The notes under the pieces were generated by a model, which did not search any database, was not told where the DNA came from, and saw only the letters and a program-made list of their open reading frames with translations. From Fundidesulfovibrio terrae (GTDB taxonomy: Bacteria; Desulfobacterota; Desulfovibrionia; Desulfovibrionales; Desulfovibrionaceae), in the NCBI RefSeq assembly GCF_022808915.1, contig NZ_JAKZFS010000001.1, forward strand, positions 558,001 through 622,000: a DNA stretch of 64,000 nucleotides, read 5' to 3'. Positions within the stretch are counted from its first letter, which is position 1; every line of letters starts with the position of its first letter. This document shows positions 1 to 64,000 of this stretch, in pieces. A program made the translations under genes and the position numbers.

Positions 1-1
1 C

Positions 2-904
2 GGCTTGGACCTCGGGGCCACCAAGCTGCACACCTATTTCGAGAAGGTGGGCTTCGGCCAGCCCACGGGCCTGCCCCTGCCCGGCGAGGCCAAGGGCCTT
101 TTGCGCCCCCTGAACGCCTGGAGCAAGCTGGACCTGGCCACCAACTCCTTCGGCCAGGGCATCGGCGTCACCCCGGTGCAGCTGGCCCAGGCTTTCCACA
201 TCATCGCCAACAACGGGGTGAAGAAGCCCCTGCGCCTGGTGCTCGACCCCGTGCAGGACAGCGCCTACTGGCCGGAAACGCGGGTCTTCGACCCCCAGGT
301 GGCCAAGACCGTGCAGCTCATGATGCGCGAGGTGGTGGAAGAGGAGAAGGGCACCGGCATCAAGGCCCACATCGACGGCCTGGAGCTCGGCGGCAAGACC
401 GGCACGGCCCAGAAAGCCAAGGCCACCGGGGGCTATGGGGAGAAGTACCTGGCCGACTTCGTGGGCTTCATCCCGGCCGTGGACCCGGAATACATGGTCC
501 TGGTCATGGTGGACGAACCCGAGCCGAACCATTATGGCGGCGTGGTCGCGGCGCCGGCGGTGCGCGAGGTGGCCATGAAGAGCCTGGCCTACCTCGGACG
601 CATGCCGGAAACCGTCAAGCTCGCTCAGGACCAGAAACCGGCCGCTTCCACTCCGGCCCCCGAGGTCGCGGAGATCCTGGGAGTGGCCTTCCCCCCCATG
701 AACCTGGCCGTGAACGGGGCCGAGGTGCCGAATCTGGTGGGCCTGCCCCTGCGCAAGGCCGCCGAGATTCTGGCGGGCAAGGGCGTGGTGCCCTCGCTCA
801 AGGGCAACGGCCTGGTGGTGGGCAAGCAGAATCCCATCCCGGGCACCCCCTGGAACGCCGTGGACAAGGAACCCTTTACCCTGTGGCTCTCCAAGGCGTC
901 GTAA
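2..904 (+). CDS. ftsI: FtsI / penicillin-binding protein (C-terminal part, truncated by window start)
   Basis: C-terminal 300 residues of a septal peptidoglycan transpeptidase; the start codon lies before the window. The visible part is the transpeptidase domain, with the KTGTA box about 130 residues in (the third active-site motif of class B PBPs) and the typical TNSFGQG and PVQLAQAF stretches. A single PASTA-like domain (starting VPNLVGLPLRKAAEIL) ends the protein. Position at the head of murE-murF-mraY fits FtsI rather than another PBP2. The stop is 4 bp before murE, so it is probably cotranscribed. The Ser-x-x-Lys and SxN motifs are outside the window and cannot be checked. Confidence 0.93.
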   Translation, partial: GLDLGATKLHTYFEKVGFGQPTGLPLPGEAKGLLRPLNAWSKLDLATNSFGQGIGVTPVQLAQAFHIIANNGVKKPLRLVLDPVQDSAYWPETRVFDPQVAKTVQLMMREVVEEEKGTGIKAHIDGLELGGKTGTAQKAKATGGYGEKYLADFVGFIPAVDPEYMVLVMVDEPEPNHYGGVVAAPAVREVAMKSLAYLGRMPETVKLAQDQKPAASTPAPEVAEILGVAFPPMNLAVNGAEVPNLVGLPLRKAAEILAGKGVVPSLKGNGLVVGKQNPIPGTPWNAVDKEPFTLWLSKAS

Positions 905-908
905 GATC

Positions 909-2381
909 ATGCACAGTGGCGTAAGCGCAAACAACCTTCAGACTCTGACCGAGCTCCTGGCCCGCGTGGCCGGGGGGCTCGAGATATACACCGATTCCAG
1001 GCAGGTGGAGCCGGGCGGCGTGTTCGTGGCCGTGCCAGGCCACGCCCAGGACGGACGGGAATTCATCCCCATGGCCCTCGCTCGCGGGGCCACCTACGTG
1101 GTGGCCGCACCGGGAGTGGTGCTGCCCGAGGGATCGAGCGCCGTGCTGGTGTCCCATCCCGATCCGCGCTGCGCCCTGGGCGAGCTGGCCAAGGCCCGCT
1201 TCGGCACCGCGAATCTTCCCTTCAAGCTGGCCGGAGTCACCGGCACCAACGGCAAGACCACCGTGGCCTACCTGGTGGAGCACATCGTGCGCGAAAACGG
1301 CGGCGTCCCGGGCGTGCTGGGCACCGTGGAGTACCGCTGGCCCGGACACGCCGAGGTGGCCAATCTGACCACCCCCGGCTGCCTCAAGCTTCATTCCATG
1401 CTCGCCGCCATGGCCGCCTCCGGCGTCAACGGCGCGGTGATGGAGGCCTCCAGCCACGCCCTGGACCAGGACCGCCTGGCGGGCATCGGTTTCGACGCGG
1501 CCGTGCTGACGAACGTCACCCAGGACCACCTGGACTACCACGGCGGCATGGACGACTACTTCGCCTCCAAGCGCAGGCTCTTCGAGGTGTATCTCAAGGA
1601 CCGGGCCAACGCGGTCATCAATTTCGACGATACCTACGGCCGCAAGCTCCTGGCCGACATGCCCGAGGCCATCGGCTACGGCCTGGAAGGCGAGGACGCT
1701 GGCTTTAGGCACCCCGGCCGGGCGCTCACCGGGCGCATCGCAAGCCAGGACGGCAACGGCATGCAGCTTGAGACGAGCTTCCAGGGCCGCACCTGGACCA
1801 TCGCCTCTCCCATGGCCGGACGCCACAACGCCCAGAACCTGCTGGCCGCCCAGGGCGCGGCCCTGTGCATGGGCTTCTCCCCCGAGCAGATGGCGGTGCT
1901 GGCCACCTGCCAGGGGGCTCCCGGCCGGCTCGAGCGCGTCACGAACGGCAAGGGCCTCTCGGTCTTCGTGGACTACGCCCACACCCCGGACGCCCTGGAG
2001 AACGTGCTGAAGGCCCTGCGCTCGCTTGATTTCGACCGGGTGATCGCCGTGTTCGGCTGCGGCGGCGACCGCGACCGCACCAAGCGCCCCCTCATGGCCC
2101 GGGCCGTGGCCAAGTGGGCGGACATAGCCGTGCTCACCTCGGACAACCCCCGCCACGAGGCCCCCGAGGCCATCATGGCCGACGCCATGCCGGGCCTTAC
2201 GGACGCCAAAAAGGTCATCGCCGATCCGGACCGCCGCAAGGCCATCGGGTTGGCGCTTCATGAGATGGGGCCGCGCGACGTGCTGCTCATCGCGGGCAAG
2301 GGGCACGAGACCTACCAGCAGATCGGCGACGTGAAGCATCCCTTCAACGACGTGACCGTCGTGAAGGAGCTTCTGTCATGA
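909..2381 (+). CDS. murE: UDP-MurNAc-tripeptide synthetase MurE (meso-DAP adding)
   Basis: 490 aa, normal length. Adds the third residue to UDP-MurNAc-L-Ala-D-Glu in the cytoplasm. The ATP loop is GVTGTNGKTT at about residue 112, followed by the Mur ligase central domain. The DNPRHEAP motif near residue 413 is the signature of enzymes that add meso-diaminopimelate rather than lysine, as expected for a Gram-negative. The C-terminal domain ends in GKGHETYQ. The stop overlaps the murF start by 4 bp (ATGA), suggesting translational coupling. I see no strong ribosome-binding site before the ATG, consistent with coupling to ftsI. Confidence 0.97.
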   Translation: MHSGVSANNLQTLTELLARVAGGLEIYTDSRQVEPGGVFVAVPGHAQDGREFIPMALARGATYVVAAPGVVLPEGSSAVLVSHPDPRCALGELAKARFGTANLPFKLAGVTGTNGKTTVAYLVEHIVRENGGVPGVLGTVEYRWPGHAEVANLTTPGCLKLHSMLAAMAASGVNGAVMEASSHALDQDRLAGIGFDAAVLTNVTQDHLDYHGGMDDYFASKRRLFEVYLKDRANAVINFDDTYGRKLLADMPEAIGYGLEGEDAGFRHPGRALTGRIASQDGNGMQLETSFQGRTWTIASPMAGRHNAQNLLAAQGAALCMGFSPEQMAVLATCQGAPGRLERVTNGKGLSVFVDYAHTPDALENVLKALRSLDFDRVIAVFGCGGDRDRTKRPLMARAVAKWADIAVLTSDNPRHEAPEAIMADAMPGLTDAKKVIADPDRRKAIGLALHEMGPRDVLLIAGKGHETYQQIGDVKHPFNDVTVVKELLS

Positions 2382-3772
2382 GGCTCACCGTGTCCGAGAT
2401 CATGGCCGCCACCCAAGCCAAGGGCGACGCGAGAGTCCACCTCGATGCGGTCGTCACCTCCGTGACCGCCGACAGCCGCGCCGTGCCCGCCGGATCGCTC
2501 TTCTGCTGCCTGCCCGGCAGCCGCTCCGACGGCCACGACTTCGCGGCCCAGGCCGTCAGCGACGGGGCCGCCGCGGTTCTGGCCGCGCACGAGCTGCCCG
2601 AAATCACCGCCGCGCCCGTGCTGGTGGTGGAAGACGTTCTCAAGGCCATGGGCCGCCTTGCCCGGTTCTGGCGCAGGCGCACCCGGGCCACCGTGGCCGC
2701 CTTGTCCGGCTCGGCGGGCAAGACCACGGCCAAGGAGCTTCTGGCTTCCATCGCCGAGCAGCTGGCTCCCTCCATCAAGAACCCCGGCAACTACAACAAC
2801 CAGCTGGGCCTGCCGCTCTCCATGCTGGCCGCCGACGACTCCCAACGCCTCTGGGTGCTGGAGCTGGGCATCAGCCGGGTGGGCGACATGGAAGAGCTGG
2901 GGGCCATCTGCGAGCCGGACCTGGCCGTGGTGCACAACATCGGTCCGGCCCACCTGGAGGGCCTGGGCGATATGGCCGGGGTGGGGCGCGCCAAGGCCGC
3001 ATTGTTCGGCTTCGTCCGCGAGGGCGGGGTCTGCCTGGCAAGCGCCGACTATCCCGAGCTCTGGAGCGCGGCCCAGGCTGTCCGAGCCGACGTCGTGGCC
3101 ATGTCCACCAGGGATTCTTCCGCGCCATTCTTCTGCCGCTTCCAGGGCTGCCGGCCCGACGGGCGCGGCATCTACCACCTGGTGCTCCAGGGCGAGGCCA
3201 TGGACGTGGTTCTGCCCTGCCGGGGCGAGCACCTGGCCGAGAACGTCCTGGCCGCCGCCGCCGCCGCCAACGTGCTCGGCGCCACGCCCGGGCAGATCGC
3301 TGCCGGACTGGCCCAGGCGGAAATCCCCTCACGCCGCTTCGACGTGAGCGAGGAACAGGGCTTCACGGTCATCGACGACACCTACAACGCCAACCCGCTG
3401 TCCATGAAGGCAGCCATCGAGTCCGCCCGGGCCATCGCCGGGGAGAAGCCGCTGACCCTGGTGCTGGGCGAGATGGGCGAACTCGGCCCCGAGGCCGACC
3501 TGGCCCACGAGGACCTGGGCGAGTGCATCGCCCGGGGTGGCTGCGAGGTGATCTTCTTCAAGGGCCCCAAAGCCGCCCACGTGGAGCGGGGGCTCAAGTC
3601 CGCCGGATATTCCGGCCGGTTCCACCAGGTGGAAACTCCCGATGATTTCGCCGCCCGCATGGACGAACTCCGGGAGGGCGGGGGCACGTTTTTGTTCAAA
3701 GGTTCGCGCTCCCAGCGCATGGAGGATTTCTTGGAGCGTTTCCTGGCTTCCGTAAGGGAGGACAAACGGTGA
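2378..3772 (+). CDS. murF: UDP-MurNAc-tripeptide--D-Ala-D-Ala ligase MurF
   Basis: 464 aa. Adds D-Ala-D-Ala to complete the UDP-MurNAc-pentapeptide. The P-loop reads [14 protein letters not shown], the usual GSxGKT variant of Mur[15 protein letters not shown] and the C-terminal IDDTYNANP are family hallmarks. The start overlaps murE by 4 bp and the end overlaps mraY by 4 bp. No ddl gene for making D-Ala-D-Ala lies in this cluster, so the ligase supplying its substrate must be encoded elsewhere. Confidence 0.97.
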
Positions 3773-4845
3773 TCTACCACCTGCTCGTTCCCTTCGCAGC
3801 GCAGCTTTCCGTGCTGAACGTGTTCCGCTACATCACGTTCCGCTCGATATACGCCTTTTCCACGGCCCTCATCATCGCCATCGTGTTCGGCCCGCGCGTC
3901 ATCGCCTGGCTCACCAAGCTCAAGTGCGGCCAGTACATCCACGAGGACGTCAAGGCCCACCAGTGCAAGGCCGGAACCCCCACCATGGGCGGCATCCTCA
4001 TGGCAGTGTCCATCATCCCGGCGGTGCTCCTCTGGGCGGACCTGACCAACCAGTACGTGTGGATGACCATGCTGGTGTTCCTGGGCTTCGGGGCCATCGG
4101 CTTCGCCGACGACTACATCAAGGTGGTCAAGAAGCAGAACAAGGGGCTCTCGGCCCGGGGCAAGATCATCGGCCAGCTGTTCATCGCCACGGCGGCCGTG
4201 GGCATCCTCATGCTGGACCCGGACTTCACCACCAAGCTGGCCGTGCCCTTCTTCAAGAACATCCAACCGGACCTGGGGCTCTTCTACCTGCCCTTCGCGG
4301 TGATCGTCATCGTGGGCGCCTCCAATGGCGTGAACCTGACGGACGGTCTGGACGGCCTGGCCATCGGCCCCACGGTGGTGGCGGCGGGCATGTTCGCCCT
4401 GTTCGTGTACGTGGCCGGCCACGCCCAGATCGCGCGCTACCTGCAGGTGGTGCCCGTGTCCGGCGTGGGCGAGGTCACGGTGTTCTGCGCGGCCCTGGTG
4501 GGCGCGGGCCTGGGATTCCTCTGGTTCAACGCCTACCCGGCCCAGGTGTTCATGGGCGACGTGGGATCTCTGTCGCTGGGCGGGGCGCTCGGGTTCGTGG
4601 CCGTGGTCTGCAAGCAGGAGCTGATCCTTCTGATCGTGGGCGGCGTGTTCGTGCTGGAGACCCTCTCGGTGATCCTGCAGGTGGGCTACTACAAGTTCTC
4701 CGGCGGCAAGCGGATCTTCAAGATGGCCCCGCTGCACCACCATTTCGAGCTCAAGGGCATACCGGAATCCAAGATCATCATCCGGTTCTGGATCCTCTCC
4801 ATCCTCCTGGCCTTCGTGGCCTTGAGCACGCTGAAGCTGAGGTAG
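3769..4845 (+). CDS. mraY: Phospho-MurNAc-pentapeptide transferase MraY
   Basis: 358 aa polytopic membrane enzyme that transfers phospho-MurNAc-pentapeptide to undecaprenyl phosphate, giving lipid I. About ten hydrophobic segments are visible. Family motifs include GTPTMGG, the Asp pair in [18 protein letters not shown] and the C-terminal HHHFELKG. The start is GTG (3769), preceded by AGGGAGG at good spacing and overlapping the murF stop. It starts the membrane-bound part of the pathway that murG continues. Confidence 0.97.
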
Positions 4846-4847
4846 GC

Positions 4848-6167
4848 ATGCGGGCGCTTCTGCACGGAAAACAGCTGGCCGGGCACAGGGCCGTGGTGGT
4901 GGGTGCCGCCATCTCGGGCGTGGCCGCCGCCAAGCTCCTGGCCACCCTGGGGGCCAAGGTGCGCCTGCTGGACCGCAATCCCGAGGCCGTTGACGCCGCC
5001 GGCCGCGAAGACCTGGTTTCGCGCGGGGTGGCGCTGGCCCTGGGGCCCCACGAGAAGGCCCACTTCAAGGACGCCCAGATGGTGGTGCTCTCGCCGGGCA
5101 TCCCCGTGGCAAAGCTCAAGGGCTTCCTGGCCGCGTGCCCCGAGGCCCAGGTGCTGAGCGAACTGGAGTTGGCATCCTGGTTCACCGAAGCCACCATCCT
5201 GGCGGTCACCGGCACCAACGGCAAAACCACCACCACCTCGCTCATAGGCCACATCCTCGAGCATGCGGGCAAGCGGGTGTTCGTGGGCGGCAACATCGGC
5301 ACGCCGCTGTCCGAGAACGTGCTCACGGGCGCGCCCTGCGACGTGGCCGTGCTCGAGGTGTCCAGCTTCCAGCTGCAGAACGTGAAAAGCTTCCATCCCA
5401 AGGTGGGCGTGCTGCTGAACTTCTCGGCCAACCATCTGGACTACCACGCCGACATCGAGGAATACCTCCAGGCCAAGCTCAATCTCTTCGCGCGCATGAC
5501 CTCAAAGGATCTGGCCGTGCTGCCCCTGGAGATGAAGGTCGAGCTCGAGGGCCGCGACTTCACCAAGGCCCGGCGCGTCTATTTCACTGCCACCGAGCGC
5601 TTCAAGGACGCAAACAACCTGCCCGGCGCCCACAACAAGGCCAACATGGAGGCCGCGTGGCTGGCCTGCAAGGCCCTCGGGGTGACGGACGAGCAGGTGC
5701 GCGAGGCCGTGTCCACCTTCAAGCCCCTGGCCCACCGGCAGGAGCAGCTTGGAGAGAAGGGCGGCGTGCTCTTCGTGGACGACTCCAAGGCTACGACGGT
5801 TGAGGCCATGCGCGCGGCCATCGAGAGCTTCGAGCGGCCCATCCGCCTGCTGGCCGGAGGCGTGTTCAAGGGCGGCGACCTGGAAGGGCTCGCGGAGCTT
5901 CTCAAGGCCCGCGTGGTCCAGGTGGGGCTCTTCGGGGCCAACCGCGAGGTGTTCGAGAATGCCTGGACCGGCGTGGTGCCCCTGCTGTGGGAGCCCACCC
6001 TGGAGGGAGCCGTCACACGCCTGTACCGGGACTCCAATCCCGGCGACGTGATCCTTCTGTCGCCGGCCACGGCCAGCTTCGACCTGTATTCCAGCTACAA
6101 GGAGCGCGGACGCGACTTCGCGCGCATCATGGACCAGCTGCCCGAGGAGCGGGAGGCCAGGCAATGA
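4848..6167 (+). CDS. murD: UDP-MurNAc-L-alanine--D-glutamate ligase MurD
   Basis: About 439 aa from the ATG at 4848, two bases after the mraY stop; the open frame runs much further upstream but that part is antiparallel noise inside mraY. Adds D-Glu to UDP-MurNAc-L-Ala. An N-terminal Rossmann-like UDP-binding domain (VVVGAAISGVAAAKLLA) precedes the ATP loop [13 protein letters not shown] and the SSFQLQ motif. The C-terminal domain has DDSKATT, typical of MurD. The end overlaps ftsW by 4 bp. Confidence 0.96.
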   Translation: MRALLHGKQLAGHRAVVVGAAISGVAAAKLLATLGAKVRLLDRNPEAVDAAGREDLVSRGVALALGPHEKAHFKDAQMVVLSPGIPVAKLKGFLAACPEAQVLSELELASWFTEATILAVTGTNGKTTTTSLIGHILEHAGKRVFVGGNIGTPLSENVLTGAPCDVAVLEVSSFQLQNVKSFHPKVGVLLNFSANHLDYHADIEEYLQAKLNLFARMTSKDLAVLPLEMKVELEGRDFTKARRVYFTATERFKDANNLPGAHNKANMEAAWLACKALGVTDEQVREAVSTFKPLAHRQEQLGEKGGVLFVDDSKATTVEAMRAAIESFERPIRLLAGGVFKGGDLEGLAELLKARVVQVGLFGANREVFENAWTGVVPLLWEPTLEGAVTRLYRDSNPGDVILLSPATASFDLYSSYKERGRDFARIMDQLPEEREARQ

Positions 6168-7303
6168 GCTTGACCCAGGCCCATACCCCATCCGCCCCGG
6201 CCATGAACGCCGGGAAGGCCGGTTTCGACTGGTGGCTGGCCGCCGTGGCCGTGCTGCTGGCCGGGCTCGGGGTCATCATGGTGCTTTCTGCGTCGGGCAT
6301 CATGGCCGAGCGCATGGTCCACGACAAATATTTCTTCTTCAAGAAACAGGCGATGTTCTTCGCGGCTGGCGTGGCCCTCATGTTCGTCATGGCCTGGATG
6401 CCGCGCAAGATCCTCTATGGGCCGGTGTACCTCTACCTCATGCTCGTCATCGGGCTTCTGGTGATGACGCTCATTCCGCCCTTCTCGGTGAAGGCAGGCG
6501 GCGCGCGCCGCTGGATGCACGCGGGCCCCATGGTTCTCCAGCCCCTGGAGCTGGCCAAGGTGGTGCTGGTGTTCTACCTGGCCTATTTCTACTCCAGCAA
6601 GCAGGCCCTGGTGAAATCGTTCTCCGTGGGCTTCATCCCGCCGGTCGTCGTCACCGGGCTTTTGGGCATGATCATGCTCATCCAGCCTGATTTCGGCGGC
6701 GCGGTGTTCATGGGCATGCTCTTCTTCCTCATGAGCCTGGTGGGCGGCACGCGCATCATCTACCTGCTGGTGTCGGGCATGTTCGGAGCAGGGGCCGCGG
6801 CGCTCCTGGTGATCAACTCGCCCTATCGCTTCAAGCGCTGGTTCGCCTTCCTCGATCCCTTCCAGGATCCCCAGGGCACGGGCTACCAGCTGGTGCAATC
6901 CTTCTACGCCTTCGGGTCGGGCCAGATCACCGGCGTGGGCTTCGGCTCGGGCAAGCAGAAGCTCTTCTACCTGCCCGAGGCCCATACCGACTTCATCATG
7001 GCCGTCACGGGCGAGGAGCTGGGATTCATCGGCGTGTCGCTGATCCTGGCGCTCATCGGGGTGCTCATGTGGCGCTCCTTCCGGGTGGCCCTGGCCCAGG
7101 ACGACCTGCGCGACCGCTTCACGGCCTACGGCATGGCCCTGGTTCTGGGCATCGGGTTCCTGCTGAACCTGGCGGTGGTCATGGGCTGCGTGCCGCCCAA
7201 GGGCGTGGCCATGCCTTTCCTCTCCTATGGAGGCTCCAACCTGATTTCGGGTTTCCTGTGTGTGGGCATCCTGCTGAATCTTTCCAGGAGGAAAGCCGCG
7301 TGA
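6164..7303 (+). CDS. ftsW: Septal peptidoglycan glycosyltransferase FtsW
   Basis: About 379 aa from the ATG at 6164, which overlaps the murD stop. SEDS-family membrane protein with about ten transmembrane segments that polymerises lipid II at the septum with FtsI. Recognisable regions are KAGGARRW, LIQPDFGGA, the extracellular YQLVQSFYAFGSGQITGVG loop, the HTDFIMAVTGEELGFIG stretch with its essential Asp and Glu, and PFLSYGGSNL near the end. The stop overlaps the GTG of murG by 4 bp. Confidence 0.97.
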   Translation: MSLTQAHTPSAPAMNAGKAGFDWWLAAVAVLLAGLGVIMVLSASGIMAERMVHDKYFFFKKQAMFFAAGVALMFVMAWMPRKILYGPVYLYLMLVIGLLVMTLIPPFSVKAGGARRWMHAGPMVLQPLELAKVVLVFYLAYFYSSKQALVKSFSVGFIPPVVVTGLLGMIMLIQPDFGGAVFMGMLFFLMSLVGGTRIIYLLVSGMFGAGAAALLVINSPYRFKRWFAFLDPFQDPQGTGYQLVQSFYAFGSGQITGVGFGSGKQKLFYLPEAHTDFIMAVTGEELGFIGVSLILALIGVLMWRSFRVALAQDDLRDRFTAYGMALVLGIGFLLNLAVVMGCVPPKGVAMPFLSYGGSNLISGFLCVGILLNLSRRKAA

Positions 7304-8364
7304 AGCGCGCCATCATCACCACTGGCGGCACCGGCGGCCACATTTTCCCCGCGCTGGCCGTGGCTTCCGAGCTTCGCGCCATGCACCCGGGCCTGGAGCT
7401 TCTGTTCGTGGGCGGCGAAGGCCCCGAGGGCCAGGCCGCCCGCAAGGCTGGAATCGAATTCAAGGGCCTGCCGGTGCGCGGGGTGCTGGGGCGCGGACTG
7501 CACGCGGTCCCGGCCATGCTGCGCATGGGCATGAGCCTTTTTTCGGCCCTGGGCATCGTGCGCGGCTTCAAGCCCCAGGTGGTGGCCGGATTCGGCGGAT
7601 ACGCCGGATTCTGCCCCGTGCTGGCGGCCTGGATGCTTCGCGTGCCCACGGCGGTGCATGAGCAGAACAGCGTTCCCGGGGCCACGAACCGTATCCTTGG
7701 CCGTTTCGCGGACAGGGTCATGGTGACGTACCCCGATCTCTCCCGCTCCTTCCCGGAAAGGAAGGTCCTGGTCACGGGCAACCCCGTGCGCCCGGAAATC
7801 GCGGGATCGTTCAGAACCGGATCCTCGCGGGTGGTGCCAAGTAGGATTCTCGTTCTGGGAGGCAGCCAGGGGGCCAGGGCCGTCAACCGGGTGATGGTGA
7901 CGGCCTGGCCCCATCTGGCCGGGGCTGGATGCGAACTGTGGCACCAGACGGGCTCGTCGGACTACGAATCGGTGTCCCACCTGTACCGCGGCATGGACAA
8001 GGTGAGGGTGGAGCCCTTCATCACGGACATGGCCGAAGCCTACGGCTGGGCGGATCTGGTCATCGGCAGGGCCGGGGCCTCCACCCTGGCGGAGCTGGCC
8101 TGCGCCGGGCTGCCCTCGGTTCTTGTGCCGTTCCCCTTCGCCACCCACGACCACCAGAGCGTCAACGCCTCGTTCCTGGAAAAGGCCGGGGCCGCGGTGG
8201 TGATCCCGGAAAAAGAGCTCAACGCCAAAGTGCTGGTGAATACGGTGCTGCCCCTGATCGGGGACGCGCACAAACTCGAGGCCATGGGACGCGCGGCCCG
8301 CTCCCAGGCCAAGCCGGACGCCGCCCGGGCAATCGCGGAAGAACTGTCGCGCATCGCGGCATAA
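7300..8364 (+). CDS. murG: MurG, undecaprenyl-PP-MurNAc-pentapeptide GlcNAc transferase
   Basis: 354 aa from the GTG at 7300; AGGAGG lies about 10 bp upstream, inside ftsW. Adds GlcNAc to lipid I to give lipid II at the inner face of the membrane. The N-terminal Gly-rich loop [14 protein letters not shown], the [12 protein letters not shown] motif, the C-terminal [10 protein letters not shown] loop and [11 protein letters not shown] are all typical of GT28 MurG. Followed 11 bp later by murC. Confidence 0.97.
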
Positions 8365-8375
8365 GAGGACTTAAC

Positions 8376-9794
8376 GTGGGCGATCAGGAAAGAAGGCTGT
8401 ATCCGGCGCGCGGCATGCGCACCCAGGTGAACAAGATCCACATGGTGGGCATCGGCGGCTCCGGCATGTCCGGCATCGCCGAGGTGCTTTTGAACCTCGG
8501 ATATCGCGTCACCGGCTCGGACATGGCTCTCTCGGACACCGTGAAGCGCCTGAAGAACCTGGGCGCGGACATCTCCATCGGCCACGGAGCCCAGAACCTG
8601 GGCCAGGCCGACGTGCTGGTCAAGTCCACGGCCATCCTGGAGTCCAACCCCGAGGTGGAGCAGGCCCGCCTGCGTGGCATCCCGGTGATCCCCAGGGCCG
8701 AGATGCTGGCCGAACTCATGCGCCTGCGCGCGGGCATCGCCGTGGCCGGAACCCACGGCAAGACCACCACCACCTCGCTTCTGGCCACCATCTTTTCCGA
8801 GGCCGGGCTCGACCCCACCGTGATCATCGGCGGCCGCCTGAACGCCATGGGCGCCAACGCCCGCCTGGGCGAGGGCCAGTACCTCATCGCCGAGGCCGAC
8901 GAGTCCGACGGCTCCTTCCTCTGCCTCTCGCCGGTGATGACCATCGTCACCAACGTGGACGCGGACCACCTGGATTTCTACAAGGGCGGACAGGCCGAGA
9001 TCGACGAGAGCTTCATCAAGTTCTGCAACTCCATTCCCTTCTACGGCATGAACGTGATTTGCCTGGACGACCCGGGCGTCAGGCGCATCCTGCCCCGGGT
9101 GAACCGTCCGGTGCTGACCTACGGCGTGGACGAGCCCCGGGCCCGGCTCAAGGGCCGGGTGCTCGAGGTGGGGGCCAAGTCGCGCTTCGAGGTGAGCATG
9201 GACGGCGCGTACTGGGGCGAGGTGACGCTCAACCACCCCGGACGCCACAACGTGCTGAACGCCCTGGCCGCCATCGGCGTGGCCATCGAGGCGGGGCTCC
9301 CGAAGGAAGCTGCGCTGCGCGCCCTGTCGGGCTTCGCGGGAGTGGGGCGGCGCTTCGAGAAGAAGGGCGAGCGGGACGGCGTGCTGGTCATCGACGACTA
9401 CGGGCACCATCCCGCCGAGATCAAGGCCACCCTGGACACGGCCCGCGCCTGTTACCCGGACCGCCGACTGGTGGTGCTCTTCCAGCCCCACCGCTTCACC
9501 CGTACCCAGGCCCTGTTCGGAGATTTCTGCAAGACTTTCGAGAACGTGGACGAGCTGGTGCTCACCGAGATCTACCCGGCCTCGGAAAAGCCCATCCCCG
9601 GCGTGTCCGGCCAGAGCCTGGCCCAGGGCATCCGGCAGGTGTCCAAGACCAAGGTGACGTACGTGCCCGATTTCGAGGCCGCCTCGGCCACCCTTTCCGT
9701 GATGCTGCGCCCCGGCGACCTGCTGGTGACGCTGGGCGCGGGCAGCGTGTGGAAGGTGGGCGTCGACTACCTGGAGGGGAGGCATGGCGCTTAA
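8376..9794 (+). CDS. murC: UDP-MurNAc--L-alanine ligase MurC
   Basis: About 472 aa from GTG 8376, chosen because AGAGGA lies about 6 bp upstream; an in-frame ATG at 8415 would also keep the whole domain. First Mur ligase of the pathway. The UDP-binding loop [14 protein letters not shown], the ATP loop [11 protein letters not shown] and the C-terminal [10 protein letters not shown] and FQPHRFTR motifs are diagnostic of MurC rather than Mpl. The last 11 bp overlap murB. Confidence 0.96.
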
Positions 9795-10686
9795 GGTCGC
9801 TCCCGGTCCCAAGCTCTCCGAGCGCACCACGCTTCGCCTGGGCGGGCGCGCCCGGGCCGAGATCGTGCTCGCGTCCCCCGAGGATGCGCACGGCCTCGCG
9901 GACGAGCTTGCCCGGCACGACTGCCGGCCCTTCGTTCTGGGCTGGGGCAGCAACCTTCTGGCCGTGGACACGGACCTGGACATCGCCGTGGTCAGCCTCG
10001 AGGCGGGCGGACCCGAGATCGTCGAGCAACAGGCCTGCTGCGACGGCAGAAGCGGAGAGAAAGTTTTCGTGCGCGCCGGCGGCGGGCTCATGCTGCCCAA
10101 GCTGGTCAACTGGGCGGCAAAGCTCGGGCTTTCCGGGCTTGAGGGGCTGGCCGGGATTCCCGGCACCGTGGGCGGGGCCGTGGCCATGAACGCGGGCAGC
10201 TACGGGCGCGAGACCGGCGAGCTGCTGACTCGGGTTCGCCTGTGGGACGCCAAGGAGGGCCTGCGCTGGATCGGGCCCGCCCAGTGGTCGGCCAGGTACC
10301 GCAGCTTCGCCGTCGACGGCGTCGCGCCGCCCTGGCTGGTGCTCGAGGCCGAGATGGCGCTCGAGAGCGCTTCGCCCGAAGCCGTGCGCGCGGCAGTGGA
10401 CGCGAACCTGGCCAGGAAGAAGGCCAGCCAGCCCGTGAGCGCGGCCACCTGCGGGTGTGTGTTCAAGAACCCCGAAGGCCACAGCACGGGAAAGATGCTC
10501 GACGAGCTGGGCTTCAAGGGCAAAAGCCTGGGCGGCATGTGCTTCTCGCCCATGCACGCGAATTTTTTGGTGAACGAGGGACGGGGTACGGCCAAGGCCG
10601 CCCTGGAACTCATCGCCAAGGCCCGCGAGGCGGTGAAGGGCCGCTTCGGCGTGGAATTGGAACTGGAAGTGAGGGTGGTCCGGTGA
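9784..10686 (+). CDS. murB: UDP-N-acetylenolpyruvoylglucosamine reductase MurB
   Basis: 300 aa flavoprotein that reduces UDP-GlcNAc-enolpyruvate to UDP-MurNAc with NADPH. GGAGGGGAG precedes the ATG. FAD-binding sequences include LGWGSNLLA and the [18 protein letters not shown] block. The proton-donor position lies in CGCVFKNP, where Cys takes the place of the Ser of the E. coli enzyme, a substitution I believe is common in other MurB enzymes. The short form suggests a type II MurB. The stop overlaps the GTG of ftsQ. Confidence 0.96.
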
Positions 10687-11618
10687 GCAGCGTCGCACGC
10701 GGAGCTTCGCGCCTGGGGCTGGCCTCGGGGCGCAATCGCAACGCCCACTCATACGGGGGCGGGTCGGACAGCCGCGCCAAGATCACCGCTTCCCGGTCCG
10801 GCTCGCGCGAGGGACGGCTCCCCCTGGCCAAGGTGAAGGTGAACAAGTCCCGGGGAGGGGCCGTGGCCGGGGTGGGCAAGGCCTCGCTCATCGGCGGGCT
10901 CTTCGCCCGGCTGTGCACCCTGGTGGTGGCCTGCGTGGCCCTGGTGGCGGTGTCCATCGGGCTTCTGGCCGGATACCGCTGGCTGACCACCATCGATTAC
11001 TTCACCATCCGCGATCTTCAGATCACGGGCGTCAGCCGCATGGCCCGCGAGGACGTGCTGACTCAGGCCGAGCTCAAGCCCGGCATGAACCTGCTGGCCG
11101 TGAACATGGAGAACGTGGAGGCGATGCTCACCAAGAATCCCTGGATCGAATCGGCCCAGGTGACGCGGGTGCTGCCCGACACCCTGAAGATCAGGGTCAC
11201 GGAGCGCGAGCCCAGCTACCTCGTCCAGTACGAGGACAGCCTCTGCTACGCCGACGGCGAGGGCCGCATCATCGACAAGGTGCAGTCGGACAAGTTCGTG
11301 TCCCTGCCCCAGGTCGAAGTCGAGTCCGGCATGGAGCGCCACCTGCCGGTGCTGGAGGAGCTGCGGAAGGCCATCGCCGCCAAGCAGACGCCCTTCGGCC
11401 TGGACCAGGTGGCCTGGATCAGACTCTCGTGGAGATACGGCCTGGAGGTCAGGCTCATGGATAGAAACGTCCTCCTGTGCGTGGGCGTGGACGACTGGAA
11501 GAACAACCTCACCCATATGGGGCTGGTGTGGGCCAATCTGGCCAAGCGCGGCGAGCTTGACCGCACTGCGATCATTTCGGCCCAGAACCGCAAGGTGTGG
11601 GTGGAGATGCATGGATAG
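10683..11618 (+). CDS. ftsQ: Cell division protein FtsQ
   Basis: About 311 aa from GTG 10683. A long basic cytoplasmic tail (about 75 residues, rich in Ser, Arg and Gly) precedes one transmembrane helix (LCTLVVACVALVAVSIGLLAG). A periplasmic POTRA domain follows (FTIRDLQITGVSRMAREDVL to RVTEREP), then the FtsQ beta domain. It links the FtsBL complex to the divisome. Sequence similarity to E. coli is low, as usual for FtsQ; the call rests on topology, POTRA and position between murB and ftsA. Confidence 0.92.
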   Translation: MSSVARGASRLGLASGRNRNAHSYGGGSDSRAKITASRSGSREGRLPLAKVKVNKSRGGAVAGVGKASLIGGLFARLCTLVVACVALVAVSIGLLAGYRWLTTIDYFTIRDLQITGVSRMAREDVLTQAELKPGMNLLAVNMENVEAMLTKNPWIESAQVTRVLPDTLKIRVTEREPSYLVQYEDSLCYADGEGRIIDKVQSDKFVSLPQVEVESGMERHLPVLEELRKAIAAKQTPFGLDQVAWIRLSWRYGLEVRLMDRNVLLCVGVDDWKNNLTHMGLVWANLAKRGELDRTAIISAQNRKVWVEMHG

Positions 11619-11651
11619 ATTTACAGGAAAGCATACGAGGGGGACCCCGTA

Positions 11652-12884
11652 ATGGCAAAGGGATCGGAACTCATAGTCGGACTGGACATCGGCACCACCA
11701 AGATTTGCGCGGTGGTGGGCGAGCTCTCGCCCGAAGGCGTGGATGTGGTGGGCATCGGCACCGCTCCTTCCACCGGCCTTCGAAAGGGGGTGGTGGTCAA
11801 CATCGAACAGACCGTGGCCTCCATCAAGCGCGCCCTGGAAGAGGCCGAGCTCATGGCCGGCTGCGAGATCCGCACGGTCTACGCGGGCATCGCCGGGAGC
11901 CACATCAAGGGCTTCAACTCCCACGGCGTCATTGCCGTCAAGGGCGGCGAAGTCACCCAGAAGGACGTGGAGCGGGTGCTGGACGCGGCCAAGGCCGTGG
12001 CCATCCCCCTGGACCGCGAGGTCATCCACATCCTACCCCAGGAATACATCGTGGACGACCAGCGCGGCATCGCCGATCCGCTGGGCATGGCCGGGGTGCG
12101 CCTGGAGGTGAAGGTGCACATCGTCACCGGCGCGGTCACCTCGGCCCAGAACATCATCCGCAGCTGCCACCGCGCGGGTCTGGACGTGGCCGACATCGTG
12201 CTGGAGGCCCTGGCCTCGGCCAAGGCCGTGCTCACCGAGGAGGAACGCGAGATCGGCGTGGCCTTGGTGGACCTGGGCGGCGGCACCACCGACCTGGCGG
12301 TGTTCTCCAACGACTCCATCAAGCACACCTCGGTTTTGGCGCTTGGCGGCAACAACCTGACCAACGACATCGCCTTCGGCCTGCGCACCCCCATGGCCAG
12401 CGCCGAGAAGATCAAGATCAAGTACGGCTGCGCCCTGTCGGACCTGGTGCGCAAGGACGAGGTCATCGAGGTGATCAGCGTGGGCGGGCGCGAGCCGCGC
12501 AGGCTTTCGCGCCAGGTGCTCTCGGAGATCTGCGAGCCCCGTATCGAGGAGATGCTGGCCCTGGTGGACCAGGAACTCATCAAGTCGGGGCTTAAGAACT
12601 CCATCGCGGCGGGCGTGGTGCTCACCGGCGGGACCGCCCTCATCGAGGGCATCCAGGAACTGGGCGAGCAGATTTTCAACCTGCCGACCCGCGTGGGCTT
12701 CCCCATGCGCGTGGGCGGGCTCAAGGACGTGGTCAACAGCCCCATGTACGCAACGGCGGTGGGGCTTCTCATGTACGGCGCGGAAAAGGAAGGCACGGAC
12801 AAGCGCTTCCGCATCCGTTCCGATGAGAAAGTCTTCAATCGCATCCTCGGCCGCATGCGGAAGTGGTTCGTGGATGTGAAATAA
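11652..12884 (+). CDS. ftsA: Cell division protein FtsA
   Basis: 410 aa actin-fold ATPase that tethers FtsZ to the membrane. [18 protein letters not shown] is the phosphate 1 motif, [13 protein letters not shown] the phosphate 2 motif and [13 protein letters not shown] the adenosine motif. The C-terminus ([14 protein letters not shown]) looks like the amphipathic membrane-targeting helix. GAGGGGG stands about 10 bp before the ATG. It is 33 bp after ftsQ, so the same transcript is likely. Confidence 0.97.
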
Positions 12885-12945
12885 GAACGAGGTAGAGGCA
12901 ATGTTCATTCAGGGGGAACTGTTTCAATCGCAAGGAGGAGGGGAC

Positions 12946-14304
12946 ATGGATATCTACGACATCGATTTCGAATCCAATGCACGCATCAAGGTGGTCGGTG
13001 TGGGCGGCGGTGGCGGAAACGCGGTCAACAACATGATCTGTTCGGCGCTGCGCGGCGTGACCTTCATCACCGCCAACACCGATATCCAGGCGCTCAACAA
13101 GTCCAAGGCCGAGTTCAAGATTCAGCTGGGCGACAAGCTGACCAAGGGCCTGGGCGCGGGCGCCAACCCGGATTGCGGCCGTGACGCGGCGCTCGAGTCC
13201 ATCGACCAGATCAGGAAGACCATCTGCGACGCCGACATGGTCTTCGTCACCGCCGGAATGGGCGGCGGCACCGGCACCGGAGCGGCCCCGGTCATCGCCC
13301 AGGCGGCCAAGGAAGCCGGTGCCCTTACCGTGGGCGTGGTCACCAAGCCGTTCTACTTCGAGGGCAAGAAGCGTCTCGGCGCGGCCGAAAAGGGCATCGC
13401 CGCCCTGCGGGAGCAGGTGGACTCCATCATCACCATCCCCAACGACCGCCTGCTGACGCTCGCCTCCAAGAAAGCCACCTTCATGGAGATGCTGAAGAAG
13501 GCCGACGAGATTCTTTATTACGCCGTGAAGGGCATCTCCGACCTGATCATGGTGCCCGGCCTGATCAACCTGGACTTCGCCGACGTGAAGGCCGTGATGA
13601 GCGAGATGGGCCTGGCCATGATGGGCTTCGGCGTGGCCCGGGGCGAGAACCGCGCCCAGGAAGCCGCCCAGAAGGCCATCACCAGCCCTCTGCTGGAGGA
13701 CGTGACCATCGACGGCGCCAAGGGCGTCCTCATGAACATCACCTGCTCCCCCGACCTGACCATCGAGGAAGTGGACGAGGCCGCCTCCACCGTCACCGCC
13801 GCCGTCAGCGAGGACGCCAAGGTGTTCTTCGGCACCGTGTTCGACGAGAACGCGGGCGACGAGATCCGCATCACCGTCATCGCAACCGGCATCGAGACCG
13901 CCGAGGAGATGGCCCGTGCCCAGGGCCACATGGCCAAGGTGAGCGTGCATCCCGCCGTGGCCCAGGCCGTGGCCCAGCACGCCGAGCCCCAGCCCGCCCC
14001 GCGCGCGCCGGAAGTGGCCCCGCGCGAGCCGGAGCTGCGTGCCGAGGTGCGCACCGAGGTGCGCCAGGACCGCCCCCGCGAGGCCCAGTCCCCCCACGTG
14101 GCCAGCCCGCGCACCGAGCGCATCATCGCCTCGCGCCATAACGATCTGAGCATTCCGACCTATCTGCGGGTCGGGCGCAAGGGCTCTTCCGCCGATCCGG
14201 CGGCCATCGCCCAGTACAAGACCCACACCCCGGGCTCCGAGGACTTCGTGTTCGACGAGGACGAGTTCGAGGTGCCGGCCTTCATCCGGATGCAGGCCGA
14301 CTAG
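12946..14304 (+). CDS. ftsZ: Cell division GTPase FtsZ
   Basis: About 452 aa from the ATG at 12946, chosen because AAGGAGGAGGGG lies directly upstream; an upstream in-frame ATG at 12901 would add 15 residues unlike other FtsZ N-termini. The tubulin signature is [12 protein letters not shown] at about residue 105; NTDIQAL and the T7 loop [11 protein letters not shown] are present. A linker of about 100 residues rich in Pro, Glu and Arg separates the core from the C-terminal peptide [12 protein letters not shown], which binds FtsA. Last gene of the dcw cluster. Confidence 0.97.
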
Positions 14305-14357
14305 GCGGAGCATGAAGAAATGTTGCCAAATGTCCCTGGCAGGGTCACTTTGAGGAG

Positions 14358-15989
14358 GTGAACGCGCAAGCCCGTACCGTCTTTTTCGGCGGCCGCATGC
14401 CTGATCTGCCCGATCCCGGCGGCAGGCTGCCGGTAGCGCTGGCCTACCCTGGAGCCCCACGCGCGGCCTTGTCCGCGCTCGGGTGGCAGGCCGTGTACCG
14501 GCTGGCCGGACAAAGCCCTTGGTTGGTGGTGGAGCGGTTTTTCCTTTCCGCTGGAAACTCCGTTCCGAGGTCCCAGGACTCGTCCTCCCCCCTGGACGCG
14601 TTCCCCCTGGCGGCCTTCTCCTTGGGCTACGAACTGGACGGTTCCGTGCTGACGAGCGCGCTTTCAGCCTCCAGTGTCCCTCTCCTTGCGAGCCAGCGGC
14701 CCGGCTTCCCGATTCTGTTGGGAGGCGGGCCGCTGGCCTTTTTGAATCCGGCCCCCCTGGCTCCCATCCTTGACGCCTGGTTCGTGGGCGAGGCGGAGGC
14801 CGGGTTCGTTCCCGCCCTTGAGCGCGCCGCCGAAATGATCCTTGCCGGCGCGGACAAGCCCTCGGTGCTCTCCATGCTGGCAGCCTTGCCCGGCTTCTAC
14901 GTGCCAGGCAGGAGCGCCCTGCCCGTGAAGCGGGTGGTTGCGCCGGGCGGGCGCGTGCTGGCCGATCCGGTCTGCTCCAGCTTCGTCAGCCACGAGGCCG
15001 AATTCAAGGACACCTTGCTCATGGAGGTGAACAGGGGCTGTCCGCACTCCTGCCGCTTCTGCGCCGCCGGGTTCGTGTACCGTCCCCCTCGCCAGGCCCG
15101 CATGGCGGACCTGCGGGCCATCGTGGAGCAGACACGGCCCAAGAAGGTCGGCCTTGTGGGCACAGCGCTCACGGACTGGAAGGAGCTTCCCGAATTTCTG
15201 CGTTGGCTGTCCTCGGAGAAAGTGAAGTTCACCTTGTCCTCGGTCAGGGCCGACGGCGTGACCGAATCGCTCCTGGACATCCTGCGCAACGCCGGGTTGC
15301 GCACGCTCACCCTGGCCCTGGAGGGCCAAAGCGCGCGCATCCGGAAGAAAGCCAACAAGAATCTGGACGAGGACGTGTTCCTGCGCGCCGTGGAACTGGC
15401 CGCAAAACGCGGGGTGAACCACCTGAAGACCTATCTCATCGTGGGCTGGCCCGGTGAGGAAGACGCGGATTACGATGAACTGGCGCGCTTTCTGGCTGAG
15501 GTGGTCAAGGCCGGGAAGGTTGGCGGCGGCAAGAAGGGCATCGGGCACATGACCCTGGGGGTGAACCCCCTGGTGCCCAAGCCCTGGACCCCCATGCAGT
15601 GGGCCCCCATGGCCGGGGCAGCCTACCTGGAGGACCGGCTGGAACGCATGGCCGCCATGGTCAAGCCCCTGCGCGGGGTGCGCCTGGAAGGTGAGAAGCC
15701 GTCCTGGGCCCGGGTGCAGGGCCTGTTGGCCAGGGGCGGAGAGGATCTGGCGGAGCTCATCATCGCGGCCGGGGAGATCGGCTGGCGAAAGGCTTTGCGC
15801 GAGTGGAGCGGCGACGTGTCAGCCGTGCTCGACCGCGAGCGCGGCCGGGACGAACCCTTCCCCTGGGAGTGCATCGACATCGGCGTGGGCCGAGAGACTC
15901 TCTGGCGCGAATGGGAGCGCTACCGATCCGGCAAGCGCACCCCCAAATGTCCGGAGCAGGGCTGCGGCCTGTGTGAGGCCTGCCCCTGA
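14358..15989 (+). CDS. Radical SAM protein, function unknown
   Basis: Up to 543 aa. The radical SAM cluster motif is CPHSCRFC (CxxxCxxC) near residue 230, after a 225-residue N-terminal region with GGGPLAFLNP and VGEAEAGF that resembles the B12-binding-like domain of the TIGR03960/YgiQ type. The 4Fe-4S cluster and SAM would start a radical reaction on an unknown substrate. The C-terminus has an extra Cys cluster (CPEQGCGLCEACP), perhaps a second Fe-S site. The start is uncertain: GTG 14358 has GAGGAG immediately adjacent with no spacer, and ATG 14397 has no clear ribosome site. Confidence 0.85.
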   Translation: MNAQARTVFFGGRMPDLPDPGGRLPVALAYPGAPRAALSALGWQAVYRLAGQSPWLVVERFFLSAGNSVPRSQDSSSPLDAFPLAAFSLGYELDGSVLTSALSASSVPLLASQRPGFPILLGGGPLAFLNPAPLAPILDAWFVGEAEAGFVPALERAAEMILAGADKPSVLSMLAALPGFYVPGRSALPVKRVVAPGGRVLADPVCSSFVSHEAEFKDTLLMEVNRGCPHSCRFCAAGFVYRPPRQARMADLRAIVEQTRPKKVGLVGTALTDWKELPEFLRWLSSEKVKFTLSSVRADGVTESLLDILRNAGLRTLTLALEGQSARIRKKANKNLDEDVFLRAVELAAKRGVNHLKTYLIVGWPGEEDADYDELARFLAEVVKAGKVGGGKKGIGHMTLGVNPLVPKPWTPMQWAPMAGAAYLEDRLERMAAMVKPLRGVRLEGEKPSWARVQGLLARGGEDLAELIIAAGEIGWRKALREWSGDVSAVLDRERGRDEPFPWECIDIGVGRETLWREWERYRSGKRTPKCPEQGCGLCEACP

Positions 15990-16166
15990 CCGTCAGGCGA
16001 CGCGTTTCCGTACGTCCCGCTCAGTTGCCCGCCTGACCGGGAAGCCGCTCCGCCTGTGCGCCAGGAGCCTGACTGCGTCAGGCGAGCAACGACTTTCCCC
16101 CCCCCCCGGCGGTTCGACCAGCCCCGCAGCGCGCTGGCCGCAGGGCTGCTTCCGGTCCATGGCGCA
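15990..16166. other. Convergent intergenic gap with an 11-C tract
   Basis: Gap between the radical SAM gene (+) and the chemoreceptor gene (-), which converge here. It contains a run of eleven C (16097-16107). I see no convincing hairpin terminator with a T tract and no gene. Confidence 0.5.
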
Positions 16167-18074
16167 TCAGAATTTCTCGAAGTCGCCGCCCTCTGTTGGA
16201 TTTTCCCCGGTGCCCAGATGAAGCTGGATGCCGGATTTTTTCGTCTTGGGGGCCTGCGGCCGGAATTGTGGCGTCTCATGGCCGCGGGGGCGCCCCTGGG
16301 CGAGCCTCCTGGGGTCGAAATCCCCCGTGTCATCCACCTGGAAAAAGCTGATGACGGCCTGGAGCTGCTGCGCCTGGGAGGATAGCTGCTCGGACGTGGA
16401 AGCCAGCTCCTCGGAGGCCGACGCGTTCTGCTGCACCACCTGGTCGAGCTGCTGCAATGCCTTGTTGACCAGGGCCGCCCCGGAGTTCTGTTCGTTGCAG
16501 GCCGCGTTGATCTCCTGCACCAGTTCGGCTGTCCTCTGGATGTCCGGGACGAGCTTCTTGAGGAGTTCGCCGGCGCTTTCGGCCACCTCGGTGCTGCTCC
16601 TGGAGAGGTCGTTGATCTCGCCGGCGGCCATCTGGCTGCGTTCGGCCAGCTTGCGCACTTCAGCGGCCACCACGGCGAAGCCCTTGCCGTGCTCGCCGGC
16701 CCGGGCGGCTTCGATGGCCGCGTTGAGGGCCAGCAGGTCGGTCTGCCGGGCGATCTCCTCGATGATGGATATCCGCTGAGCGATCTCCTTCATGGCGGAC
16801 ACGGTCTTGTCCATGGCCTCTCCGGATTCGCGGGCGTCGGTGGCGGCCTTGGTGGCGATGGCCTCGGTCTGGCGGGCGTTGTCCGAATTCTGGCTGATGC
16901 TGGAGGCCATCTGCTCCATTGAGGCGGAAGACTCTTCCAACGCGGCGGCCTGTTCGGTGGTGGCCTGGGAGAGGCTCTCGGAAGAGGCGCTCATCTCTTC
17001 GCTGCCGGAGGCCACGTTGGTCGCCCCGGACTGCACTTCCATGATGACATCCTTGATCCGGCGCACCATCTCGGCCAGGGAGATCAGGAGCTGGTCCTCT
17101 TCCGAACGCGGCGCGATGCGCACCTTGAGATCGCCCTCGGCCAGGCGTTGCGCGGTCTCGGCGATTTTAGCGTCCGTCTCGACCAGCGACTTGAGCGAGC
17201 GCATGAGGGTGTCGGCGCCGGAGCGCTCCTTGGGTAGCGTGGACAGGTCGCCCAGGGCCATGTTTCCCACGATGGCTGTGATCTGACGTTCGGCATCAAC
17301 CACCGCGCGCAGGGCGTCGATCATCACGCCCACCTCGTCCTTGCGGTGGATGTCGAGATTGCGCTCCAGGTCGCCCACGGCCATGGCCTGGGCTATGTCC
17401 ACGCTCTTGCGCAGGGGGACGCTGATGGACCGGGCGAGGACGATCCCCAGGGACAGCCCCAGGATCACGCTGAGAGCGACGATGGAGGTCAGGATGAGGC
17501 GGCTGCGCTCGAAGTTCTCGCTGGTCTGCTGGAAGAACCGTTCGGCATTGCCTTCCTTCAGTCGCGTGGCGTCCTCGATCAAGTCGATCAGCGCGTTCTC
17601 TTTTTCCCGGAGTTGTCCCAGGATCAAGGTCCGGGCCCCGGCCAGGGACTGCTCGCTTCCGGATTTGGCCAGCTCCAGAAAACGGTTCATCAAGCTGGTG
17701 ACTTCGTCATCGGCTTTGCCGATCTTGATCATCAGCTCCTTGCCCTTTTCCGAATAGAAGAGGGGATTGGCCTTGTCGTACGCATCCTGGTACTTCTTCA
17801 CGTATCCGTCCATCAGCTTCCGGAACTTGTCATGCTCTTCCGGAGGGGACATGATCAGGCCCCGGGCCGCCCGGTCGTATAAAGTCATGTTGATGGCGGC
17901 TTCCTTGATGTGGGCGATGCCCATCAGCTCCTTCTTGTAGACGTCTTCCGTGGCCTCGTTCATCTTGCCCATGTTGATGATGCCGATGAAGCCGACCAAC
18001 GCTGTGAGCAACGCGAGCAGGATGAAGCCGGTGATGAGTTTGGTGCCCACCTTTATGTCGTCCAGCCATTGCAT
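16167..18074 (-). CDS. Methyl-accepting chemotaxis protein (membrane receptor)
   Basis: About 635 aa from the ATG at 18074, which has AGGAGG 7 bp upstream; the longer open frame starts in untranslated sequence. Topology: TM1 about residues 10-35, a periplasmic four-helix-bundle sensor to about 190, TM2 ([20 protein letters not shown]), HAMP ([22 protein letters not shown]) and a second HAMP-like segment ([13 protein letters not shown]). A cytoplasmic signalling hairpin follows with its tip at [21 protein letters not shown]. The C-terminus ends in GGDFEKF, without the NWETF-type CheR tether. Ligand unknown. Monocistronic and distinct from the receptor at the window end. Confidence 0.95.
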
Positions 18075-18465
18075 GTGCGATCCTCCTGGGTTTAGCGGGA
18101 AAACGCGATGTTGAAGGAGTCTTGGCCTGGCGGTGGCCGCAGCTCCCGAACAGTTCATGAAAAAGCCGAATCTGATCGTTTGAGTGGTTGGCATCCCGGG
18201 GGAGAACTACTTTCCCAGGCTGCCCCGTGAGAGGCTGCGAAAGGCTTTTCCGCGCATCACGTACCAGTGGTGACTATGTTATTATCTCGTTCCCGCTAGG
18301 TGTAAAGCGCTAATCGCGTGGATGTCCACGCAAAAAAGTAAAGTACAATTATTTCCTTAGGCTGTGCGAAACGCAAGAATAATTCGTGTGCAGGAATGGT
18401 TCGCATTGAGTGGGCAGCAGAGATGTGGGGGCATCGGTACGCGACGCCTCGCTCGGGGTGCAGGC
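18075..18465. other. 391-bp intergenic region upstream of the chemoreceptor
   Basis: No gene is supported here. It is AT-richer than its neighbours around 18270-18390. It contains the chemoreceptor promoter candidate (18279-18306) and a perfect 16-bp palindrome, GCGTGGATGTCCACGC (18316-18331). The T run for minus-strand transcripts lies on the wrong side of that palindrome for a terminator of the upstream GGDEF gene, so it may be a protein-binding site. Confidence 0.45.
18279..18306 (-). promoter_or_regulatory. Candidate sigma-70 type promoter for the chemoreceptor
   Basis: On the minus strand TTTACA is followed after 16 bp by TAATAA, about 200 bp upstream of the chemoreceptor ATG. It is AT-rich against a GC-rich background. 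Read by eye only. Confidence 0.4.
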
Positions 18466-19350
18466 CTATCGCAGGCTGACCTTGTCTCCGCCCGAACCCT
18501 TGGCGTCGTAGAGGGCCGCATCGGCCCGGGCCACCACGGCCTCCCAGGCTGTCTCACCGGCGCAGCCCACAGGCCTGAAAGAGGTCAGCCCCAGGGACAA
18601 GGTGCTGCCGTGGCCGTTGGACTCCTTGAAGCGCTCCCGGATGCGCTCGGCCACGTCGACGGCCTGGTCCTCCCGGCAGGAGAGCAGCACGGCGAATTCG
18701 TCGCCGCCAAGACGGAAGGGGGCGTCGAACCCCTCCCGCACCGATTCCCTGATGATGGCCGCCAGTATCCGCAGCACTTCGTCCCCGGCCTGGTGCCCGT
18801 GGGTGTCATTGACCTGCTTGAATTTGTCGCAGTCGATGAAGAGCAGTCGCATGAGCGTCACGGCGCCCGCGTCCGCCCTGGACATCCCCGCGACCGCCTC
18901 ATCGAAACCCCTGCGGTTGCCCAGGCCCGTGAGCGGGTCGGTGCGGCTTAGGTCTTCCAGGTTGCGCCGGGCCAGGTCGGTCTCCTCCAGGCGCCAGAGC
19001 AGGCGCTTCTCCTTGTCCTTCAATATGTGCAGCATCCAGTTGAGGTTCCGCTTGAGCTTGTAGAGGATATGCTCGTCCTCCTTCTCCACCGGCAGCTCGA
19101 AAGGATGGGGGAAGCCGCCCTTGCGCAGGCGTCCGGCGAACTCGCCCACCTCGGCCAGGTCCTTGAACACGCAGACGAACAGGCAGAACCGGGCGATAAA
19201 GGGCAGCAGGGCGATGCTCAGGGCGCAGTGGATGGCCAGAAGGGCCAGTGCCCCCGGCCTGTTGCCATTTTCAAGGAGCGCCAGCGCGGCGATCACCGGC
19301 GCGACCATGATGAGCGAGAGGATGGAGGCGAGTTTTATGTGCGGGCTCAC
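18466..19350 (-). CDS. Membrane GGDEF protein (diguanylate cyclase)
   Basis: 294 aa, GTG start at 19350 with GGAG 5 bp upstream. Two hydrophobic segments occupy residues 8-65; a short coiled region leads into the GGDEF domain. DPLTGLGNRRGFDEA and RLGGDEFAVLLS carry the nucleotide- and metal-binding residues, so cyclic di-GMP synthesis is expected. The inhibitory I-site position reads EGFD instead of RxxD, so product inhibition may be absent. No sensory domain beyond the membrane anchor. A Fur-box-like sequence lies 18 bp upstream of the start, suggesting iron control. Confidence 0.92.
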   Translation of the reverse strand: MSPHIKLASILSLIMVAPVIAALALLENGNRPGALALLAIHCALSIALLPFIARFCLFVCVFKDLAEVGEFAGRLRKGGFPHPFELPVEKEDEHILYKLKRNLNWMLHILKDKEKRLLWRLEETDLARRNLEDLSRTDPLTGLGNRRGFDEAVAGMSRADAGAVTLMRLLFIDCDKFKQVNDTHGHQAGDEVLRILAAIIRESVREGFDAPFRLGGDEFAVLLSCREDQAVDVAERIRERFKESNGHGSTLSLGLTSFRPVGCAGETAWEAVVARADAALYDAKGSGGDKVSLR

Positions 19351-19367
19351 GCTTACTCCAACAATTT

Positions 19368-19386
19368 GAGAATGAAAATCATTTTC
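19368..19386 (-). promoter_or_regulatory. Fur-box-like operator before the GGDEF gene
   Basis: GAGAATGAAAATCATTTTC matches the classical 19-bp Fur consensus GATAATGATAATCATTATC at 16 of 19 positions, counted by hand, and is nearly palindromic. It sits just downstream of the candidate -10, where a bound repressor would block transcription. Confidence 0.65.
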
Positions 19387-19392
19387 GATGTC

Positions 19393-19421
19393 TCGATACT
19401 TGGGCTGGTCTGTCCCGTCAA
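19393..19421 (-). promoter_or_regulatory. Candidate promoter of the GGDEF gene
   Basis: On the minus strand TTGACG is separated by 17 bp from TATCGA. The -35 is good and the -10 poor. Placement immediately upstream of the Fur-box-like site makes it plausible. Confidence 0.35.
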
Positions 19422-19563
19422 GTGTGGACCAGAAGGAAAATTACGTACCCGAGTGCGCAAATATCGTTACCAGATGTGGGAGGGTGAAATGGTAAGTCAG
19501 TGATGACGAGCGGTTACCGCTTGGCACGATATGTGATTAATCCGGGGCAGGAGGAGAGCAGCC

Positions 19564-19827
19564 ATGAAACGAATCATCCTGGCCGCCTTGCTGGTTACGG
19601 CGTTCGCCACCCAGGCCAGCGCATACGGGTCGGTGTCCGTGGGAGGGCCCAATGTGGGGTTCTCGGTGTCGGTGGGTACGCCTCCCCCGCCAGTCTATTA
19701 CGCGCCTCCCCCGCCGGTCTATTACGGGTATTCTCCCGGAGCCTACTACGTGCCCGCACCGCCGCCCCCGGTGTACTACTACAAGCCGTGGAAGCATCAT
19801 AAGCATTGGCGCCACTGGGACGATTAG
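19564..19827 (+). CDS. Small secreted Pro/Tyr-rich protein with His-rich tail
   Basis: 87 aa. The N-terminus MKRIILAALLVTAFATQASA is a clear Sec signal peptide with an AxA cleavage site. The mature part begins with a Gly/Val/Ser stretch, then repeats PPPPVYY three times, and ends in a His/Trp/Lys tail (KHHKHWRHWDD) that could bind metal. AGGAGGAG precedes the ATG. A hairpin terminator follows, so it is probably a single-gene transcript. No function is known to me; similar short Pro-Tyr proteins occur in many proteobacterial envelopes. Confidence 0.8.
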   Translation: MKRIILAALLVTAFATQASAYGSVSVGGPNVGFSVSVGTPPPPVYYAPPPPVYYGYSPGAYYVPAPPPPVYYYKPWKHHKHWRHWDD

Positions 19828-19875
19828 AGGGCGTCACGAGGCACGCGTCAGCGCCGATCCCGGGAACGCAAAATG

Positions 19876-19907
19876 CCGGGGGGCCAAAAGCCCCCCGGCC
19901 GTCTTTT
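19876..19907. terminator. Convergent rho-independent terminator
   Basis: Stem CCGGGGGGC / GCCCCCCGG with a 5-nt loop, followed on + by GTCTTTTCTC and on - by a short T run. It can end both the small secreted protein gene (+) and the lysis cassette (-). Confidence 0.75.
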
Positions 19908-19908
19908 C

Positions 19909-20154
19909 TCAGCCTGGCTTGCGGTCAATCCCGGTGACCACGAACACCCGCGTCGGCCCCTCCTTGGGGGCCGGTTCCGCCGGGTCGGTCTGCCGGACGA
20001 TCTCCTTGATCTCCTTGGCCGCCGCCAGCCGCACCTTGTCGTCCTCGGCCTCGAGCAGGTTCTCGAGCACGTCCAGCACCTTCTCGTTCAGGAGCTTGGC
20101 CGCGCGCTCGCATGCGGCCGCCCCTTTGGGAGAGGCTTTCCTTCTGGGAGCCAT
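19909..20154 (-). CDS. Small helical protein, last gene of the lysis cassette
   Basis: 81 aa, not recognised with certainty. The basic start (APRRKASPKG) is followed by a long amphipathic helix with KVRLAAAKEIKEIV. Phrases like that occur in small phage terminase-associated or DUF proteins next to lysis genes, but this is a resemblance, not an assignment. It lies 6 bp after the preceding small gene and before the shared terminator. Confidence 0.6.
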   Translation of the reverse strand: MAPRRKASPKGAAACERAAKLLNEKVLDVLENLLEAEDDKVRLAAAKEIKEIVRQTDPAEPAPKEGPTRVFVVTGIDRKPG

Positions 20155-20160
20155 GCCGGC

Positions 20161-20415
20161 TCACTTCACGGCCTGGCGGACCAGCTTCTCCCAGACCGCC
20201 AGCCCCAGCCACACAAGCCCCCCGCCAATAACCGACGTGACCACGGTGTTCACCACCTGGCTGCGCAGGGAAAAAGCCTCCCGGAGCATCTGATGGTGCT
20301 TGGCGTGCTCGTGCGGGGCCAGATCGCAGCCGGAGCAGCATCCGGGACGCATGAGCCCCTCTTCCTGGGCCTCGCGCAGGGCGTCCTTGATGAGGGGTTT
20401 GAGTTCCTCGCTCAT
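20161..20415 (-). CDS. Small membrane protein, holin-like partner
   Basis: 84 aa. A soluble N-terminal part with a CCSGC plus HEHAKHH segment that could bind metal is followed by a short hydrophobic segment (VVTSVIGGGLVWLGLAVW) and a basic C-terminus. Type III holins and lysis accessory proteins can have one such segment; no specific family is recognised. Lies between the holin-like gene and the helical 81-aa gene in the same transcript. Confidence 0.65.
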   Translation of the reverse strand: MSEELKPLIKDALREAQEEGLMRPGCCSGCDLAPHEHAKHHQMLREAFSLRSQVVNTVVTSVIGGGLVWLGLAVWEKLVRQAVK

Positions 20416-20422
20416 GGGCGCG

Positions 20423-20599
20423 CTACCGGATGGGCTCGGAGGTGAACAGCCGCAGGGCGGCGTTGCTCACGGCCAGAACGGCCGCCTGCAAGGCCGGATC
20501 CATGGCCGTTTTTCCCGCGGCCGCCTGGACGCCGAGCGCGCCCAGGGCCGCGATGTTGGTCCAAAGGGTCTTCGACTGATACCACTTCTTCCCGTTCAT
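20423..20599 (-). CDS. Holin-like small membrane protein
   Basis: About 58 aa from the ATG at 20599, which has AGGAG upstream and overlaps the nuclease stop (ATGA). The sequence starts NGKKWYQSKTLWTNIAALGALG; this K-W-x-SKT-x-W-x-N pattern followed by a hydrophobic stretch is common in small phage proteins beside endolysins and annotated as holins. It could make the membrane hole that releases the cell-wall enzyme encoded upstream. Confidence 0.65.
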   Translation of the reverse strand: MNGKKWYQSKTLWTNIAALGALGVQAAAGKTAMDPALQAAVLAVSNAALRLFTSEPIR

Positions 20600-21063
20600 G
20601 GGGTTCTCCTGTGCTTGTTCCGCCATACCCACGGCGCGACCGGACCTTCTTTGGCCCACAAGCCAAGGCCCTGAAGCCTGGCCCAGGTTTCCGAGATGGT
20701 CAGCGCCGTGCAGTCGCGGCAGTATTGTTTATAGACCCAAGCATGCCCGGCCTTGACCATGGCCGCGTTCAAGTCCTGCCTGCCCGGAAGCAGCAGGAGA
20801 ACGCCCACGGTGCGTCCGTATGCGTCCACGTCCCTGGGGAGGACCTCGACGGCGCGATCCTGGGCCAGCGACGCCAGATACTGGCGCGCCTCCTTCCCGC
20901 CGGGCTGGTCGAGCTCCGGGGCGTCTATGCCGTAGAGGCGCACGCGCACGTCGTCCACGGTGACGGTGTCGCCGTCGTGGACGCGCTGGACGGTTCCGGT
21001 GAAGGCCCATGCCTGGGCGGCCAAGAACATCGCAATCGCAAACGAAACCAGTCTGATGGTCAT
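20596..21063 (-). CDS. Secreted thermonuclease (SNase family)
   Basis: 155 aa from the ATG at 21063. Sec signal peptide (TIRLVSFAIAMFLAAQAWA) then an SNase domain. RLYGIDAPELDQPGGKEA carries the catalytic Arg and Glu and metal Asp, and DAYGRTVGVL the second Arg. It should hydrolyse DNA and RNA outside the cytoplasm. A secreted nuclease between a transglycosylase and a holin-like gene is unusual for a simple prophage lysis cassette and may clear nucleic acid after lysis. Confidence 0.9.
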   Translation of the reverse strand: MTIRLVSFAIAMFLAAQAWAFTGTVQRVHDGDTVTVDDVRVRLYGIDAPELDQPGGKEARQYLASLAQDRAVEVLPRDVDAYGRTVGVLLLLPGRQDLNAAMVKAGHAWVYKQYCRDCTALTISETWARLQGLGLWAKEGPVAPWVWRNKHRRTP

Positions 21064-21071
21064 GGGGGTCC

Positions 21072-21557
21072 TCATTGGGGCCATTGCCCCCCCAAAGCCT
21101 GGGCGATCCTGTCCACGTAGGGCTGGTTGACGAAACTCCCGGAGAGGTCCCGGCGCGGGCTGCCCGCGTTGTAGGCCGCCGCGACTCCCGGCCAGCCGTG
21201 GAGCGCCTTGTAGCGGTCGCGCAGCCGTGCCAGCAGCCTGCAACCGTACTCCAGTCCTGTCTGCGGATCGCACAGGGCGTTCAGGAACGCCCCCTGGAAT
21301 CCGAGTCCGCGCGCCGTTGCCCCCATGACCTGCATGAGCCCCCAGGACGTGGCCCGGGCCTGGCGTTCGCTGTCCAGGCTGCACGGGGCCACGGCCCGCA
21401 CTGATGCGTCGGAGGCCACGTGGCGCGCGAAGAATTGCGGTTCATACCGGAAGGCCCACGAATTGCCTCCGGACTCCACTCCCGCCACCGCCTCCACCAG
21501 CCTGGACGGCAGGCCGTGGGCTTGGGCGGCGTTCTCGATGAGCGCTTGGTGCTCCAT
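21072..21557 (-). CDS. Lytic transglycosylase (SLT domain), endolysin-like
   Basis: About 161 aa from the ATG at 21557 (GGAGAACGGAG upstream; the open frame itself begins further out). Single Slt/GEWL domain: the catalytic Glu is in AVAGVESGGNS, followed by SWGLMQVMGATA and AAYNAGSP. No signal peptide, so export would need the holin-like proteins encoded downstream, as in phage lysis. First gene of a five-gene minus-strand transcript. Confidence 0.88.
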   Translation of the reverse strand: MEHQALIENAAQAHGLPSRLVEAVAGVESGGNSWAFRYEPQFFARHVASDASVRAVAPCSLDSERQARATSWGLMQVMGATARGLGFQGAFLNALCDPQTGLEYGCRLLARLRDRYKALHGWPGVAAAYNAGSPRRDLSGSFVNQPYVDRIAQALGGQWPQ

Positions 21558-21647
21558 TCTCCGTTCTCCTCGCTCGATGCTGCCACCCGGGCGCGACGGG
21601 TCCGCGCGTGCTGTCGGGGCGGTCCGGCCCTGCGGGTGACGGGCCGG

Positions 21648-21706
21648 ATAATAGTGGAACAGAGTCTTTTGTGAAGGGTACATAGGGGTATAGGGCTATG
21701 TGGGAG
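21648..21706 (-). promoter_or_regulatory. Putative operator and promoter of the lysis cassette
   Basis: Inverted half-sites ACATA (21680-21684) and TATGTGGGA (21697-21705) are separated by 12 bp. On the minus strand a -10-like TATTAT begins 27 nt after the proximal half-site, and the 5' leader to the transglycosylase would be about 85 nt. The half-site TATGTGGG and the distance to the -10 nearly match the capsid operon site (35459-35507) and the 37356-37404 site; the spacer between half-sites is 8 bp longer here. Confidence 0.55.
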
Positions 21707-21806
21707 AATTAATCGTGCCCGGTGCGGCCGGGGCCAGGCGTCACGCTTCTGGCCTTGCAGGATGTTCCGGTGTATCGAGAACCATCGACACCTATCCGGA
21801 GGCACT

Positions 21807-22517
21807 ATGGGCAAGTTGCGGGAATTGCGGAAAAACGTCCTGGACGCGCTGCGGAAGGACCCCTGGCCGGACGGTCTGGCCAGCCTGGAGGAGCATGCCC
21901 CCAAGGCGCTTTTGGGGCCGCTCTTCGCTTGCCTGCTGGAGCCGGCCCCGCTGGTGCGCTGGCGGGCGGCCTCCGCGTTCGGCGCGGTGGTGTCCCGGCT
22001 GTTCGACACGAAGCCCGAGGACGCCCGCCAGCTCATGCGCCAGTTCATGTGGCGCCTGAACGAGGAGTCCGGCAACGTGGCCTGGGGCGTCCCCGAAGCC
22101 TTCGGGGAGATCCTGGCCGCTCAGCCCGTGCTGGCCCGGGAGTTCCACCTGGTACTGGCCTCCTACATCCACGAACGCGACTGCAAGACCGGCGACAACT
22201 ACCTGGAGCTGTGCCCCTTGCGGCGCGGCGTGTACTGGGGCCTGGGCAGGCTGGCCGAGGCCAGGCCCGAGCTGGCCCTTGCCGCGCTTAACGACCTGGT
22301 CCTGGCCCTGGCCGGAGACGACCCGGAGAGCCGGGGCCTGGCCGCCTGGGGCGTGGGGGGACTTCTGCCCCTGGCCGGAGACGGGCGTGGTGCGGCCCTG
22401 GCCGGGCTCGAGGCGCTCACTGGTGACGAGTCCCCCCTCGAGTTCTATTCGCACGGCAGCCTGACGCGACGGAGCGTGGCGGACATGGCCCGGGAAGCTC
22501 TCGCAAAAGCCTCTTGA
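21807..22517 (+). CDS. HEAT-repeat-like protein (DVU0298-type)
   Basis: About 236 aa from the ATG at 21807, preceded by CCGGAGG. Alpha-helical throughout, with repeated units (PLVRWRAASAFGAVV, PESRGLAAWGVGGLL) like HEAT repeats. It resembles a Desulfovibrio-restricted family I recall as DVU0298; that label is from memory. Two Cys-containing stretches (HERDCKTGDNYLELCPLRRG) may form a small metal site. Probably a protein-binding scaffold. Divergent from the lysis cassette. Confidence 0.75.
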   Translation: MGKLRELRKNVLDALRKDPWPDGLASLEEHAPKALLGPLFACLLEPAPLVRWRAASAFGAVVSRLFDTKPEDARQLMRQFMWRLNEESGNVAWGVPEAFGEILAAQPVLAREFHLVLASYIHERDCKTGDNYLELCPLRRGVYWGLGRLAEARPELALAALNDLVLALAGDDPESRGLAAWGVGGLLPLAGDGRGAALAGLEALTGDESPLEFYSHGSLTRRSVADMAREALAKAS

Positions 22518-22583
22518 CCATTTTTTAGGAAGGATTATTACTCAGTCATGGTCCCGAAATCAAAGAGCGCCCAGGAGGCATCC

Positions 22584-22928
22584 ATGGCTGAGCTGAAGAG
22601 TTTCAAGGAATACGACGTGGACTGGGAGATGACCCCCGAGGCCGCCGTGACCCTGTATCTCGAGTGGGGAAACAACTGCTGGCTGAACGAGTTCAAGCCC
22701 GTGCGCTACAGGAGCGACTCCACCACCTACTTCGTGGTGAACACCTGGGAGCGCGAGCCCAAGCTCATGCTCATCAAGCGCACCAGCGACGACGCCAAGG
22801 AGTTGGCCATCCTGCCCCTGCCGGACCACCTCAGGGGAAATTTTCTGGAGCACATCGGCAACAACAAGGGCGTCTACGCCCCCACCCCCGAGATCAAGGA
22901 TTGGCTGCGGACCCAGCTGAGCAACTGA
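22584..22928 (+). CDS. Small conserved protein (DVU0772-like), function unknown
   Basis: About 114 aa from the ATG at 22584 (AGGAGG upstream). Acidic soluble protein beginning with KSFKEYDVDWEMTPEAAVTLYLEWGNN; I recall this opening from a Desulfovibrio family labelled DVU0772. No catalytic motif is visible. It has its own terminator. Confidence 0.75.
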   Translation: MAELKSFKEYDVDWEMTPEAAVTLYLEWGNNCWLNEFKPVRYRSDSTTYFVVNTWEREPKLMLIKRTSDDAKELAILPLPDHLRGNFLEHIGNNKGVYAPTPEIKDWLRTQLSN

Positions 22929-22948
22929 AAACGGATGATCGCCTCCTC

Positions 22949-22975
22949 AAGGCCGGGAAACCGGCCTTTTTTATT
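22949..22975 (+). terminator. Rho-independent terminator
   Basis: Stem AAGGCCGG / CCGGCCTT with GAAA loop, then TTTTATT, 20 bp after the small conserved gene. Confidence 0.9.
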
Positions 22976-23048
22976 GCCCTGAAGCCACCCGGAATGTAAA
23001 AAATCGGCGCGGAAGGTGGAAAGACTCAGGGCGTGTCTGGAGGCAACT

Positions 23049-23432
23049 ATGGAAAACGCGGGCATCCTCATCGTGGAGGACGAACGCATCATCGCCTTGG
23101 ACCTGCGCAGTAAGCTCGCCAAGCTCGGCTACACGGTGATCGGGCTGGCCCACACCGGCCTGGAGGCTGTCAGGCTCGCGGCCGAACTCAGCCCGGATCT
23201 GATCCTCATGGATATCATCCTCGACGGCAGTTTCGACGGTATCGAGGCCGCCCGGCGTATCCGCGAGCATCGGGAAATCCCCGTGGTGTTCGTTTCCGCC
23301 TGCAACGACGTCTCCACCAAGGAGCGCGCCGGCCGCACCGGCTGCCTCCACTTCGTCTCCAAGCCCGTCGACGCCCGCGAACTCGCGGAGCGCATCCACG
23401 AAGCCCTGTCCGGAAACGGAGAATGCGGCTGA
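23049..23432 (+). CDS. Single-domain response regulator
   Basis: About 127 aa from the ATG at 23049 (GGAGG upstream). A receiver domain only: acidic pair in ILIVEDER, phospho-acceptor Asp in LILMDIIL, Lys in VSKPVD. The LDGSFDGIEAARRI loop is typical of receivers paired with hybrid or PAS kinases. It overlaps the phosphoesterase by 10 bp, and with the Ser/Thr kinase forms a three-gene signalling operon; the phospho-donor is unknown. Confidence 0.92.
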   Translation: MENAGILIVEDERIIALDLRSKLAKLGYTVIGLAHTGLEAVRLAAELSPDLILMDIILDGSFDGIEAARRIREHREIPVVFVSACNDVSTKERAGRTGCLHFVSKPVDARELAERIHEALSGNGECG

Positions 23433-24163
23433 TCGTTCTCTCAGACATCCACGGCAACCTCGAAGCGCTCCTGGCCGTGCTGGCGGACGCGAGGCGCGTG
23501 GCGCCGGGCGCGGCCATCGTCTGTCTGGGCGACGTGGTGGGCTACGGCGCCGACCCGGAAGCGGCCGCGCGCATGGTCATGGAGTCGGGCGCGGCCTGCG
23601 TCATGGGCAACCACGAGATGGGCGTCACGGACCTGCGCAGCCGCTCGCGTTTCAACCCCCAGGCCTGGGACTCCGTTCTCTGGGCCAGATCCAGGCTTTC
23701 GCCGGAAACCAGGCGCTGGATGGCCGGTCTGCCCGCCAGCTTGAGCCTGGAGGGGTGCCGCTTCGTCCACGGCCTGCCGCCGGACGAGGTGGACACCTAC
23801 CTGTTCCAGGCATCCGCCGCCAAGGCCGTGCAGGCCATGGAAGGCATCGCCGAGGATGTCTGCTTCGTGGGCCACACCCACCAGCTGCGGCTCGTGCGCG
23901 TCGAGAATGGCCGCCTTTCCGGGGGACGCCTGGAGGAAGGCGTGAGCCGGCTGGCCCCGACGGTGAAATACATCGTCAACGCCGGGGCCGTGGGCCAGCC
24001 CCGCGACGGCAACCCCAAGGCAAAATACTGTCTCTACGAGCCGGCCTCCCGGGAGCTCGTCGTGCGTTTCGTGGACTACGACGCCCAGGCCGCCGCCGAC
24101 AAGATCATCGCTTCGGGCCAGCCCAGGGTCTACGCGGACCGGCTCACGCAGGGCGCTTCGTGA
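23423..24163 (+). CDS. Metallophosphoesterase (YfcE/MJ0936-like)
   Basis: 246 aa. Calcineurin-type dimetal site: SDIHGN at residue 8, GDVVGYG, GNHEMG, VHGLPPDE and GHTHQ. Short cytoplasmic phosphodiesterase or protein phosphatase; substrate unknown. The stop overlaps the GTG of the Ser/Thr kinase, so it may serve as the opposing phosphatase, but that is inference. Confidence 0.9.
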   Translation: MRLIVLSDIHGNLEALLAVLADARRVAPGAAIVCLGDVVGYGADPEAAARMVMESGAACVMGNHEMGVTDLRSRSRFNPQAWDSVLWARSRLSPETRRWMAGLPASLSLEGCRFVHGLPPDEVDTYLFQASAAKAVQAMEGIAEDVCFVGHTHQLRLVRVENGRLSGGRLEEGVSRLAPTVKYIVNAGAVGQPRDGNPKAKYCLYEPASRELVVRFVDYDAQAAADKIIASGQPRVYADRLTQGAS

Positions 24164-25512
24164 AGCGCATCGGCAAGTACGAGGTCCTGGGACTCCTGGG
24201 CCGGGGCGGCATGGGCTCGGTCTACAAGGTGGCCATGCCCGTCACGGGCAAGATCATGGCCCTTAAGCTCCTGGCCCCCAACCCCTTCCTGAAGACACTC
24301 ATCGGGCGCGCCGAGATCGAGCGCCGGTTCCTGGCCGAAGCCCACACCTTGGGCGCGCTCAGCCACCCCCATGTGGCCTCCGTGTGGGATTTTGGACGGG
24401 CCGGGCGGCGGCCGTTCTTCCTCATGGAATACTATTGCCGCGACCTGGGGCAGGTCATCGGAGAGACCGCCGAGGCGGAGGCCGCAACCCGCAGGCTCCC
24501 CTTGCCGCGCGCCGCCGGGTACGCCGTGCAGACCCTGGACGGCCTGGACCGGCTGCACCACGCGGGCATCGTCCACCGCGACATCAAGCCCTTCAACCTG
24601 CTCCTCACCGACGAGGACCAGATCAAGATCACCGATTTCGGGCTCTCGCGGGTGCGCGGGGAGGGCGTGGCCAGCTCACCGGGCCTCAAGGTCGGCTCGC
24701 CCTACTACGCCGCCCCCGAGCAGGAGGACGACCCCGACCGGGCCGGGCCGCGCGCCGACCTTTATTCCGTGGGGGTGACGCTCTATCGGATGCTCACCGG
24801 GCTTCTGCCCGAGTGGCCCCTGGAGGGCGATCGCCTGCCAAGCCGCCTCTCGCGCGATCTGGACGAGGCCTGGGACGACTTCTTCCGGCGGGCCCTGTTC
24901 CCCAAGGCCGAAGGCCGTCACCGCGACGCCCGGCACATGGCCGCCGAGATCACCGTACTGCTGGCGGACTGGAAAAAACGCCTGGAAAACGCCTGCCGGT
25001 TGGAGGGGGAGGGCGAGCCGCCCCCGTGCCCAGTGCCGGGACTGGGCCAAGCCCGGACGAACCCCCTGAAGGTCTCGGGGAAAAACGCCCGCGAGGCCCT
25101 GGGCCTGGACCAGCTCTGGCGGCCCCGCTGCTACACCGTGCAGCGCCTGTCCCCTCGGGTGGGGACCGTGCTGGACGAGACGTCCGGCCTGGAATGGCAG
25201 CTGTCCGGGAGCCGGTACCGCCTCACTTGGTGGGAGGCCCACGAATACGTGGCGCACCTGAACGCCACCGGGTTCGCGGGGGCGCGCGACTGGCGGCTGC
25301 CCACGGTGGAGGAGCTGGCCCGGATCATGACCCCGCCCGCCGAATTCACCGGCCATTGCCAGAGTCCCGTCTTCGACGAGGAGCAGCGCCTGCTCTGGAG
25401 CGCCGACCGGCGCGCCTTCACCCAGTCCTGGTTCGCGGACATGGAGCTCGGAGCCTTCGCCTGGGCCGACATGACCTGCAGGAGGCACGTGCGGGCGGTG
25501 CGCACGAGTTGA
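24160..25512 (+). CDS. Ser/Thr protein kinase with C-terminal DUF1566-type domain
   Basis: 450 aa from GTG 24160. A Hanks-type kinase domain covers about residues 4-270: Gly loop GRGGMGSVYK, Lys in MALKLL, HRDIKPFNLLL catalytic loop, DFGLSR and GSPYYAAPEQ activation segment. After a linker the last 120 residues (GLEWQLSG, YRLTWWEAHEYVAHLN, DWRLPTVEEL) match the DUF1566/Lcl C-terminal fold usually seen in extracytoplasmic proteins. No transmembrane helix is seen, so the tail would be cytoplasmic here. All catalytic residues are present. Confidence 0.92.
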   Translation: MKRIGKYEVLGLLGRGGMGSVYKVAMPVTGKIMALKLLAPNPFLKTLIGRAEIERRFLAEAHTLGALSHPHVASVWDFGRAGRRPFFLMEYYCRDLGQVIGETAEAEAATRRLPLPRAAGYAVQTLDGLDRLHHAGIVHRDIKPFNLLLTDEDQIKITDFGLSRVRGEGVASSPGLKVGSPYYAAPEQEDDPDRAGPRADLYSVGVTLYRMLTGLLPEWPLEGDRLPSRLSRDLDEAWDDFFRRALFPKAEGRHRDARHMAAEITVLLADWKKRLENACRLEGEGEPPPCPVPGLGQARTNPLKVSGKNAREALGLDQLWRPRCYTVQRLSPRVGTVLDETSGLEWQLSGSRYRLTWWEAHEYVAHLNATGFAGARDWRLPTVEELARIMTPPAEFTGHCQSPVFDEEQRLLWSADRRAFTQSWFADMELGAFAWADMTCRRHVRAVRTS

Positions 25513-25567
25513 AGCAACATGCAAGAGTGCATGCCAGGAAGGCTCGCACTCGCGTATCTCCTCAGCT

Positions 25568-26848
25568 TCAGGGGGCGGCCGGATACCTCCTGTCTTTCTC
25601 CGGAACTGCCATGGCGGCCTCAAGCCAGGGGTGGATGTCCTGGCCGGAAGCGAACCGGGCCCTGTTCTCTTCCATGTATCGCACGTGCGCCCAGATATTC
25701 GGTGTGTACCGTGCGGGATTCCCGTCTCCGAATCCCAGGAACTTCCGCGGGTTGGCGTCCCACATCAGGTGAAAGTGTTCGATGGGCAGTATGTATTGGC
25801 CGGTGAAGCCGTGCCAGTAATCAATTTCCGTGCTGACCATCCGAAGAAGCCAAGTGTCCGATCCCCACAGCACCTGGCCGCGACATTCCTCCCTGGCAAT
25901 TATCGTGGCCAGGTTCCCCAGATAGCCGCTTGCCAAGGGGCCGGGCAGGGAGTCCTCATGGAAGGACACGTCGGCGAAAACCCTGTCGCGGTATCCCTGC
26001 GAACCCATCAGGGCCAATATGAGGCTGGACCATGAACCCGATTGGAAAACGTCCTGGAAACTGCCATTGGGTTGTTTTTGCACGAAGTTCTCCGACCCAC
26101 CGAAATGTGCGAAGCAGATCTTCAGCTTCGGAAACGTGTCCAGGAATCCGTCTCCGTCATCGACCAGTCCCCACAGTTTCGGACTGCAATTGTCGGCGGT
26201 TACGTTGTCTTTCTTGAACCCCCCTTGGTTGCAGTGCATCAGCATGGGAATCTCGTTGTCGTTGCAGTACTGCATGACATCGGACATACCCGCGTCCGTC
26301 AGGCTGTAGCCCAAGGAAGGGTAGAGCTTCACTCCCACGAAGCCACCGCGGCACAGGCACTGCTTGGTCCGTTCAACGAAATTCCGGCGGTTTGGGTTCA
26401 CGGCGTAGAACGGCAACATCCGGCCGGGATAGTTGACCATCTGTCGCTGGGTGTCCTGGACTTGGCGATCCAACTGGTCAGGCCGGGCCGGCACTGGGTC
26501 TGGCTGGGGTTGGCAGAGGATGTCCATCATCAGGGGGACGAAGATGAAGGGGTCGCCGCCTTCTTCGTCAAGTTGTTCGACCATGTCCTTGGCCACCAGG
26601 TCCATGTTGGAGAGAGTGCCCAACTCAAGGGCCGACCATGCGTCCCCGTGCCTCCATCCCCGGGGGAGTCCCTGGGTGTCGCTTCCGGAGTGGTGGACCA
26701 TCACGGCTTTAATGAAACCGATGGCCAGTTCGGCCCCGCCTCGGCTGAGGCCGTGGTCCTGGATCAGGCGATTTTTCAGTATGAAGACAGTGTCCTGGTT
26801 GAAAACGGACTGCAGGTTGAAAACATGGCAATGGGTGTTGAAACGCAC
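25568..26848 (-). CDS. Amidohydrolase-2 type TIM-barrel metal hydrolase
   Basis: About 426 aa from GTG 26848, chosen because AAGGAGG lies just upstream. Metal-binding motif NTHCHVFN at the start, then GVKLYPSLGY, MLMHCNQGG, KICFAHFGG and LWGSDTWLL in the order of amidohydrolase-2 family barrels (decarboxylases and lactonases). Substrate unknown. Insertions make it longer than usual. It precedes, by 57 bp, a membrane protein gene on the same strand. Confidence 0.8.
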   Translation of the reverse strand: MRFNTHCHVFNLQSVFNQDTVFILKNRLIQDHGLSRGGAELAIGFIKAVMVHHSGSDTQGLPRGWRHGDAWSALELGTLSNMDLVAKDMVEQLDEEGGDPFIFVPLMMDILCQPQPDPVPARPDQLDRQVQDTQRQMVNYPGRMLPFYAVNPNRRNFVERTKQCLCRGGFVGVKLYPSLGYSLTDAGMSDVMQYCNDNEIPMLMHCNQGGFKKDNVTADNCSPKLWGLVDDGDGFLDTFPKLKICFAHFGGSENFVQKQPNGSFQDVFQSGSWSSLILALMGSQGYRDRVFADVSFHEDSLPGPLASGYLGNLATIIAREECRGQVLWGSDTWLLRMVSTEIDYWHGFTGQYILPIEHFHLMWDANPRKFLGFGDGNPARYTPNIWAHVRYMEENRARFASGQDIHPWLEAAMAVPEKDRRYPAAP

Positions 26849-26905
26849 GGTGCCTCCTTGTGAGGGGTTCACGCCGCAATTGCGGATAAGGACACGTCGG
26901 CGCGC

Positions 26906-27931
26906 TCAACTGCCGGCCGTTGGGGACTGACCATCAGGCTTTTTGCTCAAGCGTATGACCTGTTGGAGCACCTGGAACCAGAAGGGGGCTCCCAGAGAAA
27001 CGGCCAGGATCGTGATCAGCCAGCCCACGGCCTTAGTGGCCCAGTCCCTGGGAGCGTCGGGCACCAGGCGCGGATCGTCGCTGTTCCAGCCCAGGGGGAG
27101 TTTGGCCATGATGCCCGAGTCCAGGAATTTGGCCAGTTGGGCTTCGGGCGTGGCTCCGGGCGCGGGTTTGACCAGATCCTGAATCTGCGTGTTGAGGGCC
27201 GGGCGCAGACTCTGGTCCATGGACAGGCTCCGGCAAATGCCCAGGGTATCGGCGTTGGTCAGCACCACGATGAGCAGGCTCATGACCAGGGCAGTGTATT
27301 GGGCTTGGCGCTTGTACCATCCGCTGGCCCGGTCCATGGTGGAATCGTACCAGCCGGCGATGTTGACCTTGAGCTTGTCCATGTCCCCGGCCGCGTCTTC
27401 CATCAGAACCTGCAAGGCTCCCTTCACGGTATCGTTGTCCGTGATTTTGTCCACGGCGGCCTTGAAGTTCGGGAAGGTCATGGGTGGGGCCTGTCCGTCG
27501 CCTGTCCCTTTGAGCACGTTGTCCATGAAAGCCATGACGAAAGAGTTGGAGGGAATGTACGAGGGGAGGTTGTTGGTGAGCGCCTTGGCGTCGTCGTACG
27601 ACCCTTGGTAAAGGCTGAAGATCAACGGATGGGTGTAGAAGTTATCCAGCAGGCCGGGCGGTTCGCTTTGGACGGGCTGGCCTGTGCTGTCCGCCCGCAT
27701 GCGGTTGCACAGGCTGGCTTTCAGGTTTCTCGAGCTTTTCCAGAGAACGCCGAGGGCCGAATTTGTGCCTTGGCCCGCGTCGAAGAGTTCGCGCAAACCA
27801 GCATCCAGATTATTCGCCCGCAGGCTCAGGAAGTTGAGGGCCAGTTCGTTGAGTGTGGAGCAGATAAGGCTCAGGAGCAGGAAGACAAACAACAATCCAA
27901 CAATAGTTTCCAGGGTGGCGGAATTGAACAT
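26906..27931 (-). CDS. Membrane protein of unknown function
   Basis: 341 aa. An N-terminal transmembrane segment (GLLFVFLLLSLICSTLNELAL) is followed by a 200-residue hydrophilic loop, a second segment (YTALVMSLLIVVLT) and a third near the end (GWLITILAVSLGAPFWF). The opening, with STLNELxLNFLxLRAxNL, recurs in uncharacterised membrane proteins of diverse bacteria. Good site GGAGG before the ATG. Probably cotranscribed with the amidohydrolase downstream. Confidence 0.75.
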   Translation of the reverse strand: MFNSATLETIVGLLFVFLLLSLICSTLNELALNFLSLRANNLDAGLRELFDAGQGTNSALGVLWKSSRNLKASLCNRMRADSTGQPVQSEPPGLLDNFYTHPLIFSLYQGSYDDAKALTNNLPSYIPSNSFVMAFMDNVLKGTGDGQAPPMTFPNFKAAVDKITDNDTVKGALQVLMEDAAGDMDKLKVNIAGWYDSTMDRASGWYKRQAQYTALVMSLLIVVLTNADTLGICRSLSMDQSLRPALNTQIQDLVKPAPGATPEAQLAKFLDSGIMAKLPLGWNSDDPRLVPDAPRDWATKAVGWLITILAVSLGAPFWFQVLQQVIRLSKKPDGQSPTAGS

Positions 27932-28198
27932 GCGGCCCCTCCGTGGTGTGTCGGCGTGATGTTTGTAAGGCGTTTTCGGTTCTTACGTATAATAGTTATT
28001 TAATGTCCTCTGTTATTTGATCTGCTTCTCGCGTGTGGTGCCATTGTGGCGGATGACAAGAGGTAGATTTGGCCTCTTTACATGTGCGAATATCCCAGGT
28101 GAAATTAAAATGTACAGCTGAATTGCGCTTCGATAGATAAGATATGGCGGGATAAGAGACGTGGACTGGTCGAGCTCTGCCTGGGCGCCTCCTGGGCG

Positions 28199-29197
28199 TC
28201 AGACGATGCGCGCGTTGCCCAGCACGTACACCAGGCGCTTGTACAGGACCGGGTCGAAGGCACCCTTCATGTCTTCCTGCATGATGGTCAGCGCCTTGTA
28301 GGGCGGCAGGGCCTTGGCGTAGGGCCGCTCCGAGGTCAGAGCGTCGTAGACGTCGCACAAGGCCAGCACCCTGGCGTACACCGGAATGCCCTCCCCGGAG
28401 ATGCCGCCCGGATACCCCCCGCCGTCGAAGCGTTCGTGGTGGAAAAGGATGGCGTTGGTGGCCACGTGGCTGATGGGCATGGAGGCGCAGATGCCCAGCG
28501 CCCGCACCGGATGGGTCTTCATCATCTCCCATTCCGCCTGGTTGAGCGGGCCGCCCTTGTTGATGACCGCGTCGGGGATCTGGGTCTTGCCGATGTCGTG
28601 CAGTGCCGCGCCCAGCCCGGCCTCGAAAAGAGTGGTCTGGTCGATGCCCTGCACGCTCTGCAGCACCGATATGGTCAGCACCATCACGTTCAGCGAATGG
28701 CTGTAGGTGTGGTACTTGTGCGAGAGGAACTCCGAGAGGCTCCTCAGGCTCTCCTCCTTGGAGAGCAGGGCGATGCCCCGCTTCACCAGGGTCTGCATGG
28801 CCTGGTAGGTCTTCTCGTCCAGTCCCCGGGGCAGCTTGCTGGCGAAGCTCTGCTTCAGCATGCCCGAGGAGATCTGGTAGAACAGCTTCGAGCGCTCCTC
28901 CATGGGGATCTGGTTGTTGAGCAGCATGTTGCCCAGGTTCTTGGCCAGGTAGGTCTCGTAGTCGAAGCGCTGGTCCACCCGGATGTAGAATTCGCTGACG
29001 TCCAGCAGTTCCTTGAGCTTGGGCTCCACGCTGAAGGTCTCCCCTTTCTTGGCGTAGAGCACGAACCAGTCGACGCGCTTGAGGTAGAGGTCGAACTGGC
29101 CCGCCGTGCCGGGCAGGATGGTGCGGGGATGGATGGGGAAGTAGTCCTCCCCGCGCTGGGAGACCTTGGGGGCCGCGCCCGGCTGGTGCACGGTCAT
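28199..29197 (-). CDS. HD-GYP domain cyclic di-GMP phosphodiesterase
   Basis: 332 aa from the ATG at 29197, overlapping the DHH stop (ATGA). An N-terminal helical domain of about 150 residues has no recognised fold. The HD-GYP domain has LHDIGKTQIPD, HHERFDGGGYPGG and ARVLALCDVYDALTS, with all metal ligands present. Expected to hydrolyse cyclic di-GMP to pGpG or GMP. Last gene of an operon beginning at the cbiR-like gene. Confidence 0.92.
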   Translation of the reverse strand: MTVHQPGAAPKVSQRGEDYFPIHPRTILPGTAGQFDLYLKRVDWFVLYAKKGETFSVEPKLKELLDVSEFYIRVDQRFDYETYLAKNLGNMLLNNQIPMEERSKLFYQISSGMLKQSFASKLPRGLDEKTYQAMQTLVKRGIALLSKEESLRSLSEFLSHKYHTYSHSLNVMVLTISVLQSVQGIDQTTLFEAGLGAALHDIGKTQIPDAVINKGGPLNQAEWEMMKTHPVRALGICASMPISHVATNAILFHHERFDGGGYPGGISGEGIPVYARVLALCDVYDALTSERPYAKALPPYKALTIMQEDMKGAFDPVLYKRLVYVLGNARIV

Positions 29198-30237
29198 GAC
29201 CCGGCCTGCGCCGCCTTCACCGGACATGCCTCGCCCTCGGCCACGGACCAGTCGGGCTGGAGCATGCGCCCGGTGAGGCGCTTCCAGAGGAATTGTTCGG
29301 GATCGTAGCCGGCCAGCCTGGAAAGGTCGATCTCGGCCCGGGCGGCCATCTTGTGCCCCCCGGCGCACCCGAAGGCGCCGAACCAGTCCTGGGCCTTGCG
29401 GCCCATGTTGCGCCGCATGCCGTCGGAGCGCATCACCGCCACCAGCTTGTCGTTGTAGATTCCAGCGATGCAGTTCCAGGACAGGCCGTGCACGCGCAGG
29501 AAAAAGTCCGCCAGCACCACCAGCGCGTCCGGGTTTTCCACCGGCCCCACATAGGCGAAGAAGCCCTCGCGCCCGACCGAGCGGGCGCGCTCGAAGGCCC
29601 GTGAGAAATACTTGAGCCACTTGCGGTGGAAATCGGCATGCACGATGCGCCGCAGGAGCAACTTGTCCGCCAGCTTGGAGAGATAGCTGAACGCCTTCAC
29701 GTCCACGTCGGAAAAGTCGCGTTCGAAGGAGCCGGTGTCGGTCTTGATGCCGTAGAGCAGGGCCGTGGCCAGGAATTTTCCCGGCTTGATGCCCAGGTTG
29801 TACAGGTATTCGGTCAAAAGGCTCGAACACGCCCCGTAGTCGGTGCGGATGTCCACGTATTTGGCCCTGGCCGGGTGGGCCGGGTCCAGGGGGTGGTGAT
29901 CCAGGATGATGTCGTAGTCCACCGGGGGGAAATCGGTGCTGTGGTGGGGCTGGGAGTCCACCATGGCGAATCGCTGGCAGCACTTGGCGATGTCCGGTGT
30001 GACGCGGGTCAGGGGGATGCGCAGGGTGCGGATCATGGCCAGGTTGTCGGGGCGGGAGATGTCGTTGACGTGGCCGATCTCGGCCTGGCCGCCGCGCGAG
30101 CGGATGATCTGGCGCAGGGCCATGGACGAGCCCAGCGCGTCCGGGTCGGCGCTTATGAGGATGAGCCATCGCTCATGGGGCGTGATCAGACGCGTCAGGC
30201 CCTCGAGCTTTTCGGTGAGCACCCTGAAAAAAGCCAT
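29194..30237 (-). CDS. DHH/DHHA1 phosphoesterase (NrnA-like)
   Basis: 347 aa. Motif I is LISADPDALGSSMAL, motif II AMVDSQPHHS, motif III IILDHHPLD, and the C-terminal DHHA1 domain has AGGHKMAARAEID. NrnA-type enzymes degrade nanoRNA and pGpG. Motif I lacks the His of the usual HxNPDxD form, so activity or metal set may differ. It overlaps the HD-GYP gene, and the pair could carry cyclic di-GMP through pGpG to GMP. Confidence 0.85.
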   Translation of the reverse strand: MAFFRVLTEKLEGLTRLITPHERWLILISADPDALGSSMALRQIIRSRGGQAEIGHVNDISRPDNLAMIRTLRIPLTRVTPDIAKCCQRFAMVDSQPHHSTDFPPVDYDIILDHHPLDPAHPARAKYVDIRTDYGACSSLLTEYLYNLGIKPGKFLATALLYGIKTDTGSFERDFSDVDVKAFSYLSKLADKLLLRRIVHADFHRKWLKYFSRAFERARSVGREGFFAYVGPVENPDALVVLADFFLRVHGLSWNCIAGIYNDKLVAVMRSDGMRRNMGRKAQDWFGAFGCAGGHKMAARAEIDLSRLAGYDPEQFLWKRLTGRMLQPDWSVAEGEACPVKAAQAGS

Positions 30238-30243
30238 CTCTCC

Positions 30244-30774
30244 TCACTTGAGCGCAATGGGCAGCCCGGCCACCACCAGCCTCACTTCGGAGGCCGCCCG
30301 GGCCAGGCGTTGGTTGAGCGCGCCCTGCGCCCTGGCGAAGCGCCTGGCCAGGGACGTGGGCGCGATGGGGCCCAGGCCCACCTCGCAGCTCACCAGCACA
30401 CACGCCGGGGAGCCCTCGGCCACGAACCCGGAAAGGCTCCCGGCCAGTTCCTCCGCCAGCTCTCCGACCAGTTCATTCGGGCGCTCCGGGGCGCTCTCCA
30501 TGCAGGCGAAGAGCCAGAAGTCCAGGCTGTCCACCAGCACGTTCCGGCCTTTGGCCGCGGCGTCCGCCAGGGCCTCGGGTAGCCTGGGCCCGGGCTCCAG
30601 CACCGGCACGCGCGGGTCGCGGCGCAGGCGGTGCTCCAGGATCTGAAGGCGGAACGCCGCGTCCCGGGCAGCGCCCATGGCCATGACCACGCCGGGGCCG
30701 GGGGCGGCGCGGAAGTACTCGTACGCCAGGTCGGACTTGCCCGACTTCTCGCCGCCCAGAATCAGCCGGATCAT
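30244..30774 (-). CDS. cobU: Adenosylcobinamide kinase/guanylyltransferase CobU
   Basis: 176 aa. P-loop LILGGEKSGKSDLAYE, then VLVDSLDFWLF, SCEVGLGPIAP and the closing VVAGLPIALK, all in the order of CobU. It phosphorylates and guanylates cobinamide in the nucleotide-loop assembly of cobamides. The start overlaps the stop of the cbiR-like gene (ATGA), which supports a joint role in cobamide salvage. Confidence 0.93.
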   Translation of the reverse strand: MIRLILGGEKSGKSDLAYEYFRAAPGPGVVMAMGAARDAAFRLQILEHRLRRDPRVPVLEPGPRLPEALADAAAKGRNVLVDSLDFWLFACMESAPERPNELVGELAEELAGSLSGFVAEGSPACVLVSCEVGLGPIAPTSLARRFARAQGALNQRLARAASEVRLVVAGLPIALK

Positions 30775-31517
30775 TCCGGACGCCTCCAGTCCCGCGTTAG
30801 TTTGGTAAAATTTTCAAGGCAGTCGCGCAAGTCCGATTCGGAAAAAACCTCGAAGAGTATCGGGGTATTCGCCCCGATCAGACCGAGCACCTCAAGGATG
30901 GTCCGGGCCTGGCTGGGGGAGAGCTCCGAGAGCGGCAGGTGCTCGTGGCGCTCGCGCACGATGCCCGGCGCGTAGCAGTGCACCAGTTCCACCCGGCCCG
31001 GCAGGTCCGGCTCGTCCAGGAGCCAGTGCTGGCCGAAGGCCATGAGGTGGCCCACGTCCAGGCACACGGGCAGGTCCAGGTCCTGGATCACGGGCCAGTG
31101 GGCGCGGAGATCCTGGCCGGGTATGTTCTCCACCATGAGCCGCCAGCCCGGGGCGCGGTCGCGCCACAGGGCGGCCACTCCGGCCAGCCGCGCGGGATCT
31201 CCCGGCGGGTGCAGAACGCCGCCCCAGGGGGAGAGCCTGCCCGGGAGCTCCATGAGGCGGGAGATGATGTCCCAGACCGTCTCGGGGCCGTCGTCCCAGG
31301 GCAGGTCCACGGGCAGGTGCACGTGGGATTCGAGGTGGTCCGGGGCGGCGAAGTCGGCCGGGGTGTAGGCCAGCGACGCGGCGCTCTGGTAGAAGAGCAG
31401 GGCCACCTGCCGGATGGGCAGTTTCCACGCTCCAATGCGCCGGAGGTTTTCCGGCAAAGTCTTTGGCCAGAGCCAGCTGGTGGTCGCCAGGGGCCAGCTG
31501 GGCGGGGTCTTGTTCAT
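30771..31517 (-). CDS. cbiR: CbiR-like cobamide-remodelling hydrolase (AP-endonuclease-2 type barrel)
   Basis: 248 aa. Opens with ATTSWLWPKTLPENLRRI; SHVHLPVDLPWD, MVENIPGQDL, VCLDVGHLMAFG and ELVHCYAPG are metal-ligand regions of the sugar-phosphate isomerase/AP endonuclease 2 fold. CbiR, described in Akkermansia, removes the lower ligand part of incoming cobamides so they can be rebuilt; I assign it from overall pattern plus its 4-bp overlap with cobU. A generic isomerase-fold protein is the alternative. Confidence 0.65.
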   Translation of the reverse strand: MNKTPPSWPLATTSWLWPKTLPENLRRIGAWKLPIRQVALLFYQSAASLAYTPADFAAPDHLESHVHLPVDLPWDDGPETVWDIISRLMELPGRLSPWGGVLHPPGDPARLAGVAALWRDRAPGWRLMVENIPGQDLRAHWPVIQDLDLPVCLDVGHLMAFGQHWLLDEPDLPGRVELVHCYAPGIVRERHEHLPLSELSPSQARTILEVLGLIGANTPILFEVFSESDLRDCLENFTKLTRDWRRPE

Positions 31518-31633
31518 TGATTCACTTGCACGGGAAAGTTACATTTGGTAGACAGCCGGTGGCTCGCGGCGCAGGCTTCTTCTGTCAAAAAAGCGCCCCG
31601 GGCGGAAGCGTTTTCCAGCGGAGGTGTTAGCTC

Positions 31634-31777
31634 GTGACGCGCTTTCGAAATGCCTTTCACCATGTGTTCAATCCCCTTCACGTGTATTGCCGCCTGAAGG
31701 ACATGGGGCTCTCCGCCCCCGTGGCCAAGAAGATGTGTAAAGCCTACGAGCGGTTCGTCTTCCGGCTGCTGCCGTAA
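31634..31777 (+). CDS. 47-aa basic protein, hypothetical
   Basis: GTG start with GGAGGT 8 bp upstream. The product begins VTRFRNAFHHVFNPLHVYCR and continues LKDMGLSAPVAKKMCKAYE to end in RLLP. It is basic, contains two Cys, and has codon use like the chromosome (GC-rich third positions). No family is recognised. Divergent from the cbiR-like operon. The ribosome site and composition support it. Confidence 0.55.
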   Translation: MTRFRNAFHHVFNPLHVYCRLKDMGLSAPVAKKMCKAYERFVFRLLP

Positions 31778-31892
31778 CACGTACCCCTTCTCAAGAAGGG
31801 CCTTCGCCCTTCCCCGGATTTCTGCCCCCCTTTGAATTCCCCTGATGTGATGGTTGATGGACCGTCGCGGCTGCGCCGTGGTGCGCCGGGCT

Positions 31893-31970
31893 GCGGCCGG
31901 GATCGTAGGTGGAGATCCGGTCGTACTGCTTGCCGGAACCGGTGTCCTTGGAGATGGAGCGGTCCAGATC
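31893..31970 (-). pseudogene. Fragment of a second SU10-type capsid gene
   Basis: On the minus strand this translates to LDRSISKDTGSGKQYDRIST followed by YDPGR. It aligns with IDRYIAKDTDTGNSYDRVYV of the intact capsid protein 1.7 kb away, with 14 of 26 residues identical by hand count including YDP-x-R. The flanking sequence no longer encodes the rest and no start or complete domain is present. A remnant of a duplicated or older capsid gene. Confidence 0.7.
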
Positions 31971-32037
31971 CGATGCGGCGAGGGGGGGATCAGATTTCCA
32001 ACTTGTTCGGGAGGATGCTCCGCCATTCACCAGGTGT

Positions 32038-32066
32038 TTGACATATCGTATTTACTATTTTATAGC
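32038..32066 (+). promoter_or_regulatory. Strong sigma-70-like promoter
   Basis: TTGACA, 17-bp spacer, TATAGC, in AT-rich sequence. It points toward the AT-rich stretch ending at the hairpin near 32456 and would give a transcript of about 400 nt. Best promoter match I found in the island. Confidence 0.55.
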
Positions 32067-32246
32067 GTTAACTGGTTTGTGGATGTGCGCGAGTGGATGG
32101 GGCGAAGAGTAGTATTGGCTATGATGACTGGCGAGGGGGGGGGGCTGTGCTGAAGATAATATCTTTTGAGCTTTGTAAGATAGTCGTCAGTTGTTTGTTG
32201 GGGTATGGGCTCATTTTTTTGTACAAAAGATTGATGGTTGGATAGT

Positions 32247-32381
32247 ATGGTTGCAGAAGATCAAGCCAAGCTGGCGAAGAAAATAGCAAGGGAAATTTAT
32301 TCTGGAGCTATTGGGGTTGCCATTTTGTATTTTTTGTATGGAAAATATTACGGAGGAGGATGCTGGCTGTGGGCTCAGTAG
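32247..32381 (+). CDS. Possible 44-aa small membrane peptide
   Basis: ATG at 32247; an N-terminal charged helix (VAEDQAKLAKKIAREI) is followed by a hydrophobic stretch (GAIGVAILYFLYGKYY) and GGGCWLWAQ. It resembles small phage or toxin-type membrane peptides in layout only. There is no clear ribosome site, so it is a weak call. It lies inside the putative 400-nt transcript. Confidence 0.3.
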   Translation: MVAEDQAKLAKKIAREIYSGAIGVAILYFLYGKYYGGGCWLWAQ

Positions 32382-32455
32382 CTCCTTGTTTACGACATAT
32401 TCTTGATGTGTTGTGGTATAGTGCTCAGTTTGTTTTTTTCTATTATGTGGTCGTT

Positions 32456-32504
32456 GGACTGTGCGGCAGTTGAGCCGCACAGTCCGCTGGATTATTTTTT
32501 CTTT
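32456..32504 (+). terminator. Hairpin terminator, 12-bp stem
   Basis: Stem GGACTGTGCGGC / GCCGCACAGTCC with a 6-nt loop, then GCTGG and a T-rich tract. It would end the + strand transcript from 32038 and, from the other side, the capsid operon whose last gene stops at 32492. Confidence 0.6.
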
Positions 32505-33037
32505 AAATCATAACCAATAGTCGGGTCGGTCAACTTTAAGATGTTTTCTGTGGCTGTGTGACCTCCTCCATAACCTTTCAGGGCCGCCCACCCTGCCGCG
32601 GGAGCAGTGACAATTCCGTCATAGGCGGCCAGCCCGGCGGCAGTCCCGCTTATTGCGCCACCTGCAACTGCCAAACCTTTTTTTTCGTCTGGCGTAAGTT
32701 TTCGAAACTCCATGCGTTCGTCTTGCATGGGAAGCCAGTGCTTATAGTCCGGGTTGGGATTTGATGGGTCATATTCAACGACCCCTCCCGGCGTCTGGTC
32801 CGTGTAAACCGGGCCAAATTGTTCTTGCCGCTTCTTTGCGTTCTCCCAAGCCCGATCTTCATCCAGTTTGGCTGCCGTCACCGGATCAAGCCGCGTCATT
32901 TCACCCCCTTGGGGGTTGTACATGTACGTGCCTCCATCACGGTATTCGTATTGGGTGCCGTTGCTGTCGAAGAAGTTCTTCTCGTCCTTGAGCCACGAGT
33001 AGTCCGAAAAGCTGGGGTCGTCGATGCGTTCGCTCAT
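32492..33037 (-). CDS. Capsid-operon protein with MSER/DYxW N-terminal motif
   Basis: 181 aa, unrecognised. The N-terminus MSERIDDPSFSDYSWLKDEK shares MSER, F-x-DY-x-W, D-x-KN-x-F with the protein at 36711-37277. A hydrophilic middle leads to a hydrophobic Gly/Ala-rich segment (LAVAGGAISGTAAGLAAYDG) that could enter a membrane. Good AAGGAGG site. Last gene of the capsid operon, 12 bp after the previous one. A minor virion or ejected protein is one possibility, unproven. Confidence 0.7.
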   Translation of the reverse strand: MSERIDDPSFSDYSWLKDEKNFFDSNGTQYEYRDGGTYMYNPQGGEMTRLDPVTAAKLDEDRAWENAKKRQEQFGPVYTDQTPGGVVEYDPSNPNPDYKHWLPMQDERMEFRKLTPDEKKGLAVAGGAISGTAAGLAAYDGIVTAPAAGWAALKGYGGGHTATENILKLTDPTIGYDLKKK

Positions 33038-33049
33038 GGTGCTCCTCCT

Positions 33050-33433
33050 TTAGAGCTTCTCGTTAGAAGTTGATTCCACAGTCCCGTCCGCCTTCCCGCT
33101 CCCCGCATCGGCGCTCGCGCCGCAGGAGACGATCTTGCTTCCGGTAGCCAGGGTGTTGTTGGCCGTGTCGTCGCAGGCCTTGAATTCGGGTCTGGTCCTG
33201 AGCAGCCAGTCCAGCTGGTCCCGGTCCATGTTCATGGCGTGGACGTCCTCCTCAAAATCCCCGCGCGGCATGTAGACCGGGATCACGGCCTCGATGCGGC
33301 AGTCCTTGAAGAAGCCGCGCTGGTCCTCGGGCAGGCTCCTCAGAAATTTGTTCAGCGCCAGGATGGACAGGTTGTCCTGGGTGGCGGTGGCGCGCAGCTC
33401 CTCGCCGGTGAGCGTTATGCGATGCTCGATCAT
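33050..33433 (-). CDS. Capsid-operon protein, unknown
   Basis: 127 aa, acidic, with no recognised domain: MIEHRITLTGEELRATATQD, then a helical middle (LALNKFLRSLPEDQRGFF) and a low-complexity Ser/Gly/Asp tail. Strong CAGGAGG site. Encoded between the capsid protein and the MSER protein; it follows a GC-rich hairpin that could reduce its expression relative to the capsid. Confidence 0.7.
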   Translation of the reverse strand: MIEHRITLTGEELRATATQDNLSILALNKFLRSLPEDQRGFFKDCRIEAVIPVYMPRGDFEEDVHAMNMDRDQLDWLLRTRPEFKACDDTANNTLATGSKIVSCGASADAGSGKADGTVESTSNEKL

Positions 33434-33448
33434 CGTTCCTCCTGGAAA

Positions 33449-33472
33449 GGGGCGGGCCTTGCGGCCCGCCCC
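33449..33472 (-). terminator. Intercistronic hairpin after the capsid gene
   Basis: Perfect 10-bp stem GGGGCGGGCC / GGCCCGCCCC with a 4-nt loop, 19 bp past the capsid stop, followed on the minus strand only by a short CCTTTCC. Likely an attenuator or mRNA 3'-end stabiliser rather than a full terminator. Confidence 0.55.
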
Positions 33473-33490
33473 TGTTTGGTCAGTTGTCCG

Positions 33491-34447
33491 CTAGTCGGTC
33501 GCGCACTTCTTGCACTTGGCGGCGGACTTCTCGTTGTGCATGACGAAGGTGGCCTCCACGATGGACTGGCACTTCACGGAGTCGCCGGTCTGGGCCAGGT
33601 CCACGCACTTGAAGGGCCGCAGGAACGCCATGGAGCAGCGGCTGGGGTCGTAGACGTAGACCCGGTCGTAGGAGTTGCCGGTGTCGGTGTCCTTGGCGAT
33701 GTAGCGGTCGATGGTGACCTTCATGCGCCCGAAGGGGGTCTCCAGCACCATGACGGCCATGACTAAGGTCTGCTCGGAGGCGTTGGTGTTGACGGTGATG
33801 CGCCCGGCCTGGTTCCAGTTGGCGATCTTGCGGGCCTGCACCGGGCCCACCAGGATCACCGAGGGCTCGCCGCCCGCCTCGTAGCAGGCCTGGGACATGG
33901 CCAGCAGGTCGGCCTCGGAGAAGTCGTTGCCGGAAGCGTAGGCGGCGTAGGACTTGTCGTTGGTGGTGACGAAGCCCTCCAGGCCCTTCATCTGGCGGGC
34001 GGTGCCGGCGTCTCCGGCGTTGGCCGTGGCGTTGTTCAGGGCGGCGTATTCGAGCTCCGTGTTCAGGTACTTGAAGCTCTTGTCCATCTCGTACTGCTTG
34101 ACGCGCGAACGGCCCAGCGGGGTCACGGCGTCCAGGGTGCCGGAGATCTTGAAGGTGTCCTCCAGGATCTGGCAGTAGTTGGACAGGCGCACCGGGGCGG
34201 TGCGGGCCTGGGCCACGGCGTCCGCGCCCTCGATGGCTTTATTGGCGCCGGTGGGGGTCTTCAGTTCGTCCTCGAGCCATTCGTGCAGCACGTTCTTGGC
34301 CTTGAGGGTCTTGATGGAGGAGATGAAGGGCGTCTTGTGGGGAGTGACCGTCTGAATCATGTTCTCCACGTCGACGAAGATGGAGTCCTTCATCTCGCGC
34401 ACTCCGGCGCCGGAATTGGAATAGTAGGACGTAAGGGAATCGGCCAT
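33491..34447 (-). CDS. Major capsid protein, SU10/DUF5309 family
   Basis: 318 aa. Family features in order: SDIxxN-like start ENMIQTVTPHKTPFISSI, AKNVLHEWLEDEL, AIEGADAV, VRLSNYCQILEDTFKISGT, LNTELEYAALNN, GGEPSVILVGPVQARKI, YDPSRCSMAFLRPF, LAQTGDSVKCQ and MHNEKSA. This is the HK97-fold capsid protein of SU10-like phages and many prophages. Length is complete. The C-terminus carries CKKCATD, an extra Cys pair. AGGAGG precedes the ATG. Preceded by a candidate scaffold gene, but no portal, protease or terminase is nearby. Confidence 0.9.
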   Translation of the reverse strand: MADSLTSYYSNSGAGVREMKDSIFVDVENMIQTVTPHKTPFISSIKTLKAKNVLHEWLEDELKTPTGANKAIEGADAVAQARTAPVRLSNYCQILEDTFKISGTLDAVTPLGRSRVKQYEMDKSFKYLNTELEYAALNNATANAGDAGTARQMKGLEGFVTTNDKSYAAYASGNDFSEADLLAMSQACYEAGGEPSVILVGPVQARKIANWNQAGRITVNTNASEQTLVMAVMVLETPFGRMKVTIDRYIAKDTDTGNSYDRVYVYDPSRCSMAFLRPFKCVDLAQTGDSVKCQSIVEATFVMHNEKSAAKCKKCATD

Positions 34448-34477
34448 TGCGAGGAATCCTCCTTTCGCAGGTTGGGG

Positions 34478-35398
34478 TTAGCGGGGGGAGCTGTCGCCCA
34501 TGGACAGCTCGATGTAGCGCAGCAGGTCGCCCTCGCGGGCCTGACCGGCCTTGCAGCGCGCCTTGAGCGCGGCCAGTTCGGCCGCGCGGGTCGCGCCGGG
34601 CAGGCGGTCGTCCAGGATGCCCGCGGATTCCAGGGCGGGGGGGCTCATGCGCCCGGCCACGGCCTGCCTGATGCGAGCGCGTGGATCAGCGTTGCCGGGC
34701 TGGGGCATGGGCTGGGAAATGGGAGCGGTGCCTCTGAGGTCGCGCTCAACGGAGGCGCGCAGGTGGGTGTACAGGTCCAGGAACGCGCCAGGTGTGCGCT
34801 CGACGGCTTCAAAGAAAGGCCTCTGAACCTTGGCGGGTAAAGACCGTACATACCCTTCAAGTCGCCTGAGCACATAGCCGAACAACGGATCGTTGGACTG
34901 GAGCACGGCCAGCATGGCCTGGTTGTTGACCAGCTTGCGCTGGGCGCGGCGCTGCTGCGCGGCCTGCATCATCTGCTTGCGCTGGGCCATCATGTTCTGC
35001 CACTGCATGCGGCCCATGGGGTCCATGGGGGGCGGGCCCATGGGGGCGTCGGGGATGCCGTCGCCGTCCACGTCGATGCCCTCCAGGTGTTCGATCATGC
35101 CCGGGCGGGCCTTGAGGCTCGCCAGGATGGCCTGCAGGGGCACCTGCGACGGGGCGGGCTGGCCGGGCTGGGGCATGGCTGAACCGGGGGCGTATCCGGT
35201 TCCGGCCTGAGGTTGGGGCGTTCCCTGGGCCATGGCGCGGCGGCGCAGGATCTCCTCGTCGGGGAGGTCGGATTCGCCGGGCGCGAAACCGGCGAGGTGC
35301 TCGAGGTAGCGCTTGTACCTCAGTTCGTTGGCGGCCTGCTGGTCGACCGCCCCGGCGGCGGCGTAACCGGCGGGTCCGGCGGTGGTGGGATAAGGCAT
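34478..35398 (-). CDS. Capsid-associated protein, possible scaffold
   Basis: 306 aa. The N-terminal half is rich in Pro, Gln, Ala and Met; IDVDGDGIPDAP resembles a calcium-binding DxDxDG loop. A long Gln/Arg/Met helix (MMAQRKQMMQAAQQRRAQRK) follows, then a helical C-terminal domain. The highly helical, Gln-rich character and location directly before the capsid gene fit a scaffolding or head-completion protein. First gene of the operon, about 55 nt after the predicted start site. Not matched to a named family. Confidence 0.65.
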   Translation of the reverse strand: MPYPTTAGPAGYAAAGAVDQQAANELRYKRYLEHLAGFAPGESDLPDEEILRRRAMAQGTPQPQAGTGYAPGSAMPQPGQPAPSQVPLQAILASLKARPGMIEHLEGIDVDGDGIPDAPMGPPPMDPMGRMQWQNMMAQRKQMMQAAQQRRAQRKLVNNQAMLAVLQSNDPLFGYVLRRLEGYVRSLPAKVQRPFFEAVERTPGAFLDLYTHLRASVERDLRGTAPISQPMPQPGNADPRARIRQAVAGRMSPPALESAGILDDRLPGATRAAELAALKARCKAGQAREGDLLRYIELSMGDSSPR

Positions 35399-35458
35399 TC
35401 GGGGTTCCTCCTTGAGAGGTGGTTATTTTCCTTGGCTTCCCGCGCCAAGGTTCCCCGA

Positions 35459-35507
35459 ATTCTATGCAGGCGGGTTTTTATTTCACCCCACATAGCGGTA
35501 TGTGGGG
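35459..35507 (-). promoter_or_regulatory. Operator and promoter of the capsid operon
   Basis: Perfect inverted repeat CCCCACATA-N4-TATGTGGGG (35486-35507). On the minus strand a -10-like TAGAAT (35459-35464) begins 26 nt from the inner edge of the repeat's proximal GGGG arm. The repeat would be centred near -44, the place for an activator acting at the -35; no good -35 hexamer is present (GGTGAA), which fits activator dependence. Confidence 0.6.
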
Positions 35508-35519
35508 AGAAAGTTGAAA
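35482..35519. repeat. Direct repeat copy A (about 38 bp)
   Basis: Carries the operator plus flanks, from TTCACCCC through a GAAAAAA tract. The copy at 37379-37416 has the same orientation and differs at 3 positions by hand count. The intervening 1.9 kb includes a low-GC gene and the 37.3-kb N-motif gene. Confidence 0.8.
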
Positions 35520-35668
35520 AAAATTGAGGAGAGGAGAGGGGGCAGGACAAGACGACTTTCTCGAATCAGGGAAACGACATCTTGTTTTAATATTTGTTGC
35601 GCTATATCAGGTCCGCATGGAGCAATCGTGGATAGCGCCCAAAACCGTTCGATCCCTAGGAGTAGTGA

Positions 35669-36655
35669 GTGCTAAAGAAGGTTTTGATATTCATCGTCGG
35701 CTTTTCCCTGTCGGTGCTGCCGGTCGCCACAGCGTCCGAGCGGGACGATCTGATATCAGTTCGAAAGTATTGCAAGGATTTTATTGGAAAAACGACACGG
35801 GATCTTCAGTCTGTTTTTGACGTATGGAATAAAACTGCAAACAGAGCTGTTGTAATGCCAGATAATAGCGCTGAAGCGTTTGCTATTAATGATATATCCG
35901 TTGATGTTTTGACGCTGAGAGCATTCATCGAGTTGGCGCAAGATGTTTTGTTGGCCTCTGGTGTCGAGATGGGCATCGCTCTCGATCTTGGCAAGAAGCC
36001 TGTCATATATGGCGATGCCTTAAAACGATTCCCAGGGGCTATCCCCGTGCTCGCAGACAGAATAATTTCCGGGTATGGCTCCTTGCCCTCGCAAGAGTTG
36101 AAGGCGGCAGGAAAAGAGATGGCTCCATATCTTAAAAACCTGGTTGCGGCTTTTGATGGTTGGCCGGGATCGTATTTGCGAGAACATATTGGCGATGAGC
36201 CTTATGGGAAGGGGGAGCTCTCAAAAGGAATGGTTGAATTGGCGACACGTGTAGATAATGTTAATGATGCATCGGTGAAATATTTCAAAGACATGGAGCG
36301 TGCTGAAAAAGTGGCCATGAAAAATGGCATGGATTATATTTATCTGTTTCGGCAGACACAAAGGAGCATCACTTCGCTGTCGATACTTGTTCCGGATGTA
36401 TACATGCTGTTGGTTGTTGGGGAGAGGCTTCAGGCTGTTGGATCACAAAAAAACTTGTCAAAAAATGACAACGAATTGATCATATATTATTTGCGGGGGA
36501 GAATGGCGCGGTACAAAGAGGTGCTTGATCTTCTTGATAAACAGTGCGCTGTTCTGTGGCCAGATGAAAAAGCTCCATGTACTGTCATGGTGGATCAGTT
36601 TAAGGAGATGTACATGCAATTCGAAGCAAATGCCTTGCCGCTAGGTATTCAGTAG
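35669..36655 (+). CDS. Low-GC secreted protein, unknown
   Basis: About 328 aa, GTG start. The N-terminus (LKKVLIFIVGFSLSVLPVATAS) is a signal peptide; the mature protein is helical, with no recognised domain or catalytic motif. Third codon positions are rich in A and T, unlike every neighbour, so it was probably acquired. It lies divergently next to the capsid operon operator. A 15-bp hairpin follows its stop. Confidence 0.7.
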   Translation: MLKKVLIFIVGFSLSVLPVATASERDDLISVRKYCKDFIGKTTRDLQSVFDVWNKTANRAVVMPDNSAEAFAINDISVDVLTLRAFIELAQDVLLASGVEMGIALDLGKKPVIYGDALKRFPGAIPVLADRIISGYGSLPSQELKAAGKEMAPYLKNLVAAFDGWPGSYLREHIGDEPYGKGELSKGMVELATRVDNVNDASVKYFKDMERAEKVAMKNGMDYIYLFRQTQRSITSLSILVPDVYMLLVVGERLQAVGSQKNLSKNDNELIIYYLRGRMARYKEVLDLLDKQCAVLWPDEKAPCTVMVDQFKEMYMQFEANALPLGIQ

Positions 36656-36660
36656 CGTGA

Positions 36661-36697
36661 TGGCGCTTGCTGCACCTCGCTTGTGCAGCAAGCGCCA
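36661..36697. terminator. Convergent hairpin, 15-bp perfect stem
   Basis: TGGCGCTTGCTGCAC / GTGCAGCAAGCGCCA with a 7-nt loop between two convergent stop codons. There is no strong T run on either side, but position and stem strength support termination in both directions. Confidence 0.65.
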
Positions 36698-36710
36698 TCG
36701 CATGGTTCAT

Positions 36711-37277
36711 TTAAAAGGATTTTCCCGAGTCGATGATTTTGGTGCCGGTATCCCACACATCCCATACCTGCTTGGCCGGAACGGGGAGCAGGCCAGAAGC
36801 CGTCCCGATCACACCTTCCATCCGTGTCCTTTGTTGCTCTGGCGTGAGAGGCTGCCCGGAAGCCTGCAAGGCTGTCATGGTCAGGGCCTTGGGGACATTC
36901 AGGCCTGGATGCCAGGTCTTTGTCAGGTCGCTTACGGTTTCTTCCACCGGCGTATCATAGTCCAGGCTCGGGTGGACCTCCAGACCCACGCCGCGAACGA
37001 TGCCTTTGCCGAAGCCCGAGAGAATCTGGACGAAAGGATTCTCCATGTACTTGTTGTACGGCATCCTGCTCTGCCAGCCGCCTTCGCCTTCCCTGGGCGC
37101 CCGGATGACCGGGGTGTCGGGGTCACTGGCGGTCCCATCGCCTCCAACTTGTGGGGATGAATCCTGCTTCGGTGTAAGCATTGCGTCCCAATTGGACTCC
37201 CGATCGGCGAACGTGTTCTTCACGTCGTCCGTCCACGCGTAATCTTCGAATCCGGTGCCTTCACTGCGCTCGCTCAT
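36711..37277 (-). CDS. Second protein with MSER/DYxW N-terminal motif
   Basis: 188 aa from the ATG at 37277 (AAGGAGG upstream). The N-terminus MSERSEGTGFEDYAWTDDVK shares its pattern with the last protein of the capsid operon, while the remaining sequences differ. The middle and C-terminus have no known domain. It has its own copy of the operator and promoter at 37356-37404, so it should be expressed with the capsid genes. Confidence 0.7.
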   Translation of the reverse strand: MSERSEGTGFEDYAWTDDVKNTFADRESNWDAMLTPKQDSSPQVGGDGTASDPDTPVIRAPREGEGGWQSRMPYNKYMENPFVQILSGFGKGIVRGVGLEVHPSLDYDTPVEETVSDLTKTWHPGLNVPKALTMTALQASGQPLTPEQQRTRMEGVIGTASGLLPVPAKQVWDVWDTGTKIIDSGKSF

Positions 37278-37355
37278 GAGTAACCTCCTTCTGAGCGTAA
37301 AGTTGTTCCTTGGGCATTTCACTCGACATCCGGCACTCCTCCGGAATTGGCCGCG

Positions 37356-37404
37356 AGCATAGCCAGGCGCGGATAAAATTCACCCCACATAGCGGTATGT
37401 GGGT
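37356..37404 (-). promoter_or_regulatory. Operator and promoter of the 37.3-kb N-motif gene
   Basis: CCCCACATA-N4-TATGTGGGT (37383-37404), one mismatch from a perfect inverted repeat, with -10-like TATGCT (37356-37361) at exactly the same offset as TAGAAT in the capsid operon. It would give a 5' leader of about 72 nt. Confidence 0.6.
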
Positions 37405-37416
37405 AAAAAGGTGAAA
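37379..37416. repeat. Direct repeat copy B (about 38 bp)
   Basis: Same orientation as copy A at 35482-35519; 25 bp around the palindrome are identical and the A-rich flank differs at a few places. Confidence 0.8.
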
Positions 37417-37442
37417 AAATGCCCTCTCCGCAGGGAGAGGGC
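37414..37442 (-). terminator. Rho-independent terminator of the exported PEBP gene
   Basis: Stem GCCCTCTCC / GGAGAGGGC with a 4-nt loop; on the minus strand it is followed by CATTTTTT. It insulates the PEBP genes from the operator immediately downstream. Confidence 0.85.
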
Positions 37443-37504
37443 TGATGGGCGCGTCGTTTGCGCGCGTGAAAGCAGGCGTCCGGCCGGATTGGCGGACGCC
37501 TGGA

Positions 37505-38050
37505 CTATTTCTTGGAATACTTGCCCATGATCTTGCCTCGGGCCAGGATATGCCCCTCCACGGCCAGGAGGAACTGCTGCTTGGTGGCTGCTTCCGGCAG
37601 GTCCAGCGCGGTGTCCAGGGCGAACACCTCGATCAGGTAGCGCCGGGTCACTCCCTGGGGCGGGCAAGGGCCGCAATAGCCGGGCTTCCCGGCGGCCCCG
37701 GCGCAGACGAGCTGCATCCCTTCGCCGCGCATCTGGCGGGCGCGCGGCTGGTTCTCGGACACCCCCACCGTGCCCGCTGCCGGAATGTTATAGGCCATCC
37801 ACAGGGCGGCCGCCCCCTTGGGTGCATCAAGCTCGGTCATGATGACGGCCAGGGTCCTGGCCTCGGACGGCACTCCGCTCACCGTGAGGGGAGGGGAGTG
37901 CTCGCCTCCCTCGCAGGCCAGCGCGCGGGGCATCTTGTCCCCGTCCTTGAACAGGGGACACCCCACCGTGAGCGAGGAGGCATCGCTTGACCCGCTCAGG
38001 CAGAACAGGGCCAGCGCGGCGATGAGGACGATTCTAGCGGGGCCGAGCAT
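37505..38050 (-). CDS. Exported PEBP/YbhB-family protein
   Basis: 181 aa. Sec signal peptide (ARIVLIAALALFCLSGSSDAS) then a phosphatidylethanolamine-binding-like domain, with MTELDAPKGAAALWMAYNIP and YCGPCPPQGVTRRYLIEVFALD at the ligand pocket positions. The DPD of the family motif is changed to DAP. Molecular role unknown. It overlaps the cytoplasmic paralogue by 17 bp. Confidence 0.88.
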   Translation of the reverse strand: MLGPARIVLIAALALFCLSGSSDASSLTVGCPLFKDGDKMPRALACEGGEHSPPLTVSGVPSEARTLAVIMTELDAPKGAAALWMAYNIPAAGTVGVSENQPRARQMRGEGMQLVCAGAAGKPGYCGPCPPQGVTRRYLIEVFALDTALDLPEAATKQQFLLAVEGHILARGKIMGKYSKK

Positions 38051-38504
38051 AGCGCCCCGTGAGCATGGCGTGGCCCAGCACGCGCCCCTTGGCCGCGGCC
38101 AGGAACTGGGCCTTGGACGCCCCCTCCGGCAGGTCCAGGGCGGCGTCCAGGGCGAACACCTTGAAGATGTAGCGGTGCGTGCCGGACGGAGGGCAGGGCC
38201 CCTGGTAGCGGGAGTTGCCCCAGCTGTTGCGGCCGTGGACCCCGCCCTTGGCGGCCAGGACCTCGGGAGTCACTCCCGGGGGCAGGTCCGTGAGCGCCGC
38301 CGGCAGGTTGAACACCAGCCAGTGCACCCAGTCGCCGCCCGGGGCGTCAGGGTCGTCGCAGAGCAGGGCCCAGGTCTTGGCGCTCCCGGACAGCCCGCCG
38401 ACCGTGATGCGCGGCGAAACGTCCTTTCCGTCGCAGGTGTGGACGGAAGGGATGCTCCCTCCTTCCGCGAAAGCGTCGCTGGTCACGGTCAGGGGCTGGC
38501 TCAT
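38034..38504 (-). CDS. PEBP/YbhB-family protein, cytoplasmic
   Basis: 156 aa, no signal peptide. LLCDDPDAPGGDWVHWLVFN and YQGPCPPSGTHRYIFKVFALD are the two conserved PEBP pocket motifs. Close paralogue of the exported protein downstream; the tandem pair, one per compartment, suggests a gene duplication. Role unknown beyond small-ligand binding. Confidence 0.92.
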   Translation of the reverse strand: MSQPLTVTSDAFAEGGSIPSVHTCDGKDVSPRITVGGLSGSAKTWALLCDDPDAPGGDWVHWLVFNLPAALTDLPPGVTPEVLAAKGGVHGRNSWGNSRYQGPCPPSGTHRYIFKVFALDAALDLPEGASKAQFLAAAKGRVLGHAMLTGRYARPR

Positions 38505-38514
38505 GGGCTGCTCC

Positions 38515-39378
38515 TTAGGTTCTATTCATTCGCCACGTGTACGCCTGGACGGTGTTCGAGAGGAGCATGGCGATGGTCATGGGGCCGATGCCGCCGGGCA
38601 CCGGGGTGATGGCCGAGGCCACGTCCTTGACCTGCTCGAAGTCCACGTCGCCGCACAGGCCCGAATCGGTCCGGTTGATGCCCACGTCTATCACCACGGC
38701 GCCGGGTTTGACCATGTCCTTGGTCACGAATCTGGGACGGCCGATGGCGGCCACCAGGATGTCGGCGGTGCGGCACTCCCCGGCCAGGTCCGGCGTGCGG
38801 GAGTGGCAGAGGGTGACGGTGGCGTTGGCCATGGGCTCGGCCCGGGCCAGCAGGAGCGCCATGGGCTTGCCCACGATGTTGGAGCGCCCGATCACCACGG
38901 CCTTCTTGCCGGAGCAGGAGATGCCGTAATGCTTGAGCACCTCCATGACCCCGGCCGGGGTGCAGGGCAGGAGGCTCGGCAGGCCGATGCACATCTTGCC
39001 CACGTTGACGGGATGGAAGCCGTCCACGTCCTTGGCGGGGTCCACCAGGGCCTGGACGGCCAGGAGGTCGAGGTGCTTGGGCAGGGGGGCCTGGACGAGG
39101 ATTCCGTCGATGGAATCATCCTCCGACAGGCTGGTGACCAGCTTTTCCAGAGCCTCCTGGGTGATGTCCGCGCCGACGCGGTGGGCGGTGGAGGTGATGC
39201 CCGTCTCGGCGCAGGCTTTTTCCTTGTTGCGGACGTAGACTTGGGAGGCCGGGTCGTCGCCCACCAGCACAACGGCCAGGTGCGGCGCGCGGCCGTGGAC
39301 TTTCTTCAGGCTTTCCACCTCTACGGCGAGTTTCTGGCGGATGGAGAGCGCGGTGGCCTTCCCGTCGAGAAGCTGCAT
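38515..39378 (-). CDS. folD: Methylenetetrahydrofolate dehydrogenase/cyclohydrolase FolD
   Basis: About 287 aa from the ATG at 39378, giving the usual MQLLDGKA start. Interconverts methylene-, methenyl- and 10-formyl-THF. Key regions: the catalytic Tyr and Lys in [33 protein letters not shown], the NADP loop [12 protein letters not shown] and [11 protein letters not shown]. All catalytic residues are present. The folD-PEBP spacing is only 10 bp, so one transcript is likely. Confidence 0.96.
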
Positions 39379-39494
39379 GCAGGTAACCCTCATATGACTG
39401 GATTTTCCGCACGCCGGACGGGAGGAATCCCGGCGAGCCGGTATGCTCTTGATAGGGTAAAAGCACCGGCAATGCAAATCGGTGCGCGGACGCG

Positions 39495-39525
39495 AAAAAG
39501 GGGCCGGGAAGCGCTTCCCGGCCCC
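39495..39525 (-). terminator. Rho-independent terminator of the hsp20 operon
   Basis: Palindrome GGGGCCGGGAAGC / GCTTCCCGGCCCC followed on the minus strand by TTTTTCG, just past the third hsp20 gene. Confidence 0.85.
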
Positions 39526-39531
39526 TCGCAT

Positions 39532-39990
39532 TCAGGACTGGATGCTCACGCGGGTGGACTTGGAGCCCTCCGCCTTGGGGATGGAGATCTTGAGCACGCC
39601 CTTGTCGAAGGTGGCCGTGGCCTTGTCGGCCAGGACCTCCCCGGGCATGGCCATGGAGCGGGAGAAGGAGCCGTAGCGGATCTCGCGCGAAAGCACGTTC
39701 TCGCCTTCTTTCTTCTCGGTCTCCTCGCGCTTTTCGCCCTTGATGGTGAGCACGCCGTTATCCAGGGTCAGCTCCACGTCCTTTGGGTCTATTCCGGGCA
39801 GTTCGGCGCTGACCAGGATCTCGTCGCCGGTTTCCTTCACGTCCAGCGACGGGGTGATGTCGCCCTTGCCGGAGAATCCGGGGAATCCGGGAAACGGTTC
39901 GCGCATGAGGCGTTCCATGGCTTCGAAGGGGCTGACGAACTTTCCAGCCGGTTCGCTCTTGCGCAACGCGGGGAAGAAACGCTCGAACAT
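39532..39990 (-). CDS. Hsp20 small heat shock protein (third of three)
   Basis: About 152 aa from the ATG at 39990 (GGAGG upstream). Alpha-crystallin domain of about 95 residues; LPGIDPKDVELTLDNGVLTI and the near-terminal motif GVLKISIPKAE are characteristic. ATP-independent holdase chaperone. The N-terminal arm contains FEAMERLMREPFPGFPG. Confidence 0.93.
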   Translation of the reverse strand: MFERFFPALRKSEPAGKFVSPFEAMERLMREPFPGFPGFSGKGDITPSLDVKETGDEILVSAELPGIDPKDVELTLDNGVLTIKGEKREETEKKEGENVLSREIRYGSFSRSMAMPGEVLADKATATFDKGVLKISIPKAEGSKSTRVSIQS

Positions 39991-40050
39991 ACACACCTCC
40001 AGGGTCTGGGCCGCGCCGGGAAGCGGCGCGGCCGGTTGGGGGCCTGGACG

Positions 40051-40416
40051 CTAGCCCATCTGGATGTCGATCTTGCGGGGCTGGGCCTTCTCCGCCTTGG
40101 GCAGATGCAGCTCGAGCACCCCGTTCTTCACGGTGGCCTTGATGCGGGACTTGTCCACGATGTGCGAGACCGTGAAGCCCCGGTAGTACTCGCCGTTGCC
40201 GAACTCCACGTGGACCAGCTTCTCGCCGTCCGGGGCGGGGTAGGCCGTGCGGCCCGACACCTTGATCTCGTCCTCGTTGAGGTCGATGATGAGCGCCTCC
40301 TTGGAAACGCCGGGCATGTCCATGTAGATGAAGAACCCGTCGTCGGTCTCCACGATGTCGGTGGAGGGCTTGACGCGGGGCAGGCCTTTCTCCTCGGTCT
40401 TGGTGATTTCGCTCAT
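40051..40416 (-). CDS. Hsp20 small heat shock protein (second of three)
   Basis: 121 aa with GGAGG before the ATG. Alpha-crystallin domain: IYMDMPGVSKEALIIDLNED and VKNGVLELHLPKAEKAQPRK. Shorter N-terminal arm than its paralogues. Between two other hsp20 genes, so different oligomer types or mixed oligomers are possible. Confidence 0.93.
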   Translation of the reverse strand: MSEITKTEEKGLPRVKPSTDIVETDDGFFIYMDMPGVSKEALIIDLNEDEIKVSGRTAYPAPDGEKLVHVEFGNGEYYRGFTVSHIVDKSRIKATVKNGVLELHLPKAEKAQPRKIDIQMG

Positions 40417-40432
40417 GGGTTTTCCTCCGCGA

Positions 40433-40849
40433 TCAGGCGATGTCGATGGAAATCTTCTTGGGCTTGGACGCCTCGGACTTGGGGATGACGACCTCCAGGA
40501 GCCCGTCCTTCATCTTGGCCGTGACCTTGTCCCGGTCGATGGGGGCGTGGATGTTCACCACCCTCTGGAACGCGCCCGTGGGGCGCTCCTGGCGGTAATA
40601 CTTGCCCTTGGCCGCCTGGCGTTCGCCCTTGACCACCAGCGACGACTCGGTGAGGGTCAGGTCCAGCTCGGAAATGTCCATGCCGGGAATCTCGCAGCGC
40701 ACCACGATGCGCTCCTCATCCTCGGAGATGTTCACCGGCGGGTAGGAGTAGGGCCGTTGCGAAATAGCCATGTTGGGGGACCAAAATGCCTCGAAGATTC
40801 GGTCGAGCGGCGTCTGCTGGCCGAAGAACGGACTGAAATCGATGACCAT
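40433..40849 (-). CDS. Hsp20 small heat shock protein (first of three)
   Basis: 138 aa, GGAGG before the ATG. Alpha-crystallin domain with CEIPGMDISELDLTLTESSL and MKDGLLEVVIPKSE. First gene of the operon; its promoter region starts about 35 bp upstream. The three paralogues are divergent in sequence, so the duplications are old. Confidence 0.93.
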   Translation of the reverse strand: MVIDFSPFFGQQTPLDRIFEAFWSPNMAISQRPYSYPPVNISEDEERIVVRCEIPGMDISELDLTLTESSLVVKGERQAAKGKYYRQERPTGAFQRVVNIHAPIDRDKVTAKMKDGLLEVVIPKSEASKPKKISIDIA

Positions 40850-40883
40850 GCGATTGTCCTCCTTGAGGGAATTGGCAAAGTTG

Positions 40884-40911
40884 ACAATAATCAGGTTTCG
40901 CTTACGGTCAA
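40884..40911 (-). promoter_or_regulatory. Candidate promoter of the hsp20 operon
   Basis: On the minus strand TTGACC, 16-bp spacer, TATTGT, preceded by C (CTTGACC), which partly resembles a sigma-32 -35 element; no clear sigma-32 -10 is seen. Confidence 0.4.
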
Positions 40912-40996
40912 GCGATCTCCGAAGGGAGACGCAATCCTTTATTATGTACGCCCGACGCGTGGAACAGTCAACGCCGCCTGCGATTCCGGAACGCCC

Positions 40997-41024
40997 TTGA
41001 CAGCCGGTCCGGGCTGTTTAAGCT
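40997..41024 (+). promoter_or_regulatory. Candidate promoter of the FmdB zinc-ribbon gene
   Basis: TTGACA, 16-bp spacer, TAAGCT, about 40 bp before the ATG at 41064. Good -35, weaker -10. Confidence 0.4.
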
Positions 41025-41063
41025 ATGCTGTTGTCTGGAAGCTTCAGCAGGAGGAAAACCGTC

Positions 41064-41294
41064 ATGCCCCTGTACGAATACCAATGCTCCGCCTGTGGCC
41101 AGCGATTCGAGGAGCTCGTCAGCGTCGGTTCGCCCCCCCCGGCGTGTCCGTCCTGCGCCTGCGCCGAGGTGACACGCATCCTGTCCAGCGTCTGTGGACG
41201 CACCTCCGACAAGGGGGCCGAGCACCAATTCGCCCCGGGGCCGTTCCCCACCAGCATGGGCTGCGGCTCGGGCGGGGGGGGCGGATTTTCCTGA
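41064..41294 (+). CDS. FmdB-family zinc-ribbon protein
   Basis: 76 aa from the ATG at 41064 (GGAGG upstream). PLYEYQCSACGQRFEELVSV and CPSC give the CxxC...CxxC zinc ribbon of FmdB/CxxC_CXXC_SSSS proteins. The tail is rich in Gly and contains an 8-G run near the stop. Regulatory role is assumed from the family name only. Confidence 0.9.
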   Translation: MPLYEYQCSACGQRFEELVSVGSPPPACPSCACAEVTRILSSVCGRTSDKGAEHQFAPGPFPTSMGCGSGGGGGFS

Positions 41295-41366
41295 AAGTAG
41301 CGGGAGCCGGCCCGGGAGGCCGGCCGGAGTATCGCCGCAATCAGTAAACATTTCAGAGGGAGAGAC

Positions 41367-43292
41367 ATGTCCGACACGGCAAAGAGCACGAAGCGCCAGT
41401 TCAAGGCCGACATCGTCAAGCTGCTCGATATCATCACCCACTCGGTCTACACCAACCGGGAGATCTTCCTGCGCGAGCTCATCTCCAACGCCTCAGACGC
41501 CCTGGAGAAGCTGCGCTTCGAGCAGAGCCGCGGCACATCCGTGGCCGGGGCCGACCTGCCCCTGGAGATCAGCATCACCACCGACAAGGAAAACAACACC
41601 CTGACCATCACCGACACCGGCATCGGCATGAGCGAGCTGGAGCTGGTGGAGAACATCGGGTCCATCGCCCATTCCGGGTCCGAGAATTTCATCAAGGCCC
41701 TGGGCGAGGATTCCTCCAAGGCCAGCTCCATCATCGGCCGTTTCGGCGTGGGCTTCTACTCGGTGTTCATGGCCGCGCGCCAGGTGGTGCTCACCACCCG
41801 GTCCGCCACGCCTGACGAACCCGCCTGGGTGTGGATTTCCGACGGCCTGGGCGGCTACGAGCTGATCGCCGCCGAGGGCGAGGTTCCGCGCGGCACCTCC
41901 ATCGAGATCCACCTGAAGGACGACGCGACGGAGTTCGCCGACCCGGATCAGATCAAGGACATCATCAACCGCCACTCGCATTTCATCTCCTTCCCCATCC
42001 TGGTGGACGGCGGGCGGGTGAACACCGTCCCGGCGGTGTGGCGCGAGCCCAAGTCCCAGGTGACGGCCGAGCAGTACAAGGAGTTCTACTCCTTCCTGAC
42101 CCACGACACCGAGGCCCCGATCGAGACCGTGCACATGAACGTGGACGCCCCGGTGCAGTTCTCGGCCCTGGTGTTCGTTCCGGCCAAGTCCGAGGAGTTC
42201 CTGGGGATGTCCAAGCTGGAGCGCGGCCTGGACCTCTATGTGCGCCGGGTGCTCATCGCCAAGGACGCCACCGAGCTTTTGCCCGAGTACCTGCGCTTCT
42301 GCCGGGGAGTGGTGGACACCGAGGACCTGCCCCTGAACCTCTCCCGCGAGACCCTGCAGGAGAACATGGTGCTGCGGCGCATCGCACAGGCCGTGACCAA
42401 GGAGATCCTCTCGCGCCTGCGCAAGAAGGCCGCCTCCGACCCCGACGGCTACGCCGCCCTGTGGAAGGAACACGCCAAGATCTTCAAGCTGGGCTACTCG
42501 GACTTTCTCAACCGCGAGGCATACGCCGAGCTTCTGCGCTTCGACTCCTCGGCCGTGGAGGAAGGCAAGCTCGCCAGCCTCACCGACTACGTTTCGCGCG
42601 CCCGGGAGGGCCAGAAGACCGTCTACTACATCTCAGGCCCCAGCCGCGAGGCCGTGGAACTCTCCCCCCATCTGGAGATGCTCCGGCGCAAGGGCCTGGA
42701 AGTGCTCTACCTGTACGAGCCCATCGACGAGTTCATGCTGGAGTCCATGGGCTCCTTCAAGGAGTTCGGCTTCAAGTCCGCCGAGCAGGCCCAGGCTAAG
42801 GACCTGGCCTCCTTCGATGATGCGGCCCCGTCCGGCCCCGAGGCCGCTCCCCTCAGCGAGGGCGAGTCCAAGCTGCTGGAGGGCCTGCTGGCCCGCATGA
42901 AGGAGGTCCTGGGGGATCGCATCAAGGACGTTCGCGCCTCCGAGCGCCTGAAGTCCAGCCCGTCCTGCCTGGTGTCCGCCGACGGCCAGATGAGCTCCCA
43001 GATGCAGCGCATCATGCGCATGATGTCCAAGGACGAGACCATCCCGGACAAGATCATGGAGGTGAACCCGGACCATCCCCTGACTCGGAACCTGCTGGCC
43101 ATCTATGGGGCGGACCACGCGGACGCCTTCATCGCCCAGGCCACGGAGCAACTCTACGAGTCGGCGCTGCTCTTGGAAGGCTACCTCTCCGACCCGCACA
43201 AGATGGTGGGGCGCATCAACGCCATCCTGGAAAAGGCCAGCGGCTGGTATGCCGGGCTCAAGGCCGGAGGCGATAGCGGAACGACGCATTGA
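41367..43292 (+). CDS. htpG: Molecular chaperone HtpG (Hsp90)
   Basis: 641 aa. GHKL ATPase N-terminal domain: NREIFLRELISNASDALEKL, DTGIGM and GRFGVGFYSVFMAA. The middle domain carries DLPLNLSRETLQEN; the C-terminal dimerisation domain has SSPSCLVSADGQMSSQMQRI. Full family length. With the Hsp20 operon and ftsH it forms a protein-quality neighbourhood. It ends before a strong terminator. Confidence 0.97.
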   Translation: MSDTAKSTKRQFKADIVKLLDIITHSVYTNREIFLRELISNASDALEKLRFEQSRGTSVAGADLPLEISITTDKENNTLTITDTGIGMSELELVENIGSIAHSGSENFIKALGEDSSKASSIIGRFGVGFYSVFMAARQVVLTTRSATPDEPAWVWISDGLGGYELIAAEGEVPRGTSIEIHLKDDATEFADPDQIKDIINRHSHFISFPILVDGGRVNTVPAVWREPKSQVTAEQYKEFYSFLTHDTEAPIETVHMNVDAPVQFSALVFVPAKSEEFLGMSKLERGLDLYVRRVLIAKDATELLPEYLRFCRGVVDTEDLPLNLSRETLQENMVLRRIAQAVTKEILSRLRKKAASDPDGYAALWKEHAKIFKLGYSDFLNREAYAELLRFDSSAVEEGKLASLTDYVSRAREGQKTVYYISGPSREAVELSPHLEMLRRKGLEVLYLYEPIDEFMLESMGSFKEFGFKSAEQAQAKDLASFDDAAPSGPEAAPLSEGESKLLEGLLARMKEVLGDRIKDVRASERLKSSPSCLVSADGQMSSQMQRIMRMMSKDETIPDKIMEVNPDHPLTRNLLAIYGADHADAFIAQATEQLYESALLLEGYLSDPHKMVGRINAILEKASGWYAGLKAGGDSGTTH

Positions 43293-43376
43293 ATTAATTG
43301 ACGCGATACGCCTTGGCGAATATTCTTTTCGCATGCGGCATGCAGGAAGGATGTTCAAGACGCAGGCATCATGGAT

Positions 43377-43409
43377 GGGGCTGGCCCTTACGGGGCCAGC
43401 CCCTTTTTT
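43377..43409 (+). terminator. Rho-independent terminator of htpG
   Basis: Stem GGGGCTGGCCC / GGGCCAGCCCC with a short loop, then six T, 85 bp after the htpG stop. Confidence 0.9.
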
Positions 43410-43469
43410 GCCGCCGAGGGGCGGACTGGATGCCTGGCCGACGCGGCTCCATTGGTGAGGGAACAGGCG

Positions 43470-43805
43470 ATGGCAGGATTCGACATTGAGGCACCTTGGT
43501 TCGTGGGAGCCATGCGGTATGCGGGGCTGTTCCTGGGGCTCTTCGGGCTCGCCATCCGGTTGATGATGTCGCGGGGCGGCGGGCGCATGGGCGAAGTGGG
43601 GAAAACCGGCCAGGATGACGCCGCGGGCGTTTCCCCGGCAAAGGGGGAATCCCAGGCGGCCCAGGCGCGAAGGCACCTGGCCTGGATCCTGAGCCGCGAC
43701 CACGGGGTTCGGGAGTTCCCCTGGTTCATCCTGGCGATCATCATCATGTTTCTTTTCGTGAATTGCATGCTGGTGGCCGTGTTTTTCATGCCCAAGGGCG
43801 GCTAG
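43470..43805 (+). CDS. Small membrane protein, unknown
   Basis: About 111 aa from the ATG at 43470 (GAGG 9 bp upstream; a GTG at 43455 is the alternative). Two transmembrane segments (YAGLFLGLFGLAIRLMM and FPWFILAIIIMFLFVNCMLVAVFF) flank a hydrophilic loop of about 50 residues rich in Gly, Ala and Gln. No family recognised. Upstream of ftsH by 150 bp. Confidence 0.65.
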   Translation: MAGFDIEAPWFVGAMRYAGLFLGLFGLAIRLMMSRGGGRMGEVGKTGQDDAAGVSPAKGESQAAQARRHLAWILSRDHGVREFPWFILAIIIMFLFVNCMLVAVFFMPKGG

Positions 43806-43954
43806 AAACTCGCGCGCCTTGCCGCCTTTACCCGCCACGCTCCTGGAGGAAAAACCCGAAAAACATCCCCGTCGCCCCATCCGCCCGCTTGACCCGCCCG
43901 CCCCCGGCCCGTATCAGTGAAGAATCCCAAAAAGACCGAACCTTTGGATCATCC

Positions 43955-45778
43955 ATGGAAAACAAGCATCACTTCACCATCTGGTACGTCATCGCAGCTC
44001 TCTGGGGCCTCATTATCATCCAGGACTTCTACGCCCGCAGCTACGGCCCCAAGACCCTGGCCTATTCGGAGTTCCTCAAGGAGCTCAAGGCCGGGCACAT
44101 CAGCGAGGTGGCCATCGGCCAGGGCTCGCTCTCGGGCAAGATGAAGGTGGTCCAGGACGGGCAGGAGACCGAGCAACGCTTCGTTGCCCTGCGCGTGGAC
44201 CCGGAAATCTCCGACGAGCTCGTCAAGTACAACGTTGATTTCCGGGGCCAGCCCGAATCCACCTTCCTGCGCGACATCATGAGCTGGGTGCTGCCCGCGG
44301 TCATCTTCTTCGGCATCTGGTTCGTGCTCATGCGCCGTTTCAACCCCGGCGACCAGCTCCTGGGGGTGGGGCGCAGCAAGGCCAAGATCGTGGCCGAGTC
44401 CGAGATGAACACCTCCTTCGCCGACGTGGCCGGGTGCGACGAGGCCAAGGAGGAGCTCAAGGAGATCATCGACTTCCTCAAGGAGCCGGAACGCTTCCAG
44501 GTCCTGGGCGGGCGCATGCCCAAGGGCGTCCTGCTGGTGGGCCCTCCCGGAACGGGCAAGACGCTTTTGGCCCGGGCCGTGGCGGGCGAGGCCGGGGTGC
44601 CGTTCTTCTCCATTTCAGGCTCGGAGTTTGTTGAGCTCTTCGTGGGCGTGGGCGCGTCGCGGGTGCGGGAACTGTTCACCCAGGCGCGCGAGAAGGCCCC
44701 CTGCATCATCTTCATCGACGAGCTGGACGCCATCGGCAAGGCGCGCGGCATAGCCGTCATGGGCGGCCACGACGAGCGCGAACAGACCCTCAACCAGCTT
44801 TTGGTGGAGATGGACGGCTTCGACCCCCGGGTGGGCGTGGTCATCATGGCCGCCACCAACCGCCCCGAAACCCTGGACCCGGCCCTCCTGCGCGCCGGGC
44901 GCTTCGACCGGCAGGTGCTGGTGGACAAGCCCGACGTGAAGGGCCGCGAGGAAATCCTGAACGTCCACGCCAAGAACGTGAAGCTCTCCCCCGAGGTGGA
45001 CCTCAAGGTGGTGGCCCAGAAGACCCCGGGCTTCTCGGGCGCGGACCTGGCCAACATCATCAACGAGGCCGCGCTCCTGGCCGCGCGCAGGCGCAAGACC
45101 GCCGTGGACATGGACGACCTCTCCGAGGCCGTGGACCGCGTCATCGCGGGCCTGGAGAAGAAGAACCGGGTGATAAACCCCAAGGAAAAGAGGATCGTGG
45201 CCTACCATGAGACCGGCCACGCCCTGGTGGCGAGCTTCACGCCGGGCTCGGACAAGGTGGGCAAGATATCCATCGTGCCCCGCGGCCTGGGGGCGCTGGG
45301 CTACACCCAGCAGCTGCCCACCGAGGACCGCTACCTCATGACCCGCCAGGAGCTCCTGGGCAAGATCGACGTGCTCCTGGGCGGACGCGTGGCCGAGGAG
45401 CAGGTCTTCGGCGAGATATCCACCGGCGCGCACAACGACCTCCAACGCGCCACCGACATCGCCCGGGCCATGGTGGCCGAATACGGCATGGGCGAGACCC
45501 TGGGGCTTTCAACCTATCCCCGGCAGGCCCGGCCTATGTTCCTCTCCCCCGAACAGGCCCCGCTCATGGGCAAGGAGTACAGCGAAACCACCGCCGCCAA
45601 GCTCGACGCCGAGGTCAAGGAGATACTGGAGAAGGCCCGGGAGCGGGCTCGGGGCATCCTGGAGGCGCGAAAGGACACGCTTGAGGCAGTGGCCCAGGAG
45701 CTTCTGAAGAAAGAGGTCCTGGATGCGGCGGAGTTCGAGAAGTTCCTGGAAGGGACAGGCGCACACGAGGAACAGTAG
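43955..45778 (+). CDS. ftsH: ATP-dependent zinc metalloprotease FtsH
   Basis: About 607 aa from the ATG at 43955, which gives the normal N-terminal TM ([20 protein letters not shown]). The second TM is near residue 110. AAA domain: [19 protein letters not shown], second region of homology [20 protein letters not shown]; protease domain: HETGHAL. Degrades membrane and regulatory proteins. The ribosome site before the ATG is weak. The stop overlaps the GTG of the DedA gene by one base. Confidence 0.97.
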
Positions 45779-46422
45779 TGACGGCGGCCGAGGTCTGGGA
45801 GCTTTCCATCCACCTGGAGAACCACCTCCTGGCCTTCAGCGCCGACTACGGGGCCTGGGTGTATGCCATCATGTTCCTGGTGCTCTTCGCGGAGACCGGG
45901 CTCATCGTCACCACGGCCCTGCCCTCGGACACGGTGCTCTTCGCCGTGGGGGCGCTGGCCGCTCGCGGCGCGGACCTGAGCCTCTGGTGGACGCTTATGC
46001 TCATGATGCTGGCCGCCTTCCTGGGCGACTCCCTGAACTTCGCCTGCGGTCGCTATCTCGGGGCGCACTTTTTCGCCTCGCGCCGCATTCCCTTCATCTC
46101 GGCCGAGTCCCTGGCCAAGGCCCACGACTACTACGAGCGCCACGGCGGGGCCACCATCGTGGCCTCGCGCTTCGTGCCGGTGCTGCGCGCCTTCGCCCCC
46201 CTGGTGGGCGGCATCGTGCGCATGGAATGGCGGGAGTTTCTGAAATACAACGCCATCGGCAAACTGCTCTGGACGCCGCTCTATCTCTTCGGGGGCTACT
46301 TTTTCGGGCAGATTCCCTGGGTGCAGAGGAACTTCGGCGTGGCCATCTTCCTGGCCCTGGGCGCGCCGCTGCTCGGAGTGGTGGCGCGCATGGTCTACCT
46401 GAGCGTGGTCAAGGGGCGCTGA
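45778..46422 (+). CDS. DedA-family membrane protein (SNARE-associated type)
   Basis: 214 aa from GTG 45778. VLFAETGLIVTTALPSDTVLF, the GDSLNFACGRYLG segment, YYERHGGATIVASRFVPVLR and FLKYNAIGKLLW are the conserved DedA regions; four to five hydrophobic segments. DedA proteins act in lipid carrier or undecaprenyl phosphate translocation. Translationally coupled to ftsH. Confidence 0.93.
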   Translation: MTAAEVWELSIHLENHLLAFSADYGAWVYAIMFLVLFAETGLIVTTALPSDTVLFAVGALAARGADLSLWWTLMLMMLAAFLGDSLNFACGRYLGAHFFASRRIPFISAESLAKAHDYYERHGGATIVASRFVPVLRAFAPLVGGIVRMEWREFLKYNAIGKLLWTPLYLFGGYFFGQIPWVQRNFGVAIFLALGAPLLGVVARMVYLSVVKGR

Positions 46423-46435
46423 AGCGGAACCGGGC

Positions 46436-47671
46436 TCAGGTCCTGGATATCGACCGGCCCGGACCGAGAGCGCCGGCCAGGCAGCACAGCCCAAGGATGG
46501 TCACGGCCAGGGGGGCGCCCAGCCAGTGGGCCATGCTGCCCGCCAGGAGCGATCCGAACGGGGCTACCCCCATGTAGAGCATGGTGTAGAGCGACATCAC
46601 CCGCCCGCGCATCCCGTCGGGCGCTTCCAGCTGGAGCATGGTGTTGCAGCTGGGCATGAGCACCATCAGGAAAAATCCCGTGGGAGCGATGAGAAGCACG
46701 GCCGCCCAGAATGCCGGAGCCTGGGCGAACAGGGCAAGCGACGCTCCGAGCCCGGCGCAGCCCCACAGCGCGATCCTGCGCAGCCCCTGGGCGTCCTTCC
46801 GGCTGGCCATGAAGAGAGCCCCGGCCAAGCTGCCCAGGCCCGAGGCCGCCGTCAGGTATCCCAGTCCCTGCGGCCCGGAATGGAACACGTCTCCGGCGAA
46901 CGCGGGCAGCAGGACGATGGCCGAACTCCCCATGAGGCTGGCCATGGAGATGAGCAGCAGTATGGACCGGATGAGCGGAGTCTTCCAGGCGTAGGCCACG
47001 CCCTCCTTGAGGTGTTCGCGCACTCCGGCCGAGCGCGGTTTTTTTGGAGGGGATTCCAGGCGCATGGCGGCGAGGCCGGCGATCACCGCCAGGAAGCTCA
47101 CCGCGTTTATCCCGAAGCACCACCCCTCGCCGATGAGCCCCACCAGCATGCCCGCCGCCGACGGCCCGAGCACCCGGGCCAGGTGGAAAATGGAGGAGTT
47201 GAGCGCAACCGCGTTGTGCAGGTCCTCCTTGCCCACCATCTCCACAACAAAGGAGTGCCGCGTGGGTATTTCCACCGCGTTGACCAATCCCAGGCAGGCC
47301 GCGAAGGCCGCCACGTGCCACACCTCGATGTGCCCGGACAGGGTGAGCAGGCTTAAGCCGGCGGCCTGGAGCATGGCCACGGTCTGGGCGGCAACGAGCA
47401 GGCGGCGCTTGGGGAAACGGTCGGCCAGCACCCCCCCGAAGAGCCCGAAGAAAAAGATCGGCAGCATGGCGGCGAATCCCACGATGCCAAGGGCCATGCT
47501 GGACCCGGTCAGGCGGTACACCAGCCATCCCTGAGCCGTGCTCTGCATCCAGGTGCCTGTCAGGGACACGAGCTGGCCGCAGAAATAGAGGCGGTAGTTC
47601 CGGTGGCGAAAGGATCGAAGCAGTGAGGAGTCTTTCACGATGGCGTGTAATGAAGTCTGTTTGTCAGACAA
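46436..47671 (-). CDS. MFS exporter (MFS_3 / EntS-like)
   Basis: 411 aa, about 12 transmembrane helices. SFRHRNYRLYFCGQLVSLTG and MQSTAQGWLVYRLTGSS begin the MFS_3 group; FGGVLADRFPKRRLLVAAQ is the loop 2-3 signature. Substrate unknown (siderophores and drugs in relatives). The start is TTG as drawn at 47671 without a good ribosome site; a GTG at 47638 would drop 11 residues. Confidence 0.88.
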   Translation of the reverse strand: MSDKQTSLHAIVKDSSLLRSFRHRNYRLYFCGQLVSLTGTWMQSTAQGWLVYRLTGSSMALGIVGFAAMLPIFFFGLFGGVLADRFPKRRLLVAAQTVAMLQAAGLSLLTLSGHIEVWHVAAFAACLGLVNAVEIPTRHSFVVEMVGKEDLHNAVALNSSIFHLARVLGPSAAGMLVGLIGEGWCFGINAVSFLAVIAGLAAMRLESPPKKPRSAGVREHLKEGVAYAWKTPLIRSILLLISMASLMGSSAIVLLPAFAGDVFHSGPQGLGYLTAASGLGSLAGALFMASRKDAQGLRRIALWGCAGLGASLALFAQAPAFWAAVLLIAPTGFFLMVLMPSCNTMLQLEAPDGMRGRVMSLYTMLYMGVAPFGSLLAGSMAHWLGAPLAVTILGLCCLAGALGPGRSISRT

Positions 47672-47933
47672 TAAGAATGTATATGTGGCTAACTAAAGTG
47701 TTGATTGTTCCAGGTGCATCGGTTGATATGCCCTGTAAACCGCACGGCGCGACACTAGGAGCATGGCCCGGGAGCGTCAAGCCTCACGGGGCGGGGGCAC
47801 GGCGTAGCGGCCGCATATCTGGGTGATGGGCGGTGGATTTTCGTATGGGCTGTTGCTTTGGCCTGCGGCCGGGTGTATATTGAGGCGGTCCAGAGCCCGG
47901 CCCGAAGCCGGGCCTTGTCCATTCGGAGGAAGC

Positions 47934-49349
47934 ATGTTTGGCAATATGGTCTGCTCCGGATCGATGGAGCGGTTGATCCAGGTGACGCAGGAGCTGTCCA
48001 TGGCCAGGACCCTTGAGCGGGTCATGGAGATCGTGCGAACCGCGGCCCGCGCCCTGGCCTGGGCCGACGGGGCCACGTTCGTCCTGCGTGATGGGGACAA
48101 GTGCTACTACGCCGACGAGGACGCCATCAGCCCCCTGTGGAAGGGCAAGCGGTTCCCCATGGAGATCTGCATCAGCGGCTGGGTCATGCGCAACCGCCAC
48201 GCCACCGTCATCGAGGACGTCTTCGCCGATCCGCGCATTCCCGCCGACGTCTACCGCAAGACTTTCGTCAAAAGCATGGCCATGGTGCCCATCCGCACGG
48301 CGGACCCCATCGGGGCCATCGGCGTGTACTGGACCGAGAAACGCCGCCCGGGGGAGGAACTCGTGAAAGTGCTCCAGGCCCTGGCGGACGCAACGTCCGT
48401 GAGCATCAGCAACGTCTATCTCTACCAGGAGCTGAGCGAGCGCATAGCGGAGTTGACCCGGCAGAAAGAGCTGGCCGAATCCGCCATCCTGGCCAAGAAC
48501 CAGTTCCTGGCCAACATGAGCCATGAGATACGCACCCCGCTCAACGGCATCCTGGGCATGCTCCAGTTGCTTCAGTTGTCCGGCTTGAGCGACGAGGGTG
48601 GCGGCTATGCGAGGCTGGCCCAGGACGGGGCGACACGCCTTCTCGCGCTGCTCAACAACGTTCTGGACATCTCGCGCCTTGACGCCGGGGGGCTCGCCCT
48701 CGAACAGGATGCTGTCGATCTGGATGAGCTCCTCAGGTCGGTGGAGGCGCATTTCGAGCATGAGGCCCAGGCCAAAGGACTTGGCCTGGCCTTCGATCAG
48801 GCTGGCGCGGGGACCCCTGCAAGGTTCATCGGCGACGCAACGCGGCTGCGCCAGATTCTCTTCAACCTCGTGGGCAACGCCGTCAAGTTCACCCCGGCCG
48901 GGGTGGTCGGGGTGTCCGTTCGCTGCACCCACGTCCGTGGCGACGGCCGGGCGCGGCTCCACTTCACCGTGTCCGACACGGGCATCGGCATGGACGACAG
49001 GCAGTCCGGCGTTGTCTTCGATAATTTCACCCAGGCGGACGGCGCCCATAACCGCCACTACGAAGGGGCCGGGCTGGGCCTTTCCATTGCCGCCAAGCTG
49101 GCCCGCATGATGAACGGCTCCATCTGCTTGGACAGCGAGCCGGGCCGGGGCACGGACTGCCACCTGCTCGTGGAGGTCCGGATTGCGCAAGAGGATGCCC
49201 AGCCCCTGGCGGAGCGGCGGACTCCGGCCTGGACCGGGGACGTGTTGCCCGAAGGGACAGGGGGGGCGGAAGACGCCCCGTCAAGGCTACTTCTCCAGCG
49301 CGTCCCCCAGCCTGACGATTCGACCCTCGAGCCTCGGCGTCAGGGGTGA
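47934..49349 (+). CDS. GAF-domain sensor histidine kinase
   Basis: About 471 aa from the ATG at 47934 (GGAGGA upstream). No membrane helix. A GAF domain (residues about 10-170: [38 protein letters not shown]) precedes a HisKA domain with the phospho-His in [17 protein letters not shown] and an HATPase domain with N-box [20 protein letters not shown] and [18 protein letters not shown]. The partner regulator is not adjacent. Its last 63 bp overlap tail-to-tail with the 5'-nucleotidase gene. Confidence 0.92.
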
Positions 49350-50918
49350 ATGGCTGGCCACAAAGTCCGAGAATGCGTCGTTGATGGGCATGCCGAAAGC
49401 GTAGACCCGCCTGGCCTTGTCCCTCAGCATATCGAATCCGTCGCCGCCCTTGAGCAGGTAGCCGCTGGTGGCCAGCGCGTAGGTCTTCTCCGGGTCCACA
49501 GGCGCATAGCTTCCGTCTGGGCCGGCGATATCCGCGGTGATGATGCGGCTGCCCTCGGGCCTGTTCGGATCGAAGGCGTATTTCATCCCCGACACCTGCA
49601 GAAACCTGCCCGACCCGGACGCGCCGGGCTGCCCGCCCAGGCTGACGCCGTGCTCCAGCACGGCCAGCAGGTCCTTTCCGGCCAGCTCGAATGTGGCCAC
49701 GTTGTCGGTGAAGGGGTAGACGGTGAGCAGGTCCCCAAGGGTCACGTCGCCCGCCCTGAGCCCAGCCCGCACCGCTCCGCCGTTGACGAAGGCCGCCCGA
49801 ACCCCCTGCGCCTTGGCCGAGGCCCGCATCGCGTCGGCCAGGACGTCCCCCAGCGCACATTCGCCTCCCCGGCAGTCCGGCATGAACGACTCGGCGGCCT
49901 TGCCCATGGGTTGGCCGAGGAAAGGCTTGAGCTCCTCTTGCCAGGTCCTGGCCTTGGCCAGCAGGGCCGGGTCCTGCGGTTTGGAGGCGTCCAGGAGGAG
50001 CGGCGCCCCAGTCCAGGCCACGGGCATGCCCCGGTTGTCGAAATCCACCGTGATTTCACCTAGATATTTGCCCCAAGCCTCGGCCTGCACGATGAGCACG
50101 GGCCTGCCCGAGGGCGAACGCGCCACCACCGGATACGGCCCGGCAGCCTTGGGGTCGGCGTTGGAGAGCAGGGTGTGGCTGTGCCCGCCCACGATCAGGT
50201 CCACGCCATCGACCTTGGAGGCCAGTTCCGTGTCGCGTTCGATGCCCACGTGGGTCAAGGCGATCACGATGTCCGCGCCCTGGGCCGCGAGTTCCCGTAC
50301 GGACTGGCGCAGGGCGGACTCTGCGTCGCCAAAGGCGATGTCCGCGCCAGGATTGGAGAGCCTGGCCGTGTCCTCATTGGCGATGCCCACGACGCCGATC
50401 TTGCGCCCGCCCACGCTGAGCACCGTCCAGGGCTTGATCCTGGCCTTGAGGGAGGGAACGGCCGAAGCGTCCAGGTTGGCGGCCAACACCGGGACGATAA
50501 GTCCGTTCAGATATGTGTTCTCCAGAACCGTTGGGCCGTCGTCGAATTCGTGATTGCCCAGGGTCGTGGCGTTTGCGTGCAGTGCGTTCAGGCAGTCCCG
50601 CTCCGGGACGCCTTTGAGGATGGTGTAGTACAGCGTCCCCTGGAACTGGTCGCCCGCGTCCAGTAGCAGGACGTTGCCACCCTGTTTGCGGGCGGCCTCG
50701 ACGGCCGCGGCGATGCGCGGGTAGCCCCCGAAGCATTCCCCTCGGGAGGATTCCTCAGCGGTGCAGGTCTGGCCGAACCGGTTGAATTCGGAGATGCGGG
50801 CGTGAATGTCGTTCGTGTGGAGGACCTTCAGGCGATAGAGCTTGGCGTCTGCGGCGTGAAGCTGCGCCGACGCAAGAAGGATCGAGGCCAGGACCGCGAG
50901 GATGCGCGCGAACGCCAT
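49287..50918 (-). CDS. Secreted 5'-nucleotidase / UshA-type metallophosphatase
   Basis: About 543 aa from the ATG at 50918 (GGGAGACG upstream). Signal peptide (ARILAVLASILLASAQLHAA). N-terminal dimetal domain: VLHTNDIHARI, DAGDQFQGTLYY, LGNHEFDDG, VGGHSHTLL. C-terminal substrate domain: NGGAVRAGLRAGDVTLGDL and PFTDNVATF. Periplasmic nucleotide or sugar-nucleotide hydrolase. It follows the hydrogenase protease by 44 bp. Confidence 0.94.
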   Translation of the reverse strand: MAFARILAVLASILLASAQLHAADAKLYRLKVLHTNDIHARISEFNRFGQTCTAEESSRGECFGGYPRIAAAVEAARKQGGNVLLLDAGDQFQGTLYYTILKGVPERDCLNALHANATTLGNHEFDDGPTVLENTYLNGLIVPVLAANLDASAVPSLKARIKPWTVLSVGGRKIGVVGIANEDTARLSNPGADIAFGDAESALRQSVRELAAQGADIVIALTHVGIERDTELASKVDGVDLIVGGHSHTLLSNADPKAAGPYPVVARSPSGRPVLIVQAEAWGKYLGEITVDFDNRGMPVAWTGAPLLLDASKPQDPALLAKARTWQEELKPFLGQPMGKAAESFMPDCRGGECALGDVLADAMRASAKAQGVRAAFVNGGAVRAGLRAGDVTLGDLLTVYPFTDNVATFELAGKDLLAVLEHGVSLGGQPGASGSGRFLQVSGMKYAFDPNRPEGSRIITADIAGPDGSYAPVDPEKTYALATSGYLLKGGDGFDMLRDKARRVYAFGMPINDAFSDFVASHSPLTPRLEGRIVRLGDALEK

Positions 50919-50962
50919 GGTCGTCTCCCGTGGTTGATGCCTGTCGTGGCCGGATGCGGGGC

Positions 50963-51457
50963 TTACTGGGCGCGGGGTGTGAACGTCCCCCCCGCGGCCT
51001 CGATCTCCTTGAGCGCGTGCCCGGCCATGTCGTCCAGGCGCCCGGCCAGCATGGGCGACACCTCGATGCTCATGGTGTGGTAGTCGTGCGGTTCGATGCC
51101 GATGACCACGGCGTCGGGGCGGGTGCCGATCAGGCCGCAGTAGATGAGCGTATCCACCAGGTCGGACTGGTGCATGGAATCCTTGAAGGCCACGGATTTG
51201 CGCAGGTCGTCGCCGGTGCAGCGGTAGATGGTGCCCGGGTCCTGCCCGCCCAGCACCGCGTCCAGGATGATGGCCATGTCGCAGTTGAGGAGCGCGTCCA
51301 TGAGCCGCATGCCCAGCGTCCCGCCGTCCATGAGGGTCACGTTGTCCGAAAACTCGTACTCTCGCTCCAGCTTTTCCACGCAGCGCACGCCCACGCCTTC
51401 GTCGGTATAGAGGATGTTGCCCACGCCAAGAACCAGGATTCTGCGCTGTTCGTCCAT
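50963..51457 (-). CDS. hynD: [NiFe] hydrogenase maturation protease (HynD/HyaD type)
   Basis: 164 aa from the ATG at 51457 (GGGAG 5 bp upstream; a GTG two codons earlier has no spacer). ILVLGVGNILYTDEGVGVRC contains the Glu nickel ligand and DGGTLGMRLMD the second region; a conserved Asp and His follow. It cleaves the C-terminal extension of the large subunit after Ni insertion. Its substrate hynA is 2.2 kb upstream, with an unrelated + strand gene between. Confidence 0.92.
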   Translation of the reverse strand: MDEQRRILVLGVGNILYTDEGVGVRCVEKLEREYEFSDNVTLMDGGTLGMRLMDALLNCDMAIILDAVLGGQDPGTIYRCTGDDLRKSVAFKDSMHQSDLVDTLIYCGLIGTRPDAVVIGIEPHDYHTMSIEVSPMLAGRLDDMAGHALKEIEAAGGTFTPRAQ

Positions 51458-51634
51458 GTCCACTCCCGTGAAAAAGATGCCTCATAATGCCCGGCAAAGG
51501 CCCCGGGGGCAAGTGCGGCGCGGCCGTTCCCGCTGTTGACGGGCCTGCCGGTTCATGGTTCTACTACCTAGTGCGTACATGATTCATGTAATGAATATAG
51601 GGAGCTTGTCCCGGTGGACAGCAAAGGAGCCGCA

Positions 51635-53575
51635 ATGGAAGACGACCTCACGCCCCTGCCGTACGGAGTCGAGAACGGGAGGCGCGTCCTCTACGTCACG
51701 TACAAGGGCGACTGCCGCATGCTGCACGTGGACGGGCGCGACCAGGTGTTCCTCACCCGCACCCTGGCCGACACCCTCTACTGCGTGCGGCCCGGCGACA
51801 TCCTGCAGCTTCTGCCGGGCAAGTACTGGCCGCCCATCCTCTACGACGAGGACGCCGGGGGCACTCCGGCTTGCCACCCCATCAAGATGACCGAGATAAA
51901 CGGCTGGCCCGACGTGCCCATCACCATCCGGGGCCTGGGCGCGGCCACCCTGCTGGACGGCGGCCTTGGCGGCGTGCCCCACGACTCCATGCTGCCCGAG
52001 ATGAAGCATTTCGCCTTCTTCAAGCTCTCGGACTGCTCCTGGATCGAGTTCGAAAATTTCCACGTGGAGAACTGCTGGCCCACCTTCCTCTATATGGAGG
52101 ACTCCGCCTACATCACCGTGCGCAACGTGGTGGCCAAGGACAGCCGTTACCTGGTGTACGCCCGGGGCCAGTCCACCCACCACATCCTGCTGGAAAACAA
52201 CCGCTGGCGGCAGGACCCCACCAGCTCCATGTGGCGCGACCTCCTGTGGCTCGACTCCAAAAAGAAGCGTTTCTTCTACTACAACGGCGGCATCTTCGGC
52301 AGCGTGGGCATCTCGGGCAGCGTGGTGCTTCGCGGCAACACCCTCTGTGACACCTTCAACGGCATGCGCATGAAGGTGGACAAGAAACAGCCCACCGTGA
52401 CCAACTGCAACGTTGAAATCTACGACAACACCTTCCTGCGCACCCGTGACAACCCGGTGGAGCCCGAAAGCGGTGCCACCAACTGGTGGGTGCACCACAA
52501 CCGCATCCACAACGCCCATGCCTGGTTCTCCCTGGACGAGGTGGCGGGCGGGTTCTGGTACTATTTCGCCAACACCGGCTGGATCACCGACAAGCCGAGC
52601 TCCAAGCTCGACCCCAACCGGGGCGGCAAGGTCTACAAGTACGACCAGGGCGGGCCGTATCCGTCCAAGCCCACGTTCTTCTTCAACAACAGCTATTACC
52701 TGTACAACTCGCTCATCAAGGAGGGCGTCACCGCCCATCTGCTGCATGTGAACAACGCCGTGCTTTTCCGGGATTCTCTGCCGCAGCTTGCTCCGCAACA
52801 TGAGGGCGTGCCCTGCCAGATGCCCCAGGCGGTGCGGCGTCCCTTCCCGGACGGGAACTACGGTGATGACCGCTTCCTGGGGATGGGCTTCATGCCCAAA
52901 GGCTGGGACCCGAGCGTCACCTTCGACTGCGACCTGACCAATCTGCCCTGGCCGCCCAAGGTCACCCGGAACGGCCAGGAAAAGAACGGGATATCCGATC
53001 CGAAAGCCACGTTCGCCGATCCCGAGCAGGGCGACCTGCGCCTGGTGGGAGGGCCGCCCAAGGGGTGCGCCGTGACGCTCAAGGGCGGGGTGGACTGGGC
53101 CGCGCCTGAGGACTGGACCAGCGGCCCGGACACCCCCATGGGGGCGTACGGCGCGGACGCGGAGCTGATGGAAGGTCCGGCCTTCGCGTTTTACGCGCCC
53201 AAGGGTGCGGACGACTATAGGGAGATGCCCAGGCTGGTGCGGCTCACGCAGAAGGCTGACGCGCTGGTGCTGACGTTCTCCACGACGCTTGCCGGACCAG
53301 GCTCGGTCCGGGTGAAGGTCAAGGTGGGGCAGGACAAGTTCCAGGCCCAGGGGACCGTCGACGGGCGCATCATGATGGTGGCCCTGCCCGCGCCCCTGGC
53401 CGGGCGCAGGCTCAAGAAGGTCTGGCTGCCTGATACCCTGGCCGGGGCCGACGGCGAGTACGCCACGCTCTGGTCCAGTGTGTTCGCGGGGCTCAAGTTC
53501 TACCAGGCGGGCGAGGAGCCGAGAGTGAAGCCGCCAAAGCCCGTGTGCTTCTGCAACTGCGGGGAAGAGATCTAG
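51635..53575 (+). CDS. Right-handed beta-helix repeat protein, unknown
   Basis: About 646 aa from the ATG at 51635 (AAAGGAGCC upstream). The middle 350 residues show repeats typical of parallel beta-helix proteins (WIEFENFHVENCWPTFLYME, AYITVRNVVAKDSRYLVYAR, HHILLENNRW, VEIYDNTFLRTRDN). No signal peptide or membrane segment; the last ten residues are Cys-rich (VCFCNCGEEI), possibly a metal site. Pectate-lyase or polysaccharide binding folds are relatives, but catalytic residues were not identified. Lies between hydrogenase and its protease. Confidence 0.7.
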   Translation: MEDDLTPLPYGVENGRRVLYVTYKGDCRMLHVDGRDQVFLTRTLADTLYCVRPGDILQLLPGKYWPPILYDEDAGGTPACHPIKMTEINGWPDVPITIRGLGAATLLDGGLGGVPHDSMLPEMKHFAFFKLSDCSWIEFENFHVENCWPTFLYMEDSAYITVRNVVAKDSRYLVYARGQSTHHILLENNRWRQDPTSSMWRDLLWLDSKKKRFFYYNGGIFGSVGISGSVVLRGNTLCDTFNGMRMKVDKKQPTVTNCNVEIYDNTFLRTRDNPVEPESGATNWWVHHNRIHNAHAWFSLDEVAGGFWYYFANTGWITDKPSSKLDPNRGGKVYKYDQGGPYPSKPTFFFNNSYYLYNSLIKEGVTAHLLHVNNAVLFRDSLPQLAPQHEGVPCQMPQAVRRPFPDGNYGDDRFLGMGFMPKGWDPSVTFDCDLTNLPWPPKVTRNGQEKNGISDPKATFADPEQGDLRLVGGPPKGCAVTLKGGVDWAAPEDWTSGPDTPMGAYGADAELMEGPAFAFYAPKGADDYREMPRLVRLTQKADALVLTFSTTLAGPGSVRVKVKVGQDKFQAQGTVDGRIMMVALPAPLAGRRLKKVWLPDTLAGADGEYATLWSSVFAGLKFYQAGEEPRVKPPKPVCFCNCGEEI

Positions 53576-53598
53576 GCCGGGCTGCCGACAGGACGAAC

Positions 53599-53625
53599 AA
53601 AAAAAGGGGCCGCTTGCGCGGCCCC
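53599..53625 (-). terminator. Terminator of the hydrogenase operon
   Basis: Stem GGGGCCGC / GCGGCCCC with TTGC loop; on the minus strand it is followed by seven T. It can also end the beta-helix gene on + (CCCTTTCGTTTCG). Confidence 0.9.
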
Positions 53626-53651
53626 TTTCGTTTCGTCTGATCGATCGACTC

Positions 53652-55343
53652 TTACAGCACCTTGAAGCTGAGCACTTCGTTGGACTCCGGCTGGATGACG
53701 TGCACGCCGCAGGCGATGCAGGGGTCAAAGGAGTGCACGGTGCGCAGGATTTCAACGGGGCGCTTCGGATCGGCGATCGGGGTTCCGACCAGGGCCTCTT
53801 CCACCGGGGACAGCTTGCCGGCGGCGCAGCGGGGTCCGAGGCTCCAGGTGGAGGGCACGACCAACTGGAAGTTGTTGATCTTGCCGCCCTTGATGTCGAT
53901 CCAGTGGGACAGGGCGCCGCGGGGGGCGTCCACGAAGCCGACGCCCTGAGCGGAGTCGGGCATCTTCCATTCCTGGTACAGCTTGTTGTTGCCCTTCTTC
54001 ACGTTGGAGGCCAGCTGCTTCACCCAGCCTTCGATCTCGGCGGCGATGACCGCGGTCTCGATGCCGCGGGCAGCGGTGCGGCCCAGGGTGGAGAACAGGG
54101 CTTCCTTGCCGACGCCCAGGTTCTTGAGCACCATGTCCACGGTCTTGACGGTGGTCTTGTGTCCCTTGGCGTAGGCCACCAGGACCTTGGCCAGCGGGCC
54201 GGTCTCCATGGGCTCGCCCATGTAGCGGGGGGCCTTCATCCAGGAGTAGCGGTCCTTGTCGTCCAGGTTGGTGTACTGGGGATCGGTGACGCCCTCGTAG
54301 GGATGCTTGGCTTCGTTGCCCTTGTACCAGGAGTGGGCCACGTGCTCCATGATCTGCTTCTGGTCAACGGCCTTCACGCCGGCCAGGTCGCGCTTCATGA
54401 TGACGCCGGAGGGCAGGAAGCGGTTGTCCAGGCCGTGTTCGCCCTTCTGGGGGAACTCGCCGAAGCAGATGAAGTTGGAGGTGCCGCCGATGCCGCCCCA
54501 GTCCTTGTAGTAGGAAGCCACGGCCAGCAGGTCGGGGATGTAGCATTCGTTGATGAACGCGTTCACTTCCTTGAACAAGGTCAGGTACTCGGCGATGCGC
54601 TCGGGGCGCAGGGCGTCGTAGTTGGTGCAGCCGCCAACCACGGTGAACTGGGTGTGGGGGTTCTTGGCGCCGAAGATGGCCATGGCCCGGGCGGCCTTCA
54701 CCTGCAGGTGCAGGGCTTCAAGGTAGTGGGCGGTGGCGATCAGGTTGACTTCGGGGGGCAGGTAGTAGGCCTGGTGCCCGCCGAGGAAGTAGGCGTTGGT
54801 GAAGATGCCCAGCTGGCCGGAGTCGACCAGGGCCTTGACCTTGTCCTGAACGGCCTTGAGGTCTTCGGCCTTGGTCTTGCGCTTCGAGATGGAGTTGGCG
54901 ATCTTGGCGGCGGCGACCGGGTCGGCCTTGAGCGCGCTGGTGACGTCAACCCAGTCCAGGGCGTGCAGGTGATAGAAGTGCACGATGTGGTCATGCAGGT
55001 ACTGGGAAGCCATGACCAGGTTGCGCATGAGGGTGGCGTTCTCGGGCACGTTCACGCCGACGGCGTTGTCCACGGCGCGGGTGGAGGCCAGGGCGTGCAC
55101 GTAGGTGCAGACGCCGCAGGAGCGCTGGGTGAAGTGCTGGGCGTCGCGGGGGTCGCGGCCCTTGAGGATGATCTCCAGGCCGCGGAACAGCTGCGAGGAG
55201 CTCCAGGCGTTCTTGATCTTGCCCGCTTCAAGCTCGACCACGATGCGCAGGTGACCCTCGATGCGGGTGACGGGGTCAACTACGACGGGGCCGGTGAAGG
55301 TGCTCTGGGGCGTTTTCATGATTTGAGGCTTGCTGTCAGCCAT
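53652..55343 (-). CDS. hynA: Periplasmic [NiFe] hydrogenase large subunit
   Basis: 563 aa. N-terminal Ni ligands in RSCGVCTYVHALAS (Cys76, Cys79) and C-terminal ligands in DPCIACGVH (Cys542, Cys545). The final 15 residues after His548 (VIQPESNEVLSFKVL) are the propeptide removed by the protease. The ligand is Cys and no in-frame TGA is used, so this is the NiFe and not the NiFeSe form. No signal peptide: co-exported with the small subunit. The start is 49 bp after hynB. Confidence 0.97.
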   Translation of the reverse strand: MADSKPQIMKTPQSTFTGPVVVDPVTRIEGHLRIVVELEAGKIKNAWSSSQLFRGLEIILKGRDPRDAQHFTQRSCGVCTYVHALASTRAVDNAVGVNVPENATLMRNLVMASQYLHDHIVHFYHLHALDWVDVTSALKADPVAAAKIANSISKRKTKAEDLKAVQDKVKALVDSGQLGIFTNAYFLGGHQAYYLPPEVNLIATAHYLEALHLQVKAARAMAIFGAKNPHTQFTVVGGCTNYDALRPERIAEYLTLFKEVNAFINECYIPDLLAVASYYKDWGGIGGTSNFICFGEFPQKGEHGLDNRFLPSGVIMKRDLAGVKAVDQKQIMEHVAHSWYKGNEAKHPYEGVTDPQYTNLDDKDRYSWMKAPRYMGEPMETGPLAKVLVAYAKGHKTTVKTVDMVLKNLGVGKEALFSTLGRTAARGIETAVIAAEIEGWVKQLASNVKKGNNKLYQEWKMPDSAQGVGFVDAPRGALSHWIDIKGGKINNFQLVVPSTWSLGPRCAAGKLSPVEEALVGTPIADPKRPVEILRTVHSFDPCIACGVHVIQPESNEVLSFKVL

Positions 55344-55392
55344 GACTTTCCTCCGTGAGGTGTGCTGCGGTTCGGGCTACTTGCGGACCAGA

Positions 55393-56340
55393 CTAACGGC
55401 CGACGTAGAACGGGGACATGGAGTCCCAGAAGTTGGGCTCGGAGCACCCGATGCAGGGGTGGCCAGCCTGAACGGGCCAGTTGGTCGAGTTGAAGAGCAC
55501 CTTGGGGCAGTTGTTGTACGTCTCGGGCCCGCGGCAGCCGAGCTCATAGAGGCAGTAGCCTTTCTTTGCTTCCTCGGAGTCGAAGCTCTTGGCAAATTCG
55601 CCGGCGTCGAAGTGCTTCAGGCGCGGGCACTGATCGTGCACCAGCTTGCCGTAGAAAACCTTGGGACGCTGGTTGGAGTCGAGTTCGATCTTGTCGCCCT
55701 TGAGGAAGGCCACGACCGCGCCCACGAAGTTGATGGGGTTGGGCGGGCAGCCGGCGATGTTGATCACGTCCGTGCGGTTCAGGAACTTGCTCACGGAGAC
55801 GGCCTGGGAGGGGTTGGGCTTGGCGGCCTGGACGCCGCCGAAGGTGGCGCACGCGCCGATGGCGATGATGGCCTTGGCCTTCTCGGCGGCCATCTTCAGG
55901 TTGTCGGCCATGGTGTGGCCGCCCACCTTGCCCCAAGCGCCGTTTTCAACGGTGGGGATGGCGCCTTCCTGCACGAGGATGAAGCCATCGGGGGAATTGA
56001 TGGCGTCATGCAGAGCCTTCTCGGCGGCTTCGCCTGCGGCGGCCATGATGGTCTCATGGTAGTCCAGGCTGATGGTGTCGAGGATCAGGGCGTCGATGAA
56101 GGGCTCATAGGTGCGCAGCACGGCTTCGGAGCAGCCGGTGCATTCGGCGCCGTGCAGGTAGACGACGCTGGGGCGCTTCTTGGCGGTCAGGGCAGCGGCC
56201 ACATCAGCCGCGGCGCCGGGGCCCATGCCAAGAGCGGTTGCCACCGCCGCGCAAAACTTCATGAAGTCGCGGCGGGAGACGCCCTTTTCTTCCAGACGTT
56301 TTTCGGCGTCGTCCTTGGCGAGACCAATGGATACGCGCAT
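55393..56340 (-). CDS. hynB: Periplasmic [NiFe] hydrogenase small subunit
   Basis: 315 aa. Tat leader with [20 protein letters not shown] at residues 21-40. Fe-S cluster Cys sets: [30 protein letters not shown] and [20 protein letters not shown]. Proximal, medial and distal clusters pass electrons toward periplasmic cytochrome c3, as in other Desulfovibrio. No membrane C-terminal helix, so the enzyme is soluble. Good GGAGG site before the ATG. Confidence 0.97.
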
Positions 56341-56712
56341 ACGGACCTCCCAAATCGTTACAGGTTGGCTGGTCGGTTGTGTTGATAAGGCCCCACTGCA
56401 AACCGGAAGCGGCTTCCCCCACAGATGCCGCGCCGGCGAAGATCCAAAGTCAATGGACCTGACACTTCCAGGCTGGGCGGGACCTTAGCAGAAGTGAAAT
56501 GTATTTGCCAGCGGAAATTGTGACTTGGCGCACAAGTCCCGCAAGAAGCTCTTGGGGCGGGGGTGGTGTCGCACGCAGCAGGACGTTTCGGCGTGGAAAA
56601 CGCCTCTCGCTGGCCCAGATGGGGTCGGATAATGCAGTCCGTGCTACGATGCAATAAACGGTGCTACAGTTCTTGAGAAAAAAAGAACAAGCCAGCAACC
56701 AGGCTGCACGCC
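56341..56712. other. 372-bp hydrogenase leader and intergenic region
   Basis: Between the start of hynB and the stop of the phosphatase regulator. It must include the hydrogenase promoter, but I found no convincing -35/-10 pair and no sigma-54 GG-N10-GC site with good flanks. The sequence near 56668-56690 has a weak GTTCTT/AAGAAC hairpin that could end the Wsp-like operon. Confidence 0.45.
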
Positions 56713-57873
56713 TCACGAAAGGGTGATCTTCAGCATGGACAGGTCGTCGTCCAGGGTGTCCCTGCCCAGCAGTGAGCGCACGTGGGCCAGCATGGAGTCG
56801 AGTTCCGGCCCTTGGCCGCCGGATTGCGACACGGCGTAGTCCTTGAACTCCTCGTAGCTCCACATGCCGCCGCTTGGGCGGCGTATCTCGTAGGCCCCGT
56901 CGGAGAACACCAGCAGTCGGGCCGGGCTTTCCACGGCGATCTCGGATTCCTTGTAGGCCACGTCGGGCATGGCCCCGATGAAGATGCTCTGGCAGCGCAG
57001 CTCAGCGACATCGCCGCCCGCCTGGAACAGGATGGGCGGCGGGTGCCCGGCCGAGGCGAAGCGCAGCCTGCGAGTGCGGGTGTCGTACACGCCGTAGAAG
57101 ATGGTGAAGTAGAGGTCGTTCTGCAGGGGCATCTGGAACACGGCGTTGAGTCCGGCCATGACCTGGCTGGGCGAGGCGAAGTCCACCCCCGGCAGGGTCT
57201 GGGAGCGCAGCACGTTGAGCGCCGAAACCGACAGCAGGGCCGGTCCCACGCCGTGGTCGCACACGTCCAGCAGGTAGAAGGCGAAGCGGTTCTCGTCGAC
57301 CCAGTGGTAGCCCAGAGCGTCCCCGCCAAGCTGGGCCGAGGGTTCGAAGAGCCACTGGGTGCGCACGGGGCCGTCCTCCACGGGGCGGGGCAGGAGGTTG
57401 CGCACGTACTGCGCGGCCTGGTCAAGCTGGCGGGCCAGCTCCTGGTAGGCCCGGTTGCGTTCCAGAAGGCGCGTGTAGCCTTGGGAGTGGTGGCGGATGC
57501 GGGCCACCAGCTCCACCCGGTCGGGCAGCTTCACCAGGTAGTCGTTGGCCCCCAGGGCGAACGCCTGGGCCTTGGTCTCGGGGTCTTCCCGGGTGGAGAG
57601 CACCACCAGGGGCAGGTCCTTGAGCTTGGGGTGGGCGCGGAAATACCGCACCAGGGTCAGGCCGTCGATGTCCGGCATCACCAGGTCCAGAAGGACCACC
57701 GTGGGCGCGTGGGCCAATGCCTCGGGCAGGGCCTTGGCCGGATCCTGCACGCTGTGGAAGGCGATGTCGGACTCGGGGGCCAGCATGCGGCGCACGGCCT
57801 CGGCCACCATGGCCTGGTCGTCCACCAGAAGGACGGTGACGCTGGGATTGGCGGGATCGGAAGATGCGGTCAT
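56713..57873 (-). CDS. Response regulator with PP2C/SpoIIE-type phosphatase output
   Basis: 386 aa from the ATG at 57873; the in-frame ATG at 57891 overlaps the upstream gene but has no ribosome site. Receiver domain (LLVDDQAM, LLDLVMPD, LVKLPD), coiled linker, then a PPM phosphatase with QLGGDALG, DVCDHGVGPALLS, AGHPPPILF, LVFSDGAYE and LDDDLSMLK, so both metal-binding Asp sets are present. Takes the place of the REC-GGDEF protein WspR in this chemosensory operon. Likely dephosphorylates a STAS-type anti-sigma antagonist; none is in the window. Confidence 0.92.
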   Translation of the reverse strand: MTASSDPANPSVTVLLVDDQAMVAEAVRRMLAPESDIAFHSVQDPAKALPEALAHAPTVVLLDLVMPDIDGLTLVRYFRAHPKLKDLPLVVLSTREDPETKAQAFALGANDYLVKLPDRVELVARIRHHSQGYTRLLERNRAYQELARQLDQAAQYVRNLLPRPVEDGPVRTQWLFEPSAQLGGDALGYHWVDENRFAFYLLDVCDHGVGPALLSVSALNVLRSQTLPGVDFASPSQVMAGLNAVFQMPLQNDLYFTIFYGVYDTRTRRLRFASAGHPPPILFQAGGDVAELRCQSIFIGAMPDVAYKESEIAVESPARLLVFSDGAYEIRRPSGGMWSYEEFKDYAVSQSGGQGPELDSMLAHVRSLLGRDTLDDDLSMLKITLS

Positions 57874-57883
57874 GGCGCGTGCC

Positions 57884-58474
57884 TTATCCATGCGGGCGCA
57901 GGTGTCTGGCGGCCTGGGCCGCGATGGCGGAAAGGGGCAGCACCAACTGGGCGGCGCCGAGGTCCCGGGCGGCCTTGGGCATGCCGTAGATGGCGCTGCT
58001 GCCCTGATCTTGGGCGATGGTCAGCCAGCCGGCCTCCTTGAGGCGCAAAAGCCCCTTGGCCCCGTCGCTGCCCATGCCGGTGAGCAGCACGGCCACGCCC
58101 CTGGGAATGCGCGACTCGGCCAGGCTCTCGAAGAGGGTGTCGATGGACGGGCGGTAGGGCGTGCCCGAGGGCTCCGGGCTGTAGAGCAGGGTGTGCACGG
58201 GCGAGAGCACCAGATGGTCGCCGCCCCTGGCCACGTAGACGCGCCCGGGCTTGAGCCGGTCCCCGTCCTGGGCCAGGGAGACGGGGAAGCTGGTCTGGGT
58301 GGCCAGCCATTCGGCCAGGTTGCGGCTGAAGGTCTGGTCTAGGTGCTGCACCACCAGTATGGCGGCGCGCAGGTCGGACGGCAGCCCCGCGAGCAGTTCG
58401 GCCACGGCCTTGGGGCCTCCGGTTGACGCGCCGATGGCCAGCACCGGCGTGTTCAGGCAGCAGACCGCCTCCAT
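57884..58474 (-). CDS. CheB-like methylesterase without receiver domain
   Basis: About 196 aa from the ATG at 58474 (ATGA overlap with the CheA stop). Catalytic domain only: AIGASTGGPKAV with the Ser, VVQHLDQTFSRNLAEWL, and LLTGMGSDGAKG near the Asp. WspF and CheB normally carry an N-terminal receiver; here it is missing, so demethylation is not controlled by direct phosphorylation of this protein. Confidence 0.92.
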   Translation of the reverse strand: MEAVCCLNTPVLAIGASTGGPKAVAELLAGLPSDLRAAILVVQHLDQTFSRNLAEWLATQTSFPVSLAQDGDRLKPGRVYVARGGDHLVLSPVHTLLYSPEPSGTPYRPSIDTLFESLAESRIPRGVAVLLTGMGSDGAKGLLRLKEAGWLTIAQDQGSSAIYGMPKAARDLGAAQLVLPLSAIAAQAARHLRPHG

Positions 58475-60810
58475 CACGGCTCCCCGATGAGGTCTGACAC
58501 GGCCGCCAGCAGCGCTTCGTCGTGGAAGCCCGATTTGGCCAGGTAGTAGTCGGCGCCGGCCTCGAGCCCGGCCAGGCGGTCTTCCTGGCGGTCCTTGTAG
58601 GAGACGATCATCACCGGCGTGCGCGAAAGGTCCGGGTCGGCCTTGATGCGCCGGGTGAGCTCGATGCCGGTCATGCGGGGCATGTCCACGTCGGTCACGA
58701 CCAGGTCGTAGCCTCCGGTGCGGGCCAGGGCCAGCCCTTCGGAGCCGTCCACGGCGGTGTCGGTCAGGTAGCCGCGCCCGGCCAGCAGCTGGCGCTCCAC
58801 CTCGCGCACGGTAAGGGAGTCGTCGACCACGAGGATTCTTTTGACCCGTTTCGCCGGGACCGCCGCCCCGCCCGCGCCCACTCCCGCCAGGCGGCCCTCG
58901 TCCAGCAGGGCCTCGAGGGCGCGAGCCAGGTCGGCGACGTCCAGGATGAGCACCGGCGAGCCGTCGTCCAGGATGGACGCCGCGGCCACGCCCGGCACCT
59001 TGCCGAGCCTTGCGTCCAGGGGGTGGACCACCAGGTCGGTCTCGCCGAGGAACGCCTCCACGGCCAGCCCGAAGCGGGCGGCCCCGCTCTCCAGGACCAC
59101 CACGGGAAGCTCCTCGCCGGGTACCGGTGCGGGGGGCCTGCCCAGTATCTGGGAGGCCGGGGCAAGGCCCACGTGGGCTCCGTCCAGGGTGAGGAATTGG
59201 CGCCCCTCCACGGTGCGCAGGTCCTGCGACTCGGCCGCCACCACGCGCCCGATTCCCGAGAGCGGCAGGGCGTAGGGCTCGCCGCCAACCTGGACCACCA
59301 GGGCGCGGATCACCGAACGGCTCACGGGCAGGCGCATGACGAAAGCCGTGCCCTTGCCCGGGGCGGACTCCACCATGACCGTTCCGCCCACCTCCTGGAC
59401 CATGGACCGGACCGCGTCCAGGCCTACGCCCCTCCCGGAGACCTGGGTCAGGGCCTGGGCCGTGGTGAAGCCGGGCAGGAACAGGAATTCGAACAGTTCC
59501 GGGGCGCTCAGGCGCGCGGCCACGTCCTTGCGGGCCAGCCCCTTGCGGGCCACGGCCTCGCGCAGGACCTCGGGGTCGACGCCCCGGCCGTCGTCGGCCA
59601 GGCGGACCTCCAGGGTGCCGGAGACGTGGCGCGCGCAGAGCGTGATGCGGCCCTGGGCGGATTTTCCAAGGGCCTCGCGCTCGGCCGGCGGCTCGATGCC
59701 GTGGTCCACTGCGTTTCGCGCCAGGTGCATGAGCGGGGCCTCGAGCTTGTCCAAAATGTCTCGGTCGACGGCGGCCTTGGAGCCGTCCAGGGTGAAGCGG
59801 ACCTTCTTGCCGAGCTCGCGCGAGAGGTCGCGCACCAGCCTGGGCAGGGGGCGCGCGCCCTCGCCGAAGGGCCGCATGCGGCTGCCCAGCACCTGCCCGT
59901 AGAGGCGGTCCGAAAGCGATTCCAAGCGCTGGGTGAGGGCGTCCATGGACGCCAGGGTGGAACCGAACGACTCCATGATCTTGGCGGTCAGGGCCAGGGC
60001 AGCCTCGGCCCGCACGGACGTTTCGTCCCCGGCGGCCTGGGAGCGCAGCTCGGCCAGGGTGTCCACCAGGTCCATGAGGTCGCGCCTGCCGCCGCGCATG
60101 CGGGTGAAGATGCGTCCGAGAGCACCGGCCTCCACCACGCACTGCCCGGCCAGGCCCATGAGCCGCCCCACCAGGGCGGCCGAGAGGCGCACCACGCCGT
60201 CTTGGGGCTCCGCGGATGCCTCCGTGCCGGGGGGGGCGGGCTGGCCTGCCTGGTCCGGCGAGGCGGGACGGTACGCAATGCTTTCCGCACCCGGGGTGGC
60301 CGTTCCGGTCCCGCCGGGCGTCTCGGTGCTCAAGGATGTTGGCCCGGCCGAATCTGCCGCATCTGCGGAACCGGACGTCACAGTGCCGCAGGGCTCGGCT
60401 CCGGCCTGCTGCTCCCCGGCGTCGCGCAGGTTGCGGGCCAGGCGGGCCGCCTCGGAGGCCGAGGCTTCCAGCAGGCCGGGCATCTCGGCGGGCCTGGCCG
60501 CGCCGAGGCGTCCGAAGAAGTCGTTGGCCGCGAGAAGGGCGTCCACGTGGGCCGGGCAGGGAGCAAGCGTCCCTTTCTGGAACGCCTGGAAGACGTCCTC
60601 CATGGCGTGGGCCAGCTCCACCGCCTGGGGCAGGTTCACGATGCGGGCCGCGCCCTTGATGGAATGGGCGGCGCGCATGAGGGGCTCCATGCGCTCGGGG
60701 CTCGGGTCCGCCTCCAGGGCCACGAGGCCGTCCTCGATGGACTGGCGGTGCATCTGGAGCTCCATGGCGAAGAGCTCGAGCAGGGAGAGATCGGCCAGTT
60801 CCGGGGTCAT
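58474..60810 (-). CDS. Hybrid CheA histidine kinase (CheA-REC, WspE-like)
   Basis: About 778 aa from the ATG at 60810. Hpt domain with phospho-His49 in MRAAHSIKGAARI. A Pro/Ala-rich linker leads to the dimerisation and HATPase domain (NAVDHGIEPPAERE, GRGVGLDAV, GKGTAFVMRLP). A CheW-like domain is followed by a C-terminal receiver from about 655 (ILVVDDSLTVREVE, VVTDVDMPR, YYLAKSGF). Receiver fusion is as in WspE. The start overlaps the preceding CheW-like gene by 4 bp. Confidence 0.95.
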   Translation of the reverse strand: MTPELADLSLLELFAMELQMHRQSIEDGLVALEADPSPERMEPLMRAAHSIKGAARIVNLPQAVELAHAMEDVFQAFQKGTLAPCPAHVDALLAANDFFGRLGAARPAEMPGLLEASASEAARLARNLRDAGEQQAGAEPCGTVTSGSADAADSAGPTSLSTETPGGTGTATPGAESIAYRPASPDQAGQPAPPGTEASAEPQDGVVRLSAALVGRLMGLAGQCVVEAGALGRIFTRMRGGRRDLMDLVDTLAELRSQAAGDETSVRAEAALALTAKIMESFGSTLASMDALTQRLESLSDRLYGQVLGSRMRPFGEGARPLPRLVRDLSRELGKKVRFTLDGSKAAVDRDILDKLEAPLMHLARNAVDHGIEPPAEREALGKSAQGRITLCARHVSGTLEVRLADDGRGVDPEVLREAVARKGLARKDVAARLSAPELFEFLFLPGFTTAQALTQVSGRGVGLDAVRSMVQEVGGTVMVESAPGKGTAFVMRLPVSRSVIRALVVQVGGEPYALPLSGIGRVVAAESQDLRTVEGRQFLTLDGAHVGLAPASQILGRPPAPVPGEELPVVVLESGAARFGLAVEAFLGETDLVVHPLDARLGKVPGVAAASILDDGSPVLILDVADLARALEALLDEGRLAGVGAGGAAVPAKRVKRILVVDDSLTVREVERQLLAGRGYLTDTAVDGSEGLALARTGGYDLVVTDVDMPRMTGIELTRRIKADPDLSRTPVMIVSYKDRQEDRLAGLEAGADYYLAKSGFHDEALLAAVSDLIGEP

Positions 60811-61364
60811 GGCCTGAGGCTCCTGGCCAGGGCCCGGCCGAGGCTTTCGGTGTCGACGATCCCGGCGGTGCGCCCTTCGAGCTCGGCCATGGCCGTCACC
60901 AGAGGGTGTGGCGAGCGGGCCACGGTGTCCGGCGGCGGGGACGCGGCCTCCGGATCGAACCCGCACGTGCCCAGGGCCTCATCGGCCAACAGGGCGAAGC
61001 GCCCCTCGGGCACGTTCACGGTGATGAGCCGGGCGCGGGCAGGGACGGACTCCGGCTCGCCTCCGGCCAGGGCCGCCAGGGACACGCAGGGCAGAAGCTC
61101 GCCGTCCACGTTGGCCAGCCCCAGAAAAGCCTGCGAGGTCATGTGCGGAACCGAGTGCACCGGACCGGCCGGGCGGGCCGACTCCACGATGGCCGTGGGC
61201 AGGGCGATCCATTCCTTTCCGGCCCGCACCAGAAGCGCCCCCTGGCGGGCGGCCTGGCGGGCGGGCTTGGGCGCCGCGGTCTGGGCGGTCCATTCTGCGA
61301 TGGTCTCGGCCGAGACCTCCCGGTCGAAGAGGATTTTTGCCGCGTGGGCGTCGGAACCGTTCAC
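60807..61364 (-). CDS. CheW-like coupling protein (WspD position)
   Basis: 185 aa. An unusual 40-residue N-terminal extension leads to a CheW fold (GALLVRAGKEWIALPTAIVE, FLGLANVDGELLPCVSLAAL, RFALLADEALG). Longer than normal CheW, like WspD. It couples receptors to the CheA homologue. Overlaps both neighbours by 4 bp. Confidence 0.88.
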   Translation of the reverse strand: MNGSDAHAAKILFDREVSAETIAEWTAQTAAPKPARQAARQGALLVRAGKEWIALPTAIVESARPAGPVHSVPHMTSQAFLGLANVDGELLPCVSLAALAGGEPESVPARARLITVNVPEGRFALLADEALGTCGFDPEAASPPPDTVARSPHPLVTAMAELEGRTAGIVDTESLGRALARSLRP

Positions 61365-62572
61365 GGCCTGGACTCTCCATTACGCCCGGTGCGCCGGGCG
61401 CGGGCCGCCACGAGCTCGGCCTCGTCCTCTCGGCCCCTGGCGCGGTGCAACAGTTCAAGATGGGCCAGGGCCTCCGGGTGGGCGGGGTCCAGGTACAGGG
61501 CCCGGCGCAGGGCCTCCTCGGCCTCGTCCTCGCGCCCCTTCGCCAGGAGGGCCGCCGCCTTGAGCTGGAACAGCTGGGCGCTCGGACCTGCCTGGGACAC
61601 GGCCTGCTCGATCAGGGCCAGGGCTCCGTCCAGGTCGCCGGAATCGGCCAGCTCCCGGGCCTTTCGGGCCGGATCGCCAGCCGGGGCTGCCGGAACGGCC
61701 GGGTGGACCGGTTCAGGGGGGGGGGCGGGAGCGGAACCGGAGCGGGCCCGTGGCGGCGCGGCCGGGGCGCAAGCGTCGCGCGAGGCGTGGACCTGGGCGG
61801 TCCCGGTGGCCGGAGCGACGGTGCCCGCGGCCGTGGCCGGACCGGATGCATAGGGCGTGAGCCCCAGGCTTAAAAACGCGCCCGCCTCGGCGGGACTTGC
61901 GAAGAACGCGCCGCGCGCGCCCGTGAGGCGCGACAGGTTGCGCGCCAGGGCCAGACGCGCGGGCGGGGCCAGGTAGATGAGCAGGTGCCTGCAGAATACC
62001 ACCTGATAGGGCGGCTCGCCTGCCAGAAACGAATCGCCCACCGCGTCGGCCTCGATGAACCGGATGCGCGAGAGCGCCTCGGGCGAGAGGCGCGCGCCTC
62101 CGTCCTCCACGACAAGATGCCCGCCGTGGTCCTTGAGCGCCCCCCGCAGGCTGGCGGGGCCGAACCGTCCGGTGCGGGCCTTGTCCAGGGCCTCGGGGCT
62201 GGCGTCCACGGCGTCGATGAGGAATTCCTCCGGCGCAAGGCCCGCTTCCAGGAAGGTGATGGCCATGGACGCCGGTTCCTCGCCGGTGGCACAGGGGACG
62301 CAGAGCGCGCGCACGGGCCTGGGCAGGGCGGCGGCCATGCCGGCCAGTTGGGCGAAGGTGTCAGGATCGCGGAAGAGCCAGGTCTCCTGCACCACGGCTT
62401 CCCCGGCCAGAAGGCGGCGCTCCCCGGCGTCGGCGTCGAGCCGTGAAAGGTAGGCATGCGCGTCGAGACCCAGGCGAGCGGCCCCGCGCACGAAGGCGCG
62501 ACGGATATTGGCCGCCCCCACCGCCATGGGATCGAGCCCGCACAGCGAGGCCGCGCGTTCGAACTGGTTCAT
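61361..62572 (-). CDS. CheR-type methyltransferase with TPR tail (WspC-like)
   Basis: 403 aa. SAM-dependent MCP methyltransferase: CVPCATGEEPASMAITFLEA as the SAM-binding loop, RFIEADAVGDSFLAG, and FCRHLLIYLAPPARLAL. A Pro/Ala linker leads to TPR-like repeats (LALIEQAVSQAGPSAQLFQL, AEEALRRALYLDPAHPEALA). The TPR fusion is as in WspC. A run of ten C on the coding strand lies in the linker near residue 285 and would be a slippage site able to remove the TPR part. Confidence 0.93.
   Translation of the reverse strand: MNQFERAASLCGLDPMAVGAANIRRAFVRGAARLGLDAHAYLSRLDADAGERRLLAGEAVVQETWLFRDPDTFAQLAGMAAALPRPVRALCVPCATGEEPASMAITFLEAGLAPEEFLIDAVDASPEALDKARTGRFGPASLRGALKDHGGHLVVEDGGARLSPEALSRIRFIEADAVGDSFLAGEPPYQVVFCRHLLIYLAPPARLALARNLSRLTGARGAFFASPAEAGAFLSLGLTPYASGPATAAGTVAPATGTAQVHASRDACAPAAPPRARSGSAPAPPPEPVHPAVPAAPAGDPARKARELADSGDLDGALALIEQAVSQAGPSAQLFQLKAAALLAKGREDEAEEALRRALYLDPAHPEALAHLELLHRARGREDEAELVAARARRTGRNGESRP
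61716..61725. repeat. Ten-base G tract inside the CheR-TPR gene
   Basis: Ten consecutive G on +, encoding AlaProProPro in the interdomain linker on -. A one-base length change would shift the frame before the TPR domain. Confidence 0.8.
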
Positions 62573-63012
62573 GCGGCCTCCAGGGCGGCCTTGAGGCTCG
62601 CCAGCAGTTCGGGCGGGAGCACCGCGCCAAGGGTCAGCACCTGCACCACCTGGCCTTCGTCGGTCACGACGCCCGCCACGTATGGCGCGGCCGGAGCTCC
62701 GGGCGGGACCAGGGCGGCCGGGTCGAGGTCCAACGTCTTGAGCACCCGCTCGGCCATGAGGCCGACGGCCAGGCCCGGAGCGGCCATGCCCACCAGGATG
62801 CGCGTGGAGGCGAAGGGCCGCGAGGGACGCCCGGCCAGCAGAACGGTCATGTCCGCCACGGGCAGGCTCGCGCCCCGGTGGTTCATGAGCCCTGCCACGT
62901 AAGGGGGCGCTCCCGGTAGGGGGGCCAGCTCCACCAGGGGGGTGATCTCCTCCACGTCCCGGGCGGGGAGGGCGAAACGGGCCCCGGCGGCCTTGAAGGT
63001 CACATGGAGCAT
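62569..63012 (-). CDS. CheW coupling protein (WspB position)
   Basis: 147 aa, single CheW domain: VTFKAAGARFALPARDVEEI, GAPPYVAGLMNHRGASLPVA, GLAVGLMAERVLKTL. The overlap with cheR is ATGA. Two CheW proteins in one operon is a Wsp hallmark. Confidence 0.93.
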   Translation of the reverse strand: MLHVTFKAAGARFALPARDVEEITPLVELAPLPGAPPYVAGLMNHRGASLPVADMTVLLAGRPSRPFASTRILVGMAAPGLAVGLMAERVLKTLDLDPAALVPPGAPAAPYVAGVVTDEGQVVQVLTLGAVLPPELLASLKAALEAA

Positions 63013-63018
63013 GCCGTG

Positions 63019-64000
63019 TTATCCCAGGTCGAAGCGGGTGATGAGCTCCTTGAGCCCGGCCGCCGTGGTGGTCAGCTCCTCGGCGGCCTGCCTGAACTCG
63101 GCCAGGGAGTCGCGGGTCTGCCCGGCGCTGTCGGCCAACTGGGCGATGACCACGCTGATCTGGTCCGCGCCCTCGGCCTGCAGGCGCATGCCCCCGGTGA
63201 CGCTCGAGAACCTGGGCGTGAGCTCCTCGCCCGCCTCGAGGATGCGGCCGAGCTTGGCGTTGACCCCGCGCGAGGTGTCCGACGCCTGCCCGGCCAGGGA
63301 GGCGAAGCCCTCCATGGCCGCCGAACCGGACTGGACCGACGCCTGCATGTCGCGGATGGTGCGCTCGATGTCCAGGGCTGCTGCTGCTGTCTGGTCGGCG
63401 AGGCGGCGAATCTCGCGGGCCACCACGGCGAATCCGGGGCCGAACTCTCCGGCTTTTTCGGCCTCGATGGCCGCATTGAGCGAGAGCAGGTTCGTCTGGG
63501 CGGCCACCTTGGCGATGGTGGAGAGCAATTGGCCGATGCCGGAGGTCTTTTCCTTGATGAGCGTGAGCTTGGCGGTCATCTCCCGGCTGGCCCCGGAGAG
63601 GTCGTCCATGGCCTGCCCCATGCGGGCCAGGCTTTCGCGGCCTTCCTCGGCCAGGGACGAGCTGCGGTTGGCCACGCCCAGCACCTCGGCCATGGTGTCG
63701 GCCAGCTCCCCGGCCGTGGCCGAGATCTGCTTGCTGGTGGCCCCGACCTCCACGGTGGAGGCGGCCTGCTGGGTGGCCGCGGCCTCGATCTGCCGGGCCG
63801 TGGCCGCGATGCGCCCGGCAGACGCCTGCAGCTGGCCGCCGGTGGAGTTCACCGCGCCCAGAAGCTCCTCCAGGCCATGGATCATGACCGCCACGGCGGA
63901 ATAGAGCTGGCTGGTCTCGGAGCGCGACCGGCTGCCCGCCAGGAGCCTTTCGCGGGTGCAGCTGCCGGAGGGGCAGGAGCGCTCGAGCAGGGCCGCGGCC
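63019..64000 (-). CDS. Wsp-type chemoreceptor (C-terminal part, truncated by window end)
   Basis: The open frame continues through 64000, so the N-terminus is outside. Visible: a CPSGSC segment, helical linker, then the signalling domain with [20 protein letters not shown] and [24 protein letters not shown] plus [20 protein letters not shown] matches WspA better than ordinary chemotaxis receptors (IEAARAGE). No transmembrane helix in the visible part. Stop codon 6 bp before the CheW gene. Confidence 0.92.

What the first reader, a model, noticed from the sequence alone, without database searches (positions are those of the whole stretch)
21648..37404. One operator/promoter design shared by the capsid operon, an N-motif gene and the distant lysis cassette
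Seen: CCCCACATA-N4-TATGTGGGG at 35486-35507 and with one mismatch at 37383-37404; inverted half-sites ACATA and TATGTGGGA with a 12-bp spacer at 21680-21705. On the minus strand each is followed by a -10-like hexamer (TAGAAT, TATGCT, TATTAT) starting 26, 26 and 27 nt past the proximal half-site, all upstream of minus-strand genes. Each lacks a good -35, and the site centre would be near -44 for the two compact copies. Inference: a single activator controls phage-derived head and lysis genes that are 14 kb apart with housekeeping genes between, i.e. a domesticated regulon.
Basis: partly seen in the sequence, partly recalled or inferred. Interest (0 to 1): 0.85.

Follow-up and report, generated by a model that had tools for sequence, protein, structure and literature searches.

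The report
Scattered phage-particle genes sharing one promoter
A sulfate-reducing bacterium carries the genes of a short-tailed phage particle broken into about twenty pieces spread around its genome, nearly all behind one and the same unusual promoter, which suggests that a phage was turned into a host-controlled particle, probably a gene transfer agent.

Summary
In this 3.9-Mb Fundidesulfovibrio-type genome the palindrome has 19 places (2 for the reversed control). One is spurious; the other 18, and a further one found later, share a promoter: T-rich tract, CCCAYATAGSGSTATRTGGG, then TANNNT at one offset (17 of 19), the palindrome centred near -44 and no -35. They precede TerL-portal, capsid, adaptor, fibre, peptidase and paralogous module genes dispersed over two contigs. 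The lysis site is a related variant with 1-bp longer spacing, once in each of five species. The promoter model hits 6 of 348 genomes of the order, all in this genus. The seventh genus genome lacks sites, portal and capsid and has empty capsid and lysis loci amid largely collinear host DNA; host trees put it beside our genome, so a dispersed set was probably lost together. In four genomes of two related genera the homologous genes form one ordinary late operon. Best reading: a podovirus-derived, host-domesticated, GTA-like particle whose fragments are switched on by one unidentified activator working like Mu Mor near -44. Multilocus GTAs are known, so this is a new variant. Particles, DNA transfer and the activator are not shown.

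The parts
35486..35507 (-). Canonical operator of the scaffold-slot/capsid operon; palindrome centre about -44.5 from the inferred start
   Evidence: 67.0 bits
35459..35464 (-). -10 hexamer TAGAAT at offset 41
35508..35522 (-). T-rich tract upstream of the operator, UP-element-like, conserved in the site set
34478..35398 (-). 306-aa MPYP protein in the scaffold slot directly before the capsid gene; has dispersed paralogs behind the same promoter
   Evidence: no profile match to two known scaffolds
33491..34447 (-). Major capsid protein, SU10 type (PF17236, E 1.4e-75)
33050..33433 (-). 127-aa gene after the capsid gene; a 104-aa frame takes this place in G120 and G172
32492..33037 (-). N-motif protein (MSER..DPSFSDYSW...) with Gly/Ala-rich hydrophobic C-terminus (by eye)
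37383..37404 (-). Canonical operator of the N-motif gene
   Evidence: 67.2 bits
37356..37361 (-). -10 hexamer TATGCT at offset 41
36711..37277 (-). N-motif protein (MSERSEGTGFEDYAW...), homologs behind sites in G001 and G004; proteins with a similar start stand behind sites elsewhere
21678..21695 (-). Variant operator of the lysis cassette (CCCTATA-CCCC-TATGTAC), a class found once per genome in five species
21648..21653 (-). -10 hexamer TATTAT of the lysis promoter at offset 42
21072..21557 (-). Endolysin (SLT transglycosylase, PF01464, E 2.3e-13)
   Evidence: (longer reading of the frame)
20596..21063 (-). Secreted-looking nuclease (SNase, PF00565, E 3e-18)
   Evidence: (longer reading of the frame)
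20423..20599 (-). Holin-like 58-aa protein (weak: phrog_34682, E 0.0036)
20161..20415 (-). 84-aa conserved cassette protein with a membrane-like segment (by eye)
19909..20154 (-). 81-aa last gene of the cassette; candidate small terminase by place in related phage L150 (inference, no family match)

Best explanation
A short-tailed (SU10/LUZ24-like) prophage late operon was broken up in an ancestor of this genus and its fragments, with many paralogous accessory genes, spread over the chromosome. Shown by sequence: nearly all fragments carry one promoter, in which a palindrome centred near -44 and a T-rich tract replace the -35 element and lie at a fixed distance from a sigma-70-type -10. Inferred: a dimeric activator binds the palindrome, contacts RNA polymerase there (as Mu Mor does at -43.5) and switches on capsid, packaging, tail and cargo-like genes together. 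The same activator, or a paralog, works at the variant lysis promoter, perhaps with other affinity so that lysis comes later. No phage-sized particle could hold genes scattered over some 710 kb and a second contig, so a finished particle would carry pieces of the host genome and act as a gene transfer agent.
For: 18 of 19 pattern hits share the architecture, and TANNNT stands at one offset in 16 of these 18; over 86 oriented sites in six genomes 69 have it at offset 41, and no other offset from 19 to 74 exceeds 5. Sites precede TerL and portal, adaptor, capsid, L017_500/380, fibre operon and M23 peptidase. Homologous operons have the promoter in relatives. Promoter model: 6 of 348 genomes of the order. 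G005: no sites, no portal, no capsid; in the collinear stretch 21 of 25 host gene calls match and 0 of 9 regulon gene calls; it is sister to G000 (99.7/100 among six genomes; 85/87 with outgroups). Purifying selection; TerL motifs intact in 5 species. Four genomes of two other genera have the homologs in one contiguous operon. Lysis operator once in each of five genomes.
Against: No expression data; no activator found (Mor family absent from G000 and G004; no other family tried). No particles or transfer shown. Several genes look relaxed (pN/pS 0.5 to 0.65), and silent divergence of adaptor and fibre-assembly genes exceeds that of the two host genes used. In G003 the portal is split over two contigs, the capsid gene is broken over contig pieces with a stop in one, and the capsid locus is not beside the host gene that flanks it in G000, G001 and G004. 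In G000 the genes behind C1:152528 and C4:228827 look split. G005 also lacks 4 host genes of the stretch. The adaptor site is weak or partial in G001, G002 and G004. Four site-bearing loci (L071, L072, L083, L084) showed no homolog of the G000 regulon proteins used. Scaffold role rests on gene order and a helical model. Orientation of the 18 sites was chosen by eye, and the other sites were found with a model that includes the -10.
Confidence: 0.74

Rival explanations
1. The palindrome is a repressor operator: a phage-type or host repressor keeps the dispersed genes off and polymerase alone starts them when it leaves.
For: Long palindromes upstream of phage genes often bind repressors (general knowledge); many sites have a TG just upstream of the -10 that could help an activator-free start.
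Against: The palindrome sits where the -35 should be, without a -35, at one fixed offset (16 of 18; 69 of 86 pooled); a repressor would not need this. The TG is one base off the usual extended -10. I noticed no repressor gene beside the sites but made no systematic search.
Confidence: 0.15
2. A defective, decaying prophage scattered by rearrangement, with no present function.
For: Split portal and broken capsid gene in the G003 assembly; split module genes in G000; some high pN/pS; one genome has lost the set.
Against: TerL, portal, L017_500 and, where complete, capsid and adaptor are open and under purifying selection in the species compared; promoter geometry is kept in six species; the lysis cassette keeps its host neighbours in the four relatives examined.
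Confidence: 0.12
3. The scattered genes are structural helpers used by a replicating satellite or phage elsewhere in the genome, not a gene transfer agent.
For: Phage structural genes without replication genes seen beside them; accessory proteins with hydrolase or peptidase domains.
Against: The lysis cassette keeps fixed host neighbours in five species. Viral contigs hold no exact copy of one form of the core, with spacer GSSC, a form that does not cover the window's own two sites. Integrase and replication genes were looked for only among the downstream proteins scanned.
Confidence: 0.1

Closest known systems
RcGTA of Rhodobacter capsulatus and CcGTA of Caulobacter (alphaproteobacterial GTAs; activators GafA, GafY/GafZ with IHF)
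   Same: Phage-derived, host-controlled, with genes in more than one place under a common activator. For CcGTA a passage (PMC11150451) says GafY binds 18 chromosomal sites besides the gafYZ and GTA-cluster promoters, and that peripheral genes are co-activated.
   Different: There a main gene cluster exists (CcGTA passages). Here no main cluster was seen: TerL-portal, adaptor, capsid, L017_500/380, fibres and lysis are separate operons. Capsid, portal and adaptor match SU10-type families. The palindrome takes the -35 place; per the passages GafY binds far upstream of -35 and needs IHF.
Dd1 GTA of Desulfovibrio desulfuricans ATCC 27774
   Same: Also a sulfate reducer of the Desulfovibrio group (relationship recalled); a GTA.
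   Different: Its genes are reported as an island (rows between Ddes_0703 and Ddes_0715 of a table, PMC5701242), with Ddes_0720 as predicted small terminase immediately upstream of the large one (PMC6854486 passage). Here the genes are dispersed. Dd1 sequences were not compared.
Phage Mu middle promoter Pm with activator Mor
   Same: Dimer site with inverted repeats centred at -43.5 in place of the -35, sigma-70 polymerase, partial UP element just upstream (abstract of PMC4390567).
   Different: Different operator sequence; here about twenty dispersed promoters; no Mor-family match in G000 or G004.
SU10/LUZ24/tf-like short-tailed phages
   Same: Homologous capsid and portal in phages MW202481 and tf, and TerL in MW202481; adaptor by Pfam; gene order TerL-portal-small protein-scaffold-capsid explains the MPYP slot.
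   Different: Those phages have one contiguous late region. IMG/VR phages with TerL 71 and 56% identical lack the promoter in the stretches held.

Membership tests
Gene transfer agent (functional class) | Tailed-phage capsid, portal and packaging genes, intact | tested here: met
   SU10_MCP, SU10_portal, SU10_adaptor, Terminase_6N; TerL motifs seen by eye in 5 species (motif names recalled). Not met in G003, where portal and capsid are broken in the assembly
Gene transfer agent (functional class) | Particle cannot carry the genes that make it | tested here: met
   Sites spread over about 710 kb of contig C1 (88762 to 798850) and on contig C4; capacity of a tailed phage assumed
Gene transfer agent (functional class) | Vertical inheritance under purifying selection | tested here: met
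   Lysis cassette at one host locus in five genomes; pN/pS 0.21 to 0.65; portal in 6 of 7 genus genomes. Capsid locus shared by G000, G001, G004 but not G003
Gene transfer agent (functional class) | No integrase or replication module of its own | tested here: inconclusive
   None among the downstream proteins scanned; whole genome not examined
Gene transfer agent (functional class) | Packages and transfers host DNA | not testable with these tools
   needs particles
Dd1 (D. desulfuricans GTA) | Contiguous gene island | tested here: not met
   dispersed loci; island statement from passages of PMC5701242 and PMC6854486
RcGTA-like GTAs | Capsid protein of the Phage_capsid family of RcGTA (family name recalled) | tested here: not met
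   only SU10_MCP reported by Pfam for the capsid protein at E up to 0.1
Mu Mor/C activator system | Mor-family activator gene in the genome | tested here: not met
   no match in G000 or G004; matches in the other 5 of 7, G005 included
Mu Mor/C activator system | Dyad centred near -43.5 with no -35 | tested here: met
   inferred centre -44.5 from the -10 position; -35 slots listed; comparison from abstract

The most novel reading that the evidence does not exclude
The dispersed modules form an expandable cargo system. Scaffold-slot paralogs (MPYP family, perhaps the more distant MRTEQEL family) sit behind the common promoter, in several cases before a second protein with a short N-terminal motif; other units carry an M23 peptidase, an SLT transglycosylase or an eCIS-core domain. 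The scaffold-slot protein's C-terminal tail, also found on an otherwise unlike 130-aa protein, would load partners into the head. The particle would then be a host-owned, modular carrier of proteins as well as DNA, built by multiplying a scaffold gene.
Probability: 0.22. Interest if true: 0.92.

Novelty: new variant of a known kind. Interest (0 to 1): 0.82.

Why it matters
GTA-like elements are hard to tell from defective prophages (passage of PMC12946183). Here one promoter, found from sequence alone, links most parts of a fragmented particle in six species and is absent with them from a seventh. That gives a way to list the parts, a natural knock-out genome (G005), and a direct route to the activator. 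If confirmed it would be a dispersed GTA in sulfate reducers, unlike Dd1 in layout, and a case of a phage late operon dissolved into a host regulon. My one search for it found no paper holding both Fundidesulfovibrio and phage, within the open-licence library only.

Tried and rejected
Mor/C family as the activator: rejected, no match in G000 or G004. Sigma-54 promoter: considered, the GG-to-GC spacing does not fit (by eye; consensus recalled). Scaffold homology of MPYP by profile comparison with two phage scaffolds: no significant signal; fold search of the MPYP model against PDB: nothing at E 0.001 or below. L017_500 against two phage virion proteins: no convincing signal, and its structure model was poor (mean pLDDT 39.9), but one search places its homologs in late operons. 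A viral-contig scan for one form of the core (spacer GSSC) found nothing. C2:89890 was dropped as a false positive. C4:144937 (L107 position 4908) was left out of the counts as a degenerate remnant. For the 86 pooled sites I left out five listed entries (reverse readings of palindromes or weaker divergent partners); sites below the matrix cut-off of 20 were never entered. In the TerL tree 4 of the 80 IMG/VR loci were used, with MW202481, and the G003 row is truncated; the portal tree used 1 IMG/VR locus. The concatenated host tree leaves out G006. Only two host genes served as yardstick for dS. First-pass frames were largely replaced by home-made gene calls; the peptidase and C1:499961 frames come. 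Of the six prophage-like regions fetched, four show the full order and two (G140, G170) only capsid, portal and TerL matches.
Full report
WHAT WAS CLAIMED AND WHETHER IT IS THERE. The half-site TATGTGGG occurs 6 times in the window against 0.66 expected, and 0 of 100 shuffles reach that. Genome-wide, CCACATA-N4-TATGTGG with up to two mismatches has 19 places, against 2 for the same pattern read backwards. One of these (C2:89890) has no further likeness and lies inside a called gene.

THE PROMOTER. Aligned without gaps, the other 18 show more than a palindrome: a T-rich tract (TTTTTCaacTTTctTc), CCCAYATAGSGSTATRTGGG, usually gtGAAA, then about ten poorly conserved bases and ccTGnnTAnnnT. TANNNT stands exactly 41 bases from the start of the 18-mer in 16 of these 18; with a nineteenth site found by the promoter model (C1:644928, L106) it is 17 of 19. 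I chose the orientation of each site by where the -10 lay, which favours this count somewhat. Pooled over six genomes, 69 of 86 oriented sites have it at offset 41 and no other offset from 19 to 74 exceeds 5; those extra sites were found with a model that includes the -10, so the pooled number is biased upward. Counting from the -10, the palindrome centre lies near -44.5, where a -35 element should be; the -35 slots read GGTGAA or similar in most of the 19. Starts of transcription are inferred, not mapped.

WHAT THE PROMOTERS CONTROL. Behind the sites of this genome (coordinates, frames, functions): C1:724787 terminase large subunit, portal and a 96-aa protein; C1:727733 SU10-type adaptor; window 35.5 kb the MPYP protein, SU10-type major capsid protein (PF17236, E 1.4e-75) and two more genes; C1:764464 a 500-aa and a 380-aa protein with homologs in late operons of related prophage-like regions; C1:798850 tail collar fibre, fibre assembly and following genes; C1:632305 an M23 peptidase, with a divergent site for a 130-aa protein; C1:350496 a protein with an eCIS-core domain (PF13699, E 2.3e-5). 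Four sites precede MPYP-family genes, counting the capsid operon itself; the one at C1:152528 looks split. Others precede a second family (MRTEQEL..., C1:88762, C4:146679, C1:644928). Two sites on C4 (228827, 231209) precede related N-motif genes, of which the intact one has a marginal SLT match (E 1.3e-4) and the other looks split. C4:95781 and window 37.4 kb precede proteins starting MSER or VSER. C1:499961 precedes an uncharacterised frame.

THE LYSIS SITE IS A SECOND CLASS. Endolysin, nuclease, holin-like, 84-aa and 81-aa genes form a cassette conserved in G001, G003, G004 and, except that the small holin-like gene was not matched, G002. None of the loci holding these cassettes, with 1.5 kb on either side, has the canonical promoter. 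All five share instead CATRCCCCYATGTRCC, with one mismatch in G000 and G002, and a TANNAT hexamer at offset 42 (counted by hand). The 19-base form occurs exactly once in each of G000 to G004 with up to one mismatch, and not in G005 or in G006, which is 66% complete. A different affinity giving later lysis is my inference.

CONSERVATION AND LOSS. A sequence model of the 18 promoters (R1) finds sites at E 1e-5 or better in 6 of 149 family genomes and 6 of 348 genomes of the order, all six in this genus; these large sets were scored with stricter filters that lose weak matches. Homologous operons carry the promoter in G001, G002 and G004, though the adaptor's own site is weak or partial there, and four site-bearing loci (L071, L072, L083, L084) gave no homolog of the proteins used. 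In G003 and G006 sites precede similar genes, judged by eye. The portal is in 6 of 7 genus genomes and the capsid gene in 5 of 7, missing from G005 and from the incomplete G006. G005 has no site at all, even at E 1. Its stretch C19:143000-162000 is collinear with window 11 to 43 kb: 21 of 25 host gene calls have a match in order, 0 of 9 regulon gene calls do. About 690 bp separate the matches flanking the capsid locus and about 420 bp those flanking the lysis locus (the outer lysis flank is a short match). Four host genes (16167, 25568, 26906, 39532) are also absent there, so the stretch is not otherwise identical. Seven concatenated host proteins put G005 beside G000 (99.7/100, six genomes, unrooted), and HtpG with outgroups agrees more weakly (85/87). 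The parsimonious reading is that a dispersed set was lost as one unit in G005, as a functional unit would be once no longer needed. The lysis cassette has the same host neighbours in all four relatives examined; the capsid locus lies beside the same host gene (37505) in G000, G001 and G004 but not in G003.

ORIGIN. In four genomes of two other genera of the family (G120, G172, G152, G337) homologs of TerL, portal, capsid, adaptor and the 500-aa protein lie close together in that order, with a 320- to 346-aa frame in the scaffold slot where one was resolved (G120, G172, G152); two further regions (G140, G170) show only capsid, portal and TerL matches. Phage MW202481 and Pseudomonas phage tf show the same order for TerL, portal, scaffold and capsid. 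None of these genomes is among the promoter-bearing six. An IMG/VR contig with TerL 71% identical (L150) reads like an ordinary contiguous phage (by eye), another pair (56%) has TerL and portal side by side, and the stretches held lack the promoter. So a contiguous late operon was broken up in this genus, and the pieces share a promoter that these relatives do not have. Silent divergence of TerL, portal and capsid (dS 0.32 to 0.63) is near that of the two host genes used (0.31 and 0.42); adaptor and fibre-assembly genes are higher (0.66 to 0.94). pN/pS is 0.21 to 0.65, so the genes are selected, some only weakly.

HOW IT MOST LIKELY WORKS. Shown: promoter geometry, gene sets, conservation, joint absence. 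Inferred: a dimeric activator binds at about -44 in place of the -35 and recruits sigma-70 polymerase, with help from the T-rich tract. This is how Mu Mor works at Pm (16-bp element with inverted repeats centred at -43.5, partial UP element; abstract of PMC4390567). It is not Mor itself by family search, and I saw no evident regulator behind the sites; no other regulator family was searched. Also inferred: genes spread over some 710 kb of contig C1 and a second contig cannot travel together in a phage-sized head, so the particle would be a gene transfer agent.

MEMBERSHIP. It works like a GTA; membership in the functional class is open, because packaging and transfer of host DNA were not testable. 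It is not of the Dd1 layout (an island; passages in PMC5701242 and PMC6854486), and its capsid matches only the SU10-type family in Pfam. Dispersed GTA loci under one activator are known: for CcGTA a passage reports GafY at 18 sites besides the two main promoters (PMC11150451). The new points are the complete break-up of the late operon, the fixed -44 promoter at about twenty places, the separate lysis class, and the multiplied scaffold-slot genes.

RESULTS AGAINST. G003's portal is split over two contigs and its capsid gene over contig pieces, one with a stop. Two module genes look split in G000 itself. Scaffold function rests on gene order and on a moderately confident helical model ending in a helical hairpin (mean pLDDT 67.6), with no profile or fold match. 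The L017_500 model is poor. No activator, transcript or particle is shown.

LITERATURE SEEN. Passages only: PMC9662315, PMC12946183, PMC11841831, PMC6006170, PMC5701242, PMC11150451, PMC6363796, PMC6854486. Abstract, outline and opening paragraphs: PMC4390567. Other papers only as search listings. A search for Fundidesulfovibrio with phage gave no paper; most papers of subscription journals are not in the library.

Noticed in passing
window 35669-36655 (+): A 328-aa frame of unknown function lies on the opposite strand between the two canonical promoters; no PHROGs match.
   Followed up: no
L012:4573-5616 (+), site C1:350496: Regulon protein with an eCIS-core domain near its C-terminus (PF13699, E 2.3e-5), a domain named after contractile injection systems; weaker homologs behind sites in G001, G002 and G004.
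   Followed up: partly
L070:8225-8374 and L082:2308-2460: Copies of about 50 codons of the capsid gene's 3' end (94 and 88% identical to G000's protein) downstream of the capsid operon in G004 and G001, as left by tandem duplication; G001 also has a further copy of the 127-aa gene there.
   Followed up: no
L116 (G003:C1:8000-27500): Region with a distant second capsid (33%) and portal (35%) homolog near a detached portal 3' part; perhaps another prophage that broke the portal gene, or a misassembly.
   Followed up: partly
G002 and G006 contig ends (L095, L097, L100, L105, L127): Several contigs stop within about 1 kb downstream of a site, as if the repeated module genes broke the assembly.
   Followed up: no
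C4:144937 (L107 position 4908): A degenerate extra site without a -10, beside remnants of an MRTEQEL module, suggests local duplication and decay.
   Followed up: no
window 39532-40849 (-): Three Hsp20-family genes in a row next to the regulon locus; two of them have matches at the same place in G005.
   Followed up: no
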